Assembly: GCF_963675165.1 (NCBI RefSeq)
Contig: NC_087387.1
Span: 6,744,683 to 6,808,682 of the forward strand
Origin: Halichondria panicea
Taxonomy: Eukaryota > Porifera > Demospongiae > Suberitida > Halichondriidae
DNA: 64,000 nt
Reading direction: 5' to 3'
Shown piece by piece: positions 1-64,000 of this stretch. The notes beneath the pieces were generated by a model that saw only the letters and a program-made list of their open reading frames with translations, was not told where the DNA came from and searched no databases. The position numbers and the translations under genes are program-made. How positions within the stretch are numbered: position 1 is the first letter of the stretch; every line of letters starts with the position of its first letter.

Positions 1-286
1 ATACAGCTCCAGTGGACCTACCTACGAACAAGTTGCCAATGGTAACGAACAAGACCACACCTACTCAATACTTGAATGCAATCAGAACACGAATCGTCGC
101 TCAAATCAGCTCAATCCTATAGACGAGAAACAGAACTACCATGTAGTGGAGAGTGGAAGGTGTGAGGGTGTGGAGGGGGCGGGCTGTGACGGTGTGTACA
201 GTGAAGCTAGTAACTACGAAGTGCCAATGTCAAGCAAAACGGACAGCAAGGTGTGGCTGTGTGAAGAGGAATACACCATTCAGTAA
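1..286 (+). CDS. 3' end of an SRCR receptor gene: tail A exon (cut by window edge)
   Basis: The reading frame is open from base 2 to TAA at 284-286 and encodes about 94 residues of cytoplasmic tail A. Visible motifs in order are GPTYEQVANG, DHTYSIL, NYHVVESGR, SNYEVPM and VWLCEEEY. Other copies end EE(D/E)YSTLKH; here the end is EEYTIQ, so the last YxxL motif has become YTIQ. The start of the exon and the ectodomain lie outside the window. Tail A normally follows families I to IV, so the missing ectodomain is probably one of these, but this cannot be seen. Confidence 0.75.
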   Translation, partial: YSSSGPTYEQVANGNEQDHTYSILECNQNTNRRSNQLNPIDEKQNYHVVESGRCEGVEGAGCDGVYSEASNYEVPMSSKTDSKVWLCEEEYTIQ

Positions 287-681
287 TAATTGTTATAGAT
301 TAGAGGCTTTGCAATTTGTGTGTGTTTGTGTGTGGGTGTGTGTACACGTGTATTTTTAATGAACTGATTCTTTCCCATTGATTATTATAGATTGCTGTTG
401 TATTGGATGGTTTAGTTGTTATGTGTCTATTATTCTAATTATTAAGAAATCATTTTGGTTCTAGTCCCTGTAATGGTTATATACATGCATGCAGTAGCAT
501 AATAATGTTATAATGCTTTAAAGTGGTTGCTGTGACCTGTATATTCCATAGCGGGTTATTTTCGTGGGCCCCGTAAATATTCGTTATTTTTTATAAAAGC
601 AACGCAACAGGAAGTTACAGAAATATATATAACAGGCAGTTAGAAAGCGCCTCAAATAAGACTAGCTAGATCTAGTGAGAT
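287..681. other. Intergenic; 3' flank of tail A and a partial MITE end
   Basis: A GT-rich stretch at about 315-350 follows the stop, as in other tail A copies. At about 549-575 there is one end of the TA-flanked MITE family described at 9737 and 29486 (ATAGCGGGTTATTTTCGT); no second end is seen. No gene is visible. Confidence 0.5.
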
Positions 682-1557
682 ATGAACACTCTGCTACTAT
701 TGATTTCAATCCTCATTGCTCAAGGTAATTTAAAAGTGTATAACTTCTATTAGACTAGGTACAAGTTTACTCCCCCTCAGGCTGCATTGATGGAAAGGTA
801 CAGAGACTAGATGATGGTAGAGTCAATGTTTGTTCTGGTCAAGTATGGAAAACTGTGTGTGAGAAAAACTACCAATTAATGGAGTGTTTATCAAGCTAAT
901 ATTGCTTGCAGACTGCTGGGCTACAATAATAATGGTACATTTCTCAGAGTAATGTATGCTTTGCTAACATTTAATCTTTGGGTCCTACAGGGGCAAGTGT
1001 GAGACGATTATGCTTGGACTCAACCGGTATTGATGTTAGTGAGTGTCGTGGAACTCAGAATACTTTTGAAGAATGTGGAATAACTCCAAGAGATTTTAAT
1101 ACTTGTAGAGGTGGCTGCAGTGGTGCCCGGAGAAGACATCCTGAAATAATGTGTCTATCAGGTAAACATTTTGCTCACAACAGTTTGAGTAAATGCCGTT
1201 ATGAATTGCAGCCGACTGTGCTGATGGAGAGATAAGACTGGTGGGTGGGTCCAGCATAAGAGAGGGACGAGTGGAGGTGTGTGTGGGCGGTCGCTGGGGA
1301 ATTGTGCAAACAAACAATTCCCAACTGATAGAATTTGTTTGCTCTACACTGGGTTTCCCAACTGAAGGTAGGGAAAATGATGGTTGCCATGTGCGTCTAA
1401 TAAATATGTTGTAGATTCAGAAGCAGTCACTACTTTTGGCCATGGAACAGCTCTGACAAGAAGCTGTGTAATAATTAATAGTACCCTCCACTGTGTGGAC
1501 ATTGCAGACCAGTCTGTTGATTCCAACCCAGTATACAATACAAGCATGGAACTATGA
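682..1557 (+). pseudogene. Family I SRCR receptor pseudogene, TM deleted
   Basis: Exons by paralogue comparison: 682-724 (signal MNTLLLLISILIAQ), 781-about 929 (SRCR1 first half), 991-1161 (SRCR1 second half), 1212-1367 (SRCR2 first half), 1415-1557. Two lesions are visible. A 4-base gain near 885 (CAATTAATGG against CAATGG in the intact copy at 42-44 kb) shifts the frame and gives TAA in exon 2. In the last exon the sequence after ADQSVD jumps straight into the middle of tail A (NPVYNTSMEL) and stops, so the stalk, TM helix, TM/tail intron and most of the tail are lost. The 5' exons from 991 on remain readable. Confidence 0.8.
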
Positions 1558-2858
1558 TGAACAGGCAAATATATAGCTAGCCTCGATCCCAGGCCGCACT
1601 TCACCGTGAAGGCCGGTGAAGAAGGCTAATGTATAGTCAGCTTATAGATACTAGCAGTGTGAGTTGTACAGTGAGGCTGTATTTAGGGAATAGATAGGAC
1701 AGGTATAATTTAGAGTGTTTCCTTTCACCCTGCATGGTTTTACTATTACGAGTTGTGACATAGATATAGATAGATGTTATATATACATTCTTTGAGTTGA
1801 GATACCCATCAACTCTGCATGCACGTAGTATGTGTTTATGATGCAGATTGTTTGAATAGAAATAACAAAATTAATGTTGGTTGTGATTGCATCTACAATT
1901 AGAAGGATCCAGGAAGTAGATCTAATCCATGCATTTATTATATGGGACTGCTGCATTTATTATAATTATGACGCTGCTGCATTTATATATATCAGGTAAA
2001 TATACAAATGTACGTGCTGCATTTGTATATGCAACCACTTCATTTGCTATATGCATGCATATGCTGCATTTACATATGGGGCACCTGCATTTTATATATA
2101 TGTATTCATTTATGATGTATACGTGCAATTTGTATTAATTTTGACACAAATGGCACCCCATACTCAACGAATACAAAACTCAACACTTAAATACTAAACA
2201 CCTGTTTCTAGAATGTTCTACTAACAAAACACATGATCTAAAATGTTCTAGAATGTTCTACTAGTGATTACTATAGTACTTGTGGTTTACCACATGATTA
2301 GCAATGTCCTGCAGCGAGACCGTGTCCTCACACTCCGCTTTGCAGGGTCGCCTGATTCTGGGAATTGCTCCACTCTGTATTGCACTCTATCTAGATTGTA
2401 CTCACCTTGTGTCAGTTTGCTCTAGCTGTGTAGTTTGGCAAAAACGGGGATCGGTACGTTCTGACGAAAATCGAAAAATTCGGTAGTTTTTTCAAGTTAT
2501 CACTGCTCGGACTGGAAGCGACTTGGCCTATCCAAGTTTTCGCTGGATAATAGGCCCATGGCCATCTGTTAGTGTGTGTAATTAGTTGAATCAGTCTTAT
2601 TTTGTTTGTGCGTTACACGCCCTTTTACCTGACGCACTTTGATGTCTGACGGAGTTCGGCGACTTACTCTAGCTAAAATAATTATTGTCGTGCCATGTTT
2701 ACTTGCATAAAATGTATGCATCTTATTGTATTCCTGAAGTAGTTTAAATACTGAAACCTTATGATCCAGGAAGTGAATCCAGAAAATAATAATAGTTAAG
2801 TAGAGGTCTAACTACATTTAGATTTATTTGAGTCAGTAACAAGAAGCTACAAAAATAC
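1558..2858. other. Intergenic, no gene seen
   Basis: Only short repeats are visible. At 1579-1625 there is a fragment (CCTCGATCCCAGGCCG) resembling the interior of the inverted repeat at 44838-45202. At about 1928-2100 TGCTGCATTTA recurs at least four times at irregular spacing in AT-rich sequence. At 2190-2265 TCTAGAATGTTCTACTA recurs. The repeat shared with 8459-8586 lies at about 2497-2590. Confidence 0.5.
2497..2590 (+). repeat. Dispersed repeat, copy 1 (pair with 8459-8586)
   Basis: About 95 bases around GACTTGGCC[TC]ATCCAAGTTTTC and CCCATGGCCATCTGTTAG match 8459-8586 in the same orientation with scattered substitutions. No TIR or coding content is visible. Its second copy abuts the broken end of a family V pseudogene. 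Confidence 0.7.
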
Positions 2859-5673
2859 ATGGAGATCATCAATCTGTTATTTATTGTACTGGTAACACTG
2901 ACAATATTTTCGGGGACTCAAAGTAAGTAGATTAATATCTATACCTATAATAGCACACTTTATAGATCTGTGCTTGTTGGACAGTCTGTAAATTTATATA
3001 ATTTATAGGCTGTTCTCATGGAGATATTCGACTGGAAAGTAGTGATGCTCTACTGACTGATAGTAGTGGTGCTGTACAAGTTTGCTATAGAAACGTGTGG
3101 AAAAGTATCTGTAGACACAATGGATGGTCAAGTGAAGAGGTGAATGTAGTCTGTAATCAGCTTGGATACAGCAACCATAGTATGTGCTTAAATTGATGTA
3201 TCCTTGAGTGAAAACTGTGCATTTTTATTATTATATATAGGTGCTAAACATTCGTATAAATGCCTTCCACCTAATGAAAATGGATACTTCAGAAATGTGA
3301 ACTGTCTTGGCACCGAACACAACTTCTTGAATGTGGCTACGTGAATAACCCTAGTACATGTAACCAAGGTGGAGGTTGCAGTGGTTTGAGGAGAGATGCC
3401 ACTGTGAGCTGCTTACTAGGTAATCTCATAAAAAATAGGTTCCAATTGTCAATTTACACCGTGTAGCAAACTGCAGTAATGGTGAAGTGCGTCTGGTGAA
3501 CTCGAGAGTGGAGTCTTGTCTCAATGATCGGTGGGGAGGAGTATGCAGTGTAGGGTGGACAGAAGCAATGGCAGGTCTCCTTTGCTCCAAACTAGGATTC
3601 TTTAATGGTAAGAATAGTTACAATCATTATTCACATGCGCTGCATGTGTTGCATGTTTACTGCATGCAACTTTACAGTGGCTGTGATGACAACGCTTGAC
3701 CCACAAGCATCTTCACAACTGGAGTGCACAGTATCCGACAACGAGAATGTCAGCTGTACTGCTACGAGTGATTGTGACATGGAATTGGGAGTGATGTGTC
3801 TAGAGCAAGATTTTGTTACCCGACTAGCTATAGCTATAGTGGACCAAAAAGATACTACGAACTGTGAAACAATGTCAACTAGTACGAAAGTTAGTGATCA
3901 TTCGGAAAGTCAGTCAACAGTGCCGACAACTGAGAACGTTTCTCAAGGAAGTAGTCAAAACGGTACCATTGCATCTAGTGCCACAAGCGAAGTAGAACAA
4001 CCCTCTAGCGAAATGTTGGGAAGCTGTCCTATTGCCTCCTTGGGAGGAGTGATTGGTCTTCTGGTGGTTGTGCTCCTAGGACTTGCTATTGGATTGACTG
4101 TAACTTGCTGTGTGTTGTGGAAACGCAGGTCACAGAAACAGCACGCTGAGTGAGTTCATTGAGCATAATTATGTTTCCATTGAGTGCATTGTTGTTTCAT
4201 GAATGTTTGTTGACAAAAGTGCCAGAGGAATAATTTTATTTGAAAGCACTATTTAGCATGTTTTCTTTAAGGCATAATTATTGTATACATTGTCCACTTT
4301 CAGTTCTAATAATAAGTATTATTGCTTTTTAATAAGTGCTGACATCAGCGTTTTACATTCAAATTGCACAGGAAGCGACTCATCACCAAGTGTGCAGATA
4401 TTTTTCCATATCGCACACCCGGAAGTATTATTGCACACTTGTTATTGCACACTAGGAAGTGATTCTTATTTGGAATAAAACGTTTTCAGCAAGTGAGAGA
4501 ACAAGAAAAACATAGTTTACACACTTATAATCATGTTGCAATGTTTATCAGTCTCTTTTCCTGTTTTCTGATGCTCTGTATCACTTCTGTGCTCTTTTTA
4601 CAGTGAAGCTGAGGGTCAGGAGGTTGTCAGTGTTCATATCTAATGCATCAAACAGGCATCAATGTTGGAAGTGGGTGCTTTGAGCAGAGTATTGCACATG
4701 TAGAAGTGTACTGCACTACCATATAAGCCTGTTCAGGCTTGTATAAAGTCGTTTTGGCTTCAAAAACGGTTGTCACACTTTTCTTCAGTTATAGCGGTGC
4801 ATGTTTCCTCTTCTGCTACACTGGAGCATGATAGAAAGCAAGCACATGCTGTTTATTCTTCAGAACTATCCATTTCAAAACGGGTTGCTGGTTGTCAACG
4901 TTTTTCTTGTCTTTTTTTCTTGTCTGCTCTCTACAAAATCTTTAAGTAGCCTTCTGCAAGCTCTCTTGGTGTTCTAGAGTCTTATTTCTTTGTCTTTCTA
5001 GCTGTTTTCTTTCTCTTAAACTCGTCTTCAACTGGGAGAACTCAATTTTGTTGCTACGCGTTCTTCTGGTTGATAAAGCAACCGCATGTTGCGCATGCGC
5101 AGATTCAACCTGCATTTTGGTTGCCAAGCAATAAATGCATTATCCCATGGATACTGATGATTATCACTCGTCCGTGCCTAGTAACTGTCACTCGTGCCTT
5201 GCAGGCACTCGTGCAGTTACTGGCACAGACTCGTGATAATCTTCAGTATCCATAGGATAATATCATATGAACACGTGGCTGTTCAATGCAGGTACAATAC
5301 TTCTCAAAGACAAGAGTTCTCAACAATTCAACGACAACTGAACAACCCAGTATACGATACAAGCATGGAACCACACAATGCATACAGCTCCAGTGGACCC
5401 ACTTATGAACAAGTTGCCAATGGCAATCAACAAGACCACACCTACTCAATACTTGAGCGCGATGAGAACACGAATCGTCGCTCAAATCAGCTCAATCCTA
5501 TAGACGAGGAGCAGAACTACTATGTGGTGGAGAGTGGAAGGTGTGAGGGTGTGGAGGGGGCGGGCTGTGATGGTGTGTACAATGAGGCTAGTAACTATGA
5601 AGTGCCAATGTCAAGCAAAACGGACAGCAAGGTGTGGCTGTGTGAAGAGGAGTACTCCACACTCAAGCATTGA
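2859..5673 (+). CDS. Family II SRCR receptor, tail A, one frameshift
   Basis: Six exons: 2859-2922 (signal, MEIINLLFIVLVTLTIF), 3009-3179 and 3241-3419 (SRCR1), 3467-3607 and 3678-4149 (SRCR2, Ser/Thr-rich stalk, TM around GGVIGLLVVVLLGLAIGL, then WKRRSQKQ), 5292-5673 (tail A). SRCR2 is short, with CSNGEVRLVNSRVESCLNDRWGGVC. The tail keeps NPVYDTS, PTYEQV, TYSIL, NYYVV, NYEVPM and a C-terminal EEYSTLKH. One base is missing near 3330, between NFL and ECGYVNNP, giving an early TGA; all else is open, so this could be a young pseudogene or a sequence error. The last intron is 1.1 kb because a repeat has landed in it. This is the only member of its ectodomain type in the window. Confidence 0.75.
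4318..5138 (+). repeat. Dispersed ~0.8 kb repeat in the tail intron (copy 1)
   Basis: The stretch from TTGCTTTTTAATAAGTGCTG onward matches 50798 onward over several hundred bases, including GAAGCTGAGGGTCAGG and the near palindrome AGCCTGTTCAGGCTTGT. No coding capacity is recognised. It ends against a foldback (5139-5261) that is also present in the second copy. It is probably a non-autonomous element or composite repeat. Confidence 0.7.
5139..5261. repeat. Foldback (hairpin) element
   Basis: About 123 bases form a near-perfect inverted repeat: ATTATCCCATGGATACTGAT on the left pairs with the right end AGTATCCATAGGATAAT, around a central GCCTTGCAGGCA. The second copy (about 51690-51785) lacks most of the left arm. 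No coding content. Confidence 0.75.
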
Positions 5674-6565
5674 GAAAACTGAATATTGTGTACTATATTT
5701 TATACTGCATCATGTGACTGTCTTATAGAGACCTTGCAATTCGTGTGTGTCTATTTTTTCTTATTAAAATCAGTGTTTTAGTTAGATATTAGTGACTCAG
5801 AATTTCTATTCTCTCCTTTGATTATACTTTATTACAGTCTCAATGATGTGAGGTAACTACTAATGTGAGTTGTGGTTTGAGTGATGTAATGTGTGTCCAA
5901 ATAAATCTTATTAGTTCTGATTCTCAATCAACATATAAAATGTACAGTCTAAATGGAATTCAGTTCCTAGGTACTATGAGATTAGCGCACATATACACAG
6001 TTATAATTTAGTAGCCCTGGTAGATCACCTGATTTCCTGCATGCCCTTCTCCACTCCATTAACACAGACCTGAAACACTCCAGGCAGTTACCCAGTCCTC
6101 TGGTCCACTCTGCATATATATACGGACATCACCATGGATACAAGCCGTACCTATACAATGGTAGCAAAATGTAATCGAGCTTTTGGATTATGTACAACAG
6201 TTTTTTGACTGAAAAAAAGCGTTTTACAATAAGTTCTTGAGTACAGTGACTGCATAGCCAATGGAGCTTATTCTGTACACAGCAAGTGATACTAGTGTTC
6301 AGTCCCTGAAAACAAAAACATATTCTAAGAATTCTAACAGTTGCTCAATAGCCCTAGAGATAACTTTCAAGAAGACCCAGTATTCATTAATTCTTTGATT
6401 GTTTTCACCTCATGATTCAACTGTGAATTGTGATTACTGTTGTACAATCAGTGTTATGATGCATACACAAAGGTATAATTATGTATTAACTATGTAGCTA
6501 CTATGATGACAGACTGCAAGTGTGTCTCTACACACTATAGCTATATATAACTGTAGTTGCAAGGC
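5674..6565. other. Spacer between convergent tail A and tail B genes
   Basis: No gene is seen. The segment recurs inverted at about 41370-42288 and partly at 33432-34134 (for example around TGATTCTCAATCAACATATA near 5920 and CACAGCAAGTGATAC near 6280). The spacer has therefore been copied together with its flanking genes. Confidence 0.6.
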
Positions 6566-7873
6566 TCATTCTCCCCCAGCATTATTCCTTTTCTTCTTAT
6601 TGACAGCTACGTACATATGAACCTCTGTATTGAAGAACTCATCTACTTCACTCTTACTGGCCTCAACCTTCACTGGTGGTGGGTTGGCTGGTTTCAGTTT
6701 CTGTTTTTTGTGATCAATGACATCATAGTCACCAATTCCTTCATCGCTTGTAGTCACAGTATTGTAGTTAGGACCTAGTGAACTGTAGCTCGGTTCTATA
6801 GGAGCTGTGTCAGTGTAGCTCTCATTCACTTGTATTAAAACTCTGCATGTTATAGCATATAATTATAGGATGCAAAGTTAGCTTTGTTTTGTTGGAATTA
6901 AGCGCCTTTTCCTACAATCCACCCACGCAATAACTGTCCCTACTTCCAGTATAGCACCAAAAGTCCAATCACTGATCCTAGTGCACTGGTAGCTATTGTA
7001 TCACTGAACGATGGACACTCAACGGCTAAACCTCGAACACATAACCCACTGTCAGTGATGTTCCCACAGCTCAACCTATTGTTGGTATCGACGTTACAGT
7101 TAATTTGTGGGCCAGTTGTATTCATTTCCTTCGCTGCTGCTCCTACAAAAATTGTTTTAATTTGCTGTGAATAAGTTTCTTACCTTGGCTTGGAAATCCT
7201 AGCTGAGAGCAAACATGTCCAGCTAGTGCTTGGTTGTAGCATATTGTACCCCATCGCTTGTTCTGACACACCTCCACTCGTCCTTGTTTTATGTTGGACC
7301 CACCCACTAGTCTTAGGGCTCCATCAGCACAGTTAGCTTAGTTTATGATTAGACTAAAAATCACGTTACCTGGAATGTATTTTACCCATCCTTGTCTGTT
7401 TTTTTCACTCAAATGACAGTGTTCCAATGTATTTGTTGGCTTACACTCTGCTAATGTATTCTCCCCACCAGCACAAGATTGGTTGAACATGAAGAACTTT
7501 CCCATAATGTCACCAAAGCCAATCATCCCTTTTATGGCTCCTGAAATAATAATTATATTACCGTATAGTGTGCTCTGTAGCATACCTTGGTCACTGTAGC
7601 CTATAGCTGTCTGCATACAACATTCGCTTCAACACGCGACCACGATCTAGTACACAGAGTCCTCCAAATACTATCGATGCAGTACTGAACGTAGCTTCTA
7701 TTGTCCGTTGTGTTATGTGACAGTTGAACATGTCCACTATTACAGCCTGCATGCCATGTTTCTGTATATCAGTCTCTATTATAGTGCATGTACTCACTTT
7801 GTGCTATTGCAGAGAGTTGTCCAACTAAAGCAATAGTGACTAGACCTAGTAGTGCTGAGATAATATTCGCCAT
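6566..7873 (-). pseudogene. Family VI SRCR receptor pseudogene, tail B
   Basis: This is a minus-strand copy of the intact gene at 10493-11816. Signal exon 7798-7873 (MANIISALLGLVTIALVGQ) is intact. In SRCR1 a 2-base gain turns CAGCTAGGC into CAGCTATAGGC (near 7602) and creates TAG. In the TM exon a further 2-base gain (GCTATACTGGAAG near 6950) truncates the helix after IGLLVL, and the basic stretch after the helix has lost several bases. The tail B exon (6566 to about 6840) is readable: SYSSLGPNYNTVTTSDEGI, GDYDVIDH, HMYVAVNK. Several independent lesions make it a pseudogene. Confidence 0.85.
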
Positions 7874-7973
7874 GACTAATATTCAAGCTATAATTATACT
7901 CTTGTGAATGTAAGCAGTAATTTTTAAGTATAGTCTACATGTACTGTGCACAAGCTATATAATGCTGCAAGTT

Positions 7974-8100
7974 GTTAATTTAGTAGTAATAATTACTTTC
8001 ATGTGTTGCATTTGTCCGTCTTTTGTTGTCATAGTTAACCCACAAACACAACAGTTCTCTAAACTGAGTAGGCGTTGAATGAAAGTGAATGACTTGTAGA
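7974..8100 (-). promoter_or_regulatory. Conserved upstream block of family V/VI genes (copy)
   Basis: About 125 bases upstream of the 7873 start are nearly identical to blocks at 11915-12040 and 9435-9560 (minus) and 39780-39892 (plus). In gene sense the core reads TTTAGAGAACTGTTGTGTTT, then ATGACAACAAAAGACGGACA and ACATGAAAG. Conservation upstream of many members suggests a promoter or 5' UTR; no TATA box or start site can be assigned. Confidence 0.4.
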
Positions 8101-8104
8101 CACA

Positions 8105-8400
8105 AGGTTTCTTATTCTCCATTTTAGCTGGACAGTATATACTAGGCAGTGTTCTATCACGCCTCGAAGAACGTACGACTCATTCCTCTGCCTGTGGAAC
8201 TGCATGCACTATTATAGTTAGCATAAAATATAGGTGGGCAATAACTGATTTACACATTAGCTGCCGTTAGTGTTTCTCCTTCTAGCAATAGCACAACCAA
8301 TTAGAGTAGGACCACTAGAACACCAATAACTGCTCCCGGTGCCACTGCAAATAGTGCTATCACAATGTTTAGTCGAGCCTGTGAATATTGTACAAATCCA
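8105..8400 (-). pseudogene. Relic TM and tail-start exons of a tail D receptor
   Basis: The minus strand carries a decayed copy of the TM exon seen at 39477-39634 (readable piece: GAVIGVLVVL-like) and the beginning of the next exon, around GAGGCGTGATAGAACA. A changed reading frame near the helix and missing bases prevent translation. No ectodomain exons accompany it. Confidence 0.6.
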
Positions 8401-8458
8401 CTCTGAGACACTGCTCAATAATACGAAACAATTAAAATTGCTGGTCTGGTTTCTTCTA

Positions 8459-8586
8459 GTTCATTGGAACTGGGTACAAGTGCTCGGGCTGGAAGTGACT
8501 TGGCCCATCCAAGTTTTCACTGGATAGTAGTCCCATGGCCATCTGTTAGTGTGTGTAATTAGTTTTAATCAGTCTTGTTTTGTTTT
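8459..8586 (+). repeat. Dispersed repeat, copy 2
   Basis: Matches 2497-2590 in the same orientation. Its right edge abuts exactly where the family V pseudogene 8588-9349 breaks off, so the insertion or a recombination in this repeat may have truncated that gene. Confidence 0.65.
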
Positions 8587-8587
8587 C

Positions 8588-9349
8588 AGGGTGGCACCAT
8601 CATCTGTCACTGTACAGTTGGCTTTTGGGTCAATAGAAGAGTTAGTACTATCCTAACATTTTGCATACAGTGCCTGCCAGCACTTCATTGTAACTGATGG
8701 ATGCCCAATATCCCTGCATACAGACGTCCACTCGTCCCTCTCTGTTAGTGGAACCACCCACCAGTCTTATGTCTCCACCGTTACAGTTGGCTGTATAATT
8801 ATCTCATGCAGTATTAACTTTGATTTGCAAAAGTTAATGCTCTTACCTGGTTGATATCTTACCCATCCTGCACTCTTATTACATGTGCTGGTATGAATAT
8901 TGCACTCTCCTATGTTACTTTCCTCTCCAGTACATCTGCCACTAAACATAAAGTAGGCTAGTGGTTGATCAGCTGCTGTTAGCATTGTACCACCTCCTAT
9001 GTTAGCTCCTGAAGATGGTGATGGACTAATTCAAGGACATGTACAACAAACAGAACAAACGTACCTTGGTCGCTGAGTCCCAGTTAACTGCACACAACAT
9101 TGGCCTCCACTCTCATCCAGCTTCCACCACCAGTACACAGCCAATGCCATTCTCCATCATGGCAGTACTGTACATACTTTTCTTTCAGAAGGAAATATCC
9201 TGCTACTGATAGCTTTACAGCTCCATTATTACACACTGCACAATCATAGAGCATAAAATTACTTTATTACTGAAGCACTTACTTTGCCCGTCCGTGACTA
9301 TTTGTCCAACTAGGACAATAGTGAGTAATACCAAGCAGATACTAGCCAT
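8588..9349 (-). pseudogene. Family V SRCR receptor pseudogene, 3' truncated
   Basis: Signal exon 9283-9349 (MASICLVLLTIVLVGQIVTD), SRCR1 second half 8847-9008 and SRCR2 from about 8792 are recognisable. In the SRCR1 first half the codons AGA CAA of other copies read AGT TAA near 9083. The SRCR2 exon continues without its intron into the next exon (KMLG joined to STNSSIDPKANCTVTDDG), so the intron and exon edges are deleted. The sequence stops at 8588 inside TDDGAT, so there is no TM and no tail. Its upstream flank, including the MITE at 9737, is the inverted counterpart of the flank at 29.5-30.0 kb. Confidence 0.85.
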
Positions 9350-9434
9350 GAGTATTCTGATACACTTGTGAATGCTAGCAGATCTATTAAGTACTGCGAA
9401 GAGGCTAACACTTGTCGACTTTATTATATAGTTA

Positions 9435-9560
9435 CGTAGCAGTACGTACTTTCATGTGTTGCATTTGCCCGTCTTTTGTTGACATAGTTAACCCACAAAC
9501 ACAACAGTTTTTCAAACTAAGTACGCGTTGAATGAAAGTGAATGACTTGTATATACAAAG
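9435..9560 (-). promoter_or_regulatory. Conserved upstream block of family V/VI genes (copy)
   Basis: This is the copy of the block described at 7974, 90-210 bases upstream of the 9349 start codon. Shared pieces include CATGTGTTGCATTTG, GTCTTTTGTTG and AACCCACAAACACAACAG on the plus strand. Its function is inferred from conservation only. Confidence 0.4.
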
Positions 9561-9736
9561 TTTCTTATTTCTCTTTATGGTGGTGTTTACTTTATCTCAC
9601 ACCCCTATATATATTGTGCCCTGAGGGCCATACATTGTGAGTGGTGTGTGTACTGTACTGCAGAGTGTTCTGAACAATTTTGCATGTGTAATGAATAAAT
9701 GTCTACTCTTGGTAATGACAACCACAATGACAATTA

Positions 9737-9925
9737 CTGTATAGTGGGTTATTTTCGTATGGTGGAAATGTTCGTATTTTTTGTCTTATCAGTAGAGCAC
9801 CTCCGAAAAATAAAATTGCAAAATTTTTCTGGCACAATAGGTTTAACGTCACTATCCTGAGCTGTACGAAAATGAAAAAAGGGCAGTTTGTACGAAATTT
9901 TGCACCAAAATTACCTACTATACGG
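9737..9925. mobile_element. MITE with TA target site (copy 1)
   Basis: The 189-base element has inverted ends CTGTATAGTGGGTTATTTTCG and rc CCGTATAGTAGGTAATTTT, flanked by TA on both sides (9735-9736 and 9926-9927). It has no ORF. The same insertion is present, inverted, at 29486-29679, and an empty site is preserved at 36992-36993. TA target duplication is typical of Tc1/mariner-type MITEs; the superfamily call is inference. Confidence 0.8.
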
Positions 9926-9927
9926 TA

Positions 9928-10492
9928 ACATTTGTACAGTTTTCAGAGTAGGCATGATACGACTGCATGTAGTCATCACTAGATCCATTAGCCATTAAAG
10001 TGACGAACAACAGCAGTTGTAATTTCATTCTTCGTGGACATACAATGAATCTTTGAATACAGTGACTGCATGCAGAGCCAATATGTACACATGCGGCCTG
10101 ATTGTATAATGTATGTACACAGCAAGCGATCTGTTTGTAGTGTTCAGTCCCTGAAAACACAATAACACATTCTAGGTATTCTAACAGTTGCTCAATAGCC
10201 CCACAGATAACTTTCAAGAAGACCCAGTATTCATTACAGTATATATTCCTTACCTTTGTGACTCAAAGATTCATTATGATTGATTGATTATTTTCACCTC
10301 ATGATTCATCTGTGCATTGTGATTACTGTTGTACAATCAGTGTTATGATGCATACAAGGGTTTATGTATTAACCATAATTATAGCTACTTATCTAAGTTG
10401 TCTGTATGATGACTGTGTCTCTACACACTATAGCTAATAGCATAACTGTTGTTGCAAGGTTTATTCTCCTCCAACATTATTATTTTTCTCCT
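9928..10492. other. Intergenic, no gene seen
   Basis: Contains the 3' flank of the tail B gene, shared with 5674-6565 and 41400-41650 (for example TGTTCAGTCCCTGAAAAC near 10140). A short minus-strand ORF here has no family likeness. Confidence 0.5.
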
Positions 10493-11816
10493 TTACTTAT
10501 CAATAGCTGCGTACATATGCTCCTCTGCATTGTAGAACTCGTCATCACTCTTACTGGCTTCAACCTTCACTGATGGTGGGTTGGCTGGTTTTGGTTTGGG
10601 CCTGTTGTGATCAAAGACATCATAGTCATCAATTCCTTCATCGCTTGTGGTCACAGTATTGTAGTTAGGACCTAGTGAACTGTAGCTCGGTTCCATAGGA
10701 GCTGTGTCAGTGTAGCTCTCATTCACTTGTAATAAAACTCTGATATATGATAATAGGACAAGGTTAATTAGCAACTTGTACATGTATGAATACCTTTGTT
10801 TTGGTGGACTTGAGAGCCTTTTCCTTGTGACAGTACAAGCCACCCACGCAATGACTGTCCCTACTTCTAGTAGTACAAGAAGTCCAATCACTGCTCCTAG
10901 TGCACTGGTAGCTATTGTCTCACTGAACGATGGACACTCAACAGCTAAACCTCGAGCACATAACCCACTGTCAGTGATGTTCCTACAGCTCAACCTATTG
11001 TTGGTGTCGATGTTACAGTTAATTTGTGGGCCAGTTGAACTCATTTCCTTCGCTGCTGCTCCTACAAAAATTGTTTTAGTTTGCTGCATGTGAATAAATT
11101 TCTTACCTTGGCTTGGAAATCCTAGCTGAGAGCAAACATGTCCAGCTAGTGCTTGGTTGTAGCACATTGTACCCCATCGCTTGTTCTGACACACCTCCAC
11201 TCGTCCTTGTCTTATGTTGGATCTACCCACCAGTCGAAGAGATCCATCAGTGCAGTTGGCTAGTTTTATAGATTTAGTTGATAAGAAAAACAACTAAAAA
11301 TCACGTTACCTGGAATGCATTTTACCCATCCTTGTCTGTTGTTTTCACTCGTGCGACAGTTTTCCAATGTGTTTGTTGGCTTACACTCTGCTAATGTATT
11401 CTCCCCACCAGCACAAGATTGACTGAACCTGAAGAACTTTCCCATATGAATGTCACCAAAGTCAGTCACCCCTTTTATGGCTCCTGAAATAATAATTATA
11501 TTACCATAGTGTGCTCTGTAGCATACCTTGGTTACTGTAGCCTAGCTGTCTGCATACAACATTTGCTTCAACACGCGACCACGATCTAGTACACAGAGTC
11601 CTCCAAATACTATCGATGCAGTACTGAACGTAGCTTTTATTGTCCGTTGTGTTAAGTGACAGTTAAACATGTCCACTATTACAGCCTGAATGCCATGTTT
11701 CTGTATATCAGTCTCTATTATAGTGCATGCATGTACTCACTTTGTGCTATTGCAGAGAGTTGTCCAACTAAAGCAATAGTGACTACACCTAGTAGTGCTG
11801 AGATAATATTCACCAT
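10493..11816 (-). CDS. Family VI SRCR receptor with tail B, intact
   Basis: Six exons on the minus strand: 11741-11816, 11527-11685, 11310-11483, 11107-11259, 10794-11061, 10493-10739. The lengths sum to 1077 bases, 358 residues. Order: signal (MVNIISALLGVVTIALVGQ), SRCR1 (CNSGHV to the VKCIPG end), SRCR2 (CTDGSLRLVGRSNIRQGRVEVCQNKRWGTMC), stalk with paired Cys, TM (ALGAVIGLLVLLEVGTVIAWVAC), basic stop-transfer TVTRKR, then tail B with YSSL, YNTV, YDVF and MYAAIDK. YNTV and YDVF are nine residues apart, an ITAM-like spacing. Introns 1-4 are phase 1 and intron 5 is phase 2. The tail is a little shorter than in the copy at 33.4 kb (AIDK then stop). It is the only uninterrupted family VI gene here and probably signals at the cell surface (inference). 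Confidence 0.85.
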
Positions 11817-11914
11817 GACTAATTCAAGCTATAATTATACTTTTGTGAAATTAAGCAGTAATTTTTAAGTACTGTGCACAAGCTAATGCTGCAAGTTGTT
11901 AATTTAGTAGTAAA

Positions 11915-12040
11915 TAATTACTTTCATGTGTTGCATTTGTCCGTCTTTTGTTGTCATAGTTCACCCACAAACACAACAGTTCTCTGAACTGAGTAGGCGG
12001 TGAATGAAAGTGAATGACTTGTAGACACAAGGTTTCTTAT
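11915..12040 (-). promoter_or_regulatory. Conserved upstream block of family V/VI genes (copy)
   Basis: It lies 100-225 bases upstream of the intact family VI start at 11816 and is almost identical to the block at 7974-8100. It is the clearest copy next to an intact gene, so the best candidate to hold its promoter. Confidence 0.45.
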
Positions 12041-12049
12041 TCTAGCTGG

Positions 12050-12345
12050 ACAGTATACTAGACAGTGTTCTATCATGCCTCGAAGAACGTATGCAATAAC
12101 ATTCCTCTATATACCTGTGGAACTGCATGCATTATTATAGTTAGCATACTAAAATATAGGTGGGCAATAACTGATTTGCACATTAGCTGCCGTTAGTGTT
12201 TCTCCTCCTATAGCAACAACACCACAGCCAATCAGAGTGATTATTTGTAGGATCACTAGAACACCAATAACTGCTCCCAATGCCACTGTAATGGCGCTGG
12301 CATGATGGTTAGTCGAGCCTGTGAATGTACAAATATTCACCGTGA
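12050..12345 (-). pseudogene. Relic TM and tail-start exons of a tail D receptor
   Basis: The minus strand reads FTGSTNHHASAITVALGAVIGV, a Thr/Ser stalk and helix as at 39477-39634. After the helix the frame is broken (VVAIGGETLT instead of VVARRRNTNG), and the short following exon is decayed. There are no SRCR exons beside it. It lies divergently from the family III copy at 13.0 kb, an arrangement repeated in mirror form at 38.8-39.6 kb. Confidence 0.65.
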
Positions 12346-12439
12346 CTCGACACTGCTCAATATGCTCAATAATAATTATAAGGCTGCACACATTTATATC
12401 CTCAAATAAATACATGTACTGAAACTGTAACATGCTCAA

Positions 12440-13015
12440 AAATAACTGTCAGTCCAACACGATATAATTCAAGGACTGTTTTCATTATAACATAATTATG
12501 GCTATATGAAATTGCAACAAGCATAACAAGTCTATACTAATTAATGAATAGCAACACGAATGAAAACTGTATATCACTCTGAAAATACTATTTTTTATGG
12601 TCAACTAGTGGAATCTATCAAATGTATTGTTGGAATTACATGTTTACCTATGGATTTATAGCGTTACTCTTTTTGAAGTATGCCAGGATGAATTATAACA
12701 AGCAAATAAGTGGACATGCCAGGACTTGTACTCAGTCGCAATGGACTCCAATTTTTGAAGAAACCATTAGACCGAGTGCTACCATCACACTATCATCAGC
12801 AATTTTAATTGTATTTGTATAGCTATACGGAACTTCCTGTTATCAGGTTTCACTGTTAGGTCATTGTTGATAATAAGTGGCTGTGTAAACTATAAGTTGC
12901 TAACACATTAATTATGTTAATTAATCAGTCTCTGTTGATTGGGGGGTGGGGGGGGTGATATCTGTTGTTAAGCAATATTTAGCGATTTAGTTGCAAGTTA
13001 GATGCATGTTCTACA
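12440..13015. other. Intergenic between divergent relic and family III gene
   Basis: No gene is seen. A G-run (GGGGGGTGGGGGGGGTG at about 12940) is mirrored by a C-run at about 38878-38887, confirming that 12-13 kb and 38.8-39.4 kb are inverted copies. Confidence 0.6.
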
Positions 13016-15012
13016 ATGGCTAGTATGCTAATCTTTGTGCTAGTGGCTGCATTCATATCACAAGGGACTGCACAAGGTGAATGGAATTTGTTTGAATATT
13101 TGTATTTCATGTGTATCTTAGATACTTGCACTGTCGCTGGTGAGGTCGTGTTGAATCCTGATAGCCCGGTCAGTATTTGTTTGTCTTCACCATTGGGGTT
13201 CAAATGAACCAGCGTATGTTATTCTGGGTGGACTATCACTCATGCAAAACTGGCTTGTAAGCAGAATGGTATGGATTTTCAAGGTACTCACGATAATTGT
13301 TCAAATAGACATCTATAGTTGAAACTGTGAATACAGGATCTCAAGTCATGGATGTATCAGTAAACTCTACAAGTTGTGTAACGTTGCCAGCCTGCAATGC
13401 GAATGAGCAGAACCTAACTGAGTGCTTTATTAATGGACGTCCTGTCACTTCATCATCATCTACCAACCACATAGCTGGATTTACATGTGGTAATAACATT
13501 ATACATATAATTATACTATCACATCGCTCTAAATAATTTATGAGGAAAGCTGTATCTTTATACAGGTTGTTCCGATGGTGATGTTCGATTCAGAGACCAA
13601 CCACCTGAAATAGATGACTCAGTAAAAGGGGTTGTGCAGTTTTGTGTTGATGCATGGAGAGTGGAAAACATTGTGTGCCAGTACTAATTGGTTAACAGCA
13701 AAATCATCCACTATTGCTGCTTCGTACGTAATTTATCGACAACTAGGTTATTCTAAAAGAGGTATATATAAGCTATTTACTAAGCATGTCGCATACATTT
13801 GATGTGATGTATACAGGAGCTACAAGAGGTTCACTCTGTTCATCTCCACCAACACCACCTCATTTCATCAATCCTGCAAGTAATGGAGCTGAAAGAAGCT
13901 TGTTAGAATGTAACAGACCCGGACAAGGAACCACCTGCCCCAGACTGTCCTGTACAGGAAACAGTAACATAAGGGTGTATGGAGCAGTAACTTGTATTAA
14001 AGGTGAATTTATTACCATCTTGTATGTACTTCATTCATGCACTGACAAGATTGCATCATTGGAACCATAAGACTGGTGGGTGGATCCACGCCATGCAAGA
14101 GAGGGACGAGTGGAGGTGTGTGTGAGTGGTTGGTGGGGCACAGTGTGTAGTAGCAATCATCAAGAAATCATCGAGGCTGTCTGCTCTGAACTTGGATTTC
14201 CATCAAATGGTATGCACACTTTAAATTAGCTCGGTATTTTTGATAATTATGTGAGCTGAGTATTGAGGGCAAATCAGATAGCTATTAACTTATGTATTGT
14301 AATATAGGAGTTGAGAAATGGCACTACCACAGAGGCCCAGGTTACACCTGTGTATAGCTGTACACTAACAACCAGCAGTAAGTACTCTGAGTTGCACACC
14401 AACTGTTAACATCAATTGCGATCATTCTATGGATCTTGGTGTTGTATGCAAGACGCACCAAGATGTTATTGGCTCAGTTATTAATAAGACAATCAATCAA
14501 ACCCTTCAGACGTGCCCTGAACAAAACATGAACAATGACATCACACTAGCTAATGAAGTACAAAGCTGTGACGACAATACTGGTAGTCCTATTGCCTCCT
14601 TGGGAGGAGATTGGTCTTCTGATGGTTGCACTCGTGGGACTTGCTATTGGATTGACTGTAACTTGTTGTGTGTTGTGGAAACGCAGGTCACAGAAACAGC
14701 AAGCTGAGTGAGTTCATTGAGCATATGTTTTCATTGAGTGTGTTGTAGTTTCACACTTACTTGTTGACAAACAGCCAGCTGAACAAGTTGATTTAAAGGC
14801 ACTATTATTTTGGCTTTCTGGCTTTTCTCCATGCATGCATGCAATGCAGCAACAGTTCTCAGGTGCAAGAGCTCTCGACAATTCTGAACAACCCAGTGGA
14901 CAATGTTAGCATGGAACCAAACAATGCATACAGCTGCAGTGGACCTACCTACGAACAAGTTGCCAACGGCAATCAACAAGACCACACCTACTCAATACTG
15001 AAAACCAATTAG
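13016..15012 (+). pseudogene. Family III (three-SRCR) receptor pseudogene
   Basis: Exon equivalents: 13016-13076 (signal), 13122-13283, 13337-13489, 13566-13761, 13817-14002, 14050-14209, 14308-14707, 14850-15012. Lesions against the intact copy at 52-54 kb: FKW has become FK-stop (TGA at 13205-13207); a 4-base gain (GATGCATGGAG near 13652) shifts exon 4; a 4-base gain (CCATGCAAGAG at 14091) shifts exon 6; two bases are missing at the start of the TM (GGAGATTGG near 14609). The tail exon keeps PTYEQV and TYSIL but ends early at TAG 15010-15012. Clearly a pseudogene. Confidence 0.9.
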
Positions 15013-15672
15013 GGATACAAAGTTAGTTCTAGCAAATACAGCTGTAGCCAGTTCTCACATGTTCTCTCTGAATTTAGATCGGAAGAGGTCCATAACCATG
15101 GTAACAAGATAACGAGGGTGAACCCTGCATGACCTTGTTCCGGTGTCCATGCATCCAAGGTTTGTAGACTAAGAGCTGGTGAGTTGGAGCAACATAACAC
15201 GCTAGGGGACATTCTCTATTGTCATAGGTGGCCTGCCATTTCTCATCCTCTATTTATAGTGGTCCCCTTCACCCTGGTTATACTGTGTGGTTGAGTAAAC
15301 TAAGAAATGAATGTGTTGTACGCTTTGGCTCACCATTAATTTTATGAAATACACGGAAACTACAAAGTTATTTAGACTCGGGTAGGAGTTGCCATGGTTA
15401 ACTTATTACAGTGTTGTGGAAACACACGTCGCAAGCTGAGTGAGCCCACTGAGTGTATTATATGTATTCCATTGAGTGTGTTGTCGATATTTGTTGCATT
15501 GAAGCATTTTCAGTTTATCAGTTTATAATAGCAACACATCTATGTCTGTCTGTACACAGCACGATATTTCTCGTCTAATAGTCTATGTCTAAATAGATCA
15601 TCATGAATTGTTGTATAAAAGTCACGGAATTGTGATTTGAACAATCGTTTCAACTATAACTATAATAACAAA
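15013..15672. other. Intergenic; holds the paralogous empty site of the 48.9 kb transposon
   Basis: No gene. The sequence recurs inverted at about 48480-48927 plus 50468-50540. At 15041-15047 the single target GCTGTAG (CTACAGC on the other strand) is uninterrupted, whereas the 48.9 kb copy has it duplicated around a 1.5 kb insert. Confidence 0.7.
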
Positions 15673-17202
15673 ATGATGATTCAACTCATCACAGTATCTC
15701 TTCTGCTTTTAGGAACACAAGTGTCAACACAAGGTACTAGTAGTATTTGGATACTGCATGTAACTATAGCATTGTGTGTAATGTTATAGCTTGCTTTCAT
15801 GGAGATGTTCAATTGGTAAACGATAACAACGTTAACAACATTGTCGAGTTCTGTTATAAGGGGGAATGGAGAAGGATCTGTGTGTCTGCTGGTTGGGGCA
15901 ACGTTGAGGCCAACATTGTCTGCTCTCAACTTGGATACAGCAATCAAGGTGCTACTATAGATAACTCAACAGCTTTTTTTAAGAGTGACATAGTCACTGT
16001 TGTTGCTTTATATAGGTGCTACGACCAGCAATGTTAGTATTAGTGAGAATTCACCCTATACGTTTTTGAGGTTTGTCGACTGTGATGAATCTGACGCTAA
16101 TATTGATGAGTGCTACTATGAAGCTCGTAATGGCTGTAAGAATGTTGATAAACATGCAACAGTTCAATGTTCAAGTGGTAAGCATTCCTTTAGACATTAC
16201 TTAATACATATCATTGTTGTGCGCAGCTAATTGTACTGACAGTGACATTCGATTTGTGGGTGGAGCTACTGACAACGAGGGAAAAGTTGAAATATGTAAC
16301 GATAGTCGTTGGATAGCAATTTGCAGCAACGGATGGACTGAGCAAGACGCTGGACAGATGTGCCAAAAGTTTGGATTTGCTAGCATTGGTAGGTTCATAA
16401 TAATTGGCTCGTTTCACCTATCTCTACTCTTCTGTGCAGGAGCTGAAGTGCTTGTATTCAACCCTCGAAGAGTACCAACCATCAACTGCACTATAAGCAA
16501 TTCTGGCGACCTCTCTTGCAATGAATCATGTGATGATGGCACAACAGACCTAGGGATTCGTTGTGTCAGGCAGGAAGTTCTAGACCAAGAAATAAGTGTA
16601 GAGTCGTCATGTGGTGCTGAGTCAAGCACTACAGCACTGGGGGTATTAGTTGGTTTGTTGGTGACTTTGCTGGTGGTCTTGTTGATTGTTTGTGGAGCAA
16701 TGTGGAATCGCATATCACAGAAAGATAAACAAATGTAAGTTCAAGCTCTACTTATGTTTGTCATTTCAGAGCATTTTTGTCCTGCGAGTTCTATTGTACA
16801 CAGTTATGTAATTCATGCAGCTGTGTCTCGTCAGAATCAAACACACTCTCAACAATTCAACGACAACTCAACAACCCAGTATACGATACAAGCATGGAAC
16901 CACACAATGCATACAGCTCTAGTGGACCCACCTACCAACAAGTTGCCAATGGCAATCAACAAGACCACACCTACTCAATACTGGAATGCGATCAGAATAC
17001 AAATCGTCACTCAAATCAGCTCAGTGCTATAGACGAGGAACAGAATTACCATGTGGTGGATAGTGGAAGGTGTGAGGGTGTGGAGGGGGCGGGCTTTGAC
17101 GCTGTGTACAGTGAGGCTAGTAACTACGAAGTGCCAATGTCAAGCAAAACGGACAGCAAGGTGTGGCTGTGTGAAGAGGATTACTCCACACTCAAGCATT
17201 GA
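15673..17202 (+). CDS. Family IV SRCR receptor with tail A, intact
   Basis: Exons 15673-15733, 15790-15948, 16016-16177, 16227-16388, 16440-16734, 16821-17202; total 1221 bases, 406 residues. Order: signal (MMIQLITVSLLLLGTQ), SRCR1 (CFHGDVQLVNDNNVNN, WRRICVSAGWG, VDCDESDANIDECYY), SRCR2 (CTDSDIRFVGGATDNEGK, WIAICSNGWTEQDAGQMC), stalk, TM (ALGVLVGLLVTLLVVLLIVC), tail A with NPVYDTS, TYQQV, TYSIL, NYHVV, VYSEA, NYEVPM and EEDYSTLKH. NPxY suits PTB-domain binding and the Glu-rich YSTL end resembles a hemITAM; both are inferred from motif likeness. A second acceptor at 16769 is in the same frame and would add 17 residues with a 35-base intron. The two-exon SRCR structure is that of group A SRCR domains. 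Confidence 0.9.
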
Positions 17203-17446
17203 GAAATTTTGTACACTTGCATTGTGATTACGGCCTTGCAATTTGTATATTTTTAAGGAAGTGTTATGATTCTCTCCTGTTACCTAGCTACTATTATAGT
17301 ATTGGATGGTGTTGTGTTGTTATTTGTGTCTAATTAAGAGATCATATACTATACTCTTGAAATCAGTTCCTGCAATAATTATAACTACAGTAACATAATA
17401 ATTATGTTATAATCCATCTCTTTATCAATTACACATGCACACACAC

Positions 17447-17482
<36 letters not shown>

Positions 17483-17485
17483 GCA

Positions 17486-17534
<49 letters not shown>

Positions 17535-17569
17535 ACGAATCAAGGCCTTATAATTATTATCATACTGGG
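17203..17569. other. 3' flank with (CA)n microsatellite
   Basis: Contains the tail A 3' flank (CCTTGCAATTTGTAT near 17232) and then the CA tract listed separately. No gene. Confidence 0.5.
17431..17536 (+). repeat. (CA)n microsatellite, interrupted
   Basis: About 106 bases of CA dinucleotides with short CG interruptions (ACGCACGCACGTAC near 17477-17490). It lies just outside the palindrome at 17570-18430. Confidence 0.95.
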
Positions 17570-18430
17570 TTTCCCGGCATAATTATGCTAAGAGCCTATA
17601 TGGTGTGATGATAAAAACCATGCGACATATTATACGTGCTTACGTACATAGAATGTAGAATATAATTATTAGCAATTATTGCAATTATGTTGTTGCATAA
17701 AGAGATCTAGGCCTCTATTGCTATCTGAAACCTGACAACATTCAGGAACTGACTTTCAATAAACATCCTGGATATTCATGCAATAGATCTAGATCTATAC
17801 CCAACTTAAAAAGCAAACGCAACAACTCACCTTAAAAGGAAAAGCCTCTATACTAACTATAGTGAGATATGAACACTCTGCTATTGTCCATTGGTAGTTT
17901 TTCTCACATACAGTTTTCCATTCTTGATCAGAGCAAACATTGACTCTACCATCATCTCGTCTCTGTACCTTTCCATCAATGCAGCCTGTGAGGGAGTTAA
18001 CTTGTATCCTAGTCTAACAGAAGTAATACAATAAATTTACCTTGAACAGCTTTAAAAGCAACAAGGAGGATTGCAATCAATAGCAGAGTGTTCATATCTC
18101 ACTAGTTAGTCTTATTTGAGGCGCTTTCTAACTGCCTGTCATTTCTAGCTTCCTTTTAAGGTAAGTTGCGTCGTTTGTTTTTCAAGTTGACAAAAATATC
18201 AGGTGTTGCATGACACGATGGACAACATTGAAACTCAGTTCCTGAATGTTGTTGACAGCAGTTATAACAATTATGTGCATCAGAAAGAGGCCTAATTTGA
18301 CGCAGCATCTTATAACAACATCACGATACTATATTATTATTCGTATTCTATGTACGTAGCAATGTACATACGTAGGATATGGTTTGGTTTTTATCATCAC
18401 ACTCATAGGCCCTTAGCACATGCCGGGAAG
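17570..18430. repeat. Large imperfect palindrome (inverted duplication)
   Basis: The left arm (about 17570-17889) and right arm (about 18070-18430) are inverted copies. GTGTGATGATAAAAACC at about 17602 answers GGTTTTTATCATCACAC at about 18386, and the CATTCAGGAACTGA and TCAGTTCCTGAATG pieces sit at 17740 and 18233. The arms carry head-to-head starts of family I genes: ATGAACACTCTGCTATTG at 17870 (+) and 18095 (-). The unpaired centre holds part of SRCR1 exon 1. Confidence 0.8.
17889..18095 (-). pseudogene. Family I 5' fragment (signal and part of SRCR1)
   Basis: Minus exon 18041-18095 encodes MNTLLLIAILLVAFKAVQ. Exon 2 starts at 17985 with GCIDGKVQRRDDGRVNVC and runs to EKNYQW, then ends abruptly at 17889, where it meets the start codon region of a plus-strand family I copy. 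No further exons follow on either strand. Confidence 0.8.
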
Positions 18431-18473
18431 AAACCATTAGATGGATCGCTGACCATCACCAAATCAACCAAGT

Positions 18474-19225
18474 ACTTACCCAACTGTTTCAAATGTCCTA
18501 TCTACTCGAGTGACCTCGACTACAGGCTCGAGTACATGTCCAATTACAGAAATGACTAACGATGACAGCGCCATTACAGTGGCATTGGGAGCAGTTATTG
18601 GTGTTCTAGTGGTCCTATAAATAATCACTTTAATTAGTTGTGGTGTTGTTGCTAGGAGGAAAAACACTAACTCCAACTATCAAGTGTGTGTAACTCAGTT
18701 ATCTCCCAACAATAATATTATTAGTTTATTGTTTATTGTATGCTAACTATATGCATGCAGTTCCACAGGCATGAATGAGAAGAATGAAACATACGTTCCT
18801 TAAATACCGAGGAGGCGTGATGGAACACTTCCTAGTATACCGTCCGGAGGTCATAACTATGCGAATGTTATTATCGCAAATGATGCGGCAATTGACAACT
18901 ATGATACCGTTACTGCATACAGCCAAGCACCCACAAACACAGCCAAAGCTTATCTGTCTCCACGGTGAGGGAAGAAGCCAGTAAGAGAGAAGAGGAATTC
19001 TTTATTGCCGAGGATCACACCTACGCAGTGGTGGATAAATCAAAGAAAATAAAGGTAAGGAAGTCTCAGAACAATGAAGGCACTAGAAGTGATACTGAAA
19101 CAGAAACCAATCACGATGAGCTATTGGTTGAACAACGTACAGCTGCTGTATCAAGCAGCAACGAGGCTCTTATCTCAAACACTGAACCAGACACAAATGG
19201 ACCAACTCTTAGCGGCAGAGATTGA
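18474..19225 (+). pseudogene. Tail D receptor fragment: stalk, TM and tail exons
   Basis: A Thr/Ser-rich stalk (TRVTSTTGSSTCP) leads into AITVALGAVIGVLVVL, where CAA has become TAA (near 18618). The tail exon from about 18763 contains a further TAA after ETYVP and a one-base loss near 18960 (CCACGGTGAGG against CCACCGGTGAGG at 34.7 kb). Readable tail D motifs: NYDTVTAYSQAP, EDHTYAVVDK, and an acidic, Ser-rich end with stop at 19223-19225. This is the fullest tail D copy in the window. No SRCR exons are joined to it. Confidence 0.7.
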
Positions 19226-19800
19226 GTAACAATTTAACATCCTCATTTTGGGAACTAGCTATATACTAACATTGTTCAGAGCCCTCTGCTATTAGCGAGA
19301 GTCAACACACAGTACAATACACACACGCACACTTTGTTATCAGAGTTATGCCCTCAGGGCACCAGAGAGGATAACTAACTTAAAGTAAACATGCAGGCCA
19401 ACATACAGGGGAATAAGAATTAAACCTTTTGTCTACAAGACTATCATGCTTTGAGTGGACTAAAACATGAAAGCAGTACTATATCATCATACATTAACCT
19501 GTGCACAGTACTTATTTTTACAAATAATGTATCGAGAATATATAGTCACGGTTAGCTAGTAACTGTTTGGTGTTGCTCACTGTATAGTTAAAGTACAGGT
19601 ACATGATAATCTCCATGAAAGGTACGCAACTGTTAGGATTCTTAAAATATGTTATTGTTATCAGGGACCTGACACTAAACAAACTGATGCTTGCTCATTT
19701 TACAAAATAAAATTCCATTGGCTGATACAGGAAACACTATAAAGTAAAAAATAACTCATACAAACCCTATAATTATTCGGAGCATGTTCAGTTCTCTCAA
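19226..19800. other. Intergenic, no gene seen
   Basis: Contains the recurring intergenic piece TTATGCCCTCAGGGCACCAG at about 19345, also found near 27789 and 35018. It acts as a landmark of the copied unit. No coding content. Confidence 0.5.
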
Positions 19801-20092
19801 TGCTTGAGTGTGGAGTACTCCTCTTCACACAGTCACACCTTGTTGTCCGTTTTGCTCGACATTGTTTGTTACCTCGCCGCTACTAGCCTCACTGTACACA
19901 CTGTCACACCCCGCCCCCTCCACACACTCACACCTTTCACTCTCCACAACATGGTAGCTCTGCTCTTTGTCTATATCATTGAGCTGTGTTGAGTAACAAT
20001 CTGGGCTTTCATCGCGTTCGAGTATTGAGTAGGTGTGGTCTTGTTGATTGCCATTGTCAATTTATTCGTAGATCGGTCCACTGGAGCTGTGT
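19801..20092 (-). pseudogene. Untranslated remnant of tail A behind an early stop
   Basis: The minus strand still matches tail A up to EEYSTLKH, but a one-base gain just upstream and several indels (for example GCGGCGAGGTAACAAACAATG in place of the SNYEVPM region) put it out of frame. It would be 3' UTR of the gene at 20093-21315. Confidence 0.75.
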
Positions 20093-21315
20093 TCATCGCG
20101 TGTTTCCGTGCTCACATTGTGTACTGAGTTGTTCGATTGGTTGTAGAATTGTTGAGAGTTCTTGCCTTTGAGAAATGCTGTACCTGTACATCGTCATGTA
20201 TGCATGTATACTTGAAACTGAAGCAAATAATTATGGGGAAAACACTTACTCTGTTTGTTGCTGTTTCTGTGACCTGCGTTTCCCCAACACACAGCAAGTT
20301 ACAGTCAATCCAATAGCAAGTCCTAGGAGTGCAACCACCAGAAGACCAATCACTCCTCCCAAGACTGCAGATATCGAATCACCAACGTGTGTCTTGCATA
20401 CAACTCCAAGCTCAAAGGAATTGTCATCTGCAATGTCCACACAGTGAATGATGCTGTTTATTATTACACAGCTTCTTATTGGAGCTGTTCCATGGCCAAA
20501 AGTACTGACTGCTTTTGAACCTGTATTATTAGTAGTATATAATTAGGCATACATGCAACCATAAATTAAAATCCTCACTGTCCCTACCTTCAGTTGGGAA
20601 ACCCAGTGTAGAGCAAACAAATTCAACCATTTGCAAATTGTTTGTTTGAACAGTTCCCCAGCGACCGCCCACACACACCTCCACTCGTCCCTCTCTGTCA
20701 GTGGATCCATCCACCAGTCTTATAGTCCCGTTAGTGCAGTTCACTGTAATTTGTAATCTCCTAATACATAAGCAATAAACTAAATACAAACCTGGTAGAC
20801 AAGTTATTAGAGGAATTCTTTGCTGACCATTATTGCAATTATTACTTCGACAATCCTCAAAATCGGTTGAGGCTATTCCACATTCTTCGAGAAAATTCTC
20901 AGTTCCATTGCACTTTTGAACTTTAATGTAATTAGTCTGAGCAGTTTTATTTGAGCACATTCGATTCACAGTTGCACCTGTTAATGTTGTAGTTCATCAG
21001 ATAGTGTATACATTAAAGCTATGAATAATTGTGCTATAATTATTACCATTATCTGCGTAGCCGAGCAGCCTGCAGGCGACATTAGTCTTACGGACATTCC
21101 ATCTACCATCAGGGTTTTTCTCACATACAGTTTTCCATTCTTGATCAGAGCAAATATTGACTCTACCATCATCTAGTCTCTGTACCTTTCCATCAATGCA
21201 GCCTGAGGGAGTAAACTTGTTGCTCTGTTAGTCGAAAAATTAAACACAAGTTCATACCTTGAACAGTTTCAGAACTGGCAACAAGAATTACAATCAATAG
21301 TGGTAGAGTATTCAT
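20093..21315 (-). CDS. Family I SRCR receptor with shortened tail
   Basis: Minus exons 21258-21315, 21047-21202, 20792-20977, 20588-20743, 20250-20520, 20093-20183; sum 918 bases, 305 residues. Signal MNTLPLLIVILVASS; SRCR1 begins GCIDGKVQRLDDGRVNIC; SRCR2 begins CTNGTIRLVDGSTDREGRVE; TM around GVIGLLVVALLGLAIGL then GKRRSQKQQQ. The tail exon starts normally (YSISQRQELSTI) but a one-base gain gives TGA about 30 codons in, so NPVY and every later Tyr motif are absent. Ectodomain and TM are fully open, so it could be a non-signalling surface form. The third exon uses a GTTTGT donor, less usual than the GTAAG of its relatives. Confidence 0.8.
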
Positions 21316-22013
21316 ATTTATATCTCACTATAGTCTTATTAGAGTCTTCAACTATGAGACAGTGGAGCTTACACTTTTATAAATGTTCATACAACAGTGT
21401 TGCATGAATGTACAACAAAACAATCAGAATGTATACTGCACAATGAATACTGCACACTGTTACTTTTATTGCAAGGCTTGTATACAATAACAGCTATAGT
21501 AATAGCTACAGTGTGTAGAAACACATCATATTAAATATACTAATAACCTTGTTCATGCATCATAACACAAGTATACAGCAATCATGAATTAAGGTTAAAA
21601 CAGTCAAAGAATGTACTGACTGCAGTTAATACTGGGTCTTCGAATTATTTGTGGGACTATTAAGATATAGGTCCACAATAATTTCCATGCCAGGAACTGA
21701 GCAATTTTTACGATTATCGCTTTCCTGTAATCACTGCACTCAATCAATAACAATGAAGCTGCATCTTCATTACTGTAAAGCAAATAAATGTAGGCCAACC
21801 ATTACCATAAAGGGAAATAAAAGAAACCTTTCGTCTACAATGCCTACTCAGTTAGAAAGCTAGCTGTTATGTTTTGGGGTGAAATGCCAACAAAAGACAG
21901 ACACAAATCCAACACATGAATAGATAATAACTGAATGTCAACCGCCCATGCATTAGCCTGTGCAAACACCATTAGATCTGCTTGCATTCACAAGCTAGTG
22001 TGTCAGAATAGTC
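21316..22013. other. Intergenic between divergent family I and family V genes
   Basis: No gene. Pieces of the conserved upstream block appear at about 21830-21930 (CTACTCAGTTAGAAAGC, CAACAAAAGACAGACACAAA), upstream of the 22014 start. Confidence 0.5.
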
Positions 22014-23142
22014 ATGGCTAGTATCTGCTTGGTATTACTCACTATTGTCTTAGTTGGACATATACTCGCGGACGGGCAAGGTAAGTTTTTCAGTAATAAT
22101 CATAGATAAAGTAATTTAATGCTCTGCATGTGATTGTGCAGTGTGTAATACTGGAACTGTAATGCTAGTAGAAGGTGAGTATGGTTTCCTTATGAAAGAG
22201 TATGTCCAGTACTGCCATGATGGAGAATGGCATTGGCTGTGTGCTGGTGGTGGAAGCTGGGCGAGAGTGGAGGCCAATGTTGTGTGCAGACAACTGGGAC
22301 TCAGCGGCCATGGTATATGCTAGTTTTGCTTGTTATACATGTCCTTGTTCACAATCCTATATCAGGAGCCAATAAAGGAGGAAGTACAACAGTACCAGCT
22401 GATCAACACCCCTTTGCCTACTTCATAATTGGTGGCACATGTACTGGAAGGGAATATGATATAGGAGAGTGTAAGGGCATTAGTTATCCCAGTACATGTG
22501 ATGATAATAGTAGAAAAGGATGGGTAGACTGCCAACCAGGTAAGAGTTTGTTAAAGTTGATTACTGCATGTATGAGATAATTATACAGCTAATTGCACTA
22601 ATGGAACAGTGAGGTTGGTGGGTGGTTCCACTAACAGAGAGGGACGAGTGGACGTCTGTACACAGGGACATTGGGCATCCATCTGTTACAATGAAGATCT
22701 AGAACTGGCAGGCATCATTTGCAAAATGTTAGGATTTCCAATGCAGGGTAATAAAATGTACAACACCATATTTAAAATGAAGTTTAAATGTACGAATGTT
22801 TATACAGGAGCAATGGCGAAAAGTACTACTTCTATTGATCCAAAAGTTAACTGTACAGTGACAGATGATGGCACCACCCTGAACTGTGTAGACACTATAC
22901 AGTCGCACATATGTGATATTCCAACAAGCTGGAAGTGCTATAATTTTTTCCTCAGTAACAGAATTCTAACGAAAGTGAATGAGAGTTACAATGGGACATT
23001 CCTAAAACAACCAAACGTAAGCTCACAAGATCCTAACTACGATACTGTGACCACAGGAGATGAAGCCGTTGGTGATTATGCTGTCATTGATAATTTCAAG
23101 CCCAAGCCGAGAACACTCCAGATATCCAACCCACACCAGTGA
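22014..23142 (+). CDS. Family V SRCR protein with no TM helix (tail C fused in frame)
   Basis: Exons 22014-22080, 22142-22312, 22366-22539, 22589-22747, 22808-23142; sum 906 bases, 301 residues, one continuous frame. Signal MASICLVLLTIVLVGHILAD; SRCR1 (CNTGTVMLVEGEYG, EYVQYCHDGEWHWLC); SRCR2 (CTNGTVRLVGGSTNREGRV). The last exon runs from DTIQSHICDI directly through what is intron sequence in sister genes (TGCTATAATTTTTTCCTCAG) into tail C (ILTKVNESYNGTF). The stalk, TM helix and TM/tail intron donor are deleted, yet the frame is kept. Tail C keeps NYDTVTTGDEAVGDYAVI; a one-base loss near 23133 ends it at NPHQ. A signal peptide without a TM predicts a secreted protein; a neutral pseudogene is the alternative. 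Confidence 0.75.
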
Positions 23143-23827
23143 CGGTGGAAGCCAGTAATTAAGGAGAAAAGGAGTTAACAGTCATGACTATAGTTGCAGA
23201 GACGCATAATACAAGCAACTTATATACGAAACTAAAACATTTGTGTATGATTAATTATTATATAAAACTGATTGCATGTAAATGCACAATAACATTAATT
23301 AGTTCAATTTATACTATCGCTCTTTAGGCCATCTGTGAACCGAACCATTAAATCAAAACAATAAAAAATGTCCATTCAAGGAACTAAGCAAATGCCTAAA
23401 CATACAACCAGACTGGATTTTGTGTACACATTCCTAAAGTCACTGTATTTACAGATTTATCGAGCTAAAAAATACTTGTTTGTCTGTTTGAAATTACAAC
23501 AACTGCTGTTCTTCACTCTAATCCAGCGTACTTTGAGAGCTGTACACTAACATTGTTCAGCTATTAGTTACAGTCAGTCAACACACGGTACACATGCACA
23601 CACATTACACAATGTAACACAACCATTACAATAAAGGGAAAAAAGAAACCTAATGTCTACAAGGCTTTCGCTTTTATTCAATGCTGTTATGTTTGGCTGG
23701 ACTATGACAACAAAAAGACCAGCAATCGTACACATAAAACTAATAATGTCAACCACCCATGCATACAGTTGCTTGTGCACAGTGCTTAACAAGATCTGCT
23801 TGCATTCACAAGTGTGTCAGAATAGTC
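23143..23827. other. Intergenic spacer of the family V array
   Basis: No gene. The upstream block is present at about 23630-23760 (TCTACAAGGCTTTCGC, GACTATGACAACAAAAAGAC) ahead of the 23828 start. Confidence 0.5.
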
Positions 23828-25264
23828 ATGGCTAGTATCTGCTTGGTATTACTCACTATCGTCCTAGTTGGACAAATACTCGCGGACGAGCAAGCTGGCG
23901 GTAAGTGCTTTACAGTAATAATTATCGATGATTTTAATGCTCTATAGGTGCAGTGTGTAATAATGGAACTGTACAGCTGGTAAGAGGTTTCCTTATGAGA
24001 GAATATGTCCAGTACTGCCATGATGGAGAATGGCATTGGCTGTGTGCTGGTGGTGGAAGCTGGACGAGAGTGGAGGCCAATGTTGTGTGTAGACAACTGG
24101 GATTCAGCGGCCAAGGTATGCTAGTTTTGATGATATCATCATACATGTCCTTGAATTATCACAATCATCAGAAGCCAAAAAAGGAGGAGGTGGTACAACA
24201 CCAAAAACTAATCCACCCTACTTTATGTTTGGTGACACATCCTGTGCTGGAGGGGAAAGTAGCATAGGAGAGTGCAACATTCATACCAGTCCATGTAATA
24301 AAAGTAATAGTAGAGCAGGATGGGTAGAATGTCAACCAGGTAAGAGTATTAACTTTTGCATATCAAAGTTAATGCTGAGTGCTATACAGCTAGTTGCACT
24401 AATGGAACAGTGAGACTGGTGGGTGGTTCCACTATCAAAGAGGGACGAGTGGACGTCTGTACACAGGGACATTGGGCATCCATCTGTTACAATAAAGATC
24501 TAGAGCTGGCAGGCACTGTTTGCAAAATGTTAGGACTTCCAATACAGGGTAATTCACAAGTCTAATTAAGATGAACATTAAATTTATGTATATGTTGATA
24601 CAGGAGCAATAGCGAACGTTACTAGATCTATCTCTTCTATCGACCCAAAAGCCAACTGTACAGTGACAGATGATGGCACCACCCTGAACTGTGGAGACAC
24701 TATACAGCCGCACATATGTGGTGCAGGAAGCTTAGTTATCACATGTCAAACCTTCAGCTATGCTGTACATACTCTAGCAACACCCACAACCACTTCCATG
24801 GAAAATTACCAGGCAACAAGCCCAATCACCAGTGCACTAGGAGCAGTGATTGGACTTCTTGTACTACTAGAAGTAGGGACAGTTATTGTGTGGGTGGTTT
24901 GTACCATCACAAAGAAGAAAAGACTCTCAAGCTCACCAAAACAAAGGTATTAAATTACAAATTGTTAAAAATGTGTCCTATTATTTGCTATAACAGAGCT
25001 CTATTACAAGTGAATGAGAGCTACACTGACACAGCTCCTATAGAACCGAGCTACAGTTCACTAGGTCCTAACTACAATACTGTGACCACAAGCGATGAAA
25101 GAATTGATGACTATAATGTCCTTGATCACAACAGGCCCAAACTGAAACCAGCCAACCCACCACCAGTGAAGGTTGAGGCCAGTAAGGATGAGTTTTTCAA
25201 TGCAGAGGAGCATATGTACGCAGCCGTCAATAAGAAGCATGCAACAATGGTCGGAGGAGAATAA
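23828..25264 (+). CDS. Family V SRCR receptor with tail B, intact
   Basis: Exons 23828-23900, 23954-24115, 24172-24339, 24390-24548, 24604-24946, 24997-25264; 1173 bases, 390 residues. Signal MASICLVLLTIVLVGQILAD; SRCR1 (CNNGTVQLVRG, DGEWHWLCAGGGSWTRVEAN, CAGGESSIGEC); SRCR2 (CTNGTVRLVGGSTIKEGRVD, HWASICYNKDLELAGTVC); stalk with ITCQ and a Thr-rich run; TM (ALGAVIGLLVLLEVGTVIVW); basic KKKR; tail B with YSSL, YNTV, YNVL and MYAAV. The acceptor of exon 2 has a second AG six bases upstream (23947), which would add two residues. Family V ectodomain with tail B differs from most of its tandem neighbours, which carry tail C. Confidence 0.9.
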
Positions 25265-25877
25265 ACCTTGTAACAACAGTCATAGCTATAGTGTGCATAC
25301 AGATGCATTATAAAACTTGAACATAATGTATAGTGTGCATGTATCATAACACTGATCGTACGATAAAACCGTTTAACGGAATGATGTGAAGGTATAAAAT
25401 AAGCTGTTGAATAATCAATTAATTATAGAGAATATAAATACTCTATGTATAGTGCACCAAACCGAGTGTCTCAGTATGTACGTATTCATGCTATAATACT
25501 ACTACAGTTTTACAGCCAAACATGCACATCTAAAAAGAAGGCAAAGAAATGAAGGCAACAAAAAATAGTAAGTGCATTTTTTTAAAATACTGATTGTCTT
25601 CTATATACAGACACAACAATGTGTATGCATGCAGCAATGACCTATAGGGGAATATAATAGCAAATAGTACAAGTGGTAAAAGCGTTACCGTACATGGAAA
25701 GCACCTCTGTCTAATTTACTATGTTTGCATGCATTGAACTATACCAACCAAACAGACAAATGCAACACCTAAAAACTATCATCAACTCCATTATACCTTG
25801 AACCTACTTAACACTGCACGATCATAGGTATAATTATTTACATGTATAGATCTGTTTGCATTCACAAGAATATAGTC
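25265..25877. other. Intergenic spacer of the family V array
   Basis: No gene. Only a weak trace of the upstream block (CAAACAGACAAATGCAACAC at about 25758) precedes the 25878 start. Confidence 0.5.
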
Positions 25878-27325
25878 ATGGCAAATATCAGTTCGCTGCT
25901 TGTCACGCTTGCTTTGGTTGGACAACTATCGGCGGACAAGCTCGGTAAATATGTATATATACTGTAACTTAATCCTCTGTGATACTTTGCACATGCAGCG
26001 TGCAATAATGGAATTCTACGTCTAGTACGTCTTGATGATCAAGTGACTAAAAGCTACGTCCAGTACTGCCTTGATGGAGAGAATGGCGTTGGCTGTGTGG
26101 CAAACCATTTTCCCGAGTGGAAGCCAACGTAGTGTGTAGACAGCTCGGTTACAGTGACCAAGGTCAGTGACTGTTAGCATTGCTCTATATACTACAATAC
26201 AATACTACTACTTACGTGCAGGAGCCACAAAAGGGTTTAATAGGAATCTAGCATCGATGTCTATCAGTGGCGGTTTCTTCAGGTTCAATTTCGGCTCATG
26301 TTCTGGCAGGGAGAATGCATTAGCAGAGTGTGAAAGAATTGAAGCTTTATCTAATTGCAACAGTAATCAACAAGGATGGGTAAAATGCAATCCAGGTCGG
26401 CTATTATCTCTAAAACTAGTGGTAGCTATCTATAATAATTATAGCTGATTGCACTGATGGAGCCGTACGACTGGTGGGCAGATCCAACATAAGACAAGGA
26501 CGAGTGGAGGTGTGTCAGAACCAGCGATGGGGTACAATGTGCTACAACCAAGTACTAGCTGGACATGTTTGCTCTCAGCTAGGATTTCCAAGCCAAGGTA
26601 AGAACCGAGTATGATCAGGTCAAGCAAACATTTACATACGTAAAGTATACGTTTCACAGCAGCAGTGTCAAACGTAATCAGCACGACAAGCCCACAAGTT
26701 AGTTGCACCATGGATACCAACAATAGGTTGAGCTGTGGGAACATCACTGACAGTGGGTTATGTGCTCGAGGTTTAGCCGTTGAGTGTCCATCGTTCTGTG
26801 AGACATGTCCTAACTCATCGACATTATGCATGGCACCCTCTGACATAATCGAAGATCAAACTACCGCCAACAGCAGTGATCCACCAATCCCAAGCAGTAG
26901 TATCTCAACCAGTGCTGTACAGAATACAACCATGCATCCAAGAAGCCCAATCACCAGTGTACTAGGAGTAGTGATTGGGCTTCTTGCACTACTAGAAGTA
27001 GGGACAGTTATTGCGTGGGTGGCTTGCACTGTCACAAGGAAAAGGAACTCAAGTCCAACAAAACAAAGGTATAATAATTAATTACATGTATGGAGGTGCT
27101 ATAATTGTTTGGCTCAGTAACAGAATTCTAACAAAAGTGAATGAGAGTTACAATGGGACATTCCTAAAACAACCGAACGTCAGCTCACAAGATCCTAACT
27201 ACGATACTGTGACTACAAGCAATGAAGCAGTTAGTGACTATGATGTCATTGACAATTTCAAACCCAAGCCGAGAGCACTCCAGATATCCAACCCACCACC
27301 AGTGACTGTGGAAGCCAGTAATTAA
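25878..27325 (+). CDS. Chimeric SRCR receptor (family VI-like ectodomain, tail C), one frameshift
   Basis: Exons 25878-25944, 25999-26162, 26222-26395, 26445-26597, 26660-27068, 27124-27325. The signal (MANISSLLVTLALVGQLSAD) and SRCR2 (VGRSNIRQGRVEVCQNQRWGTMC) are of family VI type, while the tail is C (NYDTVTTSNEAVSDYDVI, KPKPR, NPPPVTV). The stalk is longer and Ser/Thr-rich; the TM is GVVIGLLALLEVGTVIAW. A 2-base gain in exon 2 (GGAGAGAATGG near 26080) shifts the frame to TAG at 26130-26132; every other exon keeps phase. The exon 3 donor is GTCGGC instead of GTAAG. A recent pseudogene or a base-call error would both fit. Confidence 0.75.
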
Positions 27326-28055
27326 GGAAAGAGAGGTTCGGAGTAACAGTCATAGCTAGTGTGCAGAGACGCATAATATTACAGAATACGTAACTAATTA
27401 TTACAACCTATGTGTGGAATAATTATGTACAGAATTCCGGCATGCTGAATACTATAATCAGGAGTGCATGCACTAGCTCCTATACTATGGTTGTTTATAG
27501 GCCATCGGTGAATCATCCCTTCAAGAAAGTAAAGAATTGTGTAAACATGCATGCAATATACATAAATTATAATAACAATCAGGTCGCATTACCGTGTTCT
27601 AACTATGTTTCAGTATAATTATGATGTTAGATCTCATACAAATGGACCAAATCCTAGCACATTAGCAATTTAACATAAATTATATAAGTTTTTGAGAACT
27701 GTATACTCAGAACACTTTTCTATTAGCTACAGTCAGCACACAGTATATACACAATGGCATAATTATATGCACACTTTGTTATCAGAGTTATGCCCTCAGG
27801 GCACGAGAGAGGATGTGACTTAAAGTAAACAAACATGCAGGCTAACCATTACCATAAAGGGGAATAAGAAACCTTGTGTCTGCAAGGCTATCAATGCCTA
27901 CTCAGTTTAGACCGCTGTTTATGCTTGTGGGTGGGTGGGTGGACTATGACAACATAAGACAGGCAAGCATACTACCAAATTAATGTCAACGTCATGCATT
28001 AGCCTTTGCACAGTACCTAATAAATCTACTTGAATTGTATCGAGAATATATAGTC
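27326..28055. other. Intergenic spacer of the family V array
   Basis: No gene. Contains the landmark TTATGCCCTCAGGGCACGAG at about 27789 and the upstream block at about 27840-27990 (ACCATAAAGGGGAATAAG, CTACTCAGTTTAGA). Confidence 0.5.
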
Positions 28056-29322
28056 ATGGCTAGTATCTGCTTGGTATTACTCACTATTGTCCTGGTTGGA
28101 CAAATAGTCACGGACGGGCAAAGTAAGTGCTGCTTCAGTAATAATTTGTATAATATGGTTGTGCAGTGTGCAATAATGGAGCTGTAAAGCTATCTGAGGA
28201 AGGAGGTTTATTTCCGAATGAAAAGTATATGTCCAGTACTGCCATGATGGAGTGTGGCATTGGCTGTGTACTGGTGGTGGAACATGGACGAGAGTGGAGG
28301 TCAATGTTGTGTGTAGACAACTGGGACTCAGTGGCCAAGGTATGGGATATAGATTATATACATGTCATTGAATTATTATTACAATCACCAGGAGCCAAGA
28401 AAGAAGGTGGTACAGCACCAACAGCTAATCCACCCTACTTTATGTTTGGTGGAACATCCTGTAATGGAGGGGAAAGTAACATAGGAGAGTGCAACATTCA
28501 TACTAATATAGTACATGTAGTGATAGTAATAGTAGAGCAGGATGGGTAAAATGTCAACCAGGTAAGAGCATTCATTTTTGCATATCAAAGTTGATACCGA
28601 GTGCTCTACAGCTAATTGCACTGATGGAACAGTTAGGTTGGTGGGTGGTTCCACTAACAGAGAGGACGAGTGGACTTCTGTACACAGGGACATTGGGCAT
28701 CCGTCTGTTACAATGAAGATCTAGAATTGGCAGGCACTGTTTGCAAAATGTTAGGATTTCCGATGCAGGGTAATAAAATACACAACACTATATTTAAGAT
28801 GAAATGTACGTGTTATACAGGGGCAATGGCGAAAAGTACTAACTCTTCTATTGATCCAATAGTCGACTGTACAGTGACAAATGATGGTACCACCCTGAAC
28901 TGTGGAGACACTATGCAGCTGCACATATGTGGTGCAAGACGCTTGTCTATCACATGCCAAACTTTCAGCCATGCTGTACATATACTCTAGCAGCACTAGG
29001 AGCAGTGATTGGACTTCTTGTATTACTAGAAGTATAGGGACAGTTATTGCGTGGGTGGATTGTACCGTCAAGGAAAAGGCACTCAAGTTCATTAAAACAA
29101 TGCTATAATTGTTTCCTCTGTTACAGAATTCTAACAAAAGTGAATGATAGTTACAATGGGACATTCGATCCGAACGTCAGCTCACAAGATCCTTACTACG
29201 ATACTGTGACCACAAGCGATGAAGCAGTTGGTGACTATGATGTCATTGATAATATCAAGCCTAAGCCGAGAGCACTCAAAATATCCAACCCACCACCAGT
29301 GACGGTGGAAGCCAGTAATTAA
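28056..29322 (+). pseudogene. Family V SRCR receptor pseudogene, tail C
   Basis: Signal exon 28056-28122, SRCR1 28167-28339 and from 28392, SRCR2 from about 28612, TM region about 28820-29105, tail C to 29322. Lesions: +2 bases at AAGTATATGTCC (near 28227), +2 at ACTAATATAGTAC (near 28507), -1 at AGAGAGGACGAG (near 28665), TAG just before the TM (CTCTAG at 28985), and a stop in the helix region (GAAGTATAGGG). The tail C exon itself is readable (NYNGTF-like start, YYDTVTTSDEAVGDYDVI). Confidence 0.9.
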
Positions 29323-30016
29323 GGAAAGAGAACACTTCTTCAGAGTAACAGTCATAGCTATAGTATGCAGAGACGCATAATATAGTACGAAACTAAGATT
29401 GTTACATGCAGTCATAATTATATTATGCGTACTCTGAAAACTGTACAAACTTTGATATCCTGAGTTTACAGTAGTTTATGTGTTACCGTATAGCGGGTAA
29501 TTTTCGTAGGTGCAAATTTTCGTACGAACTATCCTTCAATTTTCGTACAGAGTTCTAGATTGAAATAGTGACGTTGAATCAATGTACCAGACCAATTTAG
29601 CAGTTTTAATTTTTGGAGATGCTCTACTGATAAGAAAAATACGAAAATTTCCACCATACGAAAATAACCCGCTATACGATAATTGTCATTGTGGTTATCA
29701 TTACCAATCTAGAACTCATGCCATTACACAAATATTCAGAACACTCTGCACACTGTAGTGCAAAACACACAATTTTGTGTAATGAATTATGCCTCCAGGG
29801 CACAATAGGGGTGTGACTTATAGACAGTAAACGCAAACAAGCCAATCTATTACCATAAAGGGAAATAAGAACTTAACTTTGTTTCTACAAAGCCTTCACT
29901 TTCATTCAACGCCTACTCAATTTAGAAAGCTGTTATAATTATGCACTATTGTGCCATGCTTAGCCTGTGCAAACACCATTAGATCTACTTGCATTCACAA
30001 GTGTGTCAGAATAGTC
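29323..30016. other. Intergenic spacer of the family V array, with MITE
   Basis: No gene. Holds the MITE at 29486-29679 and then the upstream block (about 29840-29940, ACCATAAAGGGAAATAAG, CTTTCATTCAACGCC). It is the inverted counterpart of 9350-9960. Confidence 0.6.
29486..29679. mobile_element. MITE with TA target site (copy 2)
   Basis: The 194-base element has ends CCGTATAGCGGGTAATTTTCG and rc TCGTATAGCGGGTTATTTTCG, with TA on both sides. Flanks match those of 9737-9925 inverted, so both are one ancestral insertion. The matching empty site is at 36992-36993 (TATGTGCTAATTGTCATT). Confidence 0.85.
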
Positions 30017-31446
30017 ATGGCTAGTATCTGCTTGGTATTACTCACTATTGTCTTAGTTGGACATATACTCGTGGATGGGCAATTAAGGTAAGTTTTTCAG
30101 TGCAATAAATCATTCATCATTATGACTATATGATATGATTGCAGTGTGTAATAATGGAACTGTAAAGCTATTTGAACGTAATGATAATTTGGCTAAAAGA
30201 TATGTCCAGTACTGCCATGATGGAGAGTGGCATTGGCTGTGTGCTGGTGGTAGAAGCTGGACAAGAGTGCATGGAGGCCAATATGTTGTGTGTAGACAAC
30301 TGGGACTCAGCGGCCAAGGTATGTTATAGTTCCTATACTCATGCCGTTAATTATATGATTTCATCATGATTAGGAGCAATTAAGAATAGTAGTACACTCA
30401 CAGTAAATGGACCATATTTTATGTTTGCTGAGTCATCTTGTGATGGAGGAGAAAGTAACATACGGGAATGCAGGGAGAGTATATATTCACCTACTACATG
30501 TGCAAATGATAAGATAGGATGGGTTGTATGTCAATCAGGTAAGGGCGACTGGCAATCATTTTGATACTATTATGGCATGGCATAATACTATACAGCTAGT
30601 TGCACTGATGGAACAGTGAGACTGGTGGGTGGTTCCACTATCAGAGAGGGACGAGTCAACTTCTGTGCACAGGGACATTGGGCAACCGTCTGTTACAATG
30701 AAGACCTAGAGCTGGCAGGCACTGTTTGCAAAATGTTAGGACTTCCAATGCAGGGTAATGATGCACAAGATTATTTAAGAAATCTACGAATGTTTATACA
30801 GGGGCAATGGCGAATAGTACTACCTCCTCTATTGACCCAAAAGTCAACTGTATAGTGACAGATGATGGCACCACCCTGAACTGTGTAGACACTATACAGT
30901 CACACATATGTGATATGGCAAGCTTAGTCATCACATGTCAAACTTTCAACTCTGCTGTACATACTCTAGCAATCAACGGAACATGCCCTAGTCCACCTGA
31001 CAATACACCAGACTGCAACTGCAATCCAGCTATCCCTAGCAGTAGCCCACCCAGTACCACAACACCAGCGTGCACTGACACTCACAGTAATCCACTAGGA
31101 GCAGTGATTGGACTTCTTGTATTACTAGAAGTAGGGACAGTTATTGCGTGGGTGGCTTGTACTGTCACAAGGAAAAGGAACTCAAGTTCACCAAAACAAA
31201 GGTAATTCAAACATTGGAGGTGCTATAATTTTTTTCCTCAGTAACAGAATTCTAATAAAAGTGAATGAGAGTTACAATGGGACATTCCTAAAACAACCGA
31301 ACGTTAGCTCACAAGATCCTAACTACGATACTGATCACAAGCAATGAAGCCGTTGGTGACTATAATGTCATTGATAATTTCAAGCCCAAGCGGAGAGCAC
31401 TCCAGATATCCAACCCACCACCAGTGACGATGGAATCCAGGAATGA
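30017..31446 (+). pseudogene. Family V SRCR receptor, tail C, two frame lesions
   Basis: Exons by homology: 30017-about 30088, 30145-30318, 30374-30538, 30596-30754, 30802-31201, 31248 onward. The donor of exon 1 is shifted by a 4-base gain (GGGCAATTAAG against GGGCAAG), which breaks phase with exon 2. In exon 2, +4 (GTGCATGGAGG) and +2 (CCAATATGTT) cancel out and keep frame. Exon 5 is open and carries a long Pro/Thr/Cys stalk (PPDNTPDCNCNPA). In the tail a 2-base loss (GATACTGATCAC for GATACTGTGACCAC) gives TGA at about 31345, leaving NYDTDHKQ. Confidence 0.8.
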
Positions 31447-32051
31447 GAGGACTTCTCTATACAATACTAACAGGCGTAGCTAGTGGTGTATCATACAAAC
31501 ACGTACCTTAAATTAATACGAGATTATTACTATACATCAATTATTTTATAACACTGATTGTACACAATATGATTTGTTCACGATGATTATGCTGTTTAAA
31601 CTATAATTACTTGTGGTACCAATGAAGTAAAAAATGAATTAAAACATATTCCCTCAAGGATCTATAACCATAATTATCATGTTATTGACAGTTAACTATC
31701 AGACAGCGTATATTCGTCTTGTACCATTGAATTGGCTCTACAGTCACTGTATTCACAGATTTATCCAACTAAAACTGTCCACGAAAACGAAGCAAACAGT
31801 TCTGGCTGCAGTTGTTCATCGCTCTATAATGGCTATATCGTGTTTGATAGAATCGACATAATTATTATTGTCAAAACACTCTTGTGTCTACAAGGCATTC
31901 ACTTTCATTCAACGCCTACTCAGTTTAGAGAACTGTTATGCTTGATACGGCAAAAGACAGACAAATGCAACACATGAAAGCAAATGTATTGAATCATAGC
32001 CAGAGTACGTATAACAAATAACCAGCTAATAGATTTGCATTGCGAATAGTC
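31447..32051. other. Intergenic spacer of the family V array
   Basis: No gene. The upstream block at 31885-31980 ends about 70 bases before the 32052 start. Confidence 0.5.
31885..31980 (+). promoter_or_regulatory. Conserved upstream block of family V/VI genes (copy)
   Basis: This plus-strand copy contains TGTGTCTACAAGGCATTCAC, CTACTCAGTTTAGAGAACTG, AAAAGACAGACAAATGCAAC and ACATGAAAG, next to the intact gene at 32052. Function is inferred from conservation. Confidence 0.45.
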
Positions 32052-33431
32052 ATGGCTAGTATCTGCTTGGTATTACTCACTATTGTCTTAGTTGGACATA
32101 TACTCGCGGACGGGCAAGGTAAGTTTTTCAGTAATAGATAAAGTAATTTAATGCTCTGCATGTGATTGTGCAGTGTGTAATAATGGAGCTGTACAGCTAG
32201 TAAGATATGGTAGTTTCAATGAAGAGTATGTCCAGTACTGCCACAATGGAAAATGGCATTCCCTGTGTGCTGGTAGTGGAAGCTGGACGAGAGTGGAGGC
32301 CAACGTTGTGTGTAGACAAATGGGACTCAGCGGCCAAGGTATGCTAGTTTTGCATTTCATCATACATGTGACCTTGAATTTCAGGAGCCAAGAAAGGAGG
32401 AAGTGATACACCAAGAGCTAGTCAACCCTACTTTATGTTTGGTGACATATCCTGTGCTGGAGGGGAAAGCAGCATAGGAGAGTGCAGAATTCATACCAGT
32501 AGTACATGTAGTTATAATAGAGAAGGATGGGTAAAATGTCAACTAGGTAAGAGGATTAACTTTTGTGTATCAAAGTTGATACTGAGTGCTACTACAGCTG
32601 ATTGCACTAATGGAACAGTAAGGCTGGTGGGTGGTACCACTAACAGAGAGGGACGAGTGGACTTCTGTATACAGGGACATTGGGCATCCATCTGTTACAA
32701 TGAAGATCTAGAGCTGGCAGGCACCTTTTGCAAAATGTTAGGATTTCCAATCGAAGGTAATAATGCACACGATTATTATTAAGATGGATGAAATCTACGT
32801 ATATGTACATTATATATACAGAGGTAATGGCGCAAAGTACTAATTCTTCTATTGATCCAAAAGTTGATTGTACAGTGACAAATGATGGTACAAAACTGAG
32901 CTGCAAAGACTCAGTGCAGATGCCTACAAGAGGCCTGGCAAGCTTAGTCATCAAGTGTCAAACTCACAACTATGCTGTACAGAATACAACCAGTGCACTA
33001 GGAGCAGCGATTGGACTTCTCGTACTACTAGAAGTAGGGACAGTTATTGCGTGGGTGGCTTGTACTGTCACAAGGAAAAGGCTCTCAAGCTCACCAAAAC
33101 AAAGGTATTCAATTTTACTATACACAAGTTGCTAACTTTGTCTTAAATTATCAGAGTTCTAACACAAGTGAATGAGAGCTACACTGACACAGCTCTAATA
33201 GAAGAACCAAGCTACAGTTCACTAGGTCCTAACTACAATACTGGGACCACAAGCGATAAAGGAATTGGAGGCTATGATGTCATTGATCACAACAAACAGA
33301 AACCGAAACCATCCAACCCACCACCAGTGAAGGTTGAGGCCAGTAAGAGTGAAGATGAGTTCTACAATGCAGAAGAGCATATGTACGCAGCTGTCAATAA
33401 GGAGAAAAAGAATAATGTTGGAGGAGAATAA
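32052..33431 (+). CDS. Family V SRCR receptor with tail B, intact
   Basis: Exons 32052-32118, 32174-32338, 32385-32546, 32598-32756, 32822-33104, 33155-33431; 1113 bases, 370 residues. Signal MASICLVLLTIVLVGHILAD; SRCR1 (CNNGAVQLVRYGSFNEEYVQ, CAGSGSWTRVEANVVC); SRCR2 (CTNGTVRLVGGTTNREGRVD); short stalk; TM (ALGAAIGLLVLLEVGTVIAW); TVTRKR; tail B with YSSL, YNTG (the V of YNTV is lost), GGYDVID, HMYAAVNK and an end rich in Lys/Asn. Loss of YNTV weakens the ITAM-like pair in this copy. All exon phases agree. Confidence 0.9.
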
Positions 33432-34134
33432 ACTTTGCAACAACAGTTATAGCTATGGTGTGTAGAGACACATTCATCATACAGACATCTTAATTTAGTA
33501 GCTATGGTTCATACAACCTTGTGCATGCATAATTATCATAACACTGATTGTACAGTAATCACAATACACAGTAAAACCACACGCAGTCATAAATGTCAAA
33601 ACAGTCAAAGAATACACTGGTAGAACATGTTATTGTGTTTTCAGGGACTGACAATAAACAAACGTATCATTTGCTGTGTACAGAATAAGTTCCATTGGCT
33701 ATGCAGTCACTGTACTCAAGAACTCATTGTAAAACGCTTTCTATCAGTTAAAAAATATGAACTGCTGTGGAGTGATAGGTCTGTGTTAATGGAGTGTGCA
33801 GGGGATCTATACCAGGACCAATATGCGCTTACCTATAATAGTGCCTAGGAACTGAATTCCAAGAACATCATTTGGACTGTATATACATTTTATACGTTGA
33901 TTGAGAATCCAGAATTAACCAATAAGATTTATTTAGACACACATTACATTACTCCAACCACAACTCACATTACATCAATGTACCAATTACTGAGACACAT
34001 GATAAAGTATTCAATGGTAATTAACTATACTAGATTTACTAAAGACTGATTACAAACACACACAAATTACAAGGTCTCTACGAGTCACATGATGCAGTAT
34101 AAAATATAATACACAAAATTAATGTTCAGTTTTC
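33432..34134. other. Spacer between convergent tail B gene and tail A relic
   Basis: No gene. Shares blocks with 41400-42288 and (inverted) 5674-6565, including TGTTTTCAGGGACTGACA at about 33638 and AGGAACTGAATTCCAAGAA at about 33848. Confidence 0.55.
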
Positions 34135-34486
34135 TCAATGCTTGAGTGTGGAGTGCTCCTCTTCACACAGCCACACCTTGCTGTCCGTTTTGCTTGACAT
34201 TGGCACTTCGTAGTTACTAGCTTCACTGTACATACTGTCACAGCCTGCCCCCTCCACACCCTCGCACCTTCCACTCTCCACTACATAGTACTTTTGTTCC
34301 TTGTCTATAGGATTAAGCTGATTTGAGCAACGATTAGTGTTCTAATCGCATTCCAGTATTGAGTAGGTGTGGTCTTGTTTATTGCCATTGGGAACTTGTT
34401 GGTAGGTGGGTCCACTGGAGCTGTATGCATTGTGTAGTTCCATGCTTGTATCGTATACTGGGTTGTTCAGTTGTCGTTGAATTGTT
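34135..34486 (-). pseudogene. Orphan tail A exon
   Basis: The minus strand has tail A from TIQRQLNNPVYDTSME to EEHSTLKH and TGA. Lesions: GATCAG has become GATTAG (stop near 34344) and the final EEYSTL reads EEHSTL, removing the last Tyr. No TM or ectodomain exon lies upstream; instead sequence jumps into a tail D piece. Confidence 0.8.
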
Positions 34487-34645
34487 ATAGTTTATCGCCA
34501 CTTATATACAAACAGTGACCTTAACAGCTAGTGAAACCTGAAACAGGAAGTTCCATAATAGTTAAGGCGACACTTTTATCATTACGAAGCCAGAGCCCAG
34601 AGGTTGGGAGGTAGACAAAATTAATTGTGCCAATGCTACATACAG

Positions 34646-34917
34646 CCAGGCACCCACAAACACAGCCAAAGCTGATCTGTCTCCACCGGTGAGGGAAGAA
34701 ATCAGTATGAGAGAAGAGGAGTTCTTCATTGCCGAGGATCACACCTACGCAGTAAAAAAAAAGAAAGGCAAAACAGCCGCAAAAGAATGAAGACACCAAG
34801 ACGGAACAGAGACCAATTACAATGAGCTATCCTACAGCTTTTGTATCAAGCAGCAACGAGGCTCTGATCACAGACACTGAATCAAATGGACCAAATCTTA
34901 GCGTCAGAGATGAATAA
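34646..34917 (+). pseudogene. Orphan tail D exon fragment
   Basis: The plus strand matches the tail D of 18.9-19.2 kb: ATYSQAPTNTAKADLSPPVR, REEEFFIAEDHTYAV, then a run of A (near 34750) followed by TGA, and a decayed end (SNEALITDTE) up to 34917. No TM exon precedes it. Confidence 0.65.
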
Positions 34918-35255
34918 TAAACCGTATTTTGAGAACTATACTAACTATTATCTACAGTCAGCACACATACAATACAGATATGCGTATACACACATGCACA
35001 CTTTGTTATCAGAGTTATGCCCTCAGGGAACGAGAGAGGATATGACTTAAAGTAAACAAACATGCAGGCTAACCATTACCATAAAGGGAAATAAGAAACC
35101 TTGTGTCTACAAGGCTATCAATGCCTAGTCAGTTTAGAAAGATGTTTATTTGTGTGGGTGGGTGGGTGGGTGGGTTGACTAAGACAACAAAAGACTATGC
35201 ATTAGCCTTTGCACAGTACCTAACAAATCTGCTATGGAGAATATATTATATAGTC
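34918..35255. other. Intergenic spacer of the family V array
   Basis: Contains the landmark TTATGCCCTCAGGGAACGAG (about 35016), the upstream block and a (GGGT)n run, GTGGGTGGGTGGGTGGGTGGG-like, at about 35154-35175. No gene. Confidence 0.5.
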
Positions 35256-36543
35256 ATGGCTAGTATCTGCTTGGTATTGCTCACTATTGTTATAGTTATA
35301 CACACACTCGCGGACGGGCAAGGTAAGCTAGTGCTTCAGCATAATACTTTAATGATCTGTATATGTTTTTGCAGTGTGCAAAAATGGAACTGTACGGCTA
35401 GTAAGATATGGTAGTTTCAATGAAGAGTATGTCCAGTACTGCCATGATGGAGAGTGGCATTCCCTGTGTGCTGGTGGTGGAACATGGTCAAGAGTGGAGG
35501 CCAATGTTGTGTGTAGACAACTGGGACTCAGCGGCCAAAGTATGGGATATAAATTATACATGTCATTGAATTATAATTACAATCACCAGGAGCCAAGAAA
35601 GGAGGTGATACAACACCAACAGCTAATCCACCCTACTTTATGTTTGGTGACACATCCTGTGCTGGAGGGGAAAGTAACATAGGAGAGTGCAGAATTCATA
35701 CCAATAGTACATGTAGTGATAGAGCAGGATGGGTAAAATGTCAACCAGGTAAGAGCATTCATTTTTGCATATCAAAGCTGATGCTGAGTTGCTATACAGC
35801 TAATTGCACTGATGGAACAGTGAGACTGGTGGGTGGTTTCACTAACAGAGAGGGACGAGTGGACTTCTGTACACAGGGACATTGGGCATCCATCTGTTAC
35901 AATGAAGTGCTGGCAGACACCGTTTGCAATATGTTAGGATTTCCAATGCAGGGTAATAATGCACAACACTATATTTAAGATGAACTTTAAATGTACGAAT
36001 GTTTATACAGGAGCAATGGCGAAAAGTACTACTTCTTCTATTGACCCAAAAGTTGATTACAGTGACAGATGATGGCACCACCCTGAACTGTGGAGACACT
36101 ATACAACTGCCACCTATACGTGATGTAGGAAGCTTAGTCATCACATGCCAAACTTTCAGCCATGCTGTACATACTCTAGCAGTACTAGGAGCAGTGATTG
36201 GGCTTCTTGTACTACTAGAAGTAGGGACAGTTATTGCGTGGGTGGTTTGTACTGTCACAAAGAAAATGCACTCAAGTTCAACAAAACAAAGGTATTAAAT
36301 TACATGCATGGCATGTGCTAGAATTGTTTCCTCTGTTACAGAATTCTAACAAAAGTGAATGAGAGTTACAATGGGACATTCCTAAAACAACCGAACGTCA
36401 GCTCACAAGATCCTAACTACGATACTGTGACCACAAGTGATGAAGCAGTTGGTGACTATGATGTCATTGATAATATCAAGCCCAAGCCGAGAGCACTCCA
36501 GATATCCAACCCACCACCAGTGACGGTGGAAGCCAGTAATTAA
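35256..36543 (+). CDS. Family V SRCR receptor with tail C, one frameshift before the TM
   Basis: Exons 35256-35322, 35375-35539, 35590-35748, 35800-35952, 36011-36291, 36342-36543. Signal MASICLVLLTIVIVIHTLAD; SRCR1 (CKNGTVRLVRYGSFNEEYVQ); SRCR2 has lost two residues (YNEVLADTVC against YNEDLELAGTVC). In exon 5, GATTGTACAG reads GATTACAG, a 2-base loss that gives TGA at 36070-36072, before the TM. The rest (ALGAVIGLLV-type TM, tail C with NYDTVTTSDEAVGDYDVI) is open in the other frame. As it stands it would encode only a secreted two-SRCR ectodomain; a base-call error would restore a full receptor. Confidence 0.75.
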
Positions 36544-37337
36544 GGAAAGAGAGGACTTTTTCAGAGTAACGGTCACTAGTGTGCAGACACGCATAATACA
36601 TGAATACATCATTACAACCTATATATAAATTATAACACTGATTGTATAATAATTTGTTCAATAGTACAAAATTACGGCAGCTGAATACTATATGGCTGTT
36701 TTGGCCATGTGGATCAAAACATATTCCCTCAAGAAAGAATTGCGTAAGCATATACAACAATCAGGCAGCATTGCCATGTGTGTATAGTATACATTCTATT
36801 GGCTCTGCATGAATGCAGTTGCTGTATTCAAAGATTCATTGTCTGTCCACAAAGGATGAAATTACAAATGCTGATGTTCGTCCCTCTAATGGATCTAGTG
36901 ATGACTATAGTCCTATCTGTTCATGTGCATGTATATACTCGCTGAAAATTTTACGAGTTTAAATTACTTCGGTATCCTGTATTTTATGTGCTAATTGTCA
37001 TTATGGTTATCCATGGAACCAAGAGAGTAGAACTCTTGCCATCACACAAACAATGTTCAGAACACTCTGCAGTGCAACACACAGTACACACACCAAACAA
37101 TGTATTATATAGGGGTGTGATATAAAGTAAACAAATAGAAACCTTGTATCTACAAAGGCTTCACTTTCATAACGCCTACTCAGTTCACACAACTGTTGTG
37201 TTTGTGGGTGAACTATGACAACGAAAGACTGGCAAATACAACACATGAACGTATTACCCAAACTAAGTCACAACAAGTGTAAGCATTTGCAGTACTCATT
37301 AGATTTGCTTGCATGCACAAGTGTATGGAGAATAGTC
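36544..37337. other. Intergenic spacer; empty site of the TA MITE
   Basis: No gene. Around 36960-37010 the sequence GGTATCCTGTATTTTATGTG then CTAATTGTCATTATGG aligns with both flanks of the 29486 MITE and lacks the element. The upstream block lies at about 37135-37260. Confidence 0.6.
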
Positions 37338-37693
37338 ATGGCTAGATCTAGTATCTGCTTGGTATTACTCACTATTGTCCTAGTTAGACAAATACTCGCC
37401 GACGAGAAAAGTAAGTGCTTCAGTAATAATTATTTATTATAATAATATGATTTTGCAGTGTGTAATAATGGAACTGTAAAGCTATTTGTGGCAGGAGCTT
37501 TACTTCTGAATGAAAAGTATGTCCAGTACTGCCACAATGGAGAATGGCATTGGCTGTGTGCTGGTGGTGGAAGCTGGACAAGAGTGGAGGCCAATGTTGT
37601 GTGCAGACAACTGGGACTCAGCGGCCAAGGTACGTTACAATTTTGCTCGTTAATGAATTAGCTATCACAATCTTATATCAGGAGCCAATAAAG
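37338..37693 (+). pseudogene. Family V 5' fragment (signal and most of first SRCR)
   Basis: Exons 37338-37410 (MARSSICLVLLTIVLVRQIL) and 37459-37629 (CNNGTVKLFVAGALLLNEKY, GEWHWLCAGGGSWTRVEAN) are intact. Exon 3 starts at 37682 (GANKG) and after about 12 bases joins the minus-strand SRCR3 exon of a family III copy. The gene ends there. This is the right edge of the family V array. Confidence 0.85.
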
Positions 37694-38817
37694 GGATTGA
37701 TACTACACACTGTACCCCAGCGACCACCCACACACACCTCCACTCGTCCCTCTCTAGTCGTGGATCCACCCACCAGTCTTGTGGTTCCGTTAGTGCAATC
37801 TTGTCAGTGCATGAATGAATTACATACAAGCAGTTTGGTAATAAATTCACCTTTAATACAAGTCACTGCACCATATGTTTTATCGTCTCCTGTACAGGAC
37901 AATCTGGGGCAGGAGTCTCGACTGGTTCTGCTACATTCTAACAGGCTTCTTTCAACTCCATTACATACAGGATGACTGAAATGAGGTGATGTTGGTGGAG
38001 ATGAACAGACTGCACCTCTTGTAGCTCCTGTATACATCACATCAAAATGTATGCGACATGCTTAGTAAATAGCTTATACCTCTTTCAGAATAACCTATAG
38101 TTGTCGACAAATTACGTGCGGGACAGCAATGGATGATTTTGCTGTTAACCAATTAACGGCACACAATGTTTTCCACTCTCCATTGTCACAAAACTGCACT
38201 ACCCCTTTTACTGAGTCATCCATTTCAAGTGGTTGGTCTCTGAATCGAACATCACCATCGGAACAACCTGTATAAAGATACAGCTTTCCTCATAAATTAT
38301 TTAGAGCGATGTGATAGTATAATTATATGTAATGTTATTACCACATGTAAATCCAGCTATGTGGTTGGTAGATGATGATGAAGTGACAGGACGTCCATTA
38401 ATAAAGCACTCAGTTAGGTTCTGCTCATTCGCATTGCAGGCTGGCAACGTTACACAACTTGTAGAGTTTACTGATACCTCCATGACTTGAGCTCCTGTAT
38501 TCACAGTTTCAACTATACCTGTCTAGAACAATTATTGTATACGTATACCTTGAAAATCCATACCATTCTGCTTACAAGCCAGTTTTGCATGAGTGATAGT
38601 CCAGCCAGAATAACATACGCTGGTCCATTTGAACCCCGATGATGAAGACTGACAAATACTGACTGAGCTATCAGGATTCAACTCGAGCTCACCAGCGACA
38701 GTGCAAGTATCTATAATTATTAAGATACACGTGAAATACAAACAAATTCCATTCACCTTGTCCAGTCCCTTGTGTTATGAATGCAGCCACTAACACAAAG
38801 ATTAGCATACTAGCCAT
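37694..38817 (-). pseudogene. Family III receptor pseudogene, 3' truncated
   Basis: Minus exons 38757-38817 (signal MASMLIFVLVAAFITQGT), 38549-38710, 38342-38494, 38080-38267, 37851-38027, 37694-37799. SRCR1 keeps FKWTSVC and is open. In SRCR2, CAACTAGG reads CAACTATAGG (near 38097), giving TAG. SRCR3 is cut at VCSIN by the junction with the family V fragment; stalk, TM and tail are absent. It is the inverted counterpart of 13016-14160. Confidence 0.88.
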
Positions 38818-39476
38818 TGTAGAACATGCATCTAACTTGCAACTAAATAGCTAAATATTGCTCAACCACAAATATCCCCCCCCCCCGCAAATCAACAGAG
38901 ACTGATTAATTAACATAATTAATGTGTTAGCAACTTATAGTTTACATAGCCACTTATTATATCAACAATGACCTAACAGTGAAACCTGATAACAGGAATT
39001 TCCGTATAGCTATACAAATACAATTAAAATTGCTGGTGATGGTGTGATGGTAGCACTCGGTCTAATGGTTTCTTCACACAAATCTAAGTCTTGTTCACTT
39101 ATTTGCTACATCCTGGCATACTTCAAAAAGAGTAACGCTATAAATCCATATATGTAAACATGTTGCAAAGAATTCCAACAATACATGCATAATATAACTT
39201 TCTTGATTCTACTAGTTGACCATAAAAAATAGTATTTTCAGAAGACGATCGAGTGATACAGTTTCATTCTGTGTTGCTATTGACTACTGATTGGTAGACT
39301 TGTTATGTTTATTGCAAGTTCTATAGCCATAATTATGTTATAATGAAAACAGTCCTTGAATTGTATCGTGTTGGACTGACAGTTATTTTTGAGCATGTTA
39401 CAGTTTCAGTACATGTATTCATTTGAGGATATAAATGTGCGCAGCCTTATAATTATTATTGAGCAGTGTCGAGTCA
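38818..39476. other. Intergenic; mirror of 12346-13015
   Basis: No gene. The C-run at about 38878-38887 and the following few hundred bases are the inverted copy of 12.4-13.0 kb, with many small indels. Confidence 0.6.
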
Positions 39477-39770
39477 CAGTGGATATTTGTACATTCACAG
39501 GCTCGACTAACCATCATGCCAGCACTATTACAGCGGCATTGGGAGCAGTTATTGGTGTTCTAGTGGTCCTTCAAATAATCACTCTGATTGGTTGTGGTGT
39601 TGTTGCTAGGAGGAGAAACACTAATGGCAGCTAATGTGTAAATCAGTTATTGCCCACCTTTTAGTTTATTGCTATAATAATGCATGCAGTTCCACAGGCA
39701 GAGGAACAAATCGTACGTTCTTCGAGGCGTGATAGAACATTGCCTAGTATATACTGTCCAGCTCAAATGG
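39477..39770 (+). pseudogene. Relic stalk/TM exon and tail start of a tail D receptor
   Basis: A readable piece, TFTGSTNHHAS then AALGAVIGVLVVLQIITLIG, ends in VVARRRNTNGS and a stop at 39634; the next exon start (from about 39692) is decayed. No SRCR exon is attached. Relic copies lie at 12050-12345 and 8105-8400, both inverted. Confidence 0.65.
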
Positions 39771-39779
39771 AGAATAAAA

Positions 39780-39892
39780 AACCTTGTGTCTACAAGGCAT
39801 TCACTTTCATTCAATACCTACTCAGTTTAGAGAACTGTTGTGTTTGTGGGTGACTATGACAACAAAAGACGGACAAATGCAATACATGAAAG
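39780..39892 (+). promoter_or_regulatory. Conserved upstream block of family V/VI genes (copy)
   Basis: TTGTGTCTACAAGGCATTCA, TTGTGTTTGTGGGTGACTA, ACAACAAAAGACGGACAAAT and ACATGAAAG appear in this order, 120-230 bases upstream of the 40013 start, matching the blocks at 7974, 9435, 11915 and 31885. Confidence 0.45.
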
Positions 39893-40012
39893 TAATTATT
39901 ACTACTAAATTAACAACTTGCAGCATTATATAGCTTGTGCACAGTACATGTAGACTATACTTAAAAATTACTGCTTACATGCACAAGAGTATAATTATAG
40001 CTTGAATTAGTC

Positions 40013-41366
40013 ATGCGAATATTATCTCAGCACTACTAGGTCTAGTCGCTATTGCTTTAGTTGGACAACTCTCTGCAATAGCACAAAGTGAGTACATTCA
40101 CTATATATAATATAGAGACTGATATACAGAAACATGGCATGCAGGCTGTAATAGTGAACATGTTCAACTGTCACTTAACACAACGGACAATAGAAGCTAC
40201 GTTCAGTACTGCATTGATAGTACTTGGAGGACTCTGTGTACTAGATCGTGGTCGCGTGTTGAAGCGAATGTTGTATGCAGACAGCTAGGCTACAGTGACC
40301 AAGGTATGCTACAGAGCACACTATACCGTAATATAATTATTATTTCAGGAGCCATAAAAGAGGTGACTGACTTTGGGGATATTCATATGGGAAAGTTCTT
40401 CATGTTCAATCAATCTTGTGCTGGTGGGGAGAATACATTAGCAGAGTGTAAGCCAACAACAACATTGGAACACTGTCGCCGTTTTTATATGCGTGAAAAC
40501 AACAGACAAGGATACATTCCAGGTAACGTGATTTCTACTAAACCTAAACTATATTATTATTATAGCTAACTGTACTGATGAATCCCTAAGACTGGTGGGT
40601 GGATCCAACATAAAACAAGGACGAGTGGAGGTGTGTCAGAACAAGCGATGGGGTACAATGTGCTACAACCAAGCACTAGCTGGACATGTTTGCTCTCAGC
40701 TAGGATTTCCAAGCCAAGGTAAGAAACTTATATTCACAGCAAATCAAAGCAATTTTTGTAGGAGCAGCAGCGATGGAAATGAATACAACTGGCCCACAAA
40801 TTAACTGTAACATCGACACCAACAATAGGTTGAGCTGTAGGAACATCACTGACAGTGGGTTATGTCCTCGAGGTTTAGCCGTTGAGTGTCCATCGTTCAG
40901 TGATACAATAGCTACCAGTGCACTAGGAGCAGTGATTGCATTTCTTGTATTACTGGAAGTAGGGACAGTTATTGCGTGGGTGGCTTGTACTGTCACAAGG
41001 AAAAGGAACTCAAGTCCAACAAAACCAAGGTATTCAATTTGCTAAATTTGCCCTATTAAAAAAGCAAAAAATTATCCCGTAACATGCAGAATTCTATTAC
41101 AAGGGAATGAGAGCTGCACTGACACAACTATATAGAACCGAGCTACAGTTCACTAGGTCCTAACTACAATACTGTGACTACAAGCGATGAAGGAATTGGA
41201 GAATATGATGTCATTGATCACAAAAAACAGAAACTGAAACCAGCCAACCCACCACCAGTGAAGATTGAGGCCAGTAAAAGTGATGATGAGTTCTTCAATA
41301 CAGAGGTTCATATGTACACATGCAGCCGTCAATAAGGAGAAAAGGAATAATGTTGGAGGAGAATGA
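40013..41366 (+). pseudogene. Family VI SRCR receptor pseudogene, tail B
   Basis: Exons by homology: 40013-40087, 40145-40303, 40349-40522, 40566-40718, 40762-41029, 41094 onward. The signal exon lost one base (ATGCGAAT for ATGGCGAAT), so the ATG runs into TAG after eight codons. In exon 3 a nine-base in-frame loss removes WVK and the closing Cys of SRCR1. In the tail a one-base loss gives TAG (ACTATATAG near 41129), and +4 bases (TACACATGCAGC near 41312) shift the MYAAV region. SRCR2 and the TM (GAVIAFLVLLEVGTVIAW) are open. Confidence 0.88.
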
Positions 41367-42288
41367 ACCTTGCAACTACAGTTATATACATAGCTATAGT
41401 GTGTAGAGACACACTTGCAGTCTGTCATCATACAAAGTACTTACATGATTAATGCATAAACCTTTGTGTATGCATCATAACACTGATTGTACAACAGTAA
41501 TCACAATTCACAGTTGAATCATGAGGTAAAAACAATCAAAGAATGAATACTGGGTCTTCTTGAAAGTTATCTCTAGGGCTGTTGAGCAACTGTTAGAATA
41601 ATGTTATTGTGTTTTCAGGGACTGACACTAAACAAACGTATCACTTGCTGTGTACAGAATGAGTTCCATTGGCTATGCAGTCACTGTACTCAAGAACTTA
41701 TTGTAAAAAAGATGAAATTACAACTGCTGATGGCTATAATAATTATAGGGATGACACAGTTGTACAAAATCCAAAAGCTCGATTACATTTTGCTACCATT
41801 GTATATGTATCCATGGTGATGTCCGTATATATATGTAGAGTGGACCAGAGGACTAGGTAGCTGCCTGGAGTGTTTCAGGTCCATGATGTTAATGGAATGC
41901 GGAGAAGGGCATGCAGGAGATCAGGTGATCTACCAGGGCTAATATACCTGTGTACGTGTGTGCTAACCTCATAGTGTCTAGGAACTGAATTCCAAGAAAA
42001 CCATTTAGACTGTACATTTTATATGTTGATTGAGAATCAGAACCAATCAGATTTATTTGGACACACATTACATCACCTGAACCACAACTCACATTAGTAG
42101 TTACCTCACATCCTTGAGACTGTGATAAAGTATAATCAAAGGAGAGAATAGAAATTCTGAGTCACTAATATCTAACTAAAACACTGATTTTACTAATGAA
42201 CAAACAGACACACACAAATTGCAAGGTCTCTATAAGACAGTCACATGATGCAGTATAAAATATAATACATGCACAATATTCAGTTTTC
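41367..42288. other. Spacer between convergent tail B and tail A genes
   Basis: No gene. Inverted copy of 5674-6565, matching over most of its length. The T-rich TTATTTGGACACACATTAC region and the AACTGAATTCCAAGAAAACC region are recognisable in both. Confidence 0.6.
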
Positions 42289-43987
42289 TCAATGCTTGAG
42301 TGTGGAGTAATCCTCTTCACACAGCCACACCTTGCTGTCCGTTTTGCTTGACATTGGCACTTCGTAGTTACTAGCCTCACTGTACACACCGTCACAGCCC
42401 GCTCCCTCCACACCCTCACACCTTCCACTCTCCACCACATGGTAGTTCTGCTCCTCGTCTATAGGATTGAGCTGATTTGAGCGACGATTCGTGTTCTTAT
42501 CGCGCTCAAGTATTGAGTAGGTGTGGTCTTGTTCATTGCCATTGGCAACTTGTTCGTAGGTGGGTCCACTGGAGCTGTATGCACTGTGTACTTCCATGCT
42601 TGTATTGTATACTGGGTTGTTCAGTTGTCGTTGAATTGTTGAGAGCTCTTGCACTTGAGAAGTATTGTACCTGCATCGATACAGAGGTGTTCACTTATTA
42701 TTGGAACTGAACGTGGACAATGTATACAATACACCTGAATAAAAACATGCTACATGTATATAGTGCTTTCAAATAAAATTATTCAGCTGGTTCTCTTGTC
42801 AACAAATAATTATTCATGAAACAACAACACACTCAATGGAATACATATGCTCAATGAACTACTCACTCAGCTTGCTGTTTCTGTGACCTGCGTTTCTCCA
42901 ATACACAGCAAGTTACAGTCAATCCAATAGCAAGTCCCAGGAGTGCAACCACCAGAAGACCAATCACTCCTCCCAAGGCTGCAATAGGGCTACCAGCATT
43001 GTCACAGCTTTGTACTTCATCAGCTAGTGTGATTGTGGTTGGTTCAGGACACGTCTGAAGGGCTTGTTCTATTGTTATTTTAATAACTGAGCTGATAACA
43101 TCTTGGTATGTCTTGCACACAACACCAAGATCCATGGAATCATCAACAGACTGGTCTGCAATATCCACACAGTGGAGGACACTATTCATTATTACACAGC
43201 TTCTTGTTGGAGCTGTTCCATTGCCAAAAGTAGTGACTGCTTCTGAACCTATAACATAATTATTAGATGCACATGGCAACCATCACTGTCCCTACCTTCA
43301 GTTGGGAAACCCAGTGTAGAGCAAACAAATTCAACCAGTTGGGAATTGTTTGTTTGAACAGCTCCCCAGCGACCGCCCACACACACCTCCACTCGTCCCT
43401 CTCTCACGCTGGACCCATCCACCAGTCTTATGGTCCCGTTAGTGCAGTCGGCTACAACTCATAAACATTATTATACTCAGCTGTTTTTAACAAAATATTT
43501 ACCTAATAGACACATTATTTCAGGATGACTTTTCTCGGTACCACTGCAGCCACCTCTGCAAGTATCAAAATCTCTTTGGTTGATTCCACATTCTTCAAAC
43601 GTATTCTCTGTTCCACTACACTTACTAACATCAATGTAATTCAGACCGGTTGAGACAAAGCATGATCGTTCCACACTTGCCCCTGTGGGACCCAAAGAAC
43701 TAGCAAAGCATACATTGTACTGACAAATGTACCATTATTATTGTAGCCCAGCAGTCTGCAAGCAATGTTAGCTTGATAAGCACGCCATTGGTAGCCTTTC
43801 TCACACACAGTTTTCCATTCTTGATCAGAGCAAACATTGACTCTACCATCATCTCGTATCTGTACCTTTCCATTGATGCAGCCTGAGGGAGTAAACTTGC
43901 AATCTAATCATAGAAGTATACAAGAACTTTACCTTGAACAGCTTTAGAAGCAACAAAGAGGATTGCAATCAATATCAGAGTGTTCAT
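42289..43987 (-). CDS. Family I SRCR receptor with tail A, intact
   Basis: Minus exons 43933-43987, 43733-43882, 43503-43682, 43296-43451, 42867-43248, 42289-42670; 1305 bases, 434 residues. Signal MNTLILIAILFVASKAVQ; SRCR1 (GCINGKVQIRDDGRVNVC, EKGYQWRAYQANIAC, CSGTENTFEECG); SRCR2 (CTNGTIRLVDGSSVREGRVE, CVGGRWGAVQTNNSQLVEF); stalk (DQSVDDSMDLGVVC); TM (ALGGVIGLLVVALLGLAIGL); EKRRSQKQ; tail A with NPVYNTS, PTYEQV, TYSIL, NYHVV, VYSEA, NYEVPM and EEDYSTLKH. This copy is the reference for judging the family I pseudogenes at 0.7 and 17.9 kb and the short-tail form at 20.1 kb. SRCR2 has CVGGRWGAVQ where most copies have a Cys (TVC), so one disulphide is probably missing. Confidence 0.9.
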
Positions 43988-44837
43988 ATCTCACTAGCTA
44001 TAGTATTATTTAAAGCACTTTATTCTAACTGCCTGTTATTTCTGTAGCTTCCTTTAAATTGCGTAAGTTGCGTTTGCTTTTCAAGTTGACAAACATCAAT
44101 CTATAAATTATTGTATGAATCACTATATTATGGATTGTCACAACATAATGAAACTGAGTTCCTGAATGTTGTCAGGTTTCAGACAGCAGTTAATGTATAG
44201 TGTAGAGGGGATTATGACAGTAAACCTCCCGACTACAAGGGCGTAAAGGAAAAGAGAGCTTGTCCACACCAGGGCTGCTGTCCACACTCAAATCCTTGCG
44301 CAGGGACAGAATATGAGCAGCCAGCCCCTCCCTCAAAGCGAACGGTACAGAGCCACTCCCCCCTCTGTTCAATTAGTCAGCCTCTCCCTCCACTTACTGC
44401 GCAGCAACCAGCCAGCTAGCTCTAGATGGTGTCTAGACCAGCTCTCTCTTCAGCTATGCCAGGCTAGTCACAAGGCAAGCAAAGGTAAGCTTAAAATAGC
44501 CACTCCTATATTATTACTAAACTGGCTTCTTTTTATTTAAATACAGAAGCTGAACTAGTGCTAGTGAGCAAGGCTCAGCCTGAGCCCTAGCCCTCTCCCA
44601 GAGTGTCTCTAAAGCAGCTCCTTCTGCAAGCACACAGCAGAATTTTTGATGAACTAGTCTACAGACTACACCCTCTGTCTCTATGTTTTCATTTATGTTA
44701 TGACATTTTGTTTCTCATGCAAGACATTTTCATTCATCGAAAACACCATTAACTGCATATGTTTGAGGTGCCAATTTATGAGCCATAAATATTATTTTCC
44801 CTTGTAGCCCGCAGTTCAATAGTATATGCTGTGGTAT
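43988..44837. other. Intergenic; contains a GC-richer island of unknown origin
   Basis: 44000-44180 is family I 5' flank, as at 18100-18290. About 44190-44490 is clearly richer in GC than its surroundings (for example CCAGCCCCTCCCTCAAAGCG) and ends with a good splice donor (AAAGGTAAGC at about 44484). No protein of known type is seen in any frame, and the island has no second copy in this window. Confidence 0.45.
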
Positions 44838-45202
44838 ATTTTGAGAGATCATGTTGGTTCAAATTTAATATAATTATATTCGGCATGTGCCGGGAAACCC
44901 ATGCAGTGTGATAAGGTTGATTCGTGTGGTGCATGTGTGTATGTGTGTGTGTTTATTATAATGTAATGCATGTATAATAAGTGTCACTTTGATTTTGCGT
45001 AGTATTGTATACACAGCAACTACCAAAAATGAGATGCAATATTCTTTATAATGATCTCGGTTACTGTAAGCATACCTGCATATAGCCTCGATTCCAGGCC
45101 GCTGAGAAAGGCCACTATTCAAGGGGCTGGAGTCGAGGCTAACCTGTATATTGCAGGAACTGATTTTTCCATTGAATTTGAACAAACATGATCTCTCAAA
45201 AT
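44838..45202. repeat. MITE-like inverted repeat
   Basis: The left end ATTTTGAGAGATCATGTTGG and right end, read inverted, ATTTTGAGAGATCATGTTTG bound a 365-base segment without coding content. An inner part (CCTCGATTCCAGGCCG near 45088) resembles 1579-1625 and can itself fold with GAGTCGAGGCTAA. Target duplication was not resolved. Confidence 0.6.
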
Positions 45203-45758
45203 AACAACACCATCGAATACATGCAGTTATATATCAATGGGAGAGAACAAGAGTGCTTTTGGAGAGAATCAATAAGTTATTATTGCCCAGCACGAGTGCA
45301 ACATGCCATTGCAGCCCTCGGGCATTATGTTGCTCCAGTGCAATAATATGGCATGTTGCATGAGGGCGCCTGCAATAACTAACTTGTTGCCCAATGACGT
45401 CAAACTTTTCTGGTTGGCCAAGTTCTTCCCTAATAAAAGACATGTGTTGTGAGTGGATATTATATTATAGTGTATTCATGAATTCCGTAGTAAATTCTTA
45501 GGTTTCTTTCCACAACTAATGGAAAGGTAGTAGCCTATAAAAGGGACCAAATGAGTTATTGGGTGGGTGTGGGGGAAAACACAGTGCAAATGCAGTGGAA
45601 TATATGGTTGCTATGGTAGTGATACAAAATGCTATATACAGAGCACTGGATTGATTTGATCTGCCCACTCACTGGGCAACAACACTTGATACATACACAC
45701 ACGAATTGCAAGGCTTCTATAATTATCAGGTAATCACAATGCAAGTGTACACAATTCT
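45203..45758. other. Intergenic; small foldback at 45275-45382
   Basis: AGTTATTATTGCCC with the facing GCCTGCAATAACT forms a hairpin-capable repeat of about 108 bases (CGAGTGCAACATGCCATTGC pairs with GGCATGTTGCATGAG). No gene. Confidence 0.5.
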
Positions 45759-46028
45759 TAAATGCTTGAGTGTGGAGCACTCCTCTTCACATAATGACAT
45801 AGCCACACCTTGCTGTCCGTTTTGCTTGCCATCGGCACTTCGTATAGTTACTATAGAGACTCATTGTAGAAAAAGTCACAGCCCGCCCCCTCCACACCTT
45901 CCACTCTCCACCACATGGTATATAGTTCTGCTCCTCGTCTATAGCACGATTTGAGTGATGGTTTGTTTATGTCGCATTCCAGTATCGAGTAGGTGTGGTC
46001 TTGTTCGTTCCCATTGGCAACTTGTTAT
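45759..46028 (-). pseudogene. Orphan tail A exon, decayed
   Basis: The minus strand keeps recognisable pieces of tail A (EQVANGN, HTYSILECD, NYxxVVESG, KVWLC, EECSTLKH), but several small insertions and deletions (for example TCTATAGTAACTATACGAAG at the SNYEV region) and a lost stop codon break it. No ectodomain upstream; it is joined to a spacer piece also found at 33635-33760. Confidence 0.75.
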
Positions 46029-46463
46029 TGTGTTTTCACTTTTCAGGGACTGACAATAAACAAACAGATTGCATACAGAAATTTGGCTCTACAGTCACTG
46101 TGCTCAAGATATTATTGTAAAGCGCTTTCTATATCTAAGTCAAAAAGTTAAAATTACAACTAACTGATGGCTTTATAATTTCATAGGATGACTACTAACA
46201 GTCGAAATAATTATACCATTGTATAGGAATAGTTTGTAGAACAGTATGCAGGAGATCAGGTGATCTATACCAGGGTTAATATGACTGTGTACATATGCGC
46301 TGACGTACCTATAGGAACTGAATTCCAAGAAAACCATTTAGACTGTACATTTTATAATTATGTTGATTGAGAATCAGAACCAATCAGATTTAGACACGAT
46401 TACATCACTCCAACAAAAACTCACATAGTAGCCTACCAAAAGTATTCAATAAATATAATTATA
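46029..46463. other. Spacer copy, no gene
   Basis: Matches the spacers at 33640-33900 and 41600-42050 in pieces (TTTTCAGGGACTGACAATA, CTGAATTCCAAGAAAACC). No coding content. Confidence 0.5.
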
Positions 46464-48211
46464 TTATAGAGTTTCTGAGTCCCTATATTGAATATACATA
46501 AACAGACACACATGAATTGCAAGGTCTCTATATAACACCGAAGTTTGGAACCACATTTTAGCAGCTTCACACAGCCACACCTTGCTGTCCGTTTTGCTTG
46601 ACATTGGCACTTCGTAGTTACTAGCTTCACTGTACACACTGTCACAGCCCGCCCCCTCCACACCCTCACACCTTCCACTCTCCACCACATAGTAGTTCTG
46701 TTCCTCGTCTATAGCAGTGAGCTGATTTGAGTGACGATTTGTATTCTGATCGCATTCCAGTATCGAATAGGTGTGGTCTTGTTGATTGCCATTGGCAACT
46801 TGTTGGTAGGTGGGTCCACTGGAGCTATATGCATTGTGTAGTTCCATGCTTGTATCATATACTGGGTTGTTCAGTTGTCGTTGAATTGTTGAGAGTGTGC
46901 TTGTTTCTGACGACATACATGCAGCTGCATGTACAACATATATTAACTGTGTACAGTAGACGTAGGACAAAAATGCTCTGAAATGACAAACACATAAGTA
47001 TGAACTTACATTTGTTTATGTTTCTGTGATATGCGATTCCACATTACTCCACAAACAATCAACAAGACCACCAGCAGAGCCACCAACAAAGCAACTATTA
47101 CCCCCAGTGCTGTAGTGCTTGACTCAGTACCACATGACGACTCTATACATGTATATATAGAGGTTACTGTATCTGTGGACATAGCATTACCCTGTACATG
47201 GCTAACAGAGGGACTAGCTGTTGTATTACAGTAATCACACGAGAATTCACAAGTCTGGTTTGTTTGAATTGTGGAATTATAAACTGAAGTTACGTTGTCA
47301 CAAGGAGTGCTTATTTGATTCAGAACTTCCTGCCTGACACAACGAATCCCTAGGTCTGTTGTACCATCATCACATGATTCATTGCAAGAGAGGTCGCCAG
47401 AATCGCCTATAGTGCAGTTGATGGTTGGTACTCTTCGTGGGTTGAATACAAGCACTTCAGCTCCTGCACAGAAGAGTAGATTGATTAAATTGACAATTAT
47501 TATGAACTCACCAATGCTAGCAAATCGAAACTCTTGGCACATTTGTCCAGCGTCTTGCTCAGTCGATGCGTTGCTACAAATTGCCATCCAACGGCGATCT
47601 GTACACATTTCAACTCTTCCCTCGTTGTCAGTAGCTCCACCCACCAGTCGAATATCCCTGTCAGCGCAATTAGCTGCGTACAACAAGGATAGTTATGATA
47701 ATGTTAAATGAATGCTTACCACTTGAACATTGAACTGTTGCATGTTTATCAACCATATTACAGCCATTACGAGCTTCATAGTAGCACTCATCAATATTAG
47801 CGTCAGATTCATCACAGTCGACAAACCTCAAAAACGTATAGGGTGAATTCTGACTAATACTAACATTGCTGGTCGTAGCACCTATATATATAAAGCAACA
47901 ATAGTGACTATGTCTACTCTTAGGAAAAGCTGTTGAGTTATCTATAGTAGCACCTTGATCGCTGTATCCAAGTTGAGAGCAGACAATGTTGGCCTCAACG
48001 TTACCCCATGTATCAGACACACAGATCCTTCTCCAATCCCCCTTATAACAGAACTCGACAATGTTGTTAACGTTGTTGTCGTTTACCAATTGAATATCTC
48101 CATGAAAGCAAGCTGTAACATATTAGATATGTAGTTACATGCAGTATCCAAATACTACTGTATACCTTGTGTTCCTAAAAACAGAAGAGATACTGTGATG
48201 AGTTGTATCAT
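46464..48211 (-). CDS. Family IV SRCR receptor with tail A, altered C-terminus
   Basis: Minus exons 48166-48211 (MIQLITVSLLFLGTQ), 47954-48112, 47720-47881, 47512-47673, 47010-47463, 46464-46977; 1497 bases, 498 residues. SRCR1 (CFHGDIQLVNDNNVNN, CVSDTWGNVEAN); SRCR2 (CADRDIRLVGGATDNEGRVE); a stalk about 50 residues longer than in the 15.7 kb copy (CDNVTSVYNSTIQTNQTCEF, SDYCNTTASPSV-like); TM (ALGVIVALLVALLVVLLIVC). The paralogous acceptor is out of frame because of a 4-base gain (CTGCATGTATG near 46919). Only the acceptor at 46978-46980 keeps frame, and it implies a 32-base intron. The tail keeps NPVYDTS, TYQQV, TYSIL, NYYVV and NYEVPM, then diverges after VWLCE to AAKMWFQTSVL and loses EEDYSTLKH. 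Confidence 0.82.
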
Positions 48212-48927
48212 TATTTTGTAATCCTGTCAGGTTGAATTTCTAAGTTGCTTATAATCAGTATAGTTTATAGCTGAAACGATTTCAAAGTCACAATTCCGTG
48301 ATTTTTATACAACAATTCATGATGATCTATTTAGACATCTATTAGACGATAAATATTGTGCTGTGTACAGACAGACACACATGTGTTGCTATTATAAACT
48401 AATAAACTGAAAATGCTTCAATGCTATTGTCAACAAAATTAATATCGACAACACACTCAATGGAATACATATATTCTCAGTGGGGTCACTCAGCTTGCGA
48501 CGTGTGTTTCCACAACACTGGAATAAGTTAACCATGGTAACTCCTAAATAACTTCGTAGTTTCAGTATCTTTCATAATTAATGGTGAGCCAAGCGTACGT
48601 ATACAACACATTCATTTATTAGTTTACTCAACCACAAGCATGCAATCATAGTGTTTGGCACCACAATTACATGCATAACAGAACAGTTGAACCAGGTGAA
48701 AGGAATCACTACAATATTATAGGATGAAGAATGGCAGGCCACCTATGACAATAGAGAATGTCCCGGCCCTAACGTGTTATGTTGCTCCAACTCACCAGTT
48801 TGATTATCTCTTAGTTTACAAACCTTGCATGGACACCGGAACAAGGTCATGCAGAGTTCACTCTCGTCATCTTGTCACCATGGTTATGATCTAAATTCAG
48901 AGAGAACATGTGAGAACTGGCTACAGC
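48212..48927. other. Intergenic; inverted copy of 15041-15672
   Basis: No gene. The segment matches 15.05-15.67 kb inverted, up to the transposon at 48928 (for example TTCAGAGAGAACATGTGAG at about 48897). Confidence 0.65.
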
Positions 48928-50467
48928 CATAGATAGTAGAGGAAGGGGATTGTGAACGAGATCACGTGCGCTATAGATCATACATGAGAGCTGAGGTCTA
49001 TCCGCGTTAGACCGCGAATTGACTAATTTTGAGCGGGCTAAAGACTTTTCAGAGTTTTACTCGGTTCTAAAGGTAAGAAACGACTATCTAAGAGCTTTAA
49101 TGTCAGTAGTAATCTATACTAACAATATTTTGAGCGTTTTAAGTAATAAGATATACCTGTTGAGCTACAAGTTAGCTATGACTCACCATTTACCTGTTTT
49201 TAGCACTGTTTGGGGAGAATCTAGTTTCTGATACACTTTTAGAAGCTAGTAAGCATATTGGCTGTTTCCTTGACTTGAGCTTTAACAGGATAGCCCCTTT
49301 TTTTGATATGTAAGCTTTTTGTTGTTCTCCAGTGTTGTGAAATAAGTCGAATGGGGTGCCTTCTTTGTGTGGGGTGTCCTGATCTGACTGTTCACAATTG
49401 AAAGTTTTAGTGTGAATTTTCTGATTCTTTTAGCTTTACTCTATGAGAATAGCTATTACATAGTAGCTGTACTAACTCGAAAGAAGAATTTTTCCTCAAT
49501 GAAAAAGTGTGAAAATGTCATGTTGCTCTTTTCCCACACAGGTGTGATTGTAAACAATGGGCATGGGAAGTCAGAAATTGCGTTTTTTTCAGCAAAAGAA
49601 AAGCAAGAAGCAGCAGACATCCCCCGTCTGCTCTCATCAGCCTTTACCTGAGTCGACCAGCAACTCTTGAATCTCTCCACTTCTTGGTTGCCAAGTCAGT
49701 GTTGAACTAATTGCCGTCAAGAACGTGCTCACCATTGTCAAGCTGCCAAGAGTTGATGTCATCGTCACCTCGTGTGTTCAGTGCCAGCTCATTTGGAATT
49801 TGTCAGTACGTTCTGAATATACCCTTACACCCCCTCTCTCCTCATCACTCCAGTTCTTTCAACCTAAGTTACCAGCGTGCTGTGCTATTTTGATTGAGAT
49901 ACATCGATTCCCTGAACTTTTGTGATGAAAATCCTGGCCTTAAATGTTTAATTAGATTTGTGAAAGCATTACTCTTCTACACTTATTATATAGTTGATCA
50001 GGTAAGTTCTGTCAAAAAATTGTTCACGAACCGTTACCCAAACGCAGAAGACCGGACTCTGACAACACATTCTGACTCATATCGTTCATAATGTACGTGT
50101 ATCTTTACAATGTCATGGCTTGTCTGCAGTTCATAATAATGTTATATAGATGATGAGTTGTCATGGATATTTTATATTGTATGATTGTAGAGCATGGACA
50201 CATTTCCAGAGTAGAAAGAACCTACAAAAAAAAGAATTTCAAAACTAAAAGCTTGCATACACACATAGCTCAGAGTCCCTACTTCCTTGATATGTCTTCA
50301 CTAGCAGGAGGGCCCACAGAGGAGGCTGCAACCATACCCAGCAACACAGATCTATATACTTCCTGTCTACTTCCGGCCATTCTGCTAATGCTTCCGTCTA
50401 ACACGGACAGTCCATGAAATTGAGTTCACGTGATCTCGTTCACAATCCCCTTCCTCTACTATCTATG
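48928..50467. mobile_element. DNA transposon with TIRs, non-autonomous, 1.54 kb
   Basis: Perfect 41-base terminal inverted repeats, 48928-48968 and 50427-50467, begin CATAGATAGTAGAGG and end GATCACGTG. The target CTACAGC is duplicated at 48921-48927 and 50468-50474 (8 bp if the G at 48920/50467 is counted), and the intact single target is at 15041-15047 in the paralogous segment. No transposase motif was found in the interior; the longest frames (about 49412-49651 and 49725-49925) match nothing I know. The target length fits hAT or P superfamilies; the superfamily is not settled. Confidence 0.9.
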
Positions 50468-50474
50468 CTACAGC

Positions 50475-50797
50475 TGTATATGCATCTGTATGTACAGTGG
50501 TCTGCTTTAATTACAGACTAACTTTGTATCCCTAAAATTGGTTTTCAGTACAGCTCTTGAGTGACGTACATCAACCGTTAGTAATAGTTTAATATGGGCT
50601 TAATTAGAGATTTTTTTTCGAAATAACACCGTCAACAATCTACTATAAACTTATACTTTATTCATGCATGGGTATTTGAAGGTAACGAATTTACCGTCTT
50701 TCTTCTAATTACATCGCCACACAAAATTAATTAGTGACAAGAAATAGAAAAGAAAAAAATTATTATAGTTTTACCTCTATAGTGGAGTATGACTCTT
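50475..50797. other. Intergenic; flank matching the family III tail region at 15.0 kb
   Basis: About 50475-50545 (AACTTTGTATCCCTAAAATT, GGTTTTCAGTA) is the inverted continuation of 15000-15040, i.e. the end of a tail A exon now cut. The remainder is AT-rich with no gene. Confidence 0.55.
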
Positions 50798-51795
50798 TAT
50801 TGCTTTTTAATAAGTGCTGACATCAGCGTTTTACATTCAAATTGCACAGGAAGCGACTCATCACCGACTGTGCAGATATTTTTCCATATTGCACACCCGG
50901 AAGTATTATTGCAATTGCACACTAGGAAGTGATTCTTATTTGGAATAAAACGTTTTCAGCAGTGAGAGAACAGAAAAACATAGTTTACACACTTATAATT
51001 ATGCATTGCAATGTTTATCAGTCTCTTTTCTTGTTTTCTGATGCTCTGTATCACTTCTGTGCTCTTTTTGCAGTGAAGCTGAGGGTCAGGAGGTTGTCAG
51101 TGTTCATATTTAACGCATCAAACAGGCATCAGTGTTGGAAGTGGGTGCTTTGAGCGGAGTATTGCACATGTAGAAGTGTACTGCACCACCATATAAGCCT
51201 GTTCAGGCTTGTATAAAGTCGTTTTGGCTTCAAAAACGGTTGTCACACTTTTCTTCAGTTATAGCGGTGCATGTTTCCTCTTCTGATACACTGGAGCATG
51301 ATAGAAAGCAAGCACATGCTGTTTATCCTACTATCCATTTTCAAAACGGGTTGCTGGTTGTCAACGTTTTTCTTGTCTTTTTTCTTGTCTGTTCTCTACA
51401 AAATCTTTAAGTAGCCTTCTGTAAGCTCTCTTGGTGTTCTAGAGTCTTATTTCTTTGTCTTTCTAGCTGTTTTCTTTCTCTTAAACTCGTCTTCAACTGC
51501 AATGTTTATCAGTCTCTTTTCTCGTTTTCTGATGCTCTGTATCACTTCTGTGCTCTTTTTGCAGTGAAGCTGAGGGTCAGGAGGTTGTCAGTGTTCATAT
51601 TTAACGCATCAAACAGGCATCAGTGTTGGAAGTGGGTGCTTTGAGCGGAGTATTGCACATGTAGAAGTGTACTGCACCACCATATAATAATTCACTCGTC
51701 CAATGTGCCTAGTAACTGTCACTCGTGCCTTGCAGGCACTCGTGCAGTTACTGGCACAGACTCGTGATAATCTTCAGTATCCATAGGATAATATC
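50798..51795 (+). repeat. Dispersed repeat, copy 2, with internal duplication
   Basis: Matches 4318-5261. About 190 bases (GCAATGTTTATCAGTCTCTT to CACCACCATATAA) occur twice here, at about 51006-51192 and 51498-51687, and once in copy 1. The foldback end is truncated on its left arm. Confidence 0.75.
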
Positions 51796-52061
51796 ATAGT
51801 ATATAATTATGCATGTCTGTTATGCACATTACCTCTGAGGAACTGAATTCCAAACCCATTTATAGACAGTTAAGAGAATCAGAACCAATTAGACAAAACT
51901 ACATCACTCCAACCACAACTCACATCATTAAAACATGTGATAAAGTATTCAAAATAGTATGATATAATAATTATTATAGTGACTCAGATTATATGTACTT
52001 GAAATTTCTAAGTTTTGATCAAAAGCAAGTGTATGATTTTATACACAAATGTTCAGTTCTC
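51796..52061. other. Intergenic; 3' flank of tail A
   Basis: A decayed copy of the tail A/B spacer (GAACTGAATTCCAAACCC near 51840). No gene. Confidence 0.5.
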
Positions 52062-54344
52062 TCAATGCTTGAGTGTGGAGTAGTCCTCTTCACACAGCCA
52101 TACTTTGCTGTCCGTTTTGCTTGACATTGGCACTTCGTAGTTACTAGCCTCACTGTACACACCGTCACAGCAGCCTGCCCCCTCCACACCCACACACCTT
52201 CCACTCTCCACCACATGGTAGTTCTGCTCCTCATCTATAGGATTAAGCTGAAATGAGCGATGATTTATGTTCTTATCGCGCTCAAGTATTGAGTAGGTGT
52301 GGTCTTGTTTATTGCCATTGGCAACTTGTTCGTAGGTGGGTCCACTGGAGCTGTATGCACTGTGTAGTTCCATGCTTGTATCGTATACTGGGTTGTTCAG
52401 TTGTCGTTGAATTGTTGAGAGCTTTTGCACTTGAGAAATGTTGTATCTGTGTACAGTCATGCAGACATGCAGACAGGTGTTCATACTTAATATTGGAACT
52501 GAAAGTGGACAATGTATATGCAATGTACGCCTGAAAGAAAATAAGCTGAATAGTGCTTTCAAAATAAACTTATTCAGCTGGCTCTTTTGTCAACAAGCAT
52601 TTATCAACACACTCAATGGAACACATACGCTCAATGAACTCACTCAGCTTGCTGTTTCTGTGACCAGCGCTTCCCCAACACACAACAAGTTACAGTTAAT
52701 CCAATAGCAAGTCCTAGGAGCACAACCACCAGAAGACCAATCAATCCTCCCAAGGCAGCAGTAGGACAGCTTCCCATCATTTTATTATTAGCTAATGTAA
52801 CGAATTGGTCTACTTCACTGGTGGTGGGGGCTGGCTGATTTGTTCCGCTGGTCGTGGTTGGTTCAGGGCATGTCTGAAGGGTTTGATCGATTGTCCTATT
52901 AATAACTGAGCCAATAACATCTTGGTGTGTCTTGCACACAACACCAAGATCCATGGAATGATCGCAATTGACGTTAACAGTTGGTGTGCAACTCAGACTA
53001 CTGCTGGTTGTTAGTGTACAGCTATACACAGGTGTACCCTCTGTAGTAGTGCCATTCCTCAAAACTTCAACTCCTATATTACAATACATAAGTTAATAGC
53101 TATCAGATTTGCCCTCAATACTCAGCTCACATAATTATCAAAAATACAGAGCTAATTTACAGTGTGCATACCATTTGATGGAAATCCAAGTTCAGAGCAG
53201 ACAGCCCCGGTGATTTCTTGATGATTGATACTACACACTGTGCCCCACCGACCACCCACACACACCTCCACTCGTCCTTCTCTTGGCGTGGATCCATCCA
53301 CCAGTCTTGTGGTTCCAATGATGCAATCTTGTCAGTGCATGAATGATTACATACAAGATGGTAATAAATTGTTCACCTTTAATACAAGTCACTGCACCAT
53401 ACGCTCTATTGTCTCCTGTACAGGACAGTTTGGGGCAGGTGGTTCCTTGATTGGTTCTGCTACATTCTAACAGGCTTCTTTCAGCTCCATTACACATAGG
53501 ATTAATGAAATGAGGTGGTGTTGGTAGAGATGAACAGACTGAACCTCTTGCAGCTTCTGTATGTACACATGATAACAGATAGCATGCTAGATATTATACC
53601 TCTTTCAGAATAGCCTAGTTGTCGACAAACCACATATGGAGCGAAAATGGTATTTGAAATTTGTTTTAACCAATTATTTTTAGTTGCACACAATGTTTCC
53701 CACTCTCCATGGACACAAAGCTGCACTGCTCCTTTTACTGAGTTATCCATTTCAATTGGTTGGTCTCTGAATCGAACATCACCATTGGAACAACCTGTAA
53801 ACGTCTTGCCTCATAATAAGAGTATATATAGAGAGCTATAGACAGTATAACTTTCTTACCACACATAAATCCAGCTAAGTTACTGCTAGTAGTTGATAGC
53901 AGATCAAAAGAGTGTCCACGAATGCATTCAGTCAGGTTCTGTTCATATCCATTGCAGTCGGGGAACGTTACACAAGTTGTAGGGTTCCCTTTATCAACCA
54001 CTGCTACCTGAGCCCCTAATATGTTCACAGACATAATTATGATTATTTGAACACTTATTGTACGTACCTTGAAAATCCATACTATTCTGTTGACAAGCCA
54101 GTTTGGCATGAGTGATAGTCCATCCAGAAGAACATACGCTGGTCCATTTTAAACTTAAACTTGAATTTGAAGACAGACAAATACTGACTGAGCTATCAAG
54201 ATTCAACTCGAACTCACCAGCGACAGTGCAAGTATCTGTAATCTATTCACGTTAATACAAATATTCAAACAAAATTCATTCACCTTGTGCTGTCCCTTGT
54301 GTTATGAAAGTAGCTACTAGCACCGAGATCAGCATACTAGCCAT
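52062..54344 (-). CDS. Family III three-SRCR receptor with tail A, intact
   Basis: Minus exons 54284-54344, 54068-54235, 53860-54015, 53600-53794, 53377-53556, 53172-53327, 52644-53073, 52062-52446; 1731 bases, 576 residues. Signal MASMLISVLVATFITQGT; SRCR1 (CTVAGEFELNLDSSVSIC, WTSVCSSGWTITHAKLAC); SRCR2 (CSNGDVRFRDQPIEMDNSVK, GEWETLCATKNNW, CNGAERSLLEC); SRCR3 (CIIGTTRLVDGSTPREGRVE, VGGRWGTVC), completed by the exon that also carries a Thr-rich stalk and the TM (ALGGLIGLLVVVLLGLAIGL); GKRWSQKQ; tail A with NPVYDTS, PTYEQV, TYSIL, NYHVV, VYSEA, NYEVPM, EEDYSTLKH. Tail A has a one-residue gain (GAGCCDG). This is the largest receptor here and the reference for the two family III pseudogenes. 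Confidence 0.92.
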
Positions 54345-54849
54345 TGTAAATTTCAGACTGACTAATTTTGTGTAGCAACTTATATCGTTTACAATAGCTA
54401 CTTATGCAAACAGTGACGAACAGTGAAACCTGAAACCTGATGACAGGAAGTTTCATTTGTGTTCTAGCTATTTACAAAATTAGACACAAACTATATGGTT
54501 TGAACAATAACAGCATCCATATGTATCTGCGGCACACATTACACATTGTTTATTTACCAACTAAAAACTGCTAAAATGAAAAATAGTGGCTATTGTTAGC
54601 ACAGAGATACTGATTACTGTCATTAGCTATAATTATGTAGGTACTGTTAACAGAGATTGTTTTATTGGCATTACAAGTGATTGTCATTTACATATAATTA
54701 CAGTATTAAATACAGCAATAATTATTGTAAGCTCTACATGGGGAATCTACTGCACACAAAACACTCACTATGACTGAAGACAGAATAAAAGCTCAGGAAA
54801 ATAATTCTGGCTGTAAACATGACTTGAGCTGTACTTGTGTCCCCATCGG
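54345..54849. other. Intergenic between the SRCR cluster and E2F7/8
   Basis: No gene seen. The first 130 bases share the AACAGTGAAACCTG and AGGAAGTTTCA pieces found upstream of the other family III copies (12830 and 38990). Confidence 0.5.
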
Positions 54850-55010
54850 GCTGCATTCTGCGCACGTGCAATCGCTCCAGGGATACTGTACGGGGAGGGG
54901 CTGGTCATCTGCCATGTGGCCGAGTGCCACGCCCCCATCATCGTTTGATTGGTCAACTCATGATTCTGGTGCTGGCGGGTTCCAACATATAGCGGGAATT
55001 TCTTGTAGAC
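54850..55010 (+). promoter_or_regulatory. Candidate E2F7/8 promoter
   Basis: In about 140 bases there is an E-box CACGTG (54863-54868), a GC-box-like CCACGCCCCC (54927-54936), an inverted CCAAT (ATTGG, 54948-54952) and GCGGGAA (54992-54998), which is close to the E2F site TTTSSCGC read in reverse. The stretch is GC-richer than its surroundings and lies upstream of the first coding exon. E2F genes are commonly E2F-regulated, so autoregulation is plausible; the start site is not known. Confidence 0.5.
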
Positions 55011-55246
55011 TTTAAAGAAGCTATTGAATGCTAATACAGGCACTGAGAAAAAGAGAGAAAGAGGAAAACTGAGAAAAGAAAGAAGTAGGTTTTGTTCTGT
55101 CTAGTTTTGAACTAGAAACTTGAGTTTGTTCACTTGTTCCTTGCCAACTAGTTTTACTTCCTGCTTTACTAGACTCTATATAAATACTGTACTACAACAT
55201 GTACAATGTCAAGTTCACTTTCTTACTAGAGCTTGAATATTGTCTT

Positions 55247-55277
55247 ACACACACACACACACACACACGCACGCACG

Positions 55278-55315
<38 letters not shown>

Positions 55316-55327
55316 ACACGCACACAG
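55247..55327 (+). repeat. (CA)n microsatellite ending in a splice acceptor
   Basis: CA dinucleotides with ACGC interruptions run directly into CACACAG at 55321-55327, just ahead of the E2F7/8 start codon at 55332. The tract may serve as the 3' end of a 5' UTR intron. Confidence 0.85.
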
Positions 55328-55331
55328 GTAA

Positions 55332-57840
55332 ATGAGCGGACCTAACGCTAGTGTTTCATCTGATCCAGCAGCTACCAAGGCTACCAGTGTTGGCATTACC
55401 TCATCCCTAACTATGGACCCTAACACACCACACAAGACGGGGCACACTCCAGGTGAACATGAGTGCACATGACTACATGTTAGACTGGCGGCGACAGCCC
55501 CTCGTGTACCGCGAGGGACTGGCAAACTGTCTATCAGTCACTCGTCTCAGCTGCAACGAGCATTGCAGCCTATCAGATTGCTCAACGTCATATTAGCCCT
55601 GTAATTGTAACCGCACTTACACTTCAGGGGATTCAGTGCATTCCATAGTAGCTGAATCTCATAGCAAAATTTAACCACATTATCTATAAAGATATTCATG
55701 TTTAGTAGTGTCATACGATCTATTACACTTCCGCTGAGACGAGTGACTGAGAGGCAGTTTGCCAGTCGCTCGCGCTACACGCTCGGGCGGCTGTCGCCGC
55801 CAGTCTAACTACATGTGTAGAGTTGATACGAAAGCGAACGCATATCATATCGTATATCACCTGATTTTAGTATTGTGTGATTGTTGTTCATAGTATTGGT
55901 GAACCACACACACCATACACCCACACACACACCACGCACACCACACATACCACCACACATCACACAGGTCCACCCATGACGCCCACCACCAACCTCAAGG
56001 TCCTGGTAGCGGCTGCAGCAGCCGAGCGTGCCATTGACAGAGAATACCAAATAACCACTCACAAGAAGTCCAAGGTAAGAGACTTCACTAGCTCTAACAT
56101 GCACAAGGCCAGGGAGACATGTACCACATAATTATGTCCTCTGCTCCTCTTCTGTTTGAATGGGTGCAAATTGAGGGAATTTTTGCAAAGCTTTGAGCAA
56201 ATAAAGATAATAAAGTTGCACTAGAACAAACTGTTTGACAATCACAACACATAATTATACTATGTATTTCCCAGCACTGATATAACAGTATTTCCCCTGG
56301 CGGTACAGGTGAAGCGTCCATCATCTGGTGGGGGTGATGGTGTGGAGGGTGTGGCTTGTGAGGACGAGCAACCAGGACGCAAGAACAAGTCACTCTCGTT
56401 GCTCTGTCAAAGGTAATCTCATACCTCCATACAACTAGTACAATGTGACGTGTATTGTCTTATAATACATGTACAGTCTATTATACTTGCGCCCATAAAT
56501 TACAGTTCTATATTCATTTGTTTTGTGTACTAGCTGGTACATTCATAGTCTAGTATGACGTAATTATTTACATGTAGTTTCTCACAATTACTATACAATG
56601 TCTTATAATGGATGTTGCTTGCACCATTCTCTTCCTGCCTCAGATTTCTCACGATAGTTGAGACTGATGTTGGTGTGGGATGTGAGTTCAGCCTGGAGAC
56701 TGTGGCCGCCACTCTCGGCACTAACAGGCGGAGGATCTATGACATCATCAACGTGCTCGAGAGCTTGGAGATGATCGTCAAGCAGTCTAAGAACTGGTAC
56801 ATGTGGTTGGGACAGGACTGCCTACTGGTCACACTCGCTAAACTAAAGGTACAGAGTTAACAAGCATGCTGTTCATGTGTAGCAGATTTATGGTTGAGAT
56901 TTGACAAAAAAGCAACCAAAACAACCACACTTGTGTACACTGTGCATTACGTGTGTGTGCGTGTGCGTGCGTGCTGTGCGTGTGCGTGCGTGTGTGCACG
57001 TGTGTGCGTGCGAGTATTCACAGTGTACACTAACAGTCACACACTCTTGACCTCTTAATTGCTTCATGTTAACAGTATACATTTAGTGTACCCGTACTTC
57101 CTTGCTAAACAGCATATACCCGATACCTGTGCATGCTTACTGGGGCCCATTCCCATTCCAGGCCATGGCACGAGATGATTCTGATTTCCGCTCACTGTAC
57201 GAGTTTGAGGGGGTGGATGCACCTGAGCTGAGTGAGGGTGTGGAGAGTGTGATGTGTGAGGACGGCCCTGTGAGTCGCTGGGACAAGTCACTGGGCGTGC
57301 TCTGTCAGAAGTTTGTCATGCTCTTCCTCATAACACCCGTACGTAGGTCAATCTACGAAAGAAATATCCATTAACATACCTGTAAATTAACTAAATTAAC
57401 TGTTGTTGAGACTGTAGCAATAACAACCAGAATTGATTATAAATGTGGTAGCATTGTCATATGATTGTGTGATACAGTGTGCACTGTATAAGTAAACCAC
57501 CTCCATCTTTGCTGCCTCCCATACGTCATCTCTCTCTACCTTTGTTACCTCCCAGAGCCATGAGGTGACCCTGGAGTGTGCTGGTAGTCTACTCATGCCT
57601 GACAACTACGACTCCACCTCGGGTGGAACACAACCCACCAACAAGAGTGAGTGCTAGCTCCTACTGTACACTTCAATGTTGACTGCCCATAACTATTGTC
57701 CGATTGTCATAACTAGAGCTACAATAATTACGGTGTGTTTAGATTAATTTCAGGCAAATACACGTTTCTTTTTGTGAGAAATAAACATACGTATAATTAT
57801 AGTGATATGCGTACAGTCGTTAATATTATACTCTATGATT

Positions 57841-57876
<36 letters not shown>

Positions 57877-58895
57877 CCAAAGTTCGAAGGTTATACGACA
57901 TAGCCAATGTTCTCACCACTCTCAACCTGATACGTAAGAAGACGTTCCTTGCTCCCAACCATCGCAAGATGCCCGGCTATTACTGGTGTGGTCCGAGCCT
58001 CGAACAGATCGACGTGTTGCGTGAGTTCAACAACATGCAGTACCAGAAATACTATAGTTGCTAAGTGCTTGTTATCACAACACAGCGTTATAAACCCGTG
58101 CTGGTTTCAATCTGTTTGCGGCTTCATGGTGTCACCACAGTCCAATCTATAATACCTTAAACAACCCCTCAAATAATGCATGCCAAAACTTAGTTCCTAT
58201 ACTCAACATAAATCAGAAGCCATAATTGACCATAGAACTTCTGGAGCCAAATTTATTACCTGACAGTGTTCCATGCAATAGAGACAAACAGTCAAACTTT
58301 ACTCATTGTTATTTATTCCTCATGCAGCTGTGACCCGCAAGAGTGACTGCCCCACCTCTCTCTTTACTGCCAAGTCCTCCCTCTCTGGGGTTGCTCTCAC
58401 AAGACGGCCCTCATTCGGGAAGAACCGCCCGTTTATCCATCAGTACGAGGTCAAGGGTCAATCCAGCAAGCCCAGCTCTGCACCTGCGACCCCTGTGAAG
58501 GTTAAGGAGACTGGTTTCAAGAGAAGTATATCGTTTGGGGGCGGGGCTAATCCGAAACGCCCAGCTGGTAGTGAAAGGATAGACACCACAGCAGCAGCTA
58601 CTAGCAAAGGTACTCTATTGCAAGGGACAGTACACTTACTTAATTATTCCCCTAAAATTGAAATTTATATGCCAGTAATGAAGTGTGCTTAGTTTGAAAC
58701 CTTCACTGTACATGTGCTAAATGTATCAAGTCAGTGTAGTAATGGTAGACCTAGAATGGCGTTCTAATCTCTCTGTGTGTGTGTGTGTTTTCAGGTGCTC
58801 CTAAAGCTACCGACTATTTCTCTGAGATACGAGAATTTGAGGCTGAGATGATGAAGCACGTTCACAAGTACCCTCATGATATCCTACCACACTAG
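55332..58895 (+). CDS. E2F7/8: Atypical E2F transcription factor (E2F7/8 type)
   Basis: Exons: 55332-55452, 55968-56074, 56309-56412, 56644-56848, 57162-57338, 57556-57646, 57877-58020, 58328-58609, 58795-58895 (TAG). Two E2F DNA-binding domains are present, the hallmark of E2F7/E2F8, which repress E2F targets without DP partners. Domain 1: KSLSLLCQRFL, then TNRRRIYDIINVLESLEMI. Domain 2: KSLGVLCQKFVMLFL, then VRRLYDIANVLTTLNLIRK and a WCGPS end. Both RR(I/L)YDI recognition motifs are intact. All internal phases agree, including a phase-1 donor at 58020 (GTGAGT). Exon 1 has a Ser/Thr/Pro-rich start (MSGPNASVSS). The end is uncertain: exon 9 closes with HDILPH and a stop, but the ORF from 59161 looks like a further C-terminal exon. 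Expected to act in the nucleus in cell-cycle and endocycle control. Confidence 0.88.
55481..55807. mobile_element. MULE-like MITE in E2F7/8 intron 1
   Basis: The 327-base element has long imperfect TIRs of about 85 bases starting TAGACTGGCGGCGACAGCC, and is flanked by the 9-base direct repeat ACTACATGT (55472-55480 and 55808-55816). A 9-base target and long TIRs are typical of Mutator-like MITEs. No ORF. Confidence 0.88.
56951..57012 (+). repeat. (GT)n microsatellite in E2F7/8 intron 4
   Basis: GTGTGTGTGCGTGTGCGTGC-type repeat with regular GC interruptions. Confidence 0.85.
57842..57874 (+). repeat. (CA)n microsatellite abutting E2F7/8 exon 7
   Basis: About 33 bases of pure CA lead straight into the acceptor CAG at 57874-57876 and the second RRLYDI motif exon. 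Confidence 0.9.
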
Positions 58896-59160
58896 CAGTC
58901 ATGTCAACTCCCTGCATGTTGTAGCTTAGCCTCACTACATGCATGGTGTGGGTGTGATACTTCCTGCATGCCATTCAGTACTTCAACTACGTACAGTATA
59001 TTGCACTTCATTGTATGTTTAGAGCTGAAGTATATAGCACTGCTATTTTAAGTTGTCTATCTGGCTTTAATACTACTGTATTTGTTTATCACTTGCATGC
59101 TGTGTGTGTGTTCCTTGACTTCTTCTATACTGGCTCCATTGTTCCGTGAGTTCGTGCAGC

Positions 59161-60344
59161 GCTACACTTCCACTGTCGAGACTGTGTTTGGTGGTGGACG
59201 TACCATCCGACCTAAACCTGCCACGCCTCCATTTGGCAAGACCACACCCATTTTATCGGCCACCCCAATACCACCGTTATCTATGGACCCCTTCCATAGA
59301 GCTACTAATTCAATGGCACCCCTCCTTTCCAGTGCAACGACCAATCAGATAGCAGCGCCAAAGACAAGTATTGAATCGCAAATTCAACCTACTGTGACGA
59401 CACCTCGAATGAACTCTGACCCTATAACTAAACCTGCAGCTGATGAGCCGCCCTCACTAGTAGGAGTCACCCAAACTGCCAAGGACCTCATGCTGATGAT
59501 GGGAAATCTACTCACCAAACTAACTCCTGACCAGCTGCCATCGGAGACACCTCCTGTGATTCTCGAGTGCCCCGAAATGATTACTACTGTTGGATATTCT
59601 AAGCGCTACGAAGAAGAGAAACAATTGCAAATGTCCACCACCAGTTTGATGAAACCTGCTGTATCTGATCTTGGATCCGGACCTGGCATATCTGGCATAC
59701 CTGGAATGGAACCTGGCCTGAAAACATCAATGGCTCCTATGTGTATACCGTTGTCCTCTCAAGTTCTAAGTTCGCTTGTATCGCAAAAATCGATTCCAGT
59801 GATAAATGAACGGACTGGACAACCGAGTGTTTCGATTCCCAACCACATCTCTAACTTTAGCAATATTTCCCAAAGTGCTCTACTAGCTGGCCAAATTGTC
59901 ACCTGCCTTCAACCGAACGTTGACATTACTGCAACAACTTTGAGCAATCAAATCCCCATCTCTTGGCTGCCCCAACTCAGCTCCCTGCTCCTGCCTACTG
60001 TTGCTAACCACACACCTATACCTAACTCTAACAGCCCAACTATTGGAACAGTGAAAAATGGAACCACCTCTCAGTCTCAGTATAACTTGCAAGCTAGCAA
60101 GGAGAAGATGGTGGGAACTGCGAGCAATGCAAATAATAGAGTGCCTTTAGCGTCTGTGCAAAAGGCACAATTTATGGTACCACAATGTTCACGAAAAGAG
60201 GCTCTTAAATGCACGGAGGATAATCATGCCCAAGAGAATGCGATGCCTTCCCCGAAGAGGTTCAAGTTGAGTGCTACAGGTTCACAGCGGCAATTTCCTG
60301 TGAAAGATAGTCAACCGCTGGCTCAGCTCAGGAGAGCCAACTAA
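59161..60344 (+). CDS. Probable C-terminal exon of E2F7/8
   Basis: An open frame of about 394 codons follows a pyrimidine-rich acceptor (TTCGTGCAG at 59152-59160) and ends at TAA 60342-60344. It starts RYTSTVETVFGGGRTIRPKP, is rich in Pro, Ser, Thr, Gln and Asn, contains VTQTAKDLMLMMGNLLTKL and, near the end, a basic SPKRFKLSATG. There is no convincing ATG of its own at the 5' end, so it is best read as a downstream exon. A matching phase-0 donor at the end of E2F exon 9 (58795-58895) is not obvious; the splice may use a weak site or skip exon 9's stop. It could alternatively be a separate gene with an unseen first exon. Confidence 0.55.
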
Positions 60345-61368
60345 CAGAGCTTACTAGAACTAAACTAGGAGATTAATTCAATAAGTGTGGTTCTGTTGTA
60401 CTGAGAATTATTAATGTGTGCAGTATACTGTGGCTATAAGTGTACGTGATTGTGTTGATGACCCTATTGTTGACAATAACAATGAAATTAATTGTCTCGA
60501 GTCCTGGCCGCGGATTAGTCCTTATATGCTGGTGGTTCATTGTGCATCTGTAGGGCACTAGTAGATTCTGTAGGGCTTCAGTACAAGCCTATAGCTGATA
60601 TCAAAAGTCTGATACAGAGCAACTGCAAGCAAGGAGAGCGATATACTGTTAATCTGCTATACAAGTAAGATACCAAATGCAGTGAATGTGCTGCTCCATG
60701 CAAGTGAACTGAGTTGCTAGGTAGAGCTTTATTGTACTGTGGCTGTACAGTGCAAAACTTTAGGGTGGTATAGTTTTAGTTTAGTGGTGTTTCAGCATGA
60801 GAAACTTACAGTGCATGTGCTTCTCATAATAAGTGCTAACTTAATCCTATACTTTTGTCAACCATGCATACGATGCCTAATAGACACTAGTTGATATAGC
60901 TAGATCTATATAATTATGTTATACATGGGAAGTATACATGGGAAAAGTGCCTCAGAGGAGGTGTACTATGGGACTTAGTATATACCTATATACAACCAGT
61001 TACTTAGTATCCCGTCAAACTTGTTGTATTACACTAGTATCTAATTCTCAAATTAGACACTTTTTTGGAGGTGTCCATGCATGTGATTTAGAAGCCTTCA
61101 GGCATGCGTAGTACCCTCACTACACTCGGGATACTCTCATAGACACCTCATAAACAGTGTCTAACTATCTCATAAATGCCGACTGGGATATTTTGTTATT
61201 GCAAGTGCAACATTATAATTCCCTTGTGGTTATTACCATAATTGGCCAGGGTTCGTGTATACTTTAAAGCATTCCACCCACCAACTAAACGAACTTTCAT
61301 AACATATGTTTTCACTCATACAGTTTCACTGATTAACGCCCTGAACTTCATGTACAAGCCAAGTATCG
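60345..61368. other. Intergenic between E2F7/8 and GABA-B-like receptor
   Basis: No gene. A foldback repeat lies at 61053-61164. Confidence 0.5.
61053..61164. repeat. Foldback repeat
   Basis: TTAGACACTTTTTTGGAGGTGTC on the left has its imperfect inverse GACACCTCATAAACAGTGTCTAA on the right; the centre also pairs in part (AGCCTTCAGGCATGCG). About 112 bases, no coding content. It lies about 200 bases upstream of the receptor start. Confidence 0.65.
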
Positions 61369-63663
61369 ATGGCTAGCTTCCAAATATTTGTTGCTTACAT
61401 TCTCGCTACCACATTGGTACTGACTGCAGCTGGTGCCAAGAACAGAACATTACATATCCTTTGTCTATTACCGTACAACGAGCCTCCATTCTATCCATCG
61501 TGGGATGATGGACCTCAGATCAGATTAGCACTGGAAATGGCCAAAGAGGAGATCAATAATCAGACAGCAATACTACCAGAATATCGTATAGAACTGATTC
61601 ACAACAACAGTGGATGTCAGCACACAAGTAAAGCTTATGAGGCGGTGTTTGCCAATGTCTATTCTCAATTTGCTCCCAAACGAGTGGTTGGTATTATAGG
61701 TCCTGGTTGTTCGAGTTCATCAGCTGCAGTAGGTTCGTTGCTAGGTCGTGAGCAGCTGTCATTAGTGACAGTTCATAGCGGAGGCAGCCTGATACTGGCC
61801 AATAGAACTACATATCGTTACGCTCTGAGCTCTATCAGCTCATCGGAAAAATTTGCTAAATTAGCCGTGGAACTAATGATAAAGAACAGCTGGACCAAAG
61901 TGGGAGTATTATTTGAAGAAACTCGTACATTTTACTCATCAATTGCCAGTGAAGTCCAAAAACTTGTATCACTAAACAGAACACTTAGTATTGTTTCTAC
62001 ACCTGTGTTCAATACCTACATACCACTAAGAGAACTGGTACGAAAAAATGGCCTTCGGATAAACTTCTTGCTAACAGCGAAGAACATCACGCAACGAACT
62101 CTTTGTCTAGCACAACATTTCGGGATGGTATATCCAGCCTACCAATGGATTGTCACCGTCAACACATTCGATGAGATTGCTAGTAACGTGAGCTTCTATT
62201 ACGAGGGTAAAAAATACACATGTTCCGAAAAAGACATTAAAACTATTGCTCTCGATAGAAGTTTATTTCTTGTCTATCGATTATCAGCAATCAACGAGTC
62301 GTCACCGTCAACCTATTCTAGACATTCATTCAACGAATACGATCAACTCATTCAAAAAGGAATCGAGGAAAGCAATTTGCAGAGCGGCCTACTTAACAGG
62401 CCCGCTATCGAGTATTCCGTATGGACCTCGTACTTTTACGATTCACTGTGGGCGTGGTCTGTTGTTTTAGACAACCTTACAGAAAGTCTTGACCTCAGAA
62501 CTTACAAATACGGAAATACAACCGTGTCGGATATGATTTTAGACGAGTTCTATCGCTTGGATTTTAAGGGTGTGTCAGGAAGAATTGCGTTTGACAATAA
62601 GTCGGGATTTGGGTTGAGATCTGTTTCTGTGCTACAGGTGACAAATGGCATATCAAAAGCTGTTGCTTATCTTAAGAACGGAAACACGCTTATACCGATA
62701 GACAATCTGTTGGAATCAATACCTGACAAGTTTGATTCTGCAGATACAGTGAGCAATGAAGTTGTTGGTATCTTCTTCACTATTACAATCATAGAACTGG
62801 TGGTATTGGTGGTGCTAAATCTTCTCACGTACAAATATCGGACCCATCCGTCCGTTAAAGCATCATGCATCAAACTAAACCAAATCATGTTCGTCGGATG
62901 CTACTGTTTCATTCTAACAATATTTTTCTTCACTCTGCAGTCTTCTAAACTACTGAGTAATGTTCCATGGGTAACTGTGGCACTGTGTAACCTGTCTTGG
63001 TACTGGATGCTGCCTCTATCGTTTACACTGACTTTCGGAACAGTGGCTGTTCGAACGTGGAGATTGTATCGCATATTTACACACTATCTGAATCCAGGAC
63101 GCTTCATTACTGACTTCTACCTCATCGTGTTTGTATTCATTTTGTTATTGATAGATGCGCTATTTGGAACAATCCTGACAACACTTAATCCTCAACATTT
63201 TGGCCTAATTAATACAACTTCTATTGATGGAAATGCAACATTTTTATACTATTTCCGGACATGTGGAAGTCGAATTCCAGCGTTAACAATTGGACTAGTT
63301 GTCGGTCCCAAAGCTTTGCTCATGGCAGCTGTGTTGATGCTTACTGTGCTAACTCGGAACATAAAGAGCAAATCCTTCACCACGAAGACTTTACGTATAC
63401 TAATCTATCTAATCATCCCAGTGATGGTGCTGGGATTTGTAATATATTACTTCTTCTATTTCGAGGTACCGACATTGACCGTACCTTTCTACTCATCAGT
63501 GATAACTTTTAACATCATGTTAGTGTTGTTTGTTGCTTTGATATGTTTCCCGCCACTACTGCCCAAGTTACAAGAGGGATTCTACAAAATTGTTCGAAAG
63601 AACAAACCACTGTACGAGGCTCGTGTGGAGATCCAAATTAACAGTTTACCCATATCCTTTTAA
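61369..63663 (+). CDS. GABA-B-like metabotropic receptor (class C GPCR), single exon
   Basis: One uninterrupted frame of 764 residues. Signal peptide about 1-23 (MASFQIFVAYILATTLVLTA). Ligand-binding Venus-flytrap domain about 28-430, with LCLLPYNEPPFYPSWDDG, the lobe-1 segment GPGCSSSSAAVGSLL, and NSWTKVGVLFEE. There is no cysteine-rich domain between it and the helices, which separates it from mGlu and taste receptors and fits the GABA-B group. Seven helices at about 465-488, 507-526, 535-556, 583-606, 639-662, 677-698 and 707-731; the TFGTVAVRTWRLYRIF stretch after helix 3 is typical of GABA-B receptors. The tail is only about 30 residues with no coiled coil, so GABA-B type heterodimer pairing is not expected from the tail. 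The ligand is unknown. Intronless, unlike vertebrate GABA-B genes. Confidence 0.9.
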   Translation: MASFQIFVAYILATTLVLTAAGAKNRTLHILCLLPYNEPPFYPSWDDGPQIRLALEMAKEEINNQTAILPEYRIELIHNNSGCQHTSKAYEAVFANVYSQFAPKRVVGIIGPGCSSSSAAVGSLLGREQLSLVTVHSGGSLILANRTTYRYALSSISSSEKFAKLAVELMIKNSWTKVGVLFEETRTFYSSIASEVQKLVSLNRTLSIVSTPVFNTYIPLRELVRKNGLRINFLLTAKNITQRTLCLAQHFGMVYPAYQWIVTVNTFDEIASNVSFYYEGKKYTCSEKDIKTIALDRSLFLVYRLSAINESSPSTYSRHSFNEYDQLIQKGIEESNLQSGLLNRPAIEYSVWTSYFYDSLWAWSVVLDNLTESLDLRTYKYGNTTVSDMILDEFYRLDFKGVSGRIAFDNKSGFGLRSVSVLQVTNGISKAVAYLKNGNTLIPIDNLLESIPDKFDSADTVSNEVVGIFFTITIIELVVLVVLNLLTYKYRTHPSVKASCIKLNQIMFVGCYCFILTIFFFTLQSSKLLSNVPWVTVALCNLSWYWMLPLSFTLTFGTVAVRTWRLYRIFTHYLNPGRFITDFYLIVFVFILLLIDALFGTILTTLNPQHFGLINTTSIDGNATFLYYFRTCGSRIPALTIGLVVGPKALLMAAVLMLTVLTRNIKSKSFTTKTLRILIYLIIPVMVLGFVIYYFFYFEVPTLTVPFYSSVITFNIMLVLFVALICFPPLLPKLQEGFYKIVRKNKPLYEARVEIQINSLPISF

Positions 63664-64000
63664 ATTCTTATTCTGCACTGTATTATTATTCATAATCATT
63701 AATTGTACTCATGCATCATAATGCATAACAGTAGTCATGTGTCCCTCGATCCCTCTGTCGTTGGCATACATCAAAAGGGTCCCAGCAGATTCTTAGATCT
63801 TCTGAGTACTCTGCATGGGAAAGCGTATATAAGTTTAATATTTCCAAAACTATAAAGGAGGTTAGCAACGAAAATATTTGTTACTGCACATCGGGATCAT
63901 TAAGACGAAAGTCAAATGAGTTATGTACACATGCAACTGACACACGACATAATTAATATAATCATGATTCTCAGTGTTATCTTGCTGACTTGAACTGATC
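63664..64000. other. 3' flank, no gene seen
   Basis: AT-rich sequence after the receptor stop. No coding or RNA feature is recognised before the window edge. Confidence 0.5.

Follow-up and report, generated by a model that had tools for sequence, protein, structure and literature searches.

A cluster of predicted SRCR membrane receptors with tyrosine-motif tails in the sponge Halichondria panicea

Among mammalian receptors, CD5 and CD6 combine an SRCR ectodomain and a transmembrane (TM) segment with a tyrosine-rich tail, and both are single genes with SRCR domains of group B; the ectodomain of Drosophila Draper is not of the SRCR type. Tyrosine-motif tails have also been described in mammals for the WC1 and CD163 family of SRCR receptors, and a tail tyrosine of WC1 (YEEL motif) is required for function (excerpts of PMC2681482, PMC2906472 and PMC3511184). 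WC1 proteins have 6-11 SRCR domains with group B cysteines, each domain being encoded by one exon as in group B SRCR genes (excerpt of PMC2681482), and a tail encoded over 4-6 exons; similar ectodomains carry short or long tails (excerpts of PMC3511184 and PMC2681482). In Draper, an ITAM acts with Src42A and Shark, the functions of the NPxY motif are separable, and an ITIM form recruits the phosphatase Corkscrew (excerpt of PMC4503800). In sponges, the SRCR expansion invoked in a preliminary description of the present locus is documented for Amphimedon and Stylissa, both of which have large sets of SRCR genes with domains split over exons (excerpts of PMC10855680 and PMC4772301), arranged in tandem arrays in Amphimedon. 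The word "tyrosine" does not occur in the main text of PMC10855680, and its single occurrence in PMC4772301 is in a reference. Among the open-licence PMC papers listed, none deals with SRCR receptors of sponges that have tails of this kind. The preliminary description knew of no account of this tail architecture.

The locus corresponds to a 64,000-nucleotide stretch of a single H. panicea assembly (the window), which was scanned in six frames with profiles built from exon translations. SRCR half-domain, TM and tail exons recur on both strands from base 1 to ca. 54 kb, and 17 gene-like units were delimited by means of their splice sites, reading frames and hydrophobic initial exons: A1-A7 with tail A and B1-B10 with tail B (Table 1). 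Only six of these (A3, A5, A6, A7, B4 and B8) can be read through from the ATG to a stop codon across GT-AG introns, the other 11 (A1, A2, A4, B1, B2, B3, B5, B6, B7, B9 and B10) having a broken appearance. These include all four window copies of one of the two B ectodomain types detailed below (type 1; B1, B2, B5 and B10). "About a dozen near-complete genes", as initially proposed, therefore overstates the number of working copies; the exon phases reported there are consistent in the six open frames.

Table 1. Location and state of the gene-like units and isolated pieces in the window.
Unit	Position	Strand	Description	Exons
Tail-A exon	1..286	+	gene starting upstream of window
A1	2859..5673	+	near-complete; SRCR1b frame break; tail-A exon 5292-5673 open
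B1	6566..7873	-	broken: TM spread over two frames; tail B-long
B2	10493..11816	-	SRCR1a contains stop; tail B-long
A2	13016..15099	+	degraded; tail has early stop
A3	15673..17202	+	open model, 406 aa, signal-SRCR-SRCR-TM-tail A	15673-15733, 15790-15948, 16016-16177, 16227-16388, 16440-16734, 16821-17202
TM fragment and tail C	18576..19225	+
A4	19800..21315	-	stop(s) within tail
B3	22014..23142	+	without TM; tail B-short
B4	23828..25264	+	open model, 390 aa; two SRCR, Glu in TM, tail B-long
B5	25877..27325	+	type-1 ectodomain and tail B-short; SRCR1a in two frames
B6	28056..29322	+	degraded; TM contains stop; tail B-short
B7	30018..31474	+	degraded; first exon out of frame; tail B-short in two frames
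B8	32052..33431	+	open model, 370 aa; two SRCR, Glu in TM, tail B-long
B9	35256..36543	+	near-complete; SRCR2b-TM exon appears out of frame (less certain); tail B-short
B10	40013..41350	+	first exon without ATG; tail frame break
A5	42289..43987	-	open model, 434 aa, tail A	43987-43933, 43882-43733, 43682-43503, 43451-43296, 43248-42867, 42670-42289
A6	46464..48211	-	open model, 498 aa; tail A, C-terminus altered, final YSTL lost
A7	52062..54344	-	open model, 576 aa; three SRCR domains, tail A

The chassis initially proposed (signal, 2-3 SRCR domains, TM and a single-exon tail) was recovered in the open models. Following a hydrophobic N-terminal exon, the GT-AG introns occur in phases 1-1-1-1-2, with A7 and its third SRCR domain displaying six phase-1 introns before that of phase 2; some donors of A3 are weak (e.g. 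gtgcta and gtacta). In 6/6 open models SRCR domains are split by a phase-1 intron and occupy two exons each, and the last exon before the tail encodes the second half of the last SRCR domain together with the TM. All six exceed the curated cut-off of PF00530 (54-93 bits versus 26.1) with two stretches per model and three in A7, and comparison of B8 with solved structures returned CD163, PIT54, CD5L, CD6 and others (21 distinct sequences). In the eight domains compared (A6 and A7 left out), the cysteine at the LGx position is replaced by Y, F or L in every case, and the number of cysteines is 8, 8, 10, 6, 8, 8, 8 and 7, respectively. Hence neither the cysteines nor the single-exon domains of group B SRCR/WC1 are found here. 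In forming a clustered multigene set of SRCR membrane receptors whose tails carry tyrosine motifs, these genes resemble the WC1/CD163 family (excerpts of the papers cited above), from which they differ by having 2-3 domains of two exons each, an LGx position without cysteine, one tail exon and an NPxY motif. They also depart from the sponge group C, the Amphimedon domains having mostly three exons and seven cysteines (excerpt of PMC10855680) whereas those found here have two exons and 6-10 cysteines, with seven in only one of the eight. The likeness to CD5 and CD6, namely an SRCR ectodomain, a TM and a tyrosine-rich tail, is one of architecture.

The tails are encoded by single exons with 3-9 tyrosines: eight in the core of tail A (nine in A5, which has a juxtamembrane Y), 5-6 in tail B-long and three in tail B-short, so that the range of 4-8 previously given leaves out A5 and tail B-short. 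In A5, tail A displays NPVY, YEQV-x9-YSIL, YHVV, YEVP and YSTL. YxxV/I/L motifs exceeded same-residue shuffles in six of seven tails (p 0.0001-0.033), the exception being locus L066 (p=0.195), which together with NPVY and YEVP in tail A confirms the YxxL/V/I, NPxY and YxxP contexts first noticed. The core YxxPhi motifs are separated by nine residues in 6/6 tail-A representatives and in three of the six of tail-B type (B4, B9 and L057, but not B8, L066 and L080), and the first ITAM-like motif is broken in B8. With respect to the ITAM consensus (YxxL/I-x6-12-YxxL/I), tail A reads YEQV or YQQV-x9-YSIL, the first core motif ending in V and not in L/I; outside the window, L084-L086 carry YSTL-x7-YHTL or YHIL, which is near canonical, and L087 lacks the second Y. 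The PTB ligand consensus Phi-x-N-P-x-Y is matched by LNNPVY in all five tail-A rows reaching the site, and outside the window by LNNPVY in L084 and L085 and LNNPAY in L086 and L087. Tail C was considered as a third independent tail and rejected, being related both to the C-terminal part of tail B and to the tails of another cluster (C11:5.53-5.59 Mb), so that three separate tail kinds, as once distinguished, do not hold.

Conservation of the tail tyrosines was assessed in ten pairwise comparisons. The tail A of A5 is 37% identical to that of a distant homologue at 5.84 Mb, with tyrosines kept at 8/8 positions (8/9 Y columns) versus 32/99 of the other columns (p=0.0014), and similar values were obtained for A5 against 2.76 Mb (p=0.0046) and A3 against 5.90 Mb (p=0.0017). 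When the two distant clusters were compared with each other the value was p=0.075; it was 0.27 and 0.084 between tails A and B. In tail B, four comparisons detected no preferential conservation of tyrosines (p 0.18, 0.53, 0.37 and 0.59). The dN/dS of the tail-A exon ranges from 0.20 to 0.55 (10 pairs), and tail A is, as judged from its codons, under purifying selection. In the open pair B4-B8, the SRCR exons gave no sign of positive selection (dN/dS 0.62 for SRCR1a and 0.71 for SRCR2a). SRCR-exon pairs with dN/dS above 1 each include at least one broken copy.

Candidate signalling partners were found in the same genome, with 71 SH2 and nine PID exon matches. Frames near SH2 hits presumably belong to Src-family, Abl and Csk genes, and the one Src-like frame submitted to Pfam was confirmed to contain SH2 and tyrosine kinase domains. 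Genes of the relay were joined from neighbouring genomic exons. One locus combines two SH2 domains, one of them partial, with a phosphatase domain and has PTPN11/SHP-2 as best match; at another, exons for SH2, ankyrin, SH2 and kinase follow in that order, which is the domain order of Shark/HTK16. Its first SH2 has ZAP-70 and SYK among its matches, in a list topped by ankyrin proteins, and its kinase piece matches SYK and ZAP-70, which rank below one EGFR entry. That entry is long and contains no significant single stretch. By presence only, the parts of an SFK-ITAM-Syk relay (Src-like kinase, tandem-SH2 Syk/Shark kinase and SHP phosphatase) thus occur in one genome. As in Draper/CED-1 (excerpt of PMC4503800), NPxY and ITAM-like motifs are found in one tail, in a genome with Src-like, Shark-like and SHP-2-like genes; unlike Draper, the genes described here form a large family.

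Overall, these data point, with a probability of roughly one half, to a clustered multigene family of type I phosphotyrosine receptors that would be WC1- or Draper-like. Signalling through SH2/PTB proteins is plausible because the tyrosines of tail A are kept in a distant paralogue, tail A is under purifying selection, and the genome encodes candidate partners with SH2 and PID domains. Their anatomy is that of two or three outer SRCR domains, one TM and a single-exon tail with paired ITAM-like motifs (YxxPhi-x9-YxxPhi), to which tail A adds an NPxY and a YxxP site. Ligand binding by the SRCR domains followed by clustering would let Src-family kinases phosphorylate the tail; the YxxPhi sites could then be read either by a tandem-SH2 kinase of Shark type, leading to activation, or by the SHP-2-like phosphatase, leading to inhibition, and NPxY by a PTB/PID adaptor as in Draper and WC1. 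The tail-B tyrosines without preferential conservation, the 11 units that look broken, the first core motif of tail A, which with its final V does not make a canonical ITAM, and the lack of positive selection in the SRCR exons of B4-B8 weigh against this reading.

YxxPhi (AP-2 type) and NPxY function as signals for internalisation too, being suited to AP-2 and PTB endocytic adaptors, so that the tails might instead serve endocytosis or trafficking in scavenger receptors whose role would be ligand uptake and not tyrosine signalling. We regard this as the less probable option: SRCR proteins are scavenger receptors and PID domains are present in the genome, but the many motifs per tail, their fixed spacing of nine and the YxxP site would seem to exceed endocytic need.

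Ectodomains and tails were found to have different histories. Among A1, A3, A5, A6 and A7 (10 pairs), dS of the tail-A exon is only 0.07-0.23, yet that of SRCR1a (A7 being represented by its middle domain) is at least 1.6 or saturated in nine pairs, the exception being A3-A6 (0.09), and that of SRCR2a is 0.22 for A3-A6, 0.86 for A5-A7 and at least 1.3 or saturated for the other eight. At the nucleotide level, A3 has only the tail exon in common with A1, A5 and A7 (ca. 360 bp, 91-94%), apart from hits of 43 and 53 bp in other places; the similarity among A1, A5 and A7 extends to the TM region, and that between A1 and A5 includes the 3' flank. The pattern is repeated outside the window for L084 versus L085-L087 (dS 0.75 to saturated in SRCR1, 0.61-0.69 in SRCR2a, 0.10-0.12 in TM and 0.12-0.32 in the tail). 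In the B genes (nine in trees, B6 left out), all four combinations of two ectodomain types and two tail types occur: type 1 with the long (B1, B2 and B10) or short tail (B5), and type 2 with the long (B4 and B8) or short tail (B3, B7 and B9). The trees of ectodomains and of tails are mutually exclusive (AU 1.8e-35 and 6.9e-60), both splits having a bootstrap of 100, and B5 and B9 are 88% alike over TM exon, intron and tail versus ca. 70% over the SRCR stretches. Seven of the nine B genes are broken, so that exchange of sequence is demonstrated and not that every combination works. By these comparisons, the tails have been exchanged or homogenised independently of the ectodomains, which gene conversion or unequal crossing-over would explain.

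The 11 broken units and the near-identical inverted and direct copies are also what would be expected of a mostly decaying array of recent duplicates, few or none of them expressed, whose tails are alike through recent duplication. This is improbable, given six open frames with consistent intron phases and a tail-A dN/dS well below 1; moreover, recent duplication of whole genes cannot yield saturated ectodomains with near-identical tails. That low tail-exon dS reflects silent-site constraint and not exchange between genes, as the likeness of A3 to A1, A5 and A7 stopping at exon edges might suggest, is very unlikely because dS of this exon reaches 1.4-1.7 against distant clusters, and in addition A3 and A6, sisters by ectodomain and TM, are separated in the tail by 0.127, which is no less than the 0.126 between A3 and A5, and the likeness of B5 and B9 runs from the TM exon across the intron into the tail.

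With tail exons exchanged or homogenised while the ectodomains in front of them have diverged, different recognition fronts are joined to a standard tail, and a shared tyrosine-rich tail behind widely differing predicted outer parts recalls some mammalian immune receptors. In the phosphotyrosine receptor family proposed above, new ectodomains would arise by duplication, and tail exchange would either hold them on a common output or switch between long and short B tails. A more ambitious and only tentative extension is a multigene immunoreceptor system in an early-branching animal: one standard phosphotyrosine tail would be copied again and again behind SRCR ectodomains that diverge fast, different recognition fronts would be paired with activating or inhibitory tails, and signals would pass through Src, a Shark-type kinase and SHP-2, following the logic of paired immunoreceptors but without Ig domains. 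Since WC1 pairs similar ectodomains with short or long tails, the combination of front and tail is not new as such; new would be, in a sponge, the passing of a single-exon tail among genes whose ectodomains are saturated. If this holds, SRCR domains would be combined with a variable front, a common signalling tail and an SFK-ITAM-Syk/SHP relay in a probably very early animal lineage, and one could test whether tyrosine signalling of the immunoreceptor kind is older than Ig-type immune receptors or has several origins. The tail-exchange pattern is itself a sequence result and can be checked at once with data from several individuals.

The search of the genome for the three tail exons called for by the preliminary description placed all matches listed (50 for tail A, 64 for tail B and 34 for tail C) on contig C11, in several clusters near 2.76-2.82, 5.44-5.47, 5.53-5.59, 5.84-5.93, 5.98-6.02 and 6.64-6.80 Mb. 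SRCR is far commoner, with at least 213 matches on many contigs. Exon scanning of 14 of the 65 tail loci L019-L083 detected SRCR exons in the 1.5-kb upstream flank of 12, with TM only at L061 and neither at L067, and all four loci L084-L087 have SRCR and TM. The window from 17.9 to 53.9 kb is mirrored by an inverted copy at C11:6.635-6.670 Mb, and 12 stretches of 2.8-3.4 kb sampled for comparison show 99.94-100% identity. This copy is either a recent inverted duplication or a duplicate produced by assembly; the argument for exchange is independent of it because it uses copies that differ. Inverted and direct duplicates, many broken copies and the differing histories of ectodomains and tails lend good support to the local evolution first suggested for this family. 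The end of the window coincides with that of contig C11.

Most of the array of SRCR-receptor genes (window 17887-53921) was found a second time on the same contig, NC_087387.1 (C11), as an inverted copy that comprises 12 tail loci (see the table below). Identity between the array and this copy ranges from 99.94 to 100% in the 12 stretches that were sampled, with ca. 93 kb separating the inner ends of the two. The inverted copy represents either a young duplication or an assembly duplication. The region of A7, an open tail-A model with three SRCR domains, is also present at L024 (C11:6.018 Mb), where window 51865-53921 is matched with 100% identity across 2057 bp before the similarity ends sharply.

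Beyond the array, the window contains two further coding features and its end coincides with that of the contig (C11:6808682); neither doubled TTAGGG nor doubled CCCTAA was found anywhere in the window.

In the window scan, all B-type transmembrane (TM) matches (9/9) carry a glutamate (LLVLLEVG). Acidic TM residues are often paired with a partner chain.

Outside the window, distant tail-A homologues at three loci display YSTL-x7-YHTL or YHIL, a motif pair that, by motif comparison, is closer to the canonical ITAM than are the window tails. At L057 (C11:6.005 Mb), a tail-B core is followed by a tail-A-like end (EYSRLKR), and this mixed sequence suggests a relationship between the two tail types.

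Features in the window and related loci on C11
Feature	Position	Strand
E2F/DP-type DNA-binding exon, adjoining the array	window 57717-58064	+
Class C GPCR, single exon, ANF_receptor and 7tm_3 domains	window 61345-63663	+
TM exon with glutamate, B gene (example)	window 24828-24947	
TM exon with glutamate, B gene (example)	window 32989-33105	
Inverted copy (L019, L025, L031, L033, L037, L039, L044, L054, L055, L064, L069, L072)	C11:6635072-6669559	
Distant tail-A homologues L084-L086	C11:5.84, 5.90 and 2.76 Mb
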